Assembly: GCA_033220425.1 (NCBI GenBank)
Contig: CM065648.1
Location: 3,782,001 to 3,846,000, forward strand
Length of the DNA stretch: 64,000 bases
From: Lepraria neglecta
Lineage: Eukaryota; Ascomycota; Lecanoromycetes; Lecanorales; Stereocaulaceae
Direction of reading: 5' to 3'
Made by a program: the position numbers and the translations under genes. Within the stretch, counting starts at the first letter, position 1; every line of letters begins with the position of its first letter. This document shows, piece by piece, positions 1-64,000 of the stretch. The notes under the pieces are model-generated. The model did not search any database. It had not been told where the DNA came from and worked only from the letters and a program-made list of their open reading frames with translations.

Positions 1-286
1 TTCCGGGGTCCGTTTTCAGCTGGTGTTGATGGTGCTCCGGGGGAGTCGCTGCCGTCGATGGCGACGATCATAGAAAATCGACCTTTTGCTTAGTTATCAA
101 TCACGTGATTTACTAAATGCTTGCTGATCCTGCTAATCCTGCTATTAGCAAGCCGGAGTTGCTAAATACGCTGAAATCGCGCTGTTAGCGGGCGCTATTT
201 GCTGATCCTACTAATAGGCCAATTTCAGCCCTATCCGCGCGTCCAGCAAATTAGAAGTTTTCAGTAAGATTTGGGAAAGCGCGATG
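1..286. mobile_element. Terminus of a third Y-like TIR transposon
   Basis: The segment ends in TTTGGGAAAGCGCGATG, the same terminus that closes Y at 57510 and Y-left at 5429. It abuts Y-left sequence at 287, where the uninterrupted Y copy (31481-31500, reverse complement) simply runs on, so a related element inserted here. The upstream sequence does not match either Y end beyond the terminus, which suggests a sister family sharing the TIR. It keeps many CA and TG dinucleotides and GC-rich stretches, unlike the DNA to its right, so it is probably younger or escaped RIP. Short TGCTGATCC/TGCTAATCC repeats near 120-215 look subterminal. No gene is visible; the body lies beyond the window start. 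Confidence 0.65.
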
Positions 287-289
287 ATA

Positions 290-3200
290 GAGTACTACCT
301 ATAGGAGCGAGGTACCGGGAGGCCTTTAGAGGAAGAGGATATAATCCTAGCCGAGTTATTATCTATACCCCTATCTAAGTCGATATCCGAGTTAATACCC
401 GAGTCGAACCCGGACTAGTACCCTTTCTATTCAGAAGCTAATTATACCCTAGCTTTATAGATATATAATACCCGACTATCTAGCGGTATAATAGACAATT
501 TCTTTAAAGATACTCGATTACGACCTTTCTACGGACCCTATAGCTTTAATAGCGCTCTATAACTAAAAGCTAAGCTATATACTATAAAGTATTCTGCTAC
601 TGCCAGTAGATAGTCTCGGTAAGCGTTTAGTATCCTATCGATTAACCGGACGAGACGACTAGAATATATTATATACTCTACTTCGATATAATAGGTATAA
701 TACGAACTCTTATCGGATATAAACCTTTTAATTCGAGTATTAACTATATACTAATACGCTAGCGAAACCTCGACGGGGGTCTAATCGTTAGTAAGATATA
801 TATAGCCTACTAGTAGTAGAAGATATAAAATAAGCTCCCTAATGGCTTAATAGTAGTACCGGTTATAATATCGTTAGATAAGACCTATTTATTACGGATA
901 CACGGAGATTAATAGGCGTAGCCAGTCTATATTACTATTAGTAACCTCGATCGAGGTATTCGGTAGGTATAGGTTCGGCCTAGGATAATATTGCTTGGAC
1001 TAGTACTATTAGTCTATAATAGTGTGAAAGCCGAGGTATATTACTACGCTATAGGGCTTATAGTCGAGGGTAAGCCGGCCGAAATACGGATCTTACTTAA
1101 TATACTAATAATATTCTTTTAAAGTACTTAAGGAGTTAGCGCTAAAGGGGATCCTTATTATATATATAGACGGACGAATATAATAATACTACCTAATACT
1201 CGTATCTATACTAGACGACTACAAGGAACAAGTTTTAATAACCTCGATTAAGAGCGGTAAATACTATCCGGTCTACTTAGTACCGCTAAATGAATAGGAA
1301 CGACTATATCCTGAAAAACTATATCTAAAGTAAATACCTAAATAGACTATAGAGTAGTTATAGATGTAAAAAACGTATAATAAGAATACGCCTAGGGTAT
1401 TACTAGATATAATAGTATATAACCGGCCTAACTTTATAGACGGCTACTTCGTAGTTAACGTCTACTAACTATAGACGTTTAATATATTATACTAATTAAT
1501 AGTTAAAGGGCTATTAAACTACCTCCTAGACTAGCTTAGGGAGTATATCGGAGAGGGATAAATAAAGCTTAAGGTATAAGCCTTAATCGACGCCCGGTTT
1601 CGAGCTATACCCAAATTTACTAAGCTGAGGCGATTTCGGGAGTTTAGTAAGCTAAGATAATAGATAGGAGAGGAGAGTAAAGAGATATTATAGATTATAA
1701 TACCTATCTTTACTCCTCTATTATCCGAAAAAACCCTAGATATACTATATATAGGACGAGCTATTATTAACTTTATTATACTTATAAGATACTAATCCTA
1801 TAATAAAGCGATACTAGAATATATAAACGTAGCGTTAGAAAGGATTAATCTACTTAAGGAGGTATTTCGAAAATATAGGCTAGTTAATAAGAAAACGGGC
1901 GAGTAAACTTTCAACTTTCCCAAATTCTATAGTATTAGTTATTATATTAATATAATTAGATACTATAGTCCGCTAGATAGATATAGTACCTAAGCCTCGG
2001 AAAGGATATATCCGATATTACTAAAGAATTACTATAACCGAATAAATAAGTATAAGGATTACTAGGAGTAATTAATAGAATATAACGAACGCTATATTAA
2101 GTAAATAATTATATAGGATATTAAAAATTTCCAAGAGACGGAGCCTATATTACTTAGTTAGAGGAGAAAATAAGAAGACGAGAAAAGTATAAAGGCCGGG
2201 GTCCTCCTAGATCTATACTAACTAGGATGGCGAGTAGACGCGGAAGAGCGCTATATATTAAGATACCTATATAAATATAATAGTCGTTACTAGCGAACGG
2301 CGAGAGATATAGCTGAATAGCTGAATATAGCTGGGTTTCTCTAAAGCCTAGCTGTATTTCTTAAGGCGTACCGAGCGAAAACGCTAAGTAGAGGTAGTAT
2401 AACCTCGAACCTAGATATTAATAGAAGGGAGGTAGACTGCAGCTGGGTTAAGAGCTACCCGGTCTATATCTATTCGGGCCTTATATATTAGAAGACTATA
2501 GGAGAGGACTCCTCTAATTTAGGACGTCTCTATAAGGATTTAGTAGTCTATAGACCTTATAAATATTTATAGTATTTTACCTAGCGTAGAGATTATATAT
2601 AGATCCGAGAATAAGACTATAAGAGTTAAAACCCGGAAACTATATAGGAGGGAAAGTTAGTTAGTAAGGTCTTAGTTATTATAGAGGTAAAGGATCTTAG
2701 TAATAGGGACTTTAAGTAATAACCTACTCGTATATAGGCTACCCTTATAGAAGTCTTTGATTATCGATATCTAGGGTAGGTATAAGACTACTATAGAATA
2801 GTCGAAGTTAAAAAGGCACGGGTGTTACTTATACTTAATCCTCGAATAATAGGCGCTCGCCGCTTCTATAGACTACTAAATATTAAGCGAAGTACTTATC
2901 TAGTACCGGGAATGGTTAGAGGAAAAGAGATATTCTATATTAATAGTTTTATCGACTAGGACTAATATACTACGATATATTACCCTAAATTCCTAATAAA
3001 TAATTCTAAGGCAGCGCGACGAATCTACGCTAAATTCCTACTAAATCCTTCTTAGGTAACGCTATAAACCCAAGTAAAAACCCTTAAAAGGAAGAGAGAT
3101 AATACTATAAATATATCTAGGTCGATAGAGCGGAAGAGATACTACTACTAACTGCCCTTGCTGCGTCTAAAGTTAAGGCTTTAGTCTTAAGGAAAACCTC
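290..3200 (+). pseudogene. Plavaka-type transposase, decayed (Y-left copy)
   Basis: One frame family reads as the catalytic half of a Plavaka-type transposase (EnSpm/CACTA-related cut-and-paste enzymes found in fungi). Recognisable blocks are DARFRAIPKFTKLRRFREF near 1589-1645 and FNFPKFYSISYYINIIRYY near 1910-1966, matching the family's R-IPPF-GLRHF and FNIPK-HS--HYV--IR signatures. These are followed by a segment near 1970-2060 equivalent to the ste-sERLH-----K--Y--tNK motif. About 970 codons are present and the amino-terminal part is missing because of the insertion ending at 286. Many in-frame stops lie at positions expected from CA-to-TA changes, so it cannot encode a working enzyme. The minus-strand copy in Y is the homologue. 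The family call rests on remembered motifs, not a search. Confidence 0.65.
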
Positions 3201-4154
3201 TAATATAAAGAACTAACCTATAGTTTTAATTACCGCAGCGGTATTAATCCTCTCTTCGGTATATTTAATTATAGCTATATTATATTAGTAGGCTATATAT
3301 TATCTTGCGCGTATAATATTTACTTACTTTAGTATCGAGTCTACGGCCCTCGTATATTACTAATATTCGGGTACTTCGGTAAGCTAAGGAGTAGGGAGGT
3401 TATTAAGCTCGCGGTGTCGTATATAAAGTCTATCGGGGAAGATAGGGAGCAAATTCGTTAGATATTAAGTATCTATAGTAATACTTTACTGAAATAATAG
3501 CGATGAGACTATAAACTACGAGAAGAAATATTAAGAAATGTCTAGCTAAATATTCATCCGACTCGGATAGGGTAAACCTGAGTTAGATACTACTCGGATA
3601 GTATAAAACCCGAGTCGGATACTAATCGGATAAGGGCAAAAAAGGGCGAAATATATACGCCCCTAATCTACTAGAGTTTTACTAGGTACTACTAATAGTT
3701 CGGTAACTAGGCGTCGCAACTCTCTATCTCGGTTATTTACTCGAATTATAAAGAGTAGAAGATATAGTCGGATTAGCGGATAATAGGTCGTTATAGAATC
3801 GAGGAAAGCGTAGTTAAATAATCTATAAAGAAGTTAAAGAAGGATTAGTATAAGCGCGAGTTAAACTTATATTGATATTACTAATAACGAGCTTTTATAT
3901 ACTAAAGGAGCTATTAGTAGTAGCTATATTTCAAACGGATTGTATATATAGAAGACTTTATTTAGATTTAACTACCTACTTATATCTTATATAGAAGATA
4001 TATAGCTACTAATTAGTAGAAATGTATAGACTATATAAGAAGTAATCAATTATAATAAAAGAAAACTGGTAGCTATATATTAGTAGCGTTATATTATTAA
4101 TTAAGCTAATAGCTAGCTAAACGCATAATAGACATGCTAATTAGTTAGACATTA
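3201..4154. other. Y-left non-coding segment between transposase and Helitron 1
   Basis: No coding region is recognised. It is colinear with 18080-19000 in reverse complement. It contains a cluster of palindromic TCCGACTCGGA-like motifs at about 3555-3640, which recur at other gene borders of Y and in the LTRs. The rest is TA-rich RIPed sequence. The position 3279/3280 is the unoccupied target of Helitron 2. Confidence 0.55.
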
Positions 4155-5163
4155 TCTTTCTTCTAATAACAGATTATGGCGAAATTCGGAGCAATTCCGC
4201 ACTTATAGCCAATTAGATTGGCCCTATATTCAGTGTTCCCTCTCTCGGCTAGCGCCTTCAACCACCAAAAGTTGAATCCGCATCGCAACTTCTTCGCACT
4301 ACTTCCCCGCGCCACATACTTCATATGATATCGAGATGATTTCATATGTTTTGGAGTCAATCATTAGCTTGCTTGTGCATCAAGAATTTTTAGAATCGGT
4401 CCATTTACGCAATAGTTATGAGCAAAAGAAGCGTTTTCGCCATGTTTTGCTGGCAGCGCGAGCTCAGTGGCAAATGCCAAGCATTGAGCTTGGCTCCCCC
4501 GGACCCTGGAACATCGAAAGTTGAATTCGCATCGCAACTTCTTTGCACTACGTCCCCGCGCTACATACGTCATATGATATCGAGATGATTTCATCAGTTC
4601 TGGAACCAAGCATGCGCTTTCCAACAACGTCGAAATTTTCAAAATCGGTCTATTTGCGGAAAACTTATGAGCAAAAGAAGCGGTTTCGCTATATTTTGCA
4701 GGCAGCGCAGGCTCGGTGGCAAATGCCAAGCATTGAGCTTGGCGCCCCGGACCTGGAACCATCAAAAGTTGAATGCGTACCGCAACTTCTTCGCAGCGAT
4801 ACCCCGCGCTACATACGTTATATAATATCGAGATAATTTCATAAGTTCTGGAACCAAACATGCGCTTTCCAACGCGGTTCGAATTTTAAAATTTGGCTAA
4901 GATTTAGCTAAGGAAAGCTCAAAAAACATATTTTTGCCTCCGGAGTAACCTAAAGCTACCCCCGCAGCCGCCCCCGAAGCACTAATATACTAAATCCTTA
5001 ATAACTTTTAATACATTAGGGTTAGGGCTTAACTTTATATATATAAATTATACTATAAATAGAGGGCTTTCTAATTTTGCTTAAATTTTCTAAGTAGAGT
5101 ATAAAATAAGCGAGATATAGTCGTTTACGGTAATCTTCTGTGAAGATTACGGGCACTCACTTG
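4155..5163 (+). mobile_element. Helitron-like non-autonomous element, copy 1
   Basis: The 1009-bp element begins TCTTTCTTCTAATAACAG and ends GGGCACTCACTTG, inserted between A (4154) and T (5164) without target duplication. A hairpin with 9-bp stem GTAATCTTC/GAAGATTAC and TGT loop (5130-5150) lies 13 nt before the 3' end. These are Helitron hallmarks: 5' TC, 3' hairpin, A/T target, no TIRs. The end CTTG deviates from the usual CTRR. The empty site is preserved in Y at 18079/18080 (reverse complement) and joins the two flanks exactly. Inside are about 2.3 tandem units of roughly 248 bp (from about 4272). No Rep/helicase gene is present; the short ORFs on both strands come from the repeat units. 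Confidence 0.75.
4272..4870 (+). repeat. Internal ~248-bp tandem units of Helitron 1
   Basis: Three successive blocks start with GTTGAAT-CGCA-CGCAACTTCTT (about 4272, 4520 and 4767). They run through a TCATATGATATCGAGATGATTTCA-like palindromic stretch, an ATGAGCAAAAGAAGCG stretch and GGCAAATGCCAAGCATTGAGCTTGG. The last block is partial. The same unit occurs once or more in the other three Helitron copies, so unit number differs between copies. The open frames across it have no recognisable product. Confidence 0.7.
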
Positions 5164-5429
5164 TACTAACAGTAATATCTAATTACTAATTGGTTAGATA
5201 TTACACTAACAGTAATATCTAATTACTAATTGGTTATACATTATACTAATAGTAATATCTAATTGCTAACTAACCTAATATCGTTAAATCAGCAGTATTG
5301 AGTTGCAGATCGAGCTGATTTGATACTATTAGTAATATTGAGTTGCTGATTCCGCTGAACGTAACTATTAGCCCTACCGGCGCGCTCGGTAACTCGGGAT
5401 TTCCCAGCAACTTTTGGGAAAGCGCGATG
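5164..5429 (-). repeat. Subterminal repeats and terminus of Y-left
   Basis: Tandem copies of an AGTAATATCTAATTACTAATTGG-like unit, about 45-55 bp long, occupy about 5170-5270. They are followed by AGTAATATTGAGTTGC motifs and a GC-rich tail (CCGGCGCGCTCGG) before the terminus at 5429. The equivalent in Y is 17854-18110. Subterminal repeats of this kind are typical transposase-binding regions in EnSpm/CACTA-like elements; binding here is inferred. Confidence 0.6.
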
Positions 5430-6230
5430 TTATCTCTAATAGAACTCTTATAGATATTCCCTATAGTTCTCTACAAGGTTCCTAAGAGGTTCCTAGGTAT
5501 TCTCCGTTTTATTATACCCTTTCTATTTAACTAGATAGAACTAACTTCTTCTATCTAGGATCCTCTTAACCTTATACTCTATTTCTTCCTTAACGTTATA
5601 ATAAAATATTTCTTAGAGAGGTATACTAGAGTCTACTAGCTCTAGGAGTAAGATATAGAATACCGGATATACCTTCGCGTTAGGTAGAAGTTAGAGTTTA
5701 TAGTTAATAGGTCCCTTTACCTATTTAATTAAGAATAGTCCGACCTTAATATAATCTAGTTTCTTACTTAGTCTTATTATCCTTATATTCTTTATTAGAA
5801 GATATACTTTATCCCCCTCTTTTAGCTAAGGAATATTCTTTCTTTTTTTATTAACCTATTCCTTTAACTTATTATTTAAGCTTTTAATAGACCTCTATAT
5901 ATCTTTATATAAATTCTTTAGCTCTTCTACCTTAACTAAGGCCTTTTCTATATTAGGTCCCTTCCTTAGATCTAGAAATATATTTATATCCTTCCCGTAG
6001 TTAGTAAAGAATAGAGTTAGTCCCGTTATATCTAACCTCTTATTATTATACGCTAGTTATACTATTAGAAGTAGTAAAACCTAGTTATCTTACTTCTAGT
6101 TTATATAATATCTTAAGTAACCTTCTATTATTTAATTTACACGTTTAGTCTATCTATTAGTCTATAGATAATATACTATTAATATCCGAAGTTTCGTTCT
6201 AATCGCTACTATTAGTATTCTCTAGTAGTT
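5430..6230 (-). mobile_element. Chromovirus fragment H (3' part of pol)
   Basis: This is a Ty3/gypsy fragment in reverse orientation, homologous to 13962-14755 of element B. It covers the chromodomain end and part of integrase. It is bounded on the left by the Y-left terminus and on the right by the LTR of element A, which begins with TGTTACGA at 6231. It is a heavily RIPed, broken fossil. Confidence 0.75.
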
Positions 6231-6646
6231 TGTTACGAGCTAAGAATATACTAGGACGAACGCGCTATAGGCGTATAAGGGAGTATAGGCTTGGCAGGGT
6301 CTAGTTTAGACGAATCGATATTCGACTCGTTCGACTCGGATATAGTTTAGACGAATCGATGTTCGACTCGTTCGAATATAGATGCTTGGCATGGATTTCC
6401 TATTGCTATATATACGGAGTACTACTTATCACTTGGAGCACCGTACTTAACTTCTATTTATATCTAGTACTTACTATATACGATAGATCTCTTAGGCTAG
6501 GTACTAAATATATATCTCACCTAATTATATACTAGACCCGCTTAGTACTATATTGAAGCCTACTTTATACTCTTACTCTATTATATACCCATCCTTATTA
6601 AGAATTAATCTATATACGATACCGGTACGTAATACGATTCGTAACA
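6231..6646 (+). repeat. 5' LTR of A
   Basis: The 416-bp LTR begins TGTTACGA and ends TTCGTAACA. Its U3 carries a duplicated ~41-bp unit around GACGAATCGATATTCGACTCG (about 6302-6385) in place of the GCGATCAGT repeats found in the 3' LTR. Confidence 0.8.
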
Positions 6647-9600
6647 CTTTGAGCACTCTTAAGGATAAGTACTCTACTAAGAGACCCTAGGGTATCTACC
6701 CTAAGCTCCTTAGGAGGAGGAAGCGGATAACGACGCCTAACTATTAACGAAGGACTTAGTAGGTATATTAAGATAGTCTAACTCGACTTATACTATAGAG
6801 AAAGAGATAAGCTCGAGGGATAGCTATCCTAGGTATTACTATATTTAAAGTTTTAAGGAGACCTTATACCTATATAACGGTATCTAACCTTCGCTATTAC
6901 TTACTTATATAGAAGAGCCTAAAAGTAGGTTGATCCGTTCCTAAAGAAATATATAGAAGATAACGACGAGGACGGCGAAATTAAATAATAGATAGAGAGT
7001 ATAGCTATATTTAGACTCGAAATCCGTTATATATTCGGTCTATCGAATAAAGTTAATATAGTAATACGAACTATCTAGTATATAACCTAGAAGAAATCTA
7101 TATCGGAGTACTCGACTTAATTTCAGTAATATATAGCAAAGACTAACTAGGACGATAACGTATTAATAACTATATACTAGAGAGGTCTTAAGGATAATAT
7201 TAAAGACGAACTTATAAGATTAGGGATTATTATTAATACCCTAGATAAGCTAATCGAAGAAGCGATTAAAATTGATAATAAGCTATTTGAGAGGACTATA
7301 GAAAAAAGGTATAACGGAGGAGTTAGCGGAATAGGACGCTTAAGCTTTTTTGCTAAATCGAAGAGCTACTACCTAGGGTATAAGGAACGTAACCCTTATA
7401 GATATATACCGATAGAATTGGATTTCACGGAAAGGAAAGGCAAATAGGCCTTTAGAGGGCTAGCTAGGGGCAAGAAGTAGTAAGGGGGCAGAAAGAAAAT
7501 ACTTACGTATTATAGCTATAGTAAACCGGGCTACTTTACTAGAGACTACAAGTCGAAAAATATAGTATATCGACTATAGCTAAATATACTAGAGAAAGTA
7601 TAGATCTAGGGCGATAAAGACGATACGCCTAGGGAAATTCTACTAGTATAGGATAAAGTCGAAGAAGATATTAGTTCCTAGTATAATAGAATAACGCAAG
7701 AAGAAATCGACGAAGAATCCAACGAGGAGGACGAAATTATAGAGGACGTTAACTTATAAACTAGGAAGAACCTAGATATTAGAGATAGTAGTAGTATTTA
7801 GAAAGAATCTAAGTAGGATTAGGAAGAAGAAGGGATAGACCTAGAGTAGAAAGAAGCCCTTAGCACGTTAGAAGCTAAGTAGGAAGAAATACAACTACTA
7901 GGGAAATTAATACTTAGATCTACTATATCTAAGGAAAAGGAAAACTCTAAGGAATTATAATAGGACGATAAGGAACCGGACTACCGACTTAATCGAAATT
8001 ATTAAGGGTATAAAGAGCTACTATAGGAAGAATATATAACGCTTTACTATACTTAGTATAGTACGCTAAGGAGTATCAAGAAAGGACTAATAAGGGTATC
8101 TCGTTACGGATATAACTTCTACTATAACTATAGAGAGAATAGATATCCGTAGTACCTCGTAATAAAAAGAATTTATTAATTCTTCCTAGGAAATAATACG
8201 GATTAGTTAGAACGCGTTAAGAAAGAAATAATATACTACCCGTATATAAAGAAATACTATCTAAAAGAATAGTACGCCTATTTATACGATAACTATACGG
8301 AATATAAGGAAGTAAAATCCGAAGTAGGATTCCTACTCCTAATATCGAAGTAGATAGAATCTATAGCGGGATTTCTATAGGGAAAAGAGTAATCCCTCGC
8401 GGTAGGGGTAGCTACGAGGAGATTAATATATTAACCCCTAAACAATATCTATATTCCGCGCAATACGATATATATATATAAATACTAGTAATCGTTAACG
8501 GATAGCGGACTGTTGCGATAATAGATTCTAGAGCTACTAGAAACTTTATCTTACGAGACTTAGTATAAATAACTAGAATACTAACTCGAAAGAAGTCGTA
8601 GTAGTATAACCTTTAGATAGCCGACGGGTTAATACTATTAATAGGAAAGGTAGACGAAGAGATACTTTCGTTACCTATTATAATTTAGTACTACTATAAG
8701 GAGATTACCTTTAATATTATTAGTATAGCTACTTATTATATAATTTTAGGAATATCTTGGTTAAAAAAGTATAATCTAATAATCGATTAGATAAGAGGAG
8801 TACTTGAAATTAGATAATTTAGCTATATTACTAAAATCGAGCCTATATATTAATAGTATACGATAATAGATAAGAAGTCGAACTAAAGACCGGTTAAGGT
8901 ATATATTACCTTAGCTTTATATAAGGACGGTACTAAAAGATAGTCCGACTCTATAGTTACTAGTAAAGGTTAGCGGGATAATAAGGTAAGAGTTAGAGGA
9001 GGAAATAATATACTCTCTATCCCTTAGGAGTATAGTAAGTAGGTATATTTATTCGAGGAAGAGACGAATATAGAAGTATTATCTAGGTACTAGCTATAGG
9101 ATTATAAGATTGAACTCGAACCTAGTAAATAGCCAATATTTATACCTATTTATATATTATTAGAAAAGGAACTTAAGGTACTTCGCGGGTATATTAACGA
9201 GAACCTCAAAAAAGGATTTATTCAGGAATCTAAATTACTAGCAGGTTACCTAATCCTCTTTATACTAAAGAAGGACGGAAGCTTAAGGCTATACGTCGAC
9301 TATCGGAAGTTAAACGATATTACTATCAAGAATAGATACCCTTTACCTAATATCGGCGAGCTATAGGATCGGCTTAGTAAGGTAAAGATATTTACTAAAC
9401 TAGATCTTAGAGGTATATATAGCCTAATTTAGATAAAAGAAGGCGAGGAATAGAAAACTACCTTCCGAACAAGATATAGCTACTATAAGTATCTAGTAAT
9501 ACCGTTTAGACTTACTAACGTACTAGTAACCTACTAAGTACTTATTAATAATATTATACGAGTATATTTAGATCGAATAGCGATAGCGTACCTCGACGAT

Positions 9601-11984
9601 ATACTAATTTATTCTAAGAATAAGAAAGAGTATATTAAGTATATATAGGATATCCTCGGATATCTATCGCAAGCGAAACTTCTTCTTAAACTAGAAAAGT
9701 ACGAATTTTATCGATAGTCGGTAGAATTTCTATAACTTATAGTTAGTATAGAAGGTATTAGTATAAGCCTAGAAAAGATTATAGTAGAATAGCCTATATT
9801 ATAGGACGTTAAAGTAGTATAAAGCTTCTTAGGATTTGCTAACTTTAATAGGAAGTTTATCGAGGGTTACTCTAAGAAAGTACTATCTCTAATAGATATT
9901 ATAAAGAAGGATATCGGATTTATATAGGGGAAAGACTAATAGAAATCATTTAATATATTAAAGAAGATATATATAGATCTACTAGTACTCTATACCTTTT
10001 AGGCTAACGTACCGGCTCGTATCGAAATAGATACCTCGGATCTTATAATTAGAGTATACCTATATTAAATAAAAGACTAAAAGTAGTATCTAGTTACCTA
10101 CTATTTAAGGAAGATATTAGTAGTAGAATAGAACTATAATATATATAATAAGGAGCTATTTACTATAGTATATATATTATAGAACTAGCGAGTATATATA
10201 GAGAGCTACTCGGATCTAACTATCTTTACGGATTATAAGAATCTTCTTAACTTTATAATAATAAAAGAATTAAATAGAAGATAGGTTCGATAGTTAGAAC
10301 TATTAGGTCAATATAAGTTCAAGATAATATATACCCTAGGAAAAGATAATAGTCGAGTAGATACCCTTAGTAGGCGATTAGACTATATAGAGGAAAAGAA
10401 TATTATAGAGTAACTAATTCTAAAGAAAGAAGCGGACGGATCGCTAGTACTATACTAGGTATTAGCTACGACCCTTTATATATTAGGACCTAATATAACT
10501 AATAGGATCGTAACGGCCTATAATAATAATATATTCGTAATAAATCTACGAAAGAATTAGTAGGATTTAGTATTACTTAAATACTAGGATAAGACTTACT
10601 TGCCTAATATATACGTTAAAGAAGTAATTAGGGATTACTACGACGACCCTTTATAAGGTTACCCTAGAGTATCCAAGATAATAGAACTCCTAGGATGAGG
10701 GTATACGGCGCCGAAGCTTCGGGTATACGTTGAATAGTATATCAAAGAATATATATAGTATTAGTAGAATAAGGCGGCACGATACGCCAAGTATAGACAA
10801 ATATAGTTTACTCCTATACTAGAGTTACTATAGGACGATATTATAATAGACTTTATAGTTAAACTACTACCTTCGAAAGATCTAGCTATATTAGGACGAT
10901 ATTATAATAGACTTTATAGTTAAACTACTACCTTCGAAAGATCTAGCTATATAGAATACCTTTAACTCGATTATAGTTATTATAGATAAACTTATAAAAT
11001 ATATAATTATAATACCTTTCAAGGAGATATATAAGGTAGACTAGTTAGCCTTTATACTACTCGATAAGCTAATAAGGGATTATAGTATACCAAAGTCGAT
11101 AATATCCGATAGAGATAAGCTATTTACTTCTAACTACTAGAGAACGCTAATAGTAGTAATTAGAACTAAACTTCGGATATTAATAGTATATTACCTATAG
11201 ACTAATAGATAAATAGAACGTGCAAATTAAATAATAGAAGTATATCTAAGATATTATATAAACTAGAAGTAGGATAACTAGGTTTTACTACTTCTAATAG
11301 TATAACTAGCGTATAACGATAAGTAGTTAGATATGACTAGACTAACCCTATTCTTTACTAACTATAGAAAGAATATAAATATATTTCTATAACTAAGGGA
11401 GGGACCTAATATAGAAAGAGCCTTAGTTAAGATAGAAGAGCTAAAGAATTTATATAAGGATATATAAAGGTCTATTAAGAGCTCTAATAAGAAGTTAAAG
11501 GAATAGATCGATAAGAAAAGAAAGAATATTCCTTAGCTTAAAGAGGGGGATAAAGTATACCTTCTAATAAAGAATATAAGAACGACGAGACTAAGTAGGA
11601 AACTAGATTATATTAAGGTCGGACTATTCTTAATTAAACGGGTAAAGGGACCTATTAACTATAAACTCGAGCTTCTACCTAACACCAAAGTATATCTAGT
11701 ATTCTATATCTTACTCTTAGAACTAGCGGACTTAAGCACGCCGCTATAAGAAATATTTTATTATAATATCGAAGAAGAAACGGAGTTCGAGGTTAAGAGG
11801 ATTCTAAATTAGGTTGATTAGAAATACTAGTTAAATAGAAAGGGTACGACGATACCGAAAATACTTAGGAACCCCTTAAGAACCTCCGGAACTACTAGGA
11901 CCTTCTATAGGAGTTCCGGGAATAATCGGGAAGGAGGACTAATTGGTTCTAGCTAGGAAGCTAAATTATTCGGACGAGACGTTA

Positions 11985-12475
11985 AATATCCAATTATTAG
12001 GAATACTTGGGATAGACTACTAGTCTTCTTCTAACTCCTTAATATTCTATATCTCTTAGTCTATAATCTTCCGCTTTTTATCTTCAAGTTATTTATACTA
12101 TATCTAAAGGCGTATTAGTATAGCCTAAAGACGTATAGACTCTTCTATATTACGAGCTAACTCTTCGCGTATAGTTTTTAACTATAACTACGCTTCCTTT
12201 CGTTCTGTCTCGATATAACGTATCTTAAGGGGCAATACTATAAGGTCGTATTTCCTACCGCTGCCTATATAGTTAGAATACCTATCGGACCCTATACCTA
12301 TTAAGTACTACTTGCCGCTGGCAATATATCGGGAACACGGCCGCATTATGACTTCGGTTAGCTTACTAGTCAATACCGTTCGGCGGACGGTCGGTTTATC
12401 TAAATATTTAGTACGTCGGGGTAGTATAAAGGATGGATAGTTTCTCAGGACAAGAAATCTAGGAGAGGGAGCTAA
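11985..12475 (-). pseudogene. Antisense accessory frame in A, decayed
   Basis: Between the chromodomain and the 3' LTR the minus strand holds a decayed reading frame homologous to the one at 54485-54840 in E. Equivalent frames lie at the same place in B, C and G. No family is recognised; it resembles the short Cys-bearing hypothetical proteins common in ascomycetes. It is a fossil. Confidence 0.5.
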
Positions 12476-12988
12476 TATTATAATCAGGAAATATGATCAG
12501 GGATGCGCTCAAGGAGCGTAGCACCCGTTATGGTTCGAGTCGACGAATTAGCGTCCGACTCGGACAGACCCTGAAGGCTTGGTATGTTAAGCGATGAGCG
12601 CAGTGGTCGCAATGAGCGCAGTGCGATTAGTACGATCAGTGCGATCAAGAAGGCTTGGCATATTAAGCGATAAGCGCAGTGGTCGCAATGAGCGCAGTGC
12701 GATCAGTGCGATCAGTGCGATCAAGAATGCTTGGCACGGATTTCGTATATCTATATATACGGAGCACTACTTACCACTTGGAGCATCGTGCTCAACTTAC
12801 TTACTATTCAATTGTTTACTATATACGATAGATCTCTTAGGCTAGGCACTAAATATATATTATCTAATCATATACCAGACCCGCTTAGTATTACTTGAAG
12901 CCTACTTCACCTCTTGTGTAGTAACACCGCCATCCCCATTGAGAATCAATCTATACACGACCGTCGGTACGCAACACGGTTCGTAACA
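12476..12988 (+). repeat. 3' LTR of A
   Basis: The 513-bp LTR corresponds to the TGTTACGATCAGG start seen intact at 63809 and ends CGGTTCGTAACA. U3 contains two ~77-bp tandem units (about 12590-12725) with GCGATGAGCGCAGTGGTCGC and runs of the 9-mer GCGATCAGT. It abuts the LTR of B tail-to-tail. Confidence 0.8.
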
Positions 12989-13435
12989 GTGCGATGGTCG
13001 TAGTGTAGATTGATTCTTACTAGGATGGGGGTATAATAGAGCAAGAGTATAAAGCAGGCTTTAAGTAATACTAAGTAGGTCTAGTATATAATTAGATAAT
13101 ATATATTTAGTGCCTAGCCTAAGAGATCTATTATATATAGTAGATACTAGATAAAAATAGAAGTAAGTTAAGTACGGTACTCTAGGTAGTAAGTAAGTAC
13201 TCCTATATATAGTAATAGGAAATCCCGCTAAGTATTCTATAATCGTATTAATCGTACTGCTATTATTACTATTATTATTCTTGATTATATTAATCGCACT
13301 ACTATTATTACTATTATCGCTTAGTATACTAAGCCTTTAGGGTCTATCTAAGTTGGATACTAATTTATTAACTTAAACTATAACGGGTGCTACGCTCCTT
13401 AAGCGTATCCCTAATTATATTTCCTAATTATAATA
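12989..13435 (-). repeat. 3' LTR of B
   Basis: The 447-bp LTR is in reverse complement. Its outer few bases are missing where it meets the LTR of A. Inner end TTTCCTAATTATAATA corresponds to the family start TGTTACGATCAGGAAA. Confidence 0.75.
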
Positions 13436-13439
13436 TTAG

Positions 13440-13930
13440 CTCCCTCTCCTAGATTTCTCGTCCTAAGAAACTATCTATCCTTTATACTACCCTAAAGTAC
13501 TAGATAATCTACTAACCCTTCTATCCGGTTAAAGGAACTAGCTACCGAACTATCCGAGTTCGTAATACAACCGTATTCCCGATATATTACTAGTAGCAAG
13601 TAGTACTTAATAGGTAAAGGCTCCGATAGGTATTCTAGCTATATAGGTAGTAGTAGGAAATATAACCTTATAGTATTACCCCTTAAAATATATCGTATTA
13701 AAAAACGATGAAACGAGCTATATTCCGAGCAAAAGAATACGCTAGTAAAACTTATATATATCTAGGTATAGCTTAACTCTATTAAAGATAAGAAGAAGAA
13801 GATAGTTAATTATAAGCTTTAGAATATTAGGGAATTAGAGGAGGATCAACGTATTACTCCTACGTCGCCTGGTAACTTAATATTTAATATCTCGTCCGGG
13901 GAATTCGATCCCCCCGGCGGGCTAGAAGCC
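13440..13930 (+). pseudogene. Antisense accessory frame in B, decayed
   Basis: This plus-strand frame is antisense to B and starts beside the LTR. Its beginning matches the E version (PSPRFLV-RNYLSF-like, then KELATELSEFVI). It is a fossil with no recognised function. Confidence 0.5.
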
Positions 13931-16900
13931 CCTGAGAACTTTAACTAGTCTTCTCTTATCTCTAATAGAACTCTCTTAGATATTCCCTATAGTTTCCCGC
14001 AAGGTTCTTAAGAGGTTCCTAGGTATTTTCCGTTTTATTATACCCTTTCTATTTAACTAGGTAGAACTAATTTCTCCTATCTAGGATCCTCTTAACCTTA
14101 TACTCTATTTCTTCCTTAATATTATAGTAGAATATTTCTTAAAGAGGTATACTAGAGTCCGCTAGCTCTAGAAGCGAGATATAGAATACTAGATATACCT
14201 TAGCGTTAGATAGTAGTTAGAGTTTATAGTTAATAGGTCCCTTTACCTATTTAATTAAAAATAGTTCGACCTTAATATAATCTAGTTTCTTACTTAGTCT
14301 TATTATTCTTATATTTTTTATTAGGGGGTATACTTTATCCCCCTCTTTTAGCTAAGGAATATTCTTTCTCTTTCTATTAACTTATTCCTTTAACCTACTA
14401 TTTAAGCTTTTAATAGACCTTTATATATCTTTATATAAATTCTTAAGCTCCTCTACCTTAACTAAGGCCTTTTCTATATTAGGTTCGTTCCTTAGATCTA
14501 GAAATATATTTATATTCTTCCTATAGTTAGTAAAGAATAGGGTTAGTCCTATCGTATCTAATCTCTTATTATTATACGCTAGTTATACTATTAGAAGTAG
14601 TAAAACCTAGTTATCTTACTTTTAGTTCACGTAATATCTTAAATATACTTCTATCGTTTAATTTATATATTCTATCTATCTATCTATCTATCTATAGATA
14701 ATATACTATTAATATCTAGAGTTTAGTTCTAATTACTACTATAAGCGTTCTCTAGTAGTTAGAAGTAAATAATTTATCCCTATCGGATATTATTAACTTA
14801 GGTATACTATAGTCCCTTATTAGCCTATCGAGTAGTATAAAGGCTAACTAGTCTACTTTATATATTTCCTTAAAAGGTATTATAATAGTATACTTTATAA
14901 GTTTATCTATAATGACTATAATTAAATTAAAGGTATCCTACGTAGCTAGATCTTTCGAAGGTAGTAGCTTGACTATAAAGTCTATTATAATATCGTCCTA
15001 TAGTAACTCTAGTATAGGAGTAAACTATATTTATCTATACTTGGCGTATTATACCGCCTTATTCTACTAATACTCGATATATTCTTTAATATATTATTTA
15101 ATACGCGCTCGAAGCTTCGGCGCTATATATCCTTATCCTAGAAGTTCTATAGTCTTAGATACTCCTAGGTAACCTTGTAAAGGGTTATTATAGTAATCCC
15201 TAATTACTTCTTTAATATATATATCAGGTAAGTAGATCTTATCCTAGTATTTAAGTAATACCGAATCCTACTAATCCTTCCGTAGGTTTATTATAAATAT
15301 ATTATTATTATAGGCCTTTACAATCTTATTAGTTATATTAGGTCCTAATATATAAAGGGTCGTAGCTAATACCTAGTATAGTACTAGCGATCCGTCCGCT
15401 TCTTTCTTTAGAATTAGTTACTCTATAATATTCTTTTCCTCTATATAGTCTAATCGCCTACTAAGGGTATCTACTCGACTATTATCTTTTCCTAGAGTAT
15501 AGGTTATCTTAAACTTATATTAACCTAATAGTTCTAACTATCGAACTTATCTTCTATTTAACTCTTTCGTTATTATAAAATTAAGAAGATTCTTATAATC
15601 TATAAAGATAGTTAGGTCCGAGTAGCTCTCTACGTATATATACTAGTTCTATAATATATATACTACGGTAAGTAACTCCTTATCGTATATATTATAATTC
15701 TATTCTACTACTAATATCTTCCTTAAGTAGTAGGTAACTAGATACTACTTTTAGTCTTTTATTTAATATAGGTATACTTCGATTATAAGATCCGAGGTAT
15801 CTATTTCGATATAGGCCGATTCGTTAGCCTAAAAGGTATAGAGTACTAGTAGATCTATATATACCTTCTTTAGTATATTAAATAATTTTAATTAGTCTTT
15901 TCCCTATATAAATCCGATATCTTTCTTCGTAATATCTATTAGAGATAGTACTTTCTTTAAGTAGCCCTCGATAAACTTCCTATTAAAGTTGGCAAATCCT
16001 AAGAAGCTTTATACTACTTTAATATCCTATAGTATAGACTATTTAGTAATAGCCTTAATCTTTTCCGGGCTTATACTAATACCTTTTATACTAACTATAA
16101 ATCCTAGAAATTCTACTAACTATCGATAAAATTCGTACTTTTCTAGTTTAAGAAGAAGTTTCGCTTATAATAGGTATTCGAGGATATCCTATATATACTC
16201 TATATATTCTTTCTTATTCTTAGAATAAATTAGTATATTATTAAGGTACGCTATCGCTATTCGATCTAAGTATACTTATATAATATTATTAATAAGTACT
16301 TAGTAGATTACTAGTACGTTAGTAAGTCTAAACGGTATTACTAGATACTTATAGTAGCTATATCTTATTCGGAAGGTAGTTTTCTATTCTTCGCCTTCTT
16401 TTATCTAAATTAGGTTATATATACCTCTAAGATCTAGTTTAGTAAATATCCTTACTTTACCGAGCCGGTTCTATAGCTCTCCTATATTTAGTAATAGATA
16501 TCTATTCTTAATTATAATATTATTTAACTTTCGATAGTCGATATATAGTCTTAAGCTTCTATCTTTCTTTAGTATAAAGAGGATAGGATAACCTACTAGT
16601 AATTTAGATTCCCGAATAAATCCCTTTTTAAGGTTCTTATTAATATACCCGCGAAGTACCTTAAGTTCCTTTTCTAATAATATATAAATAGGTCTAAATA
16701 TTAGCTATTTACTAGATTCGAGTTCGATCTTATAATCCTATAGCTAGTACCTAGATAATACTTCTATATTCGTCTCTTCCTTAAATAAGTATATCTATTT
16801 ACTATACTCTTAAGGGATAGAGGGTATATCGGTTCCTCCCTTAACTCTTACTTCCTTATCCCGCTAACCTTTACTAGTAACTATAGAGTCGGACTACCGT

Positions 16901-17853
16901 TTAGTACCGTCCTTATATAAAGCTAAGGTAATATATACCTCGACCGGTCTTCGGTTCAGCTTCTTATCTATTATTATATACTATCGATATATAGGCTCGA
17001 TTTTAGTAATATAGCCAAATCGTCTAATTTCGAGTACTCCTCTTATCTAATCGATTATTAGGTTATACTTCTTTAACTAAGCTATTTCTAAAATTATATA
17101 ATAGATAGCTATCCTAATAATATTAAAGGTAATCTCCTTATAGTAGTACTAAATTATAATAGGTAACGAAAGTATCTCTTTATCTACCTTTCCTATTAAT
17201 AGTATTAACCCGTTAGCTATCTAAAGGTTATACTACTATAAATTCTTCTAAGTTAGTATTCTAGTTATCCGTACTAAATCCCGTAAAATAAAGTTCCTAG
17301 TAGCTCTAGAATCTATTATCGCAACGGTCCGCTATCTATTAATAATTACTAGTATTTTATATATATATTATATTACGCGGAATATAGATATTATTTAGGG
17401 GTTAATATATTAATCTCCTTATAGCTACCCCTACTATAAGGGATTACTCTTTTCCCGCTTATAGGAGTAGAAACCCTACCTTTAACTTAGACTATATATA
17501 TTTCTTATAGTTATTATATAGATAGGCGTACTATTCTACTAAATAGTACTCTCTTATACTTAGATTATAGTTTAACTCTCTAATAACTCTTTTTAACTAT
17601 TCTTTATCGCGTCCTAGAAAGTATTAATAAATTCTTTTTATAGCGAGGTACTATAGATATCTATTTTCCTAGTATTTATAATAATAGCTATATCCGTAGG
17701 ATAGTATTCTTACCGGTCCCTTAGCGATATTCCTTAGTATACTATACTATACGTAGTAAAGCGATATATATTCTTCCTATAGTATACTCTTATAACCTTA
17801 GTAATTTCGATCTATCCGATAGTCTAGCTATATATATTCCTTAGAGCTTTCTT

Positions 17854-17872
17854 CATCGCGCTTTCCCAAAAG
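17854..17872 (+). repeat. Left TIR of Y
   Basis: CATCGCGCTTTCCCAAAAG is the exact inverse of the last 19 bases of Y. The first C could instead belong to a 6-bp TSD; both readings restore B. Confidence 0.85.
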
Positions 17873-18954
17873 TTGCTAGGAAATCCCGAGTTGCCGAGCG
17901 CGCCGGTAGGGCTAATAGTTACGTTCAGCGGAATTAGCAACTCAATATTACTAATAGTATCAAATCAGCTCGATCTATAACTTAATACTACTGATTTAAC
18001 GATGTTAGGTTAGTTAGCAATTAGATATTACTATTAGTATAATATATAACCAATTAGTAATTAGATATTACTATTAGTATAATATCTAACCAATTAGTAT
18101 ATCTATTATGCGTTTAGCTAGCTATTAGCTCAATTAATAATATAACGCTACTAATATATAGCTACTAGTTTTCTTTTATTATAATTGATTACTTCTTATA
18201 TAGTCTATATATTTCTACTAATTAGTAGCTATATATCTTCTATACAAGATATAAGTAGATAGTCGAATCTAAATAAAGTCTTCTATATATATAATTCGTT
18301 TAAAATATAGCTACTACTAATAGCTCCTTTAGTATATAAAAGCTCGTTATTAGTAATATTAATATAAGTTTAACTCGCGCTTATACTAATCCTTCTTTAA
18401 CTTCTTTACGGGTTATTTAACTATACTTTCCTCGATTCTATAACGACCTATTATCCGCTAATTCGACTATATCTTCTACTCCTTATAATTCGAGTAAATA
18501 ACTAAGATAGAGAGTTACGATACCTAGTTACCGAACTATTAGCGGTACCTAGCAAAACTCTAGTAGATTAGAGGCGTATATATTTCGCCCTTTTTTGCCC
18601 TTGTCCGATTAGTATCCGACTCGGGTTTTATACTATCCGAGTAGTATCTAACTTAGGTTTACCCTATCCGAGTCGGATAAATATTTAGCTAGACGTTTCT
18701 TAATATTTCTTCTCGTAGTTTATAGTCTCGTCGCTATTATTTTAGTAAAGTATCGCTATAGATACTTAATATCCGACGAATTTACTCCCTATCTTCCCCG
18801 ATAGACTTTATATACAATACCGCGAGCTTAATAACCCCCCTACTCCTTAGCTTACCGAAGTACCCGAATATTAGTAACGTACGAGGGCTATAGACTCGAT
18901 ACTAAAGCAAGTAAATATTATACGCGCAAGATACTATATAGCCTACTAATATAA
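17873..18954 (-). other. Y subterminal region
   Basis: The region holds the tandem TTAGATATTACTATTAGTATAA-type subterminal repeats (about 18010-18110). The empty target of Helitron 1 is at 18079/18080, and a cluster of TCCGACTCGG/CCGAGTCGGA motifs lies at about 18613-18680. No gene is recognised; the sequence is strongly RIPed. Confidence 0.6.
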
Positions 18955-19685
18955 TCTTTCTTCTAATAATAGATTATGAGGAAATTCGGAGCAATTCCGC
19001 ACTTGTAGCCAATTAGATTGGCCCTATATTCTGTATTCCCTCTCTCGGCTAGCGCCTTCAACTACCAAAACTTGAATTCGTATCGCAACTTCTTTGCACT
19101 ACTTCCCCGCGCCATATACGTTATATGATATCGAGATGATTTCATATGTTTTGGAGTCAATTATTAGCTTGCTTGCGCATCAAGAATTTTTAGAATCGAT
19201 CTATTTACGCAATAGTTATGAGCAAAAGAAGCGTTTTCGCCATATTCTATATATACCGCGAGCTCGGTGGCAAATACCAAGCATTGAGCTGAATACGCAC
19301 CGTAACTTCTTTGCAGTACTTCCCCGCGCCATATACGTTATATAATATCGAAATAATTTCATAAGTTTTGGAACCAAGTATACGCTTTCCAACGCCGTTC
19401 GAATTTTGAAATTTGGCTAAGGTTTGGCTAAGGAAAGCTCAAAAAACATGTTTTTGCCTGCGGACTTCCCTGAGGCTACCCCCGCAGCCGCCCTCGACGT
19501 ACTAATATACTAAATCCTTAATAACTTTTGTACTATTAGGATTAGGGCTTAACTTTATATATATAAAATATACTATAAATAGAGGGCTTTCTAATTAGGC
19601 TTAAATTTTGAAAATCGAGTATTAAATAAGCGAGATATAGTAGTTTTTACGGTAATCTTCTGTGAAGATTACGGGCACTAACTTG
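18955..19685 (+). mobile_element. Helitron-like element, copy 2
   Basis: The 731-bp element starts TCTTTCTTCTAATAATAG after A (18954) and ends GGGCACTAACTTG before T (19686). The 9-bp-stem hairpin is at 19652-19672, again 13 nt before the end. The empty site is in Y-left at 3279/3280. It has fewer internal units than copy 1 and no coding capacity beyond chance ORFs. Confidence 0.75.
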
Positions 19686-20467
19686 TATAGCTATAATTAA
19701 ATATACCGAAGAGAGGATTAATACCGCTATAGTAATTAAAACTATAGGTTAGTTCTTTATATTAGAGGTTTTCCTTAAGACTAAAGCCTTAACTTTAGAT
19801 ATAGCGAGGGCGGTTAGTAATAGTATCTCTTCCGCTCTATCGACCTAGATATATTTATAGTATTATCTCTCTTCCTTTTAAGGGTTTTTACTTAGATTTA
19901 TAGTATTATCTAAGAAGGATTTAGTAGGAATTTAGCGTGGATTCGTCGCGCTGCCTTAGAATTATTTATTAGGAATTTAGGGTAATATATTATAGTATAT
20001 TAGTCCTAGTCGATGAAACTATTAATATAGAATATCTCTTTTCCTCTAACCGTTCCCGGTACTAGATAAGTACTTCGCTCGATATTTAGTAGTCTATAGA
20101 AGCGGCGAGCGTCTATTATTCGAGGATTAAGTATAAACGACACCTATACCTTTTTAACTTCGACTATTCTATAGTAGTCTTATACCTACCCTAGATATTA
20201 ATAATTAAAGACTTCTATAAGGGTAGCCTATATATAAGTAGGTCGTTACTTAAAGTCCCTATTACTAAGATCCTTTACCTCTATAATAACTAAGACCTTA
20301 CTAACTAACTTTCCCTTCTATATAGTTTCCGGGTTTCGACTCTTATAGTCTTATTCTCGGATCTATATATAATCTCTACGCTAGATAAAATACTATAAAT
20401 GTTTATAAAGTCTATAGACTACTAAATCCTTATAGAGATATCCTAAATTAGAGGAGTCCTCTCCTAT

Positions 20468-20973
20468 CCCTTAACCTATTAATCGAGTAGCCACCCCGAT
20501 CTATAGGAGATCGTGCTATATACGGTTAGCGGTAGCTAAGCGAGCCAATCAGATTTATTTGTGGTTATAAACATGCAATTCCATCCAATATTCGGATGAT
20601 TTATAGCAGCGTTTTCGCTTGCAACGAGTATTGCTACACCCCTAATAGCTTTCTGCAGGTATCCGATTTCTAACTTGCTCCAGCGAGGGCTTGCTTTTAA
20701 GGGCTTCCTTCGTAGTAGTAGGAAGCGTATTACTAGCTCCCGGTAGCTCTTCCTCGTTGAGGGCCATTGTAGTACTTTGCGCAAGCGATATAGGGTGGCT
20801 ATAGTAGAGTATAAAGCTAAAAATCGTTATTATCGTCATTTTCACGGTGGAGTAAATAGACTAGTAAATATCCATTTATGGTTAGCTTATTGCTTATTTA
20901 GGCTAAACTCCGAAGCCCTAACCCTAATAATCTCCTGCAGATCGGGGTGGCCGCCCGATCAACAGGTTAAGGG
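20468..20973. mobile_element. 506-bp TIR element (MITE-like)
   Basis: Inverted termini of 44 bp (20468-20511 and 20930-20973) begin CCCTTAACCT and include GCCACCCCGATCT. The element is flanked by AT on both sides, and Y-left (about 2496-2500) shows the uninterrupted target. CA and TG dinucleotides are well retained, so it largely escaped RIP, either as a late arrival or because it is short. Small ORFs inside (for example 20642-20845 minus) show no recognised domain. The superfamily is uncertain: a 2-bp TSD would fit Tc1/mariner-like elements, but those duplicate TA and here the repeat reads AT. Confidence 0.7.
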
Positions 20974-21354
20974 ATAGTCTTCTAATATACGAGGCCCGAA
21001 TAGATATAGACCGGGTAGCTCTCAACCCAGCTACAGTCTGCCTCCCTTCTATTAATATCTAGGTTCGAGGTTGTACTACCTCTATTTAGTATTTTCGCTC
21101 GGTATACCTTAAGAAACGCAGCCAGGCTTTAGAGAAACCTAGCTATATTCAGCTATTCAGCCATATCTCTCGCCGTTTGCCAGTAACGACTATCGTATTT
21201 ATATAGGTATCTTAATATATAGCGCTCTTCCGCGTCTACTCGCCATCCTAGTTAGTATAGATCTAGGAGGACCCCGGCCTTTATACTTTTCTTGTCTTCT
21301 TGTTTTCTCCTCTAACTAAGTAATATAGGCTCCGTCTCTTAGAAATTTTTAATA

Positions 21355-23144
21355 TCTTTCTTCTAATAATAGATTATGGCGAAATTCGGAGCAATTCCGC
21401 ACTTGCAGCCAATGAGATTAGCCCTATATTCAGTGTTCCCTCTCTCGGCTAGCGCCTTCAACCACCAAAACTTGAATTCGCATCGCAACTTCTTTGTACT
21501 ACTTCCCCGCGCCACATACATCATATGATATCGAGATGATTTCATATGTTTTGGAGTCAATCATTAGCTTGCTTGCGCATCAAGAATTTTTAGAATCGGC
21601 CCATTTACGCAATAGTTATGAGCAAAAGATGCGTTTTCGCCATGTTTTGCGGGCAGCGCGAGCTCGGTGGCAAATGCCAAGCATTGAGCTTGGCGCCTCC
21701 GGACCCTAGAACATCAAAAGTTGAATGCGCACCGCAACTTCTTCGCAGTAATGCCCCGCGCCACATATATCATATGATATCGAGATAATCTTATCAGTTT
21801 TGGAACCAAGCATACGCTTTCTAATACCGTCGAAATTTTCAAAATCGGTCTATTTGCGCAAAACTTATAAGCAATATTCGCACATGGCGATATGGCACCG
21901 GATTGCCTATTCGCACATGGCGATATGGCGGCAGGTTGGCTATTCGCACTGTTGGCGATATAGCACCGGATTGCCTATTCGCACATGGCGATATGGCGTC
22001 GGACAGCCTATTCGCACATGGCGATATAGCGGCGGATTGCCTGTTCGGCATATGGCGATATGGCACCGGATGGCTCATTCGCACATGGCGATATGGCGAC
22101 GGATTGCCTATTCGCATATGGCGATATGGCGGTATGTTGCCTATTCGCACTGTTGGGGATATGGCACCGGATTGCCTATTCGCACATGGCGATATGGCGC
22201 TGGATTACCTATTCTGCACATGGCGATATGGCACCGGATTGCCTATTCGCACATGGCGATATGGCGGTAGATTGCCTATTCGCACAGTTGGCGATATGGC
22301 ACCGGACAGCCTATTCGCACATGGCGATATGGCGGCAGGTTGCCTATTCGCACATCGAGATATGGCACCGGATTGCTCTATTCGCACATGGCGATATGGC
22401 GGTAGATTGCCTATTCGCACATGGCGATATGGCATCGGATTGCCCATTCGCACTGTTGGCTATATGGCACCGGATTGCCTATTCGCATATGGTGATATGG
22501 CGGTATGTTGCCTATTCGCACTATTGGGGATATGGCACCGGATTGCCTATTCGCATATGGTGATATGGCGGTATGTTGCCTATTCGCACTGTTGGGGATA
22601 TGGCACCGGATTGCCTATTCGCATATGGTGATATGGCGGTATGTTGCCTATTCGCACTGTTGGGGATATAGCACCGGATTGCCTATTCGTATATGGCGAT
22701 ATAGCGGTATGTTGCCTATTCGCACTGTTGGCGATATGGCACCGGATTGCCTATTCGCACATGGCGATATAGCGATCAGGTTACCTATTCGATATAACGG
22801 CAGGTTGGCTATTCGCACATAGAGATATGGCACCGAATTGCTCATTCGCATATGGCGATTTGGCGGTATATTGCCTATTCGTTCCGGGGGCGAAAAGTGT
22901 CCTGGAACCATCCGAACCATACAAAGCTTCAAAGATTATTTCTGCATCCTAGAGCTATCTAAATAGCTAGCTTTTATATATACCAAAACCGTTACTATTA
23001 TACAAAGTTATAGATAAGCTTATAATTTAACACTATAGATAGATTACTTTCTAATTTCGCTTAAATTTTCTAAATAGAGTATAAAATAAGCGAGATATAT
23101 TCGTTTTACGGTAATCTTCTGTGAAGATTACGGGCACTTACTTA
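21355..23144 (+). mobile_element. Helitron-like element, copy 3, with minisatellite
   Basis: The 1790-bp element lies between A (21354) and T (23145). It starts TCTTTCTTCTAATAATAG and ends GGGCACTTACTTA, with the hairpin at 23111-23131. The empty site is in Y-left at 2118/2119. Its left part matches copy 1 until about 21870, then a minisatellite (21876-22880) replaces part of the body. After it, about 160 bp of unique sequence leads into the common 3' end. Confidence 0.75.
21876..22880. repeat. 33-35-bp minisatellite, about 30 units
   Basis: Units run CTATTCGCACATGGCGATAT followed by GGCACCGGATTGC, with variants CACTGTTGG and GGCGGTATGTTGC. Most are 33 bp (11 codons, CLFAHGDMAPD-like), some 35 bp. 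Because unit length is mostly a multiple of three and the unit has no stop, overlapping ORFs of 100-240 codons open in several frames on both strands. I regard none as a gene. CA and TG are abundant, so the array is not RIPed. Confidence 0.85.
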
Positions 23145-24780
23145 TCCTATATAATTATTAACTTAATATAGCGTTCGTTATATTCTATTAATTACTCCTA
23201 GTAATCTTTATACTTATTTATTCGGTTATAGTAATTCTTTAGTAATATCGGATATACCCTTTCCGAGGCTTAGGTACTATATCTATCTAGCGGACCGTAG
23301 TATCTAATTATATTAATATAATAACTAATACTATAGAATTTGGGAAAGTTGAAAGTTTGCTCGCCCGTTTTCTTATTAACTGGCCTATATTTTCGAAATA
23401 CCTCCTTGAGTAGATCAATCCTTTCTAACGCTACGTTTATATATTCTAGTATTACTTTATTATAGGATTAGTATCTTATAAGTATAATAAAGTTAATAAT
23501 AGCTCGTCCTATATATAGTATATCTAGGGTTTTTTCGGATAATAGAGGAGCGAAGACGGGTATTATAATCTATAATATCTCTTTACTCTCCTCTCCTATC
23601 TATTAGCTTAGCTTACTAAACTCCCGAAATCACCTTAGCTTAGTAAATTTAGGTATAGCTCGAAACCGGGCGTCGATTAAGGCTTATACCTTAAGCTTTA
23701 TTTATCCCTCTCCGATATACTCCCTAAGCCAGTCTAGGAGGTAGTTTAATAGCCCTTTAACTATTAATTAGTATAATATATTAAACGTCTATAGTTAGTA
23801 GACGTTAACTGCGAAGTAGCCGTCTGTAAAGTTAGGCCGGTTATATACTATTATATCTAGTAATACCCTAGATATATTCTTATCGTACGTTTTTTATATC
23901 TATAACTACTCTATAGTCTATTCAGGTATTTGCTTTAGATATAGTTTTTCAGGATATAGTTATTCCTATTCATTTAGTAGTACTAAGTAGACCGGATAGT
24001 ATTTACTGCTCTTGATCGAGGTTATTAAAACTTGTTCCTTATAGTCGCCTAGTATAGACGCGAGTATTAGGTAGTATTATTATATTCATCCGTCTACGTA
24101 TATAATAAGGATCCCCTTCGGCGCCAGCTCCTTAAGTACTTTAAAAGAATATTATTAGTATATTAAGTAAGATCCGTATTTCGGCCGGCTTACCCTCGAC
24201 TATAAGCCCTATAGCGTAGTAATATACCTCGGCTTTTATACTATTATAGACTAATAGTACTAGTCCAAGCAATATTATCCCGGGCCGAACCTATACCTAC
24301 CGAATACCTCGATCGAGATTACCGATAGTAATATAGACTGGCTATACCTATTAATCTCCGTGTATCCGTAATAAATAGGTCTTATCTAACGATATTATAA
24401 CCGGTACTACTATTAAGCTATTAGGGAGCTTATCTTATATCTCCTACTACTAGTAGGCTATATATATCTTACTAACGATTAGACCCCCGTCAAGGTTTCG
24501 CTAGCGTATCGGTATATAGTTAATACTCGAATTAAAAGGTTTATATCCGATAAGAGTTCGTATTATACCTATTATATCGAAGTAGAGTATATAATATATT
24601 CTAGTTGTCTCGTCCGGTTAAATCGATAGGATACTAAACGCTTACCGAGACTATCTACTAGTAGTAGCAGAATACTTTATAGTATATAGCTTAGATTTTA
24701 GTTATAGAGCGCTATTAAAGCTATAGGGTCCGTGGAAAGGTCGTAATCGAGTATCTTTAAAGAAATTATCTATTATACCG
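23145..24780 (-). other. Y segment: core of the transposase pseudogene
   Basis: The stretch is colinear with 484-2118 in reverse complement. It holds the best-preserved transposase motifs on the minus strand. It ends at the TSD of chromovirus C (TACCG, 24776-24780). Confidence 0.65.
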
Positions 24781-25193
24781 TATTACGACCCACGGTAGTT
24801 ATATACCTAATGGTGCGATAACCAACCGTAGAGGTTCGTATATCTTATACTTCTGTAGGAGAGGAGTCACTTAGGTAGAATAGCAGTCTTCGGTTATATA
24901 GGTAATCAATACGTTCTATATTAATAACTAGTAAAGTATAGTACAAGGAATACCAGGAAGATTAACCAAGTTGAATATACTATTCCAAATAGTAGGAAGA
25001 CCCCTATATATATAGATATAAGAAATCCTACCAAGTATTCTATAAGCGTTATGAGCGCACGGCGCTTATTGCGCTTATTATTCTTGAGCGCTATAAGCGT
25101 ACAGCGCTCGTTGCGCTCATTGCTTCAGCTACTAGTCCTGTCTATAGCACCTTGTCCTATAGGATAGTCCTATTAGAACCTATAGTTCTAATA
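24781..25193 (-). repeat. 3' LTR of C
   Basis: The 413-bp LTR is in reverse complement; ends correspond to TGTTACGACC and GGTTCTAACA. U3 carries two GAGCGC/GCGCT-rich repeat blocks (about 25045-25125), against one in the 5' LTR. Confidence 0.8.
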
Positions 25194-25690
25194 CTAGCCC
25201 CCTCCTCTAGATTTCTCGTCCCGAGAAACTATCTATCCTTTATACCTCCTCGTCGAAATATCTATTCTAAAGATCCCCTCGTTCGCCGTAAAGAACTCTC
25301 TAGCGAATTATCTAGATTCGTAATATATCCTTATACCTTATATACGAAGGCCAATAAGTAATACTTAGTAGGTGTTCGTTCGGACCGTTATTCTAACTAT
25401 ATATCTATAGGTAAGAAGTATAACCTAGTTATATCTGTCGATAAGATACGTTATATTAAAAAAGTACGCGATAATACTTAGTTAGAAATAAAAGAAACGC
25501 AGGCGAAACTTATACGCCTTTAATTATAATTCGATTATATCTAGGATAAAGAGAAAAGATTAGTTAAGTACGAGTTATAGAATATTAAGGAGTTAGAGAA
25601 GGATAAAAACCTTCCTTCTAATACTCCTAACGGTTTAATATTTAATATCGGCTCTAAGTAGTTCGACCTCCCCCCGGCCTAGAGGGCCCC
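25160..25690 (+). pseudogene. Antisense accessory frame in C, decayed
   Basis: This plus-strand frame begins in the last bases of the LTR and continues past it (PSSRFLVPRNYLSFIPP, then RKELSSELSRFVI). It aligns with the frames in E and B. It is a fossil with no recognised function. Confidence 0.55.
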
Positions 25691-28600
25691 GAGAGTTTCG
25701 ACTAGTCTTCTCTTATCTCTAATAAAACTCTTATAGGTATTCCCTACAATTCCCCGCAAGGTTCCTAAGAGGTTCCCAGGTACTTTCCGTTTTGTTATAC
25801 CCTTTCTATTTAACTAGATAGAACTAATTTCTTCTATCTAGGATCCTCTCGACCTTATATTCCGTTTCTTCCTTAACATTATAATAAAACGTTTCTTAGA
25901 GTAGTATATTAGAGTCTACTAGCTCTAGAAGTAAGATATAGAATACCGGATATACTTTGGCGTCAGGCGGAAGCTCGAGTTTATAGTTAATAGCCCCCTT
26001 TACCTTCTTGATCAAGAATAGTCCGACCTTAATATAATCTAGTTTCTTACTTAGTCTCGTTATTTTTATATTTTTTGTTAGGAGGTATACTCTATCCCCC
26101 TCTTTAAGCTGAGGAATATTCTTCCTTTTACTATTAACGAGCTCTTTTAACTTATTATTTAAGCTTTTAATTATTTTTTATATATCTTTATATAAACTCT
26201 TTAGCTCTTCTACCTTAACTAAGGCTTTTTCTATATTAGGTCCTTCTCTAGATTATAGAAATATATTTATATTCTTTCCGTAGTTGGTAAAGAATAGTAT
26301 CAGGCCTATTATATCTAACCTTTTATTATTATATACTAGTTATACTATTAGAAGTAGTAAAACCTAGTTATCCTATTTCTGGTTTATATAATATCTTAGG
26401 TATACTTCTATTATTTGGTTTGCACGCTCTATTTATCTATTAGTCTATAGATAGTACGCCGTTAATATCCGAAGTTTAGTTCTAATTGCTACGATTAGTA
26501 TTCTCTAATAGTTAGAAGTGAATAACTTATCTCTATCGGATATTATCGACTTGGGTATACTATAATCCCTTATTAGCTTATCGAGTAGTATAAAGGCTAA
26601 CTAATCTACTTTATATATCTCCTTAAATGGTATTATAATTATATACTTAGTAAGTTTATCTATAATAACTATAATTAAATCGAAGGTATCCTATATAGCT
26701 AGATCTTTCGAAGGTAGTAGTTTGACTATAAAGTCTATTATAATATCATCCTATAGTGACCCTAGTATAGGCGTAAACTGAATTTGCTCGTATTTCGTAT
26801 ATCGCGCAGATTTATTCTACTAGTATTGGATATATTCTTTAATATATTATTTAATACGTGTCCGAAGTTTCGGCGCTACGTATCCTCGTCCTAGAAGTTC
26901 TATAGTTTTAGATACTCTAGGGTGACCTTACAAAGGGTTATCGTAGTAATCCCTAATTACTTCTTTAACGTATATATTAGGTAAGTAAGTTTTATCCTAA
27001 TATTTAAGCAATACTAAATCCGGTTAATCCTATCGTAGCTTTATTACGAATATATCGTTATTGTAGGCCTTTACGATCTTGTTAGTCGTGTCAGGTCCTA
27101 ATATACGAAGGGTTATTACTAATACCTAGTGCGGTACTAATAATCTATCGGCTTCTCGTTTTAGGATTAGTCGTTCCGTAACGTTCTTTTATTCTATATA
27201 GTCTAATCGCCTACTAAGCGTATCTACTCGACTATTATCCTTTCCTAGGGTATAGGTTATCTTGAACTTATACTATCTAAGTAGTTCTAACTATCTAACT
27301 TATCTTCTATTTAACTCCTTCGTTATTATAAAATTAAGAAGATTCTTATAATCTATAAAGATAGTTAGGTCTAAGTAGCTTTCTATATATACTCTCTAAT
27401 TTTAAAGTATATATACTACGGCAAGTAGTTCTTTATCGTGTATATTATAGTTTTATTCTACTACCGATATCTTTCGTAAAAAGTAGGTAACTAGATACTA
27501 CTTTTGGTCCTTTATTTAATAAAGGTATACTCCTATTATAATATCCGAGGTATCTATTTCGATACGAGCCGGTTCGTTAGCTTGAAAGGTATAGAGTACT
27601 AGAGGATCCGTATATACTTTCTTTAACGTATTAAACGATTTCTATTATTTATATCCCTATATAAATCCGATATCTTTCTTAGTAATATCTATAAGTAGAA
27701 GTACTTTCTTTAAGTAGCCTTTAATAAACTTCCTATTAAAGTTAGCGAATTCTAAGAAACTTTATATTACTTTAACGTTCTATAGTATAGGCTATTCCGC
27801 TATAGCTTTGATTTTTTCTAGGCTTATACTAATACCTTTTATACTAACTATAAATCCTAGGAACTTAATAGAGTCTCTATAAAACTTACACTTTTCTGGT
27901 TTAAGGAGAAGTCCCGCTTGTAATAGGTATTCGATAACGTCCTATATATACTTAACGTATTCTTCCTTATCCTTAGAGTAAATTAAGATATTATTAAGGT
28001 ACGCTATCGCTATTCGATCTAAATATACTTGTATAATATTATTAATAAGTACTTAGCAGGTTACTAGTGCGTTAGTGAGTCTAAACGGTATTACTAGGTA
28101 CTCGTAGTGGCTATATCTGGTCCGGAAGGTAGTTTTCCATTCTTCGCCTTCTTTTATCTAGATTAGGTTATATACCCCTCTAAGGTCTAGTTTCGTAAAT
28201 ATCTTTACCTTACCGAGCCGGTCCTATAGCTCGCTAATATTTGGTAAAGGGTAACGATTCTTGATAGTAATGTCGTTTAACTTCCGATAGTTGATATATA
28301 GCCTTAGACTTCTATCTTTCTTCGGCGCGAAGAGGATTAGATAATCTACTAGTGATTTAGATTCCCGAATAAATCCCTTCTTAAGGTTCTTATCGATATA
28401 CCCGCGAAGTATAGTAAGTTCCTTTTCTAATAATATATAGATAGATCCAAATATTAGCGTCTTACTAGGTTCGAGTTCGATTTTATAATCCTATAGTTAG
28501 TACTTAGGTAACGCTTTTACGCTTATCTCTTCCTCGAATAGGTATACCTACTATCTATATTCCCGAGGGATTATAGAAGGTTCGTCTTTTCCTTCGATAG

Positions 28601-30910
28601 CTCTCTCTTTAGTATCCTACTAACCCTTACTAGTAACTAAGGAGTCGAGCCTTCTCTCTTAGAAGTTACTCTTATTATTCGAAAATAAAGTAATATATAC
28701 TTCGACTGGTCTTCGGTTCTTTCTCTTATCTATTATTATCTACTATTGACTAATAGGTCTAATACTAGTAATATTTCTAGATCGTCCGAATTTAAGTACT
28801 TTTATCTTCCAGTTAATTTCTAGGTTATATTTATTTAACTAAGGTATTCCTAAAATAATATTATAAGTAGCTATCCTAACTATATTAAATATAATCTCCT
28901 CGTAGTATTACTAAATTATTACTAGTAGGGAGTATATCTCCTCCTCTACTTTTCCTATTAAAAATACTAACCTGTTAGCTAGGCGAAGTTCGTAGGATAA
29001 TTTCTTCCTTCGGGTCGGTAGGCCGCTTAAGTCTACCAAGTTCTTTGAGATAAAATTTCCTATAGCTCCGCTATCTATTATCGCTACGGTCTACTATCTA
29101 TTGATATTTACTAGTATAATAATATAAGTGTGATACTAGGCGGAACACAATTGTTGTTTAGGGAATAACGTATTAATCTCCTTATACTTCCCCGTAGTAT
29201 AAGGGATTACTCTTTTCCCTATAATAGTAGGAATCTATATAATTCCTTTATCGCCCTATATAGAGTATATCCGTTATATAGGTAGCTATACTATAGTACT
29301 TAGTTATAAGCTCCTTTCTTGAAGACCTTAAGTAAGTTATTTCTTTCCTTCTCCTACTTATCTATAAAGTATAGGAAGTAGTAATACTTCCTTTTACTTA
29401 CAAGATACTACTAGTAACTATCTTCCTTATACTTATACTACTAGGTTTCTCTATAAGGGGTTCTCTTTAATAGAGGTACCGTATACTCTTTCGCTATTCG
29501 GCTCCTCTCTTCCTTATATAGTAAGTAATTAGGTAATATATATTTAGTATATAGAACTTTACTATATTACTAATATTCCCTATCGTATCGATAGTCTCGT
29601 ATAGGTTCTCCCTATCCGGGTTTTATAGATAATTACTTATTTAATATACCTTGTACCTTACTTTTAATTTCGTCGAAGAGTTAGTTTTCGTCTTTATCTA
29701 ATTAAGGTTCTCTAACTTCTAGTAATTTTCCTTCTACTTAGGATATAGTAGATCTAGGTTCGGGTATCGATACTAGTCTCTCTAGACTAGCTTTCCGCTA
29801 TTCCTGATCCGTCTTATATTATCGAGATCTATCGCTATCCCTATAGTAATACCTCTATACTTCTTTATTAAATTCTAATTCGAAGGTATCGCCTTCTAAA
29901 TCCTAATCGAATTCCTCTTTATCGTAGGGTTACTATATTTCTTTAGAGTCTTCCTTATTATCTAGAGGTCCTCCTTCTATTACGTTAATCTGCGGTCGGT
30001 ATACTATATTCTTCGACCTATAGTCTCTAGCTATATAGCCCAGTTTACTATAGCTATAGTAAGTAATTACTTTCTTTCCCCCGTGCTACTTTTTCCCTTT
30101 AAAGTTTCCTTTCTTCTTTTCTATCTAAATAAAGTTAATCTCTATTAGTACTATACTACGGTGAGTATTACGTTCCCCGTAGTCCTATTAGTAATTCTTT
30201 ATTTTTAAGAAGAATCCCTTATACCGGGTTCCGCTAACTCCTCCGTTATACTATTTCTCTATAGATTATTCGAATAGTTTATTATTAATCTCGATCGCAT
30301 TTTTAATAAGTCTATCTAGGGTATTAATTACTCCTCCGAACCTTATAAGCTCGTCTTTAATATTATCTTTAAGGCTATAATAATATATTATTATTAGCGT
30401 ATTATCATCCCAGCCTATTTTGGTAGCGTATATCTAAAACTAAGTTGAAAACTCTAACGCTGACTTCTTCTACTTTATATACTAAATAATATATATAGCT
30501 ACGTTTACCTTATTAGAAGGTCCGAATATACGGCGGATTTCGACTATAAATTTTGGTATACTTTCTATCCAAGATTTAATATCGCTATCCTCGTCGTCGT
30601 CTTCTATATACTTTTTTAGGAAAGGTTCGACCCATTTTTAGGCCCGTCCTCGTAGGTACGATATAGCGAAGGTAGTATATCTAGTTACTAGGAGCAAGTC
30701 TCCCTAGAATAGTAGATATAGTTATACTTGCGTGAGCTATAGCTCAAGCTTGTCCCTATCTCTATAGTATAGGTCTGGTACTATAACCTTAATCCTTTTT
30801 CTAGATCCTTCGTCTATAGTATAGTATCTCTAGCTAGTAACCGTTGAGGTACTTAGGGTAGGGTTTCTGCCTGAAGTTATTAAAGAACTTATCCCTTAGA
30901 GTGTTCAAAG

Positions 30911-31290
30911 TGTTACGACCTACGGTAGTTATATACCTAATAGTGCGATAACCAACCGTAGGGGTTCGTGTGTCTTATACTTCTATAGGAGAGGAGTTAC
31001 TTAGATAGAATAGTAGTCTTCGGTTATATAGGTAATTAATACGTTCTATATTAATAACTAGTAAAGTATAGTACAAGGAATACTAGGAAGATTAACCAAG
31101 TTGAATATACTATTCTAAATAGTAGGAAGAACCCCGTATATATAGATATAAGAAATCCTACCAAGTATTCCATGAGCGTAATGAGCGCCATGAGCGCATA
31201 GCGCTCGTTGCGCTTATCGCTTCAGCTGCTAGTCCTATCTATAGCACCTTGTCCTATAGGATAGTCCTGTTAGAACCTATAGTTCTAATA
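30911..31290 (-). repeat. 5' LTR of C
   Basis: The 380-bp LTR runs TGTTACGACC to GTTCTAATA. It matches the 3' LTR except for a shorter U3 repeat block. Confidence 0.8.
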
Positions 31291-31950
31291 TACCGCTAGA
31301 TAGTCGGGCGTTATATATCTATAAAGCTAGGGTATAATTAGCTTCTAAATAGAAAGAGTACTAGTCCGGGTTCGACTTAGGTATTAACTCGGATATCGAC
31401 TCGGATAGGGGTATAGACAATAACTCGGCTAGGTTTATATCCTCTTCCTCTAAAGGCCTTCTAGTACCTCGCTTCTATAGGTAGTACTCTATAGAGCTAA
31501 TAGTCAAGGTAGAGATAGTACTTATAGTACTTAACGCCGTTATCGACTTCGATTAATCGAGTACTATATCTAGCTTGTCTTACTAGTACTAGATCTCGTT
31601 AGTAGAGTCGGTAAGTTTAAGTAATCGCCCTAGAGTATCGTTATCTATTAAAATAGTCAGGTCCTCCTAGGGGACTTATCTACCTTCGCCCTTACGGGGA
31701 CTATCGCTAATTATATTAACCTCGTCTCTTTAGTATTTATAAATAGGGCCCTCGACTTTATCTTCGTCGAGGTGTACCTATCTCCTACGCGTCCAATTAG
31801 GGTCCCGGCCCTTATAGCGTAGTAGATACCTAGTTAGGCCGCTTCTACTACTATACTACTTCTAGTAATATTTATACTATTAATCTATCTAGCTCGGGCG
31901 TAATATAGAGGTATTATTATTAAGATCAACGCGTCTAGATAGGTATTAGT

Positions 31951-32650
31951 AAATATATTCGCTACTAAATCCTTTAAGCTAACCCGCTATAGGTTAGGAT
32001 AAATCTATCTTTATATCGCCTTATATAGTCTATTTTTAACCGTTACTATCAATTAAATTATAATATACGTATAGTAGAGTATTATCCTATAGAAGGCGTT
32101 AATTAATAGATAGTTTAAGGGGATTTTCTTTCTATACGATATATTTAATAAACGCCCCGGTTACTTATCTAATTAGGAAATATAATTAGTTATAAACCTT
32201 ACGGTATATACCCCTATTACTAAAATATACGTCTAAGTCGAACTTGGATTATTTTTATAATAGAGTACTTAATTAAGACTTATATTTCGAAGAATAGAAG
32301 AAGAAATCTAATTAATCTTTATAAGTAGATAATAAGTTTTAATACTCTATCTTTACTAGATATTAGGTATTAAGTATAAAGCTAGATATAGTACGTTTAA
32401 AATCAGCTATTCGCTTTCTATATACTATATATATATAAGTTCCGCTTTTAATTTATATCTTTATCTATTATATTAAAGCTCGCTACTTTTAATCTTTCGA
32501 TAGCTAAACTTATCTACTTATAACTACTCCGACGTACTATTCTATAGAGAAGGGTCTATATTACCTAATTATATTAAGTATTAAACTATTTCGTAACGTA
32601 TTTACCTTACTAGTATTATATTTACTAACTACCGACCAATCGCTATTATA
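31951..32650. promoter_or_regulatory. Probable divergent intergenic region of Y
   Basis: TA-rich RIPed sequence separates the inferred start of the minus-strand transposase from the inferred start of the plus-strand helicase gene. No promoter element can be named. Limits are approximate, set by where coding-like reading fades. Confidence 0.3.
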
Positions 32651-33047
32651 AATAAAAACCCGGTATAGACCCTACTAGTCGTATTACCTACTTTATCCCT
32701 CCAACTCAGCGAAGAATCCTTAACTTCTCCCTATTTTATTCGTCCTATTATTATTATTCTTATTATAGACGTATTAGAATTATCTATAATATTATCTAAT
32801 ATAGCCGGTCCTTCTCTAATCGACCCTCAGGTCGATATAACGCTAGAGCCTACGCTAACCGAGGCCAATTTCTATATACTTATTAGTAGGCTAAAGTCTA
32901 GTAATCGGCCTAGAATCCTATAGAACCTCCCTAATGTCTATAGAGGCTTACGGTATAGTAATAGCTTGTTTAATACCCTCCGTCAAGTACTTAAAGACCG
33001 CCTACGGGGTACTACTATTTAGGGCGAAAATCTTCGAGGTTCTAGCC

Positions 33048-33263
33048 TATCACGGCTTGGCCTTTACTTACTATTAGTGCCGATACGCGTAGTATAAAGC
33101 ATGGTTATCGAATATAGTTATCGAATATTCGATTATCGCTCATAGCTAGCGGCTTGGCGTATCTCCAGGACGCGTAGGCTTTATATATCTATCTTCTCTC
33201 CTTAGATATATTCTTCTAGTTATACTATACCCCTATCGACTTACTCTAGGCAGGCCCCTAATA
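33048..33263 (+). repeat. 5' LTR of D
   Basis: The 216-bp LTR is about 96% identical to its partner by eye. It contains a tandem TTATCGAATA motif. Confidence 0.85.
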
Positions 33264-36200
33264 TTAGAATATATCTTATCCTTATCCCGCCCTCGTGCGC
33301 TTATTAGCGAGGTTAAATAAACGGTAGGGCTTATAAGCCGGTTAGCGAGTATAAACAAACGACGCGGAAGGTCCCTAAGTCTATACTGCAGGAGTAGTTA
33401 CTGAGGCTATACTACTAGAGAGCTCTACGGAGTATAAGAACGGTATACTAGTCTACCTATAGCTAATACGAGTTGCCGTGTTGAAGAAAAAAACACCCCT
33501 ATACCAAAACAACCGACTATATACGCTATAGCACGAGTCTAACTAGGCGAATCCTTACCCTAGGATACGGAGTAATAGCGCGACGACATCCTATAACAAG
33601 CGTAAGTATACCGACGCGTATCAGTCATCCCTTAAGATACGTCTACCGGTGCTAAAGATACTGAGACTCTATAGGATATCAGTAATATACCGCAATTGTA
33701 GTACTAGGCCAAGTATTAGCCGGCTTAGCTACTATAATCCCTCGAAGAACTCCGTTAGGAGCGTGACGCCGCCCTCTCCTATATCGAAGAATAGAGTAAT
33801 ATAGTTAATAAGGTCGATCGAGCCAACGACGCTACTATATCGGCCTAATATTAGAAGAAAGTGGCTTAAGAGAAGGTCCGAACGCTATAATCGCAGAATA
33901 TAGATCTAGAAGATTGGAATACTTGTTAGGAGAAACGTATTGCCGAATTGCAAGCGGATAGATCTCCCTAGTGCTAGGAGACTCCAAGTTTAATAGTTAG
34001 CGATTCGAAGACCCGTATACTAAAGGTACCTAACCTACCGCTATATTGCGAGATAGATGGCGACCTTACTATTAAGGACTAGACCTAGTAAATCCGCGAT
34101 AAGCTTATAATCAACGAGGATTACTTTAAGGATAACGCTACTCGAGTAATCTACGTTATCTCTCGTATAGGAGGTACTATAGTAAAGTATATCTAAGCCT
34201 ATCGAACGAACGATCCTAAGTACTTCACGAATCCGGAAGAAGTCTTTAGTACGTTAAGCGATATTATAGGGAATCCGAATAAAAAGGACGATATATACTA
34301 TAGTTTTAAGACGCTAAGATAGAAGGCTACCGATACCTTTGCTACCTTCTTCTCCTAGTTCTATATATATACTAACTACCTAAAGCTAGATAAGGAGACT
34401 ATAATCGATGAGTTAAAGGATAAAGTTAACCTTCGCCTATAAGACGCGATTATAGCTACCCCTTATAACTTCCGCACCTTGAAGGAGATTAGCGACTTAT
34501 ATTAGCGGGTGGATAATTAATAGTACCATATAAGCGAGAAGTATAAGCGAATGGCATCGGCTTTAATACGCTTATTAACTCGGACTACCCCAGCTACGGC
34601 CAGGCGTGCCTTACCTATATATATCCCCCCTACGAAACGACAATCTATTGAACCTACAGTCGTTGTCGCACCTCGCCGTCCTATATCACCTTGTAGAGAC
34701 GCCCCTCTAACCAAGTCCTAAGACTCTAAGCGATACTATATTTATGATAAGGAAGGGTATTTTGCTACGGACTATCCTAAGAAGAGGAAGGAGACCGTTC
34801 GAAGGATATAGGACGAAGTAGGTAAAGCTAATAAAGGAGAAAAGGTACCTAGCGATATTAGCGAGATAGAAGACTACTCGGAGTCGGAAAACTAGAAGTC
34901 CTCAGGGAAGTCGCCCTCGAGGACCTACTATTCTTATTATCGGTAGATATCTATAACCTATATAGCAGAAGATCATTTATATACCCTATTATATTACTTA
35001 CTCAAGGAAAAGAATACTAATCTAAAGCCCTTACTGATACTAGTACTACTATATATTCATTCATCGATGAAAAAGAAGCGTAACTACTTTCTAAGTATCT
35101 TGATATCGTCTCTATACCTCTCGCTAAACTATATTACCTCTGCGGATATAACGGCAAGATACGAAAGAAACCCGTTACCTATACTATTTACCCTTCTATA
35201 AAGGTCTATAACCATCTTGAGTTAACCGTACCTATACTTATTACTAGCCTGGGTAACTAATATATTATCCTCGGTAAGCTATGGATGAATAAGTATAAGA
35301 TCCTACTAGATATAGTAGATGACCGTATCGTCTTCCTACCTGGCCGCTGTGACTATATTAGGGCCCCCTAAGCTCTTGTGAAGCCTCCTACCGAGAAGGT
35401 AGATAAGATAATAAATATTCCTACGAATTATCCGCCTCCGCTACCTAAGAAACCAGAGGTACTAGATATCGCTGAGATTAGCGCTACCGTATTCTATATA
35501 TATATAAGGAACCAAAAGAAGCGCGACGTCTAATACTTCTCTATAATAATGGCTGAGTTAGAGAAGGCTATCTAGAATGGATCTATACTAGACTAGATCT
35601 ATAAGGTATTAGAAGTAACGGAGGGGATAGTCAAGCAGAAGCTTCCCCGGGAATACTATAATCTTATTAATATCTTTAATCGGAGCAAAGCCAAGGAACT
35701 TCTACTATATCGATTATATAATTATAAGATCGAGATGGAACCTGGAAAGAAGCCCCTTTAGAGTCGCTTATACTCGATATCTAGATTTAAGCTCTAAAAG
35801 ATTAAGGAATACTTAGACGATAATCTTAAGAAGGGCTTTATCTTACCTAGTATAGCTCCCTACGCGTTACTAGTCCTATTCGTCTAGAAGTATAATAGAA
35901 GTCTCCGTTTCTGCGTCGACTATCGGAAACTTAATACCCTTACGATTCGGAACCGCTATCCTATACCGCTTATCAAGGAAATACTTACTCGCGTTATCGG
36001 ATATAAATACCTTATAAAGCTAGATATTATTGCTATGTTTAATAAGCTCCGTATATATCCGGATAGCGAAGATTTTACGACGTTTACTACCTTATTCGGA
36101 GCGTTTAAATACTACGTCCTACTATTTGGCCTAACTAATAGACCTACGTCCTTCTAGTACTATATAAATAATACCCTCTTCGAATACCTGAACGATTTCT

Positions 36201-38744
36201 ACTAGGTCTATCTAGATAATATCCTAATCTATAGTAAGACGGAAAAAGAGTATAAGTAATATATACGAAAGGTCTTACTGAAGCTTCGGGAGGCGGGACT
36301 ATAGGTTAATATCGAGAAATGCGAATTCTACGTCTAAGAGATAACCTTCCTCGGACTAATCGTATTAATAGAAGGTCTACGTATAGACCCTTCGAAAGTT
36401 GAGGTTATTATTAACTAGGAACCCCTAACTCGTCTAAAGGAGGTATAAGTATTTATTAGTTTCTATAACTTCTACCGCCGGTTTATTAAGGACTTCTCGA
36501 AAATGGTTAGACCCTTAGTATCGCTTACTAAAAAGGATTGTCTATTCTAGTAGTCTAAAGTATATTAGGCGGCCTTCGAGCGTCTTAAGAGTACGGTTAC
36601 TAGTGCCCTAGTACTTCGGTATTACAATAGATCCCGACCAGCGGTACTAGAGATAGATTCGTCCGATTATATTAATAGCGGTATCCTATCCTAACCTAAC
36701 GATAACGGAGTCCTTTATCTAGTTATATTCTATAGTAAGAACCTACTACCTGCGGAGTATAACTATAAGATCTACGATAAGGAGCTACTTATAATCATCC
36801 GCTACCTAGAATACTAGCGTCCTAAGTTAGAATTAACTAATATCCCCGTCTAAATATTTACTAATTATAAGAGCCTTGAATATTTTATATAGATAAAGGA
36901 GCTAACGCGCTATCAAGCTCGATAGGTAGAGAAATTAGCTAATTTTAACTTCAAAATCATATACCGGAGTAGTAAATCTAATAGCAAAGTAGACGCCTTA
37001 ACGCGTATACCAAACTTAGTTCCTACTAATAACCAAGATAAGCGTCAAAAGTATCAATACTGTGCCCTACTATCTCTAGAGTATTTTTAGAAATTCTCTA
37101 AGGACAGAAACCTTAAAGAGGGGGGTAGCGGTAACGATACTATATTAGATAAATGGATTAACGCGATAGCTAATAAAGACTTACCTCTATACGTAAGGGT
37201 AGTACTAGTAAACAAGGAAGACGACGACTATAGGCGTATCCGTAATACCCTCGCGAAGGATCCGTCTCAGATATTCGAGATAGTCAACCTACGTTATTAC
37301 TCTAGTTATAATAATATACTCTTCTATAAGGATCGTCTTTAGGTTCTAGTAATAGCTAAGCTCTATATAGACCTAATTAAGGAAAGCTATAACTAACCCG
37401 TATACGGCTATCCTAGTAGAAATAGGACGCTTGAGTTAGTAAAGAGATAGTTCTACTAGCGTAGCATAAAAGATGAGATTACTTACTATATCTATAATTA
37501 CTATATCTACTAACGAAGCAAGGCCCCTCGAGACTAATATAATAGGCTACTATAGACTTTACCGGTACCGGAGTAACGCTAGTAAGATATCTCTATAGAC
37601 TTTATTACTGGACTTCCCGTCTCGGAAGGGTATAATACTATATATACTATCGTGGATCGGCTTTCCAAAGAGCGCCACTACGCTCTATATATTGCGACTA
37701 ATCAAGGCACGTCTACGGAAGCTACGGCCGACATCCTAATAAGATATATCTTCCGCTCGTATAGTCTCCTAGAGTTAATTATCTCCGATCGAGGGCTATA
37801 GTTCGTATTATTAGTATAGAAGGTATTATATTAGTAACTAAAGATTAATATCAAGCTATCTACGGCGTTCTATCCGGAAACTAATAGTTAGACGGAACGG
37901 GCTAATTAAGACGTCGAGTGTTACCTGAGAACGTATTACTCGTATATATAAGATAACTAGGTCCGACTTCTCTCTATAGCCGAATTTATAGATAATAACT
38001 CTATTACTAGTACTACGGGAATAACTCCCTTCTTTACTAATAAAGGTTTCTACCCTTAGATATCTTTCTCTCTACCTATAGACACTAGATCTACGGCTCG
38101 TAAGCGTATCTAGTATACTAAGGCGAACTATATTATAGATCGTATAACTAGAGTCTTAGACTTTATAACTAAATAATCTATTACGAGCCGTAGGAGAATA
38201 ACGGATTAAGCTAATAAGAAGCGATCTAACGTTATATACGATAAAGGAGATATAGTATTCCTATCTAGTCGGAATATAAGTATAGAACGTCCGAGTAGGA
38301 AACTAGATAATAAGATACTAGGACTATTTAAGGTATCAGATAAAGTTAGATCATTATACCGCCTAGAACTCCTATCTAGTATACAAATATATAACGTCTT
38401 CTACCCTAGTCTACTACGAAAAGTATCTACGGACCCTTTACCTAGTCAGCGAACGGAGCCGCCAAGACCTATTATAGTAGATAACCAGGAAGAGTAGGAG
38501 ATCGATGACATCTTGGATACTAGACTATTCGGTCGCGGCTACCGTCTGTAGTTCCGGGTCCGATAGAAGAACGAGTAATAACCGGACCGCCAATAGTACT
38601 ATGCGGACGGCGGCGAATTTGGCAACGCTTAGGACATAGTCGACGACTTCTATACGCGCTACCCGAACAAACTAGGTAGTCCGAGTCGGCTATAGTCGTC
38701 TTGCCTTCCGCATCAGGGACGATACTTGCTTGAGGGGGGGGTAG

Positions 38745-38960
38745 TGTCACGGCTTGGCCTTTGCTTACTATTAGTGCCGATACGCGTAGTATAAAGCATG
38801 GTTATCGAATATAGTTATCGAACGTTCGATTATCGCTCATAGCTAGCGGCTTGGCGCATCTCTAGGACGCGCAGGCTTTATATATCTATCTTCTCTCCTT
38901 AGATATATTCTTCTAGTTATACTATACCCCTATCGACTCGCTCTAGGCAGGCCCCTAATA
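38745..38960 (+). repeat. 3' LTR of D
   Basis: The 216-bp LTR keeps the original TGTCACGG start and is followed directly by the TSD TAGCC. Confidence 0.85.
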
Positions 38961-41900
38961 TAGCCAGGACTTTACTAAGGTCCTTAACTCCGTTACTACT
39001 AACTTTATTCTACCTAACTATATACTACCTTTTAGAGATAAAGTAATATATATACTCGTAAGACTACTTAATAAAGTATCTAGAGTAACTAACTAATATA
39101 CTAGTAAACGACCCTTAGAGGAGTCTTATAACTCGTTTAGTTTAAAAAAGCCTAGATATAATAATATCTATACTAAGTAACCCGATTATACTAGACTATT
39201 CTTTGTACTAGCTCTAGCCCTAGATAATACCTACCCGCCTTATATTATCCTTAGAATTAGTTATACGCGCGATAATAAATTCTATCTTGTCTAACTACGG
39301 TATATTATACGTAATACTTCGCTTACTAACGCTAACTAGCTCTAGGACTAACTTAGTTACAATACTTTAATCTAGTTCCTAGAAACTAAGAAATTCTAGA
39401 CCGCTAAAGATAATACCCGGGGGAGTACCCTTATCTATATATCTAATAGGATTATAGAGGTAACTATAAACGAAGATCTACAAAATACTATCCGCGATAT
39501 ATATTTATGTGGTTACCGGCGCTATAAGCTTTGTATTGTGCGAGGGGTACTCCGTTAGTTATACTATATTAATTAATAGTTAGGATATTAACTAATAGGT
39601 ATAATAGTATCTATCGAGGGCAATACGGCCTATCTAAATTAACCTTACCGAGGTAGTTTTACCCTCTCCTACTACTTAAAATATTCTTCTCTTATAGTAG
39701 GACCTAAAGGGAAAACCTCTAATATATAGGATCCTCTAGGTAAAGACCCTACTATCTCTTCTACTAAACCCTCTACCCTAAAGCCTTTTATTAATCCTTC
39801 CCTTCTTACTAATAAGTATACTAGTCCGTCTACCGGGAATCTAAAGGAGTCTATAGATATTAGCTCTAGCTTAGATAGTAGTAGTAGTATAAATAATAAG
39901 GAAGAGAATAATAGAAAGGAAGGGGATTTAATAGATAAGGACAAGTAGAAGGTATTATAGATTAATAAGGCCTATATAGGTAGGACTCTAGGGTTATATA
40001 ATATTAAGATAGGTAGGGTAGTAGTAGCTAGAGTAGCTACGAAAGATATAGAGGTATTAGAATAGGAGGATCGCGATAGGATATAAGTACTTCAGCCTCT
40101 ACCTTATTATTTACTTACTACTAAATACTACCCTAGTATTAATATAACTAAGGTAGAGGACTATCCGTAAAAGTCTTAGAAAATGTAGTAGTATATAGAG
40201 TTATTATTCTAACTATAGAAGGGAAACTAGTCTATTAAGAATATACGAACCCTCTATAGGTTATTATCTATTATAGCCCCTAACGGCAAGATAAAAAAGA
40301 TTATACTATATATTTATTAAATCTACTACGCTGCTTAGATACGCCGGCGTACTTACTAGTAGGGGGGTATTAATAGGGACGATCCCGGCTTTAGCAAGGT
40401 TCGTATCTATTCCTAGCTTTTAATAAAACCTACTATTAACTTAGATAATACTAACGTCCGACTCGAACTAGACTCTAACGATTTTTATTATATATATTCT
40501 CGAGTATTAACTCTCTTTACGATAGCGCGAGGTTTTCGAAATATATAAATAGAATTATAAAAATCTCGAATAGTTTAAAGCGTTAATCTATTATACTAAG
40601 TATCTCCTACCCTCGAAATTAAAGGTATAGAGCGGTAATAATATATATCCCTCTACTAATAAATAGGATATCGATTATCCGTATATTAAGAAAAGCGCCG
40701 CCTATTTAACTAGCGTACTAAAGTAAGGTATTATTCTTATTATCGTACTAGCGAAAGTAATAGGTAATTAGTTATAAGAGTAGACGAAGATAATTAATAC
40801 TTAATATCCAATATTAAAGCTACGATACTTCTATACCTATATAGGCAAAATATATAATAATATTAATACTACCCTACTTATATTAGAAAATACTAAACTA
40901 CTTCGATATAAAAAGAATAGAAAACCTAAACCTAGATAGGAGCGTATTCTACTCCTTATAACTAAGGGCTTATATAATAGATATATTAAGGAAGTACTAT
41001 AGGACTCTAAGTCTCTATTCGTCCATAACTTCCGTATTAGCTAGATCTTTATTAACGAATTCTATAATATAAAGATAGTAAAGGGTAAATATCCTAAGAT
41101 AGTCCTTAGTATTAAGGATAAGATTAGTACCTAAGTCCTAGTAAAAATACTAGAGGATAATAAGAATAAGTAGAATACTATAGATAATCGGCGTATAAAA
41201 ATATACCGATTATCTTTGCCCTAGATATAGGGTTTCTCCGCTATACCGTAGATATACGACCTAACTAACTACTTAGCTATAATCTATATAATTAAGTAGC
41301 CTTAGTAGTACGCCGTTAAAGAGTATTAATATATAACTTATAACGAAGTCGAGGTTATTAGGAAACTAACCGCTAGCTACTAAAAGCGAAAGAATCCGGT
41401 TAATAAGAGCGAGAATAATAAGAATATTATAGATATAAAGGCTATCTTAAACTCTATCAAAATCAAGCGGATACCTATAACTATAGATATTAATAGGACT
41501 ACTAAGCTTATTAAGCTACCTCTGTACAAGACTTGTTATATTATATACTTACTTAATCTAGAGTAAAAGGCAGCTCTTTATACTAAGGATTAGAGGATCT
41601 AAGACATAGTAAAAGCCGAATATACTAGAGAATATATAATTACTCGCAAGGCTAGCAAGGAGATACCTACGCTAGTAATTAATAACTACTTTAAACACGC
41701 CTATAAGCTACGCGCTACTACTATTATCCTAAGCCTTCTAGAATTCTCTTAGTATAACTACCTTACTCTTACTTAGGACGAGCTTAAAGGGAGGCCTTTA
41801 TATAATAGCGGAAAGGGTTATATAGATTTTATAGAGTTAGCTAGCCTAATATAGAATTAGGCTAAGATACCGCTAGATAGTATTTATACTAAATATATCG

Positions 41901-43250
41901 ATAAACTTACTAGTAATATACTAAAGTTAGTAAAACTTAAAGAGTTAATCGGCTTGCTAGGGGAAGATATCTACGGGTGACCAGAGAAACTGGTTATATT
42001 TACCAGTTCTCCTATTATTATATATATTCTAGCGGTAGTAAGTCTATATCTCTTCTACTATTCTACCTTGACCTTATACTAACCTTACTCTAGTAGTTTA
42101 AAAAGTATTTTCCTAGTAAATAGCTATAGTATAGCTCGACTATACCTTCCGAGAAGCGAGATAAGTTATATATATAGCTATTCTAAGAAGAGGATAATAA
42201 GCGCTTCCTTATCTCTACGAAACGTATCCTTAGAACTAGTATTACCCTGACCTATATATTCAGAAGTATGAATATAGATATAGACTAGATATAATTCTAT
42301 AATATTTAGTATAATAGGCAGGTAGTTCGGTTGTCTCAGCGAAATCTAAAGATATATAACTACTACTTTATTACGGACGATGAATATAGAGTAGATTAGA
42401 AGGTATTATTTAAATAGAGTAGAGATAATATAACGAGGTAATAGGCGTATAAATAAGCTAGATATTTCTAGCTAAGTAATAGCGCGCTTTTATAGGTTTC
42501 TTTTCTTCTACTTAGCGATACTTTAACTTTGTATAAGATAGATATAAGACTCTTATTACCCTTCTATAGTAATATTAAATCTAATCTATACTAGTTCGGG
42601 AAGACTTGAAAGTACTTAGATTACTAGCTATTCCCCTTTGCTTTCTTCTATCTTTAGTAGATATTTCGCGCTATAGTCTTCCTTGAATATCCGCCACCAA
42701 AATCTAGATATACTATATACTTATATACTAAATATAAGCTATAGGTAAAAGGGAATATAATTTATAGCCCTAGCTTACTAGATTATAATCGTATTTAATA
42801 CGAACTATATATACTACTATACTCCTTTATAACGTATTATCTTAAGTTATAATCTTCCTTATAATACCTTTCTATTAATATAGACTCTTTTAACTAAGAC
42901 TATTATTAAATAAAGGGAGAAATCTACTTGAAAGTCAAGTAGTTATACCTATACTTAATATAGATACTATATAGGGAATAGCCTACGCGTCGAATAATAT
43001 CGAGTATTAGATAGTATTTAAGTTAGATAACTCTCAATATCCGAGTCGAATAGCGCTTGATATACTTAGCGTTCGAGTCGGATATCGCTTATTATACGCT
43101 AATTACTATAGGCTTAGTACGGAATTATTCTTTATATATTATATATCGACCTTTTAATCCTTTTCTATACTCCTTTCTCTTACTACTAATATATTAATTA
43201 ATACTCTATATCTTATATATATACCTGCTATAGAATACTAGTACGAGCCC

Positions 43251-44154
43251 GTAGCCGTCGCCGCTAATATTTTCCCCTCCTCTCTAGCCTCTTTACCTTC
43301 TACTAAATTCTATAAAAATACTAACCCCGGGAATTAGACGGTCTCGGTTATTTCGCGTAGCCTTATAGTTAAATAGGCCTACTATAAGGAGATTAGAGTA
43401 GTATTAAAGAAAGAGATAGAAAGGAGATATATTATTAGTACGTCTCTAGGGATACTAGAGAACTAGGCTAAACTTAGCGAGGCCTTATAGTAGTTAGAAA
43501 TAGTATTTCCCTCTATTTTTATACCTAGAATCCCCTAACCCTAGCTAGAGAGTTATAAATTAGATATGGCTAGAAAGATTAATAATATCTATAATCACTA
43601 TCGTAATTATAGAAGGCGTACTATACCGTCTCTCTCTATAGATAGTACTCTATATATAGTATATCCGCTTACCTTCGGTGAAATAGGATTCTATATCTAG
43701 TTAATAGAGATAACGGCGAATATACTTTTCTTTACCTCCGATATTATTAAGGAGAAAAAACCTCTAGCTAGTATTATATTAGATAAGATCGAATTTAGAA
43801 TATTTAAAGAGGTCTTACGCGAGGACGGTATCTATAATAGCTCGACTAACTAAATTCTTTATCGTATTAGCAAAAACGATATCGAAGTTAATTACGCCCG
43901 TAAATTCAAGGCGGCTACCTTATAGATATATAATATAGGCGAGAATCCTATCTCGTTTTATATTAAGACGCGCCTATAAGGTATATATCTTATACTTTAC
44001 TTCGATCGCGCTCCTACTAACTATACTCTAGTAAAATGGCGGGCCCGCGTAAAATATTAAATAATAGGTATACCTTACGTCCGTTTCCGCGGTATATTAG
44101 TAAACCTAGTTAATTACGGTACGCCGATACTACTAAATTATATACTCTAGTATT
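43251..44154. other. Y segment between the two helicase copies
   Basis: The stretch is coding-like on the plus strand (for example VKWRARVKYQIIGIPYVRF-like text near 44030-44090), but I do not recognise a family. It may be the amino-terminal part of the second helicase-type gene. Just upstream, CCGAGTCGAA/TTCGAGTCGGA motifs lie at 43038-43084. Confidence 0.4.
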
Positions 44155-46928
44155 CTTCTTCGTTCTAACTTAGCGAAGGGCCTCTACTTCTTCGTATTTT
44201 ATTCTTCCTATTATTACTATCCCTATTATACCTCTATATAATCTTACCGGGCTAGATATTCTTCTCTTACGGTATAACCTAAGAATATAACCTATAATAT
44301 ATAGAATCCTCTACGCGAAGACTCTACTACCTCTCCCGCTAAATTCCCCGCCCTAAAGCCTTATAAATTCTCCCCCTTAATTAAGTAAGCCTACTAGTAT
44401 TTCCTACCCGGCCTCTAAATAATCCTATACTTATCCGTTCTAATATAAATAATAGTAGCTATACTAGTAATTAGGAAGAGAAGGAGTAAGAGGAGGAAGG
44501 GGATACTATAGAAGAGAATAAGGAGAAGGCGTTAAAGGTTAGTAAGGCCTATAATAGTAGGGTTCCGAAGTTATATAATATTAAGATAGGTAGGGTAGTA
44601 GTAGCTAGAGTAGCTATAAAAGATCTAGAGGTATTAGAATAGGAGGATCGCAATAGGATATAAGTACTTTAACCTCTACCTTACTATTTACTTACTACTA
44701 AATACTACCCTAGTATTAATATAACTAAGGTAGAGGACTATCTATAATAGTCTTAGAAAATATAGTAGTATATAGAGTTATTATTTTAGCTATAGAAGGG
44801 AAACTAGTCTATATAGAATATACGAAACCTCCGTAGGTTATTATCTATTATAGCCCCTAACGGTAAAATAAAGAAGATCGTACCGTTTATTTATTAGCTA
44901 TACTATACGGCTTAGATAAGATAGTAGGCTTTCTAATAGAGGGGAGCTATCTATAGGCGAGATTCTAGTTTAGGGATATCTAAACTAAATTATTACTTCT
45001 ATTAAGGACTCTAGTTAACTTAGATAATATAGATATTCGACTCAGGCAATACTAACATCCGACTCTATCTAGATCGAAATCTATATATACAAAATTATCT
45101 AATAATTCGAAACGTCGCCTTATTATAATAAGTATCTCTTACTAGAGAGATTAAAGCTACGGAGTTATTACGATATATATCTATCGGCTTATAAATAGAA
45201 TATTAGTTATCCGTGTATCAAGAATAGCGCCGCCCGGAATATTAGCGTAGCGAAGTTAGGTATTATTCTTACTATTATACTAGCGAAAGTAGTAGGTAAT
45301 TAGTTATAATAGTAGATAAAGATAATCGATATAAAGCGGACGCTATATACTTAAGATATCTCTAGGACTACCGATCTAGTATAACTACCTCCCTATAAGA
45401 TTCGTTATATTATATACCCGCCTTCGCTAGTATAAAATATAGCTCTTCGTACTAAGGATCTAAGGATCTAAGACGAAGCGAAAGTAAAATATACTAGATA
45501 ATACGTAATTACTCGCAAGGCTAGTAAGGAGATACCTGCGCTAATAACTACCAACTACTTTAAACGTATATATAAACTACGCGCCGCTACTATAGTCCTA
45601 AGCCTTCTAGGATTCGCTCGGCTCGATAACCTATCTCTATATACGGATAAGCTCGAAGGAGGGGATTTATATAACGGCGGCGAGGGTTATATAAACTTTG
45701 TAGAGTTAGCTAATCTAAGAGAAGACTAGACTGAATACCCGCTAGCTAGTATCTATATCTATTATATCGAATATTTTGTTAATAATAGTCCGAAGTTAGT
45801 TATATTAAAGGATTTAATCGTTAAACTAAGGGAGGATATCGTCGGAAGACTATAATAACTATCTATAATTACTAAGCTATCTACTACTATATATATTCTG
45901 GCGATAGTAGGTCTATAGCTCTTCTACTATTTCGCCTTGGCTTTATACTAACCTTACCCTAGTAGTTTAAAAGGTATTATCCTAATAAATAACTATAGCG
46001 TAGCTTAGCCTTACCTTCCGGGTATAGCCCGGAAAGATATAGGATGGTATAGGATATTGGCTCTCTTACCTATCTAGAGGTATAGTATAGTATTAAGGTC
46101 TAAAATCCTATACTATTAGTAGGAGGTATGGGATCTCAATAGGATATCCTACGGTATGGGATATTAGTGGGATTATCTAATAGTACGGGATATTTTCGGG
46201 ATATCCTAGTGGCGGATAAGATAAGACCTATATAAAGTATACTTAGAATTTCTATTCATTATTCTAGTTATCAAAACTTCAAATTTTTTTTTGAATATTC
46301 TATAATATAGAATATTCTAGTAGGAAATATAGAATTATAGAATATTCAAAAAAAAATTGAAGTTTTGATGACTAGAATAATGACTAGAAATTCTAAGTAT
46401 ACTTTATATAGGTCTTATCTTATCCGCCACTAGGATATCCCGAAAATATCCCGTACTATTAGATAATCCTACCAATATCCTATACCGTAGGATATCCTAT
46501 TGAGATCCCATTCTATATCTCCTAAAAGATATAGGATTTAGGATCTTCTAATCCCATCCCATACCCAACCCTTGGGATATCCTATAGGATATCCTATATC
46601 TTTCCGGGCTATACTTCCGGGAAACGAGATAAATTATTTATATAGATATGCCAAGGAGATAACTATTATTACTTTGTTCCCCCTATAAACTACGTTCTTA
46701 AAACTAGTATTACCCTTATCTATACCTCTAGAAGCGTAAATATAGATATAGACTAGATAAAGTGCTATAGGATTTGATACTATAGGCGGGTTATTCGGTA
46801 GTAATAGCAAAGATAGAAGGTATACGAGTATAGTATATTTCTGGATAAGGCAAAGGGATCTTAATTTAATTATTATCTAGATAGGTAGATAGAAAGCTCT
46901 TAGTAAGAGTAGGTATAATATAATATAA
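44155..46928 (+). pseudogene. Second, shortened SNF2-like copy in Y
   Basis: This copy is homologous to 39640-42430. The shared blocks include LYNIKIGRVVVARVA (44574-44618; first copy near 40000-40045) and the ITRKAS/ECIPALI-like stretch near 45500-45545. It lacks about 0.65 kb found at about 40800-41450 of the first copy, the part holding the candidate motif II. It is interrupted by the foldback element and ends at Helitron 4. Either a tandem gene duplication inside Y or two related genes diverged; RIP decay is heavy in both. Confidence 0.5.
46023..46613. mobile_element. 591-bp foldback element with 8-bp TSD (hAT-like MITE)
   Basis: Nearly the whole element is an inverted repeat centred near 46320, with termini TATAGCCCGGAAAGATATAG and arms of about 280 bp. 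Direct repeats CTTCCGGG (46015-46022, 46614-46621) form an 8-bp TSD. The first helicase copy preserves the empty site CTTCCGAG at 42146-42153. An 8-bp TSD is typical of hAT elements, though TIR bases alone do not prove it. Repeated GGATATCC/GGGATATT motifs fill the arms. It is non-coding. Confidence 0.8.
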
Positions 46929-47947
46929 CAAGTGAGTGCCCGTAATCTTCACAGAAGATTACCGTAAAACGGCTATATCTCGCTTATTTTATACTCTATT
47001 TAGAAAATTGAAGTGAAATTAGAAAGCCCCGTATTTATAGTATATTTTATATATATAAAGTTAAGCCCTAACCCTAATGTATTAAAAGTTATTAAGGATT
47101 TAGTATATTAGTGCTTCGGGGGCGGCTGCGGGGGTGGCTGCGGGGGTAGCTTTAGGTTACTCCGGAGGCAAAAATATGTTTTTTGAGCTTTCCTTAGCTA
47201 AATCTTAGCCAAATTTTAAAATTCGAACCGCGTTGGAAAGCGCATGTTTGGTTCCAGAACTTATGAAATTATCTCGATATCATATAACGTATATGGCGTG
47301 GGGTATTACTGCGAAGAAGTTGCGGTGCGCATTCAACTTTTGATGTTCTAGGTCCGGGGGCGCCAAGCTCAATGCTTGGCATTTGCCACCGAGCTTTGCG
47401 CTGCCCGCAAAACATAGCGAAACCGCTTCTTTTGCTTATAAGTTTTGCGCAAATAGACCGATTTTGAAAATTTTGACGGTGTTGGAAAGCGCATGCTTGG
47501 TTCCAGAACTGATGAGATTATCTCGATCTCATATGACGTATGTGGCGCGGGGCATTACTGCGAAGAAGTTGCGGTGCGCATTCAACCTTTGATGTTGGTC
47601 TGGGGGCGCCAAGCTCAATGCTTGGCATTTGCCACCGAGCTCGCGCTGCTAGCAAAACATGGCGAAAACGCTTCTTTTGCTCATAACTATTGCGTAAATG
47701 GGCCGATTCTAAAAATTCTTGATGCGCAAGCAAGCTAATGATTGACTCCAAAACTTATGAAATTATCTCGATATCATATGGCGTATGTGGCGCGGGGCAT
47801 CACTGCGAAAAAGTGCGCAGCGGATTCAACTTTTGGTAGTTGAAGGCGCTAGCCGAGAGAGGAAATGCAGCTCTAAAGAGATGTTCTAATTGGCTACAAG
47901 TGCGGAATTGCTCCGAATGTCGCGATAATCTGTTATTAGAAGAAAGA
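46929..47947 (-). mobile_element. Helitron-like element, copy 4
   Basis: This 1019-bp copy is in reverse complement. Its 3' end (GGGCACTCACTTG, hairpin 46942-46962) is on the left, next to A at 46928 (T on its own strand). Its TC start is at 47947, next to T at 47948. It has about three internal ~248-bp units, retains many CA/TG dinucleotides, and has chance ORFs on both strands. No empty site for this copy is visible in the window. Confidence 0.75.
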
Positions 47948-48775
47948 TTAACTTATAGGTATTGCTAGTAGCAAATTTAAGGACTAGTTTAAATATTATA
48001 AATAGTAGACCTCGTTATTCGAATTAGAGACTAGAGAAACTATACTATTCAACTTAACGTTACCGATATAATATTTATATCCTAGAATCCCGCTATAAAG
48101 ACCTAGCTAATACTACCCGCCGCTTTTTCTAACCTAGATTCGTCTTCTCTAATAAATCTAAACGCTGTCGCCGCTATAGAGGATATAGTTCTACTAACTT
48201 AATATATATCCGCTAGTAGAGATTCTCTTTATAGGACGTATTATAAATAGAAGGAGGTATCTAATTATTATTAACTAAGTCGAAGAACTAATTCAATCAG
48301 TTAAGCTAATAATATAACTCTATATCCTATCTATATAACTTAAGAGCCGGCGGCAAAGTATATATTATTAATACGAATCTAGTAAGTCCGGCTCCGTATA
48401 TATTCATCGATAGATACTTGAGTAGGTAGTATCTAAGGTCTTAAGGTCCCGGGCCAATAGGGCGGAGGCGGCGTATACTTATTAAGGATATAGAAGAAAT
48501 AGCGATATTCGTTATATATAGGAGAACTATAGCTAGAGATATAGTCCTAGTAGTAACCTGTTCGAAAAGGTAGGAAACTTTCGTTCGACTCGGATAGACT
48601 TTTATCCGACTCGGCTAAGTTTCTATCTAACTTAGTTAATAGTCTTTAAGCTAACTCGATTTTATATTAATATTATATTAATTAAAATAATACGATAATA
48701 ATATACTAAAGAAGCCTGTCCCTTTCTAAAAACCTTCGCCTTCTTCCCCTAAGAACCTCGCCTATCTAGCTACCT
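47948..48775. other. Y segment, unassigned
   Basis: RIPed TA-rich sequence without recognisable genes. TTCGACTCGGATAG and TCCGACTCGG motifs occur at 48584-48616, the same motif as at other Y gene borders. Confidence 0.4.
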
Positions 48776-49211
48776 TGTTAGAACCAGAAGGTTCTAATAG
48801 GACTGTCGTGAAGGACACAGGACTTCGGACAGGACATGTTGCTCGCAACGATCGCAGGCGCTAAGCGTGCGATCAATGCTATCACAATATGTTGCTCGTA
48901 ACGATCGCAGACGCTAAGCGTGCGATCACTACTATCGAGGAGGCTTGGCAGGATTTCTTATGTCTACATATACGGGGCTTTGCCCGTTGTTTGGAACAGT
49001 GTGTTCAACTTGGCAAACCACTACTTGGTTAATCTTCCTGGTACTCCTTGTACTATACTTTACTAGTTATTAATATAGAACGTATTGACTACCTTCAACT
49101 ACAAAGACTGCCATTCTACCTGAGTGACTCCTCTCCCACAGAAGCATAAGACATCTACACCCGCACCCGGTTATCGCACCGTTAGGTTACTAACCGGCGT
49201 GGGTCGTAACA
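48776..49211 (+). repeat. 5' LTR of E
   Basis: The 436-bp LTR runs TGTTAGAACC to GGGTCGTAACA. U3 has two ~55-bp units with GTTGCTCG and AACGATCGCAG, unlike the U3 of its partner. Confidence 0.85.
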
Positions 49212-52200
49212 CTTTAAACACCCTAAGGGATGAGTTCTTTAACAACTTCAGGCAGAAACCCTACCCTAAGTACCTTAACGGTTACTGGCTAGAGATGCTA
49301 AACCATGGACGAAGGATCTAGAAAAAGGATCAAGGTTGTAGTACCAGACCTGTACTACGGAGATAGAGACAAGCTTAAGCCATGGCTTACATAAGTATAA
49401 CTATACCTTTTGTTCCAGGGAGACCTGCTCCTAGTAACCAGATATACTACCTTCGCTATATTATACCTATGAGGACGGGCCCAAAAGTGGGTCGAACCTT
49501 TCCTAAAGAAGTATATGGAAGATGACGACGAAGACGGCGACGTTAAGTTATGGATGGAAAGTATGCCAAAATTTATGGTTGAAATCCGCCGTATGTTCGG
49601 ACCTTCCAACGAGGCAAACGTAGTAATACGCATTATTTAGTACATGAAGTAGAAGAAGTCAGCGTCAGAGTTTTTAACTTAATTTTAAATATACGCTACT
49701 AAAATAGGCTAGGATGATGATGCGCTAATGACGATGTATTGTCAAGGCCTTAAAGATAATGTTAAAGACGAGCTTATAAGATTTAGAGGAGTAATCGATA
49801 CTCTAGACGGACTTATTAAAAATGCGATCGAAATCGATAATAAGCTATTCGAACGATCTATAGAGAAGCGGTATGACGGAGGAGTTAGCGGAACCCGGTA
49901 TAAGGGATTCTTTTCGAAAACAAGGAATTACCGACAAGATTACGGAGAATATAATACTTACTATAGTATAGTACTAATAGAGATTAACTTTATTTAGATA
50001 GGAAAGAAGAAAGGAAACTTTAAAGGGAAAAAGCAGCACGGGGGAAAGAAAGTAATTACTTGCTATAGCTATAGTAAACTAGGCTATATAGCTAGAGACT
50101 GCAGGTCGAAGAATATAGTATACCGACTGCAGATTAATGTAATAGAAGGAGGACCTCTAGATAACGAGGAAAACTCCGAAGAAATATAGCTACTCTATAA
50201 TATAGAAGAATTGAGTTAGGATTCGGAAGACGATACCTTTGAATTAGAATTTAATGAAGAAGTATAGAGGTATTACTATAGGGATAGTAATAGATCTTAA
50301 TAGTATAAGACGGATTAGGAACAGCGGAAAGCTAGTCCGGAGAGACCAGCGTTAACACCCGAACCTGGATCTACTATATCCCAAGTAGAAGGAAAATTAC
50401 TGGAAATTAAAGAACCTTAATCGGACGAAGACGAATGTAAACTCTTCGATAAAATCGAAAGTAAAGTATAAGGCGTATTAAATAAGTAATTATCTGTAAA
50501 ACCCAAATGGGACGAACCTATACGAGACTATCGGTATAATAGGGAATATTAGTAATATGGCGAAATTCTATATACTGAATATATACTACCCGATTATTTA
50601 GTATATAGAGAGGAAAGGGGCTATCTGGCGAAAGAACGTACAGTACCTTTACTTAAGAAAGCTTACTATAGAGAAATATAGTAGTATAAGTATAAAGAAG
50701 ATAGGTACTAATAGTATCTTGCGAGTAAGAGGAAGTATTACTACTTCCTATACTTTATAGAAAAGTGGGAAAAAGAAAGAAATAACTTACTTAAAGTCTT
50801 TAAGAGAGGAGCTTATAACTAAGTACTATAGTATAGCTACCTATATAATAAATATATTCCGTATAAAGGTATAAAGGAAGTATATAGCTTCCTACTATTA
50901 TAGGGAAAAGAATGATCTCTTATGCTACAGGGAAGTATAAGGAGATTAATACGTTATTCCCCAAATAACAATTATGTTCCGCCCAATACTACACTTATAT
51001 TATTGTACTAGTGAATATTGATAGATAGCGGACCGTGGCGATAATAGACAGCGGAGCTACAGGAAATTTCATCTCAAGGAACTTAGTAGACTCGAGCGGC
51101 CTGCCAACCCGAAAGAAGAAATTGTCCTATAAGCTACGCCTGGCCGACGGGTTAGTATTCTCAACAGGAAAAGTAGAGGAGGAAACACGCTCCCTACTAG
51201 TAATAATTCAGTAATACTACAAGGAGATTACATTCGATATAGTTGGGATGGCTACTTATAATATCATTTTAGGAATACCTTGGTTAAATAAATATAACCT
51301 AGAAATTAACTGGAAGACGAAAATACTTAAATTCGGACGATCTAGAAACGTTACTAGTATTAGACCTATTAGTTGATAGTAGATGATAATAGATAAGAGA
51401 AAGAACCGAAGACCGGTCGAAGTATATATTACTTTATTCTTAAATAATAAGAGTGACTTCTAAGAGAGAAGGCTCGACTCCTTAGTTACTAGTAAGGGTC
51501 AGCAGGATACTAAAGAGAGAGCTATTGAAGGAAAAGACAAACCTTCTGCGATCCCTCGGGAATATAAACGGTAGGTATACCTATTCAAGGAAGAGACGAG
51601 CGTAAAAGCGTTGCCTAAGTACCAGCTATAGGATTATAAGATCGAACTCGAACCTGGCAAGGCGCCAATATTTAGACCTATCTATACATTATCAGAAAAG
51701 GAACTTACTGTACTTCGCGGGTATATCGAAGAGAACCTTAAGAAAGGATTTATTCGGGAATCCAAATTACTAGTAGGTTATCCAATCCTCTTCGCGCCGA
51801 AGAAGGACGGAAGCTTAAGACTATGCGTCGACTATCGAAAGTTGAACGATATTACTATCAAAAATCGGTATCCTTTGCCAAATATCAGCGAGCTATAGGA
51901 CCGGCTCGGTAAGGCAAAGATATTCACGAAACTAGATCTTAGAGGCGTATATAATCTAATTCGGATGAAAGAAGGCGAAGAATAGAAAACTGCCTTCCGA
52001 ACCAGATATGGCTACTACGAGTATTTAGTAATACCGTTTGGACTTACTAACGTACTAGTAACCTGCCAAGTACTTGTTAATAACGTCGTACGAGTATACT
52101 TAGATCGAATAGCGATAGCGTACCTCGACGATATCTTGATTTACTCTAAGAAAAAGGAAGAATACGTCAAGTATATATAGGACGTTATCGAATGCCTGTC

Positions 52201-54484
52201 GCAAGCGGGACTTCTCCTTAAACCAGAAAAGTGCGAGTTTTATAGGGACTCTATTGAGTTCCTAGGATTTGTGGTTAGCATAAAAGGTATTAGTATAAGC
52301 CTAGAAAAGATCAAAGCTATAGCGGAATAGCCTATACTACAGGACGTCAAAGTAGTGCAAAGTTTCTTAGGATTTGCCAACTTTAACAGGAAGTTTATTA
52401 AAGGCTACTTAAAGAAAGTACTTCTACTTACGGATATTACTAAGAAAGATATTGGATTTATATAGGGGCAAGAATAATAAAGGTTATTTAACACGTTGAA
52501 AAAAGCATGTACGGATCCTCTAGTGCTCTGTACCTTTCAAGCTAACGAACCGGCTCGTATTAAAATAGATACCTCGGATCTTATAATCGGAGTATGCCTT
52601 TATTAAATGAAGGACTAAAAGTAGCATCCAGTTACCTACTTTTCACGAAAAATGTTAGTAGTAGAATAAAACTATAATATACACGACAAAGAACTACTTG
52701 CCGTAGTATATATACTTTAAAATTGGAGAGTGTACGTAGAAAGCTACTCGGACTTAACTATCTTTACGGATTATAAGAATCTTCTTAATTTTATAACAAC
52801 GAAAGAGTTAAATAGAAGACAAGTTAGATGGTTAGAACTACTCGGATAATATAAGTTCAAGATAACCTATACCCTAGGAAAAGATAATGGTCGAGTAGAT
52901 GCGCTTAGCAGGCGATCGGACCATATAGAAGAAAAGAACGTTACGGAACGACCAATCCTAAAACGAGAAGCTGATGGATCATTGGTACTATATCAGGTAT
53001 TGGCAATGACCCTTCGTATATCAGGACCTGATATAACTGATAGGATCGTAAAGGCCTACGACAACGATACATTTGCAACAAAGCTACGACAGGATCAACT
53101 GGATTCAGTATTGCTCAGATATCAGGAAAAAACTTACTTACCTGATGTATGCGTTGAAGAAGTGATCAGGGATTACCACGATGACCTATTACAAGGTTAC
53201 CCTGGAGTATCCAAGATAATGGAACTCCTAGGACGAGGATACGTAGCGCCGAAGCTTCGGATGCGCGTTAAACAATATATTAAGGAATGTATTTAATGCC
53301 AGCAGAACAAGTCTGTATGATACGCCAAGTACGGGCAAATTCAATTTGCGCCTGTACCGGAATCACTATAGGATAATGTTATAATGGACTTTGTGGTTAA
53401 ACTGCCACCTTTGAAGGATCTAGCTACGTAGGATATCTTTGACTCAATTATAGTTATTATAGATAAACTGACGAAGTATATAATCATAATACTATTTAAG
53501 GAGATATACAAAGCAGATTAATTAGCCTTTATACTACTCGACAAGCTGATAAGAGATTATGGTATACCTAAATCGATAATATCTGATAGAGATAAGTTGT
53601 TTACTTCTAACTATTGGAAAACGCTGATCGGAGTGATTAGAACTAAACTTCGGATGTTAACTATATACTATCTATAGACTAATAGATAAACGGAACGTGC
53701 AAACCAAATAATGGAAGTATACCTAAGGTACTATATGAACCTGAAACAAGATAATTGGGTTTTATTACTTCTAATAGTATAACTAGCGTATAACGATAAA
53801 AGATCAGATACGATAGGTCTAATACCGTTCTTTGCCAACTATAGAAAGAACGCGAATATATTTCTATAAGCTAGGGAAGGACCTAACGCAGAAAAAGCCT
53901 TAGTTAAGGTAGAAGAGCTAAAGAATTTATATAAAGATATACAAAAAACGATTAAGAGCTTAAATAATAAGTTAAAGGGATAGGTCAACAGTAAAAGAAA
54001 GAATGTTCCTTAACTTAAAGAGGGGGATAAAGTATACCTCCTAACAAAAAATATGAAGATAACGAGACCAAGTAAGAAATTGGATTACGTTAAAGTCGGA
54101 CCATTCTTAATCAAGAAGGTAAAGGGGGCCGTTAACTATGAACTCGAGCTTCTACCTGACGCCAAAGTATATCCAGTATTCTATATCTCACTTCTAGAGC
54201 CAGTAGACTCTAATATACTACTCTAAGAAACGTTTCATTATGATGTTAAGGAAGAAACAGAGTATAAGGTCGAGAGGATCCTAGATAGAAGAAATTAGTT
54301 CTATCTGGTTAAATAGAAAGGGTACGACGAGACGGAAAGTACCTGGGAACCTCTCAGGAACCTTGCGGGGAACTGTAGGGAACGTCTGCGAGAGTTCCAT
54401 CAGAGAGAAGAGAAGACTAGTCGAGGCTCTCGGGGATTTCTATCCCGTCGGGGAGATCGAACTGCTCGGATAAGACGTTAAACA

Positions 54485-54850
54485 TTAAGTCTTCGGACGA
54501 CTTAGGAGTGACGCGCGTACCAGTTTCGCAAGCGCATCAGTCACTTCCTTACGTAACTTATTGCGCCGTTTCTCAACACGACGTATTTCAAGGGGCGATA
54601 CCACAAGGTCGCACTTCCGACCACCAGAAACATAGCTCGAACATCTATCAGAATCAGCACCTATGAGATACTGCTTGCCGTTGGCGACGTATCGAGAGCA
54701 GGGTCGTATAACGAAGTCGGAAAGTTCACTGGCCAGCTCCTTTGATCGGATGGCTGGGTTGGACGATCTTTTAGTACGAATAGGTGGCATGAAGGATGGA
54801 TAGTTTCTCGGGACGAGAAATCTGGAGGGGGAAGCTAGTATTAGAACTAG
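54485..54850 (-). pseudogene. Antisense accessory frame in E
   Basis: The minus strand stays open from within the 3' LTR to 54485. The conserved part runs from PSRFLVPRNYPSF through KELASELSDFVIRPCSR and DSDRCSSYVSGGRKCDL to a charged EIRRVEKRRNKLRKEV stretch that could form a coiled coil. The Cys-bearing part followed by a charged helix resembles short hypothetical proteins frequent in ascomycetes. Its place, antisense between chromodomain and 3' LTR, is shared by A, B, C and G. It is part of a fossil element; function unknown. Confidence 0.6.
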
Positions 54851-55265
54851 AAGGTTCTGACAGGACTGTCGCGAAGGACAGATGACTTCGGACAGGATAG
54901 GCAGGTAAAGCGATGATCGCAATGATCGCAGTGCGAGCAATACTATCAAGAATGATGATCGCAATGATCGCAGTGCGAGCAATACTATCACAGGATGCTT
55001 GGCAGGATTTCTTATATCTACATATACGGGGCTTTGCCCGTTGTTTGGAACAGTGTATTCAACTTGGCAAACCACTACTTGGTTAATCTTCCTGGTACTC
55101 CTTGCACTATACTTTACTAGTTATTAACATAGAACGCATTGACTACCTTCAACTACAAAGACTGCCATTCTACCTGAGTGACTCCTCTCCCACAGAAGCA
55201 TAAGACATCTACACCCGCACCCGGTTATCGCACCGTTAGGTTACCAACCGGCGTGGGTCGTAACA
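54839..55265 (+). repeat. 3' LTR of E
   Basis: The 427-bp LTR is nearly identical to the 5' LTR in R/U5. U3 instead carries two ~60-bp units built on GATCGCAATGATCGCAGTGCG. Confidence 0.85.
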
Positions 55266-57491
55266 TAGCTAACCTATACCGTACTACCTACACGGCGTAA
55301 GCGGCCGAATTCTAGTACCGTGACTACGGGATGATTATCTAATCCTAATAATCGGGTTCTATTATCTAAAAAGACAAGGCCTAGACTATTATCGACTTCG
55401 TTACCTATATCTATATATATATTAGATATTAAATCTAAAGATAACTATAAGGAGGTAACTACGGAGGAGGCGGTAGGACCTATCGCTTAGGGTAGTTCTA
55501 GGCGTCGCCAAGCGCAAAGATACTAATCCTTACGGGAATATTAATATATTTTCTACGTAATAAAGCCTATATTCCTCTCTAAGACTATAGGCGGTAATAA
55601 TACTAATAGCCTATCACCGTAGCTAGAATATAACCCGGTAGCTCTAAGTAACCTTATAATAAGAATATAGAGAGAATAGAAGGCTAAGCTCTAAAGAACG
55701 AAGGGGCCTTAAGTTATCGGCGATCTAGATACCTTAGGTAATATACTAACTCCTAAAGAAGCTCGCAAGGTTATTACTTCTAAACCCCTATCTATTTATA
55801 TAACGCCGCGTAATAGCTAATATCTTTATAGCTTATAGATAGCCTAAGCGAATTTAGAAGTTTTATAATAAGGAAAATAAGATTAACTATTAAAATAGTA
55901 GTAGAATAGCTATACCTAATAGTTAAGGACCGGAAGAATAATATATCGAACCTACTATTTAATATACGATTTACTTTCGCGGATCTAGAGAAAGGTATAA
56001 ATATTCTTCTTTCCTAAACGAGAATAAAATATATAGCTAACAGGTCTAAAATAAGGGTCGTTTTCTAGTACCGATAATTATAATAAGTCTATATCGCGTT
56101 TTTTCCCTAATAGAATAAGCGCTATTAGACTTAGGTATAAGAGTATAGATCTATAGAAACCTTTACCCGCTAGTACTATTATTTTCGTTATAATAGCGCT
56201 TTATTATATATTCGAAGAATATAAATATAGCTCCTATAGGATTAAGAGATAGGATAGTATATTAGTTAGTAGTAAGTCAACCTAATACTCGAAGAATAAC
56301 CTATATACTAATAATACCTTAAGCTATATTCGAATATATAATAGAGGTATAGTATAATATAGGTGAAATCAAAATACGGATAGTTACGGGACTACTTTAT
56401 CGTTAAATAATAGACTACTACTATATAAATAGGTATAGTAAGAACTATTGACTACTAGTTACTAATACGTTTAAGGATTCCCTAGAAGATCTTAAAAATT
56501 AACTAGACCTTTAGAGCGTTCTAGAGGAGATAGAAATAAATAATACTAGTATAATAGGCTAAGAAGAAGAGTACGGAAATAATAAAGAATATACGGTATA
56601 TATAAGAAGCGATTATAGATATATATTATTAGCTAATACTAAAATTAAGGCTAAAGAACTATCTCCTAAGGAGGGTCTCGACAAGACTAATTTAGAGTTT
56701 AGAAACTAGGATAGTTTTTTCGCTTCCCTTACCTTCGGTAATAATTTAGTAGAGATAATAGATATCTAGGTATTTTTAATATAGGACTTCGAGTATATAT
56801 AGAAGGAGGCTAGTCTATAAGTAGATAAGAGTCTTTAGGAAGAGGATCGTATTATAGATATTAAAGAGTAGAGTAGGTCGGTAGAGAGGTGGATTATAGA
56901 GGATAAAATAGTATATCTAAATATTATTCTAATAGGAGAAGAACCTAAGGACTAGGCTGCTAAGGATACTACGGAGGGGATAGAGAATAGATTAATAGAG
57001 TATAAAGCTTAGGCGGGAGGAAGCCTAACGGAATTAAGCTATTAGTAATCGAATATATAGCTATTAAATATATAATATGAAAATAATTATCGTATTATCT
57101 TTTAAAATCGCCTAGCTCGGATAATACTACCTGCAGGTTAATTCTAGATAAGATATCTAACTCGAATATACCTACTATAGCGGAGGATGTATCCGAACTA
57201 TCCGACTCGGATAACTTCTTATCTACTAATATTATCGATATACTACCTAAGTATATATATTTCGTATTCTAGAATAAATGCGTAATAGTAGTATTGGTCT
57301 ACGAAAGCAACTTTTGATACTGATATTATAGGTACCTAGCGCAGTAATTTGAGGTTATAGATACTACTATCGGCAACCTCGAGTTACTAATTTGGCTAAT
57401 TTCTCGGTCCGTAATCGATATAGGATGCAGACCCTAATCGCTATACGGCCTACTAATAGCGCAAAACTAGCTGTGACGCTAATAATATAAT
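55266..57491. other. Right part of Y, unassigned
   Basis: Strongly RIPed; I recognise no gene. There is a coding-like, Glu/Asp/Lys-rich plus-strand stretch at about 56480-57010. A TCCGAACTA-TCCGACTCGGA motif pair lies at 57192-57212. Near 57320-57490, AGTAATTTGAGG/GAGTTACTAATTTGG repeats recall the subterminal repeats of the other end. Confidence 0.4.
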
Positions 57492-57510
57492 CTTTTGGGA
57501 AAGCGCGATG
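57492..57510 (-). repeat. Right TIR of Y
   Basis: CTTTTGGGAAAGCGCGATG is the exact inverse of the left TIR and is followed by TSD TTCCT. Confidence 0.85.
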
Positions 57511-57578
57511 TTCCTCTTCCTTAGATATAGTAGTTTTAGGTATTATTCTCTTTAGTAGTCGTATTTCTTCCTACTTAG
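57511..57578 (-). mobile_element. Chromovirus B, continuation beyond Y
   Basis: In reverse complement this matches element A near 7880-7930 and continues B from where it stops at 17853. It is cut at 57579 by the LTR of G. Confidence 0.8.
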
Positions 57579-58087
57579 TGTTACGATTAGGAAACATGAT
57601 CAGGGATGCGCTCATGGAGCGTAGCGCCCGTCATGGTTCGAGTCGACGAGTCGGTGTCCGACTCGGACAGACCCTGAAGGCTTGGCATGTTAAGCGATGA
57701 GCGCAGTGGTCGCAATGAGCGCAGATGCGATCAGTGCGATCAGTGCGATCAGGAAGGCTTGGCATGTTAAGCGATGAGCGCAGTAGTCGCAATGAGCGCA
57801 GATGCGATCAGTGCGATCAGTGCGATCAAGAATGCTTGGTATGGATTTCGTATGTCTATATATGCGGAGCACTACTCACTACTTGGAGTATCGTACTCAA
57901 CTTACTATTTAATTATCTACTATATACGATAGATCTCTTAGGCTAGGCACTAAATATATATTATCTAATTATATACCAGACCCGCTTAGTATCACTTGAA
58001 GCCTACTTTATACTCTTATTAGGTTGTACCTCTATCCCTATTAAAAATTAATCTATAGAACTACCGTACGCAACGTAGTTTATAATA
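57579..58087 (+). repeat. 5' LTR of G
   Basis: The 509-bp LTR starts TGTTACGATTAGGAAACATG. U3 has two ~79-bp units (about 57680-57835) with GCGATGAGCGCAG and three GCGATCAGT-type 9-mers each, preceded by TCCGACTCGGA. Confidence 0.85.
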
Positions 58088-61000
58088 CTTTGAGCACCCT
58101 TAAGGATAAGTACTATACTAAGAGACCCTAGGGTATCTACCCTAAGCTCCTTAGGAGGAGGAAGCGGATAGAGACGCCCTACTATTAACGAAGGACTTAG
58201 TAGGTATATCAAGATAGCCTAGCCCGACTTATACTATAGAGAGAGAGATAAGCTTAAGGGATAGCTATCCTAGATATTATTATATCTAAAGTTCCAAGGG
58301 GACCTTATACCTATATAACGATATCCTACCTTTACTATTACTTACTTATATAGGAGAGCCTAAAAATAGGTTGATCTATTCCTAAAAAAGTATATAGAAG
58401 ATAACGACGAGGATAGTAAGATTAAGTAGTAGATAGAAAGTATAGCAATATTTAGGCTTGAAATCCGCCGTATATTCGGACCATCTAACGAAGTCAATAT
58501 AGCGATACGAACTATCCAGCACTTAACTTAGAAGAAGTCTATATCGGAATATTCGACTTAGTTCTAGTAGTATATAGCGAAGACTAACTAGGATAATAAT
58601 ATATTGATAACTATATACCGAAGAGGTCTAAAGGATAATGTTAAGGACGAACTTATAAGGTTAGGGATTATCCTTAATACCCTTAATAAACTAATTAAAG
58701 AAGTAATCGAAATTAATAACAAGTTATTTAAAAGGACTATAGAAAAAAGGTACGACGGAGGAGTTAGCGGGATAGAATACTCAAGCTTTTTTACTAAATC
58801 GAAGAGCTACCGCCTAGGTTATAAAGAACGTGACCCTTATAGACTAGCGCTAATAGAACTAGATTTTACAGAGAAGAAAGGTAAATAGGCCTTTAGAGGG
58901 CCAGCTAGGGGCAAGAAGCAGTAAGGGGGTAGAAAGAAAACACTTACGTGTTATAGCTATAGTAAACCGGGCTACTTCGCCAGAGACTGCAAGTCGAAAA
59001 ATATAGTATATTAATAGCAGCTAAATGTACTAGAAAAGGTACAGGACCAGGATAGTGATTCTAGTAGAATCTTACCAATATGGAACGAAGTCGATAGCTA
59101 GTAACTAGAAGAAGAATCTAACTTAGGAGACGAGGAGTTCTCTAACGATAGCTTTACGAATAAAGCTAATACTTGGATAGGGAAGCTATATATTAGAGAT
59201 AGCAGCAACGCCTAGGGAAAGTAACCCGAGTAGGATTAGGACGAGGAAGAATCGGAATAGGAAGTTATAATCAAAAGAAAAGGACTACCGATAATACCCG
59301 AACCTAGATCTACTATATCTAAGAAGAGAAGAGAATACTTAGAGGAAGAAAGACTAAGAGAATTCTAGAATGATTTTAGTGTCTTAGACTTCAGGTATAA
59401 CTACTATTACCCTGAATATAAGGAAGTCTACTAGAGATAGTATATAGAGAATAGTTATAACTATTATAGAATTAACTATAGAAAGGAACTAGGAGTTCTA
59501 ATAAAATCATCCTATAGTAATTACTAGTACTATAAGTATAAGGACGATAGATACCCTTAGTACTTAGTAAGAAAATAATAACTAAGCTACTTCCTACGCA
59601 AGAAAGACGAGGAAGAAGTATACTATAGAAACCAAATAAGACGCTAGAGTCTAGAAGTAAACTAGTGCTACCTGTAATAGTAGTATATATATTTGTACGA
59701 CGACTATAAGAAATACAAGTTCGAGAAATAACTTGCAGGATTCCTCCCCGTATAGGGAAAAGAGTAATCCCTCGTGGTAGGGGTAGCCATAAGGAGATTA
59801 ATATGTTAACCCCCTAATAATATCTATATTCCGCGCAATATAATATATATATAAAAACACTAGTAATTGTTAATAGATAGCGGACCGTTGCGATAATAGA
59901 TTCTAGAGCTACTAGAAATTTCATCTCACGAGATCTGGTATGGATAACTAGAATACTAACTCGGAAGAAGTTATACTAGTATAATCTTTAGATAGCTAAT
60001 AGGTTAATACTATTAACAGGAAAGGTAGACGAAGAGATACTTTCGTTACCTATTATAATTTAGTACTACTATAAGGAGATTACCTTTGACGTTATTGGGA
60101 TAGCTACCTATTATATAATTTTAGGAATGCCTTAGTTAAAGAAGTATAACCTAATAATCGATTAGGCTCGAGGAGTACTTAAGATAGATTAATCCGGTAA
60201 TATCACTAGGATTGTACCTACGTATTAGCAGCGTTTAATAGTAGATAAGAAGTTGAACCGAAGACCGGTCGAGGTATATATTACCTTAGCTTCGTATAAG
60301 GACGGTACTAAAAGGTGGTCCGACTCTATAGTTACTAGTAAAGGTTAGCGGGATAATAAAGTGAGAGATAAGGGAGGAACTAATATACTCTCTATCCCTC
60401 AGGAATATAGTAAGTAGGCGTACTTATTCGAGGAAGAGACGAATATAGAAGTATTACCTAAGTACTAGCTATAGGATTATAAGATCGAACTCGAACCTAG
60501 TAAGTAACTAATATTTGGACCTATTTATATATTATTAGAAAAGGAACTTAAAGTACTTCGCGGGTATATTGACGAGAACCTTAAAAAGGGATTTATTCGG
60601 GAATCTAAATTACTAGTAGGTTACCCGATCCTCTTTACACCGAAGAAGGATAGAAGCTTAAGACTATATATCGACTATCGAAAGTTAAACGATATTACTA
60701 TCAAGAATAGATATCTATTACTAAATATAGGAGAGCTATAGGATCGGCTCGGAAAAGTAAAGATATTTACTAAACTGGATCTTAGAGGTATATATAATCT
60801 AATTTAGATAAAAGGAGGCGAAGAATAGAAGACTACCTTCCGAACAAGATATGGCTACTATAAGTACCTAGTAATACCGTTTGGACTCACCAACGCACTA
60901 GTAACCTGCTAAGTACTTATTAATAATATTATATAAGTATACTTAGATCGAACAGCGATAGCGTACCTTGACGATATACTAATTTATTCTAAGAATAAGA

Positions 61001-63309
61001 AAGAATATATAGAGTATATATAGGACGTCCTCGGATGCCTATTATAAGCGAAACTTCTTCTTAAACTAGAAAAGTGCGAATTCTACAGGGAATTAGTAGA
61101 GTTTCTAGGATTTATAGTTAGTATAAAAGGTATTAGTATAAGCCCGGAGAAGATTAAGGCTATAGCTGAATAGCCTACACTACAGGACGTTAAAGCAGTA
61201 CAAAGCTTCTTAGGATTTGCTAACTTTAATAGGAAGTTTATCGAGGGCTACTCCAAGAAGGTACTACTACTAATAGATATTACGAAGAAAGATATCGGGT
61301 TTATATAGGGAAAAGACTAATAGAAATCATTCGACACATTAAAGAAAGCATATATAGATCTACTAGTACTCTGTACCTTTTAAACAAACGAGCTAGCTTA
61401 TATCGAAACGGACGCATCGGATCTTGTAATAGGAGTATACTTATACTAGATGAAAGACCAAAAATAGTATCTAGTTACCTACTATTCAAGGAAGATATTA
61501 GTAGTAGAATAGAACTATAATATACACGACAAGGAGTTACTTGCTGTAGTATATACACTTTAGAACTGGCGAGTATACGCAGAAAGCTACTCGGACTTAA
61601 CTATCTTTACGGACTATAAGAACCTTCTTAACTTTATAATAATAAAGGAGTTAAATAGACAATAGATCCGATAGTCAGAACTACTAGGTTAATATAAGTT
61701 CAAGATAACCTATACCCTAGGGAAGGATAATAGTCGAGTAGATACCCTTAGCAGGCGATTAGACTATATAGAAGAGAAGAATATTATAGAGCGACCAATC
61801 CTAAAGAAAGAAGCGGACGGCTTATTAGTACTATACTAGGTATTAGCTATAACCCTTCGTATAACGGGACCTAATATAACTAATAGGATCGTAAAGGCCT
61901 ACAAAGACGATATATTCGTAATAACCCTAAGGAAGGATTAGCTAGATACTATATTACTTAAATACTAGGAGAGGACTTATCTACCTAAATAATATACTAA
62001 AGAAGTAATTAGGGATTACTATAACAACCCTTTATAAGGTTACCTAGGAGTATCTAAAATAGTAGAACTCCTAGGACGAGGATACGCGGCGCCGAAGCTT
62101 CGAGCGCGTGTTAAATAATATATTAAAGAATATATCGAGTACTAGTAGAATAAGGCTATACGATACGCTAAGTACGGACAAATATAGTTTACTTCTATAC
62201 TAGAGTTACTATAGGATAATATTATAATAGACTTCGTAGTTAAACTACTACCTTTAAAAGATCCAGCTACGTAGGATACCTTCAACTCGATTATAGTTAT
62301 TATAGATAAACTTATAAAATATATAATTATAATACCTTTCAAGGAGATATATAAGGTAGACTAGTTAGCCTTTATACTACTCGATAAGCTAATAAGGGAT
62401 TATAGTATACTAAAGTCGATAATATCCGATAGAGATAAACTATTTACTTCTAACTACTAGAGAACGCTAATAGTAGTAATTAGAACTAAACTTCGGATAT
62501 TAATAGTATATTACCTATAGACTAATAGATAGACAGAACGTGCAAATCAAACAATAGAAGTATACCTAAGATATTATATGAACCGGAAGTAGGATAACTA
62601 GGTTTTACTACTTCTAATAGTATAACTAGCGTATAATAATAAGCGGTTAGATATAACCGGACTAACCCTATTCTTTACTAACTATAGAAAGAATATAAAT
62701 ATATTTCTATAACTAAGGGAGGGACCTAATATAGAAAGAGCCTTAGTTAAGGTAGAAGAGCTAAAGAATTTATATAGGGATATACAAAGGTCTATTAAGA
62801 GCTCTAATAAGAAGTTAAAGGGATAGATTAATAAGAAAAGAAAGAATATTCCTTAGCTAAAAGAGGGGGATAAAGTATACCTCCTAATAAAAAATATAAG
62901 GATAATAAGACTAAGTAAGAAACTAGATTATATTAAGGTTAGACTATTCTTGATTAAACGGTTAAAAGGACCAGTTAACTATAAACTCTAATTACTACCT
63001 GACGCCAAAGTATATCCGGTATTCTATATCTTACTCTTAGAGCTAGCGGACTCTAATATACCTCTCTAAGAAATATTTTACTATAACGTTAAGGAAGAAA
63101 TAGAGTTCGAGGTTAAAAGGATTCTAAATCAGGTTGATTAGAAATATCTAGTTAAATAGAAAGGGTACGACGATACCGAAAACACCTGGGAACCCCTTAA
63201 GAACCTCCGGAACTACCAGGACCTTCTATAGAAGTTCCGGGAACGATCGGGAAGGAGGACCAATCGGTTCCGGCTAGGAAGCCAAATTGTTCGGACGAGA
63301 CGTTAAATA

Positions 63310-63808
63310 TCCAATTATTAGGAATACTTGGGATAGACCGCTAGTCTTCTTCTAACTCCTTAATATTCTATATCTCTTAGTCTATAATCTTCCGCTTTTT
63401 ATTTTCAAGATATTTATACTATATCTAAAGGCGTATTAGCATAGTCTAAAGACATATAGATTCCTCTATTAATTTTCGTATATAATCCTCGAGCTCTTCG
63501 CGCGTGTTTTTTAACTATAACTATACTTCCTTTTATTCCGTCTTAATATAATATATTTTAAGGGGTAATACTATAAGGTCGTATTTCCTACTGCTGCCTA
63601 TATAGTTAGAATACCTATCGGACTCTGTACCTATCAGGTACTATTTGCCGCTGGCAATATATTAGGAGTATAGCCGTATAACAACTTCGTTTAGCTTACT
63701 AGCCAATACTGTTCAGCGGACGGTCGGTTTATCTAAACGTTTAGTACGTCGGGGTGGTATAAAGGATGGATAGTTTCTCGGGACGAGAAATCTGGGAGAG
63801 GGAGCTAA
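63310..63808 (-). pseudogene. Antisense accessory frame in G, decayed
   Basis: The minus-strand frame lies between chromodomain and 3' LTR and is colinear with that of A. It is a fossil with no recognised function. Confidence 0.5.
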
Positions 63809-64000
63809 TGTTACGATCAGGAAACATGATTAGGGATACGCTTATGGAGCGTAGCGCCTATTATGGTTCGAGTTAACGAGTCGGTGTCCGACTCGGACAG
63901 ACCCTGAAGGCTTGGCATGTTAAGCGATGAGTGTAGTGGTTACAATGAGCGCAGATGCGATTAGTGCGATCAGTGCGATCAGGAAGGCTTGGCATATTAA
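63809..64000 (+). repeat. 3' LTR of G (partial)
   Basis: The first 192 bp are visible, starting TGTTACGATCAGGAAACATG and reaching the first U3 repeat unit. Confidence 0.8.

Follow-up and report, generated by a model that had tools for sequence, protein, structure and literature searches.

Does the interval at positions 17854-57510 of the window, the 64,000-nucleotide stretch of the Lepraria neglecta genome analyzed here, hold one transposon that encodes both a transposase and a SNF2-type ATPase, and if so, what would such an element do with a gene of this kind? An initial annotation had proposed a single element of about 16 kb with exact 19-bp TIRs, and its ends were confirmed. The 'L' end, on the transposase side (17854-17872, plus strand), continues into TTGCTAGGAAATCCCG, and the 'R' end (57492-57510, minus strand) reads inward ATTAT...; both TIR matches are exact, where 0 would be expected by chance. 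The interval spans 39.7 kb including guests, and consists of ~16.1 kb of element sequence in nine collinear blocks with eight guests between them. The proposed size therefore holds for the window copy but not for the TIR family to which it belongs, here referred to as F1, whose canonical element is 17.2 kb, leaving the window copy short by ~1.1 kb.

The 5-bp TSD that had been reported was not recovered. The 5-bp flanks of the window copy, TTCTT and TTCCT, differ, and agreement is limited to a 2-bp TT (17852-17853 and 57511-57512). A 2-bp TSD was observed in 9 of 11 F1 copies (the window copy and 8 of 10 other full-length copies), compared with a mean of 2.9 2-bp matches when flank partners were shuffled, and none of the 11 had a TSD of 3 bp or more. 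The duplicated dinucleotides were TA, AT, AA, TG and TT, and both MITE copies read also had a 2-bp TSD. When the flanks were joined with one TT, they aligned gap-free with 38 empty sites, a lower bound, as 40 of 455 candidates were scored. At these sites the match covers positions 1-266 of the 400 joined bases, made up of the whole 200-base left flank and 66 bases of the right flank, at 88-92% identity without a net gap. The window copy is thus inserted into a repeat which rejoins across the element, as originally claimed for what was there read as a putative host chromovirus.

Genome-wide, 123 exact F1 TIRs were found, against 0 for reversed controls. Allowing up to 2 mismatches there were 48 L ends and 98 R ends, the surplus of R ends perhaps coming from a 617-bp MITE. 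These ends, with the termini CATCG..CGATG, form 41 L-R pairs, 19 of them 17,174-17,287 bp long, and F1 copy number is approximately 40. A 5,720-bp pair was considered as a short autonomous element and rejected as a mis-pairing with a nested MITE; a 3,506-bp pair is also among the 41. The right-hand part of a second F1 copy, lying mostly to the left of the window, occupies positions 1-5429 on the minus strand (L end 5411-5429; Plavaka 640-1002, plus strand; a 617-bp-type MITE ending at 286), and the stretch 287-3200 belongs to this copy.

The genes at 17854-57510 might instead derive from a short Plavaka and a separate, unrelated SNF2 element that became joined. We looked for the two halves as separate elements with their own termini in ten fetched 17.2-kb copies and in the window and did not find them. 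All ten hold both gene sets inside one TIR pair, no TIR-like end (up to 3 mismatches) lies between the transposase and SNF2 halves of the window copy, no SNF2-only unit with its own termini was seen among the copies read, and the same gene order recurs in a second family (F2, below). Across the genome, the SNF2-type gene of F1 gave 41 matches of at least 258 residues; a divergent Plavaka lies within 25 kb in 38 of these and within 6 kb in 34, and the three places with no listed Plavaka within 25 kb are what a joining of separate elements has in its favor. We regard such a joining as scarcely credible and take F1, as had been proposed, to be one element.

The transposase gene remnant of the window copy (19820-31354, minus strand; element positions 1268-3989) is split by guests into four blocks, at 19820-20464, 20977-21356, 23143-24780 and 31284-31354. 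The Plavaka domain PF18759 was detected by Pfam at 24261-24617 on the minus strand (E = 4.7e-13), in agreement with the initial family call, and in other F1 copies with E values of 1.2e-18 and 5.5e-9 (copy C3:2122674) and, at best, 1.1e-30 (a copy on C9). No single long open run was found in the F1 Plavaka gene across copies. Judged by the domain of its predicted transposase, F1 belongs to Plavaka, which has 84 domain places in this genome, the best 12 falling into four families.

The ten fetched F1 copies are 91-94% alike and differ almost entirely by RIP-type transitions (3,219 transition-only alignment columns vs 38 others), with only 16 CpA and 13 TpG sites left invariant. The copies thus descend from parents that were almost identical, and RIP acted on them afterwards. 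The window copy is itself heavily RIPed. No intact copy was present among those read, and the window copy is a dead, RIP-killed transposon.

Divergently from the transposase, on the plus strand, lies the SNF2-type ATPase gene (SNF2-A, 40363-42423), with motif I near 40363, a main exon at 40526-41929 and a C-lobe with motifs V-VI at 42061-42423. Stretches resembling the helicase motifs I, Ia, III, IV, V and VI were recognized by eye in this order. At the motif II site, N replaces D in 10 of 10 copies (NEFH in 2, NEFY in 5, NKFY in 3). Because the main frame has 0 shared stops in 518 codons among the ten other copies, compared with 17-40 in the five other frames, the main exon was open when F1 spread. 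The motif I frame has stops common to all ten copies, and the C-lobe frame has 3 such stops in 121 codons; shared stops and other breaks in the F1 reading frames could stem from introns, from RIP at saturation or from a master copy that was damaged from the outset.

The second, shortened SNF2 copy that had been noted was also found (SNF2-B, 44258-46846, plus strand), where 45079-45798 and 46613-46846 match SNF2-A as a collinear duplication with nucleotide identities of 77, 76 and 71%. It has no motifs II-III, and among the matches listed it lacks residues ~95-310 of the SNF2-A exon. With 7 shared stops in 276 codons it was rejected as a second working gene and is a relict. Tandem partial SNF2 duplicates occur in two families, with different breakpoints and both without part of the N-lobe.

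Profile scores for the F1 gene were weak. SNF2-rel_dom (0.039, one of seven copies) and Helicase_C (0.0098, one of nine) fell below the Pfam cut-off, and on the main exon SNF2 was outscored by DUF6848 (0.023, two of seven copies), which we disregarded as chance-looking together with CoV_NSP10, Como_SCP, Dit-like, DUF3267 and DUF4999. In the PDB the best match was fft3 (E = 0.16), with 0 matches to the main exon, and the best NCBIfam score was only 0.14. When ORFs of eight Helicase_C loci were compared with the element frames by BLASTP, 0 matches resulted; as none of the eight is an SNF2-domain place, the comparison is not a fair one. A search with the C-lobe at E ≤ 10 found 93 genome places, of which 91 are 40-100% identical, carry stops and are RIPed copies or fragments; the other two are intact host SNF2-domain genes, 30% and 26% identical.

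A clearer assignment came from F2, whose transposase (Plavaka, 7.3e-39) is 31% identical to that of F1. It is accompanied by a divergent gene with Pfam matches to Helicase_C (2.2e-4; above the cut-off in one scan) and SNF2-rel_dom (0.014), so that the divergent transposase-SNF2 pair recurs in the same order in both families. Likeness between the two SNF2 genes is weak, found with F1 copy C1_6077 and not with C3_2122; hhalign comparisons gave E = 0.053 and 0.005, and the F2 query recovered no F1 place in the genome at E ≤ 10. A search for F2 termini established none, and no SNF2 was found in the 6.5 kb read of a further family, F3. The F1 scores below cut-off would agree with a middle gene encoding an SF2 helicase from outside the SNF2 family, but both host matches to its C-lobe are SNF2 genes and the F2 matches in the PDB are mostly SNF2-family chains, which makes that identity very improbable. 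The divergent SNF2-family ATPase of the initial annotation probably stands, with weak scores in F1 and clear ones in F2.

The F2 matches also bear on function. The F2 C-lobe ranked SNF2/Rad54 (6.3e-7) and Rad5 (4.6e-5) before FUN30, DDM1 and INO80, an order that would suit a Rad5/Rad54-like DNA translocase or repair factor acting on transposition intermediates or on the donor break rather than on chromatin. However, this comparison covers the C-lobe only, and Pfam matched no accessory domain (e.g., RING) in the frames scanned; we consider such a role unlikely. A further explanation is that F1 picked up a host gene as a passenger, which then persisted by chance or for host benefit. Gene capture is known in TIR elements, and the relict state of SNF2-B means that some of the cargo was left to decay. 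Against this, a divergent Plavaka accompanies SNF2-A at 38 of 41 places, the main frame was open at F1 amplification, the same pair is found in F2 despite a transposase only 31% identical, and the nearest host genes are only 26-30% identical over the C-lobe. A captured passenger therefore appears decidedly improbable, and a gene that serves the element remains our preferred reading.

Near the R end, alignment puts a DUF6532-like gene at 56097-56240 (plus strand; element 15808-15951); the matches of the genome search do not include the copy in the window. PF20149 (DUF6532) was matched in two of five F1 copies scanned (E = 5.4e-4). Shared stops interrupt the stretch, which also carries a 1-base indel in 5 of 10 copies. 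Eighteen such places were found in the genome, seven of which are F1 copies, two of those seven above the cut-off. A divergent Plavaka lies within 36 kb in 15 of the 18 and within 13.5 kb in 11, compared with 1% of random places; the gene is tied to Plavaka elements in this genome. In a further family, F4, the Plavaka and its divergent DUF6532 mostly stand 9-12 kb from each other. An open frame of 358 codons (32596-39588, plus strand; element 5231-6304; guest 33047-38962 inside), without a stop common to the ten copies, sits upstream of, or N-terminal to, SNF2 and had no Pfam match; further open frames of F1 had no credible matches. F1 is thus laid out with the Plavaka transposase toward one end, the divergent SNF2-type ATPase gene in the center and the DUF6532-like gene toward the opposite end. 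Starships are defined by a DUF3435 captain, and Polintons by PolB with a retroviral-type integrase. None of these was matched at E ≤ 0.1 in six frames of C3:2122674 with stops read as X, a search whose sensitivity RIP limits, and F1 would accordingly seem to be neither.

The initial annotation knew of no described Plavaka-type element of this size with SNF2 cargo. Our literature search found no report of Plavaka together with SNF2, but Entons, Plavaka elements with TET/JBP genes and the giant repeats of Amoebidium precede F1. Entons (Kapitonov, conference 2012) are outlined as fungal, En/Spm-derived multi-gene DNA transposons with a SNF2 helicase and five to six conserved proteins; in the literature found, they and the Intons are mentioned only by a meeting report and by a single sentence of a citing paper (PMC3520738; PMC3627910). 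As far as these brief accounts go, F1 would share their En/Spm ancestry, several proteins, SNF2 helicase and fungal host, to which the RIP-type mutation also points, and differs in that three kinds of protein were found (Plavaka, SNF2, DUF6532-like) rather than five to six. The likeness is drawn from these published descriptions. Intons are given there as IS3EU-derived, with a SNF2 helicase and several conserved proteins, an ancestry different from the Plavaka origin of F1.

Plavaka is grouped with EnSpm in CMCT by PMC12730594. PlavakaB (Kojima, 2025) is described there with a TSD of 2 or 3 bp, within which the 2 bp of F1 falls, termini CATCA..TGATG, four of five bases agreeing with CATCG..CGATG, and TET/JBP accessory genes in place of the SNF2-type and DUF6532-like genes of F1; the term 'SNF2' is absent from its main text. 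No TET/JBP match was found by Pfam in the F1 frames scanned. The Plavaka-flanked giant repeats of Amoebidium, up to 50 kb, differ as clusters with many tyrosine-recombinase genes, according to PMC11244446, whose text does not contain 'SNF2'. The red alga Chondrus crispus, a host from a different kingdom, has enlarged En/Spm (CACTA) families of 16-20 kb with 4-5 ORFs (as cited in PMC6431247), which resemble F1 in size class and superfamily.

A SNF2 helicase in an En/Spm-derived transposon, as in Entons, is found here in two families, insofar as the SNF2 assignment holds, and by its anatomy F1 appears to match these barely published elements. Because similar fungal elements were briefly mentioned before, F1 is a well-resolved case of a barely described kind, not a new kind. 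It is highly probable that F1 is a large multi-gene cut-and-paste transposon of the Plavaka (CACTA/En-Spm-related) group. As an account of the whole, an Enton-like Plavaka whose SNF2 protein serves its own transposition is the best explanation, and one we lean toward. The transposase would cut at the F1 TIRs, and the element-borne SNF2 would act as an accessory motor, displacing or sliding nucleosomes or silencing proteins on the element or transpososome, which would let the 17-kb element be transcribed, its ends paired and the element moved. Management of host chromatin during transposition, as the initial annotation had suggested, is plausible, and a specific role for SNF2 at chromatin or the transpososome is put forward tentatively, at somewhat below even chances. 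More doubtful is the extension that large Plavaka elements form a multi-component class in which the SNF2 ATPase and DUF6532 would be obligatory transposition or anti-silencing factors, with DUF6532 a transposon component and the SNF2 duplicates, having arisen separately in two families, perhaps at first dominant-negative self-regulators.

F1 provides Enton-like elements with firm termini, a TSD, a copy number and a gene order, plus a second family with the same gene pair. It also links DUF6532, a domain without assigned function, to Plavaka elements, and makes testable the idea that cut-and-paste transposons may carry their own chromatin motor.

The 19-bp terminal inverted repeat (TIR) CATCGCGCTTTCCCAAAAG is present in the window at 17854 (plus strand) and 57492 (minus strand), where no occurrence is expected by chance. 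The approximately 16.1 kb lying between these TIRs and outside inserted guests correspond, collinear block by block, to a 17.2-kb element of the same genome, here referred to as F1, and eight guests account for the remaining interior. Three guests have direct terminal repeats of ~215-440 bases (24781-31283, 33047-38962 and 48776-55266), one of the others is a 591-bp foldback and another, of 512 bp, has inverted ends; ~1.1 kb (element 13885-14977, counted from the transposase-side or L end) are missing at guest 48776-55266. This guest and 24781-31283 are related, LTR-type and 86% alike, nested in opposite orientation in one element copy, while the terminal repeats of 33047-38962 are 96% alike. 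A single repeat family with internal repeats makes up four guests (window 18948-19685, 21357-23142, 46924-47946 and 4155-5183), which sit in two copies of F1.

The initial annotation had placed a Plavaka transposase and an SNF2 gene in a single TIR-bounded element, and this was upheld by all ten F1 copies fetched, in each of which both lie inside one TIR pair. Genome-wide linkage was scored between the first 41 matches to the main SNF2 gene (at least 258 of 468 residues; 91 of 171 candidates scored in the search) and 42 Plavaka places assigned to F1 by eye. A divergent Plavaka gene was found within 25 kb in 38/41 cases and within 6 kb in 34/41; three had none. Matches to the Pfam Plavaka profile confirmed the transposase call, in the window itself (E = 4.7e-13), in two minus-strand frames of the copy least affected by RIP among the ten (1.2e-18 and 5.5e-9) and in a copy on contig C9 (1.1e-30 and 5.3e-13). 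The longest runs without a stop shared by the ten copies were 116-186 codons in this region. There are 84 Plavaka places in the genome, the 12 strongest of which group into four families (F1-F4) mutually ~28-40% identical in protein.

The exact TIR occurs 123 times in the 42-Mb genome (0 for the backward control), and two extended patterns distinguishing the ends, with up to 2 mismatches allowed, gave 48 L and 98 opposite (R) ends. When ends no more than 60 kb apart were paired greedily by orientation, 41 L-R pairs resulted, 19 of them at 17,174-17,287 bp and 20 longer, as expected from nested guests; two pairs were shorter, at least one being a mis-pairing. The R-end excess may stem from a 617-bp MITE that combines the R end with an L-like end and is flanked by 2-bp target site duplications (TSDs) (two copies read, 96% alike; L005:1501-2117 and L007:1501-2109), which was likely mobilised in trans. 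A MITE of this kind ends at window 286 (window 1-286).

Ten of the 19 near-canonical pairs (17,206-17,258 bp) were compared and showed pairwise identities of 91-94%. Their alignment of 17,264 columns had 3,219 columns with transitions only, 38 otherwise variable and 107 with gaps. Among 1,629 variable cytosines the next base was A in 825 and G in 687, and only 16 invariant cytosines were followed by A. Given this transition-dominated variation, the CpA depletion and RIP indices that agree with a RIP-type pattern, we infer that near-identical F1 elements were amplified and RIPed afterwards; every copy read in this analysis was RIPed. Many pairwise alignments begin ~790 bases from the L end, dividing the copies into sets that are perhaps variants of this region from recombination or repeat-number change.

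The 5-bp TSD initially proposed for the window copy was not recovered: the two bases adjacent to the ends were identical in 9 of 11 copies, the window included, and three or more in none. Shuffled partners gave a mean of 2.9 matches and reached nine in 1 of 5,000 shuffles; the copies at C3:4510946 and C4:1172912 were those that did not match. The proposed insertion into a repeat did stand. When the window flanks were joined with one TT, at least 38 other places (40 of 455 candidates scored) matched a 266-base stretch spanning the junction (200 bases on the left, 66 on the right) with no net gap at 88-92% identity, which confirms insertion into a repeat and fixes the duplication at 2 bp.

The SNF2 gene of F1 was read on the plus strand at element 5.2-9.15 kb, with stops read as X or star. 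In the better copies we found, in the expected sequence along the gene, strings which we take to be SNF2 motifs I (GGINRDDPGFGKV; GFGK in 6/10 copies, GFSK in 4/10), Ia (IILVIVPAKVIGNWLQEW, following motif I), III (GFSATPW) and IV (EKLVIFTS), with a V-VI block in another frame. At the presumed motif II site N replaces D in all ten copies (NEFH in 2, NEFY in 5, NKFY in 3), and as a caution, if the aspartate was absent in the living element, its ATPase would have been weak or absent. Profile matches were faint in F1: SNF2-rel_dom reached E = 0.039 in 1/7 copies, against 0.023 in 2/7 for DUF6848, and Helicase_C reached 0.0098 in 1/9; both SNF2-type matches are below cut-off. Against PDB, the top match was fft3 (E = 0.16), and the main exon gave no match. 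In a six-frame genome search (E<=10) the F1 C-lobe matched 93 places, 91 of them 40-100% identical and stop-bearing; the other two are intact genes, C2:4840964 (30%, E = 0.0066) and C1:5874085 (26%, E = 0.018), themselves SNF2-domain genes (1.3e-83 and 1.5e-56). The SNF2 call is strengthened by these matches and by the clear divergent SNF2 gene of a second family, F2.

At C2:5946001-5964000, F2 has a Plavaka match (7.3e-39) and, divergently and in correct order, SNF2-rel_dom (0.014) and Helicase_C (2.2e-4), the latter above the Pfam cut-off in a separate profile search. Its motif I reads LADEIGFGK and motif VI QAVKRIHRIG, and its C-lobe matched SNF2/Rad54 (6.3e-7), Rad5 (4.6e-5), FUN30, DDM1, INO80 and others in PDB. 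These matches support the SNF2 assignment of the initial annotation, and there is good support for a divergent Plavaka-SNF2 pair in each of the two families. Between F1 and F2 the transposases share 31% identity. Their SNF2 genes aligned at 22% over 409 residues with F1 copy C1_6077 (E = 2e-4 and 2e-5, in very small databases), and profile comparison gave E = 0.053 and 0.005; no alignment was obtained with the second F1 copy tried, C3_2122, and the F2 SNF2 query recovered no F1 place in the genome at E<=10. Judged from sequence, the two genes are likely of common descent. F2 termini were looked for and not found. Short F2 SNF2 matches at C3:3983350 (54%) and C8:3000918 (44%, with a Plavaka place ~9 kb away) may represent more families.

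In the main SNF2 exon of F1, 34 of 518 codons are stops in some copy and none in all ten, compared with 17-40 common stops in the five other frames of this stretch, which indicates that the exon was open when F1 spread. Stops common to all ten copies lie near motif I in its frame, and three occur in the 121 codons of the C-lobe frame; these could be introns, saturated RIP or damage in the master. The shortened second SNF2 copy proposed earlier proved to be a partial collinear duplicate, element 10977-12919 repeating 6399-7056, 7308-7516 and 8175-9050 (77, 76 and 71% of nucleotides). Because 7517-8174 is absent, it lacks motifs II and III. With 7 common stops in 276 codons, it appears to be a relict predating the burst or to have suffered RIP earlier, being an internal repeat. 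F2 also has its own second copy at four places (C2:5946001-5956000, C6:962043, C6:1694611, C8:2071115). In the one read, the 5' 158 bases are fused to the gene's latter half, with breakpoints unlike those of F1, and motif I is therefore missing.

A weak match to DUF6532 (PF20149; 5.4e-4, 2/5 copies scanned) lies at element 15808-15951, by alignment 56097-56240 in the window; this stretch has common stops and a 1-base indel in 5/10 copies. Of 18 DUF6532 places genome-wide (E<=1), seven are in F1, 1.3-1.5 kb from the R end (two above cut-off), and eight lie upstream of, and divergent from, other Plavaka places. A divergent Plavaka gene was within 36 kb in 15/18, the exceptions being C10:36307, C1:3255288 and C2:5964057, and within 13.5 kb in 11/18, compared with 1.0% of 20,000 positions drawn at random from seven contigs. 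Of these other Plavaka places, C8:181665 and C2:170222 are F4, and the remainder were placed there solely by the profile range matched. DUF6532 has so far been a domain of unknown function and is probably a transposon protein; in PMC8955403 it is named with Plavaka among additional domains of two Ganoderma species. Other F1 open frames (358 codons at 5231, 173 at 10258 and 168 at 16674 minus) had no credible match.

Our literature search found no paper joining Plavaka and SNF2. Kojima 2025 (PMC12730594) describes PlavakaB as defined by 2-3 bp TSDs and CATCA..TGATG termini and as carrying TET/JBP cargo; the main text of that paper has no mention of SNF2. Entons are reported as fungal DNA transposons of En/Spm ancestry with an SNF2 helicase among five to six conserved proteins (PMC3520738, PMC3627910). 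F1 resembles Entons in the features compared except in protein number (three found in F1), and on this comparison by description it probably belongs with them. From established knowledge of CACTA-group transposases, the F1 transposase would cut and paste the element at its TIRs. The SNF2 ATPase would aid the element. It seems unlikely that this ATPase acts on transposition intermediates; tentatively, and quite possibly, it may instead shift nucleosomes or silencing proteins from the ends, the promoter or the target.
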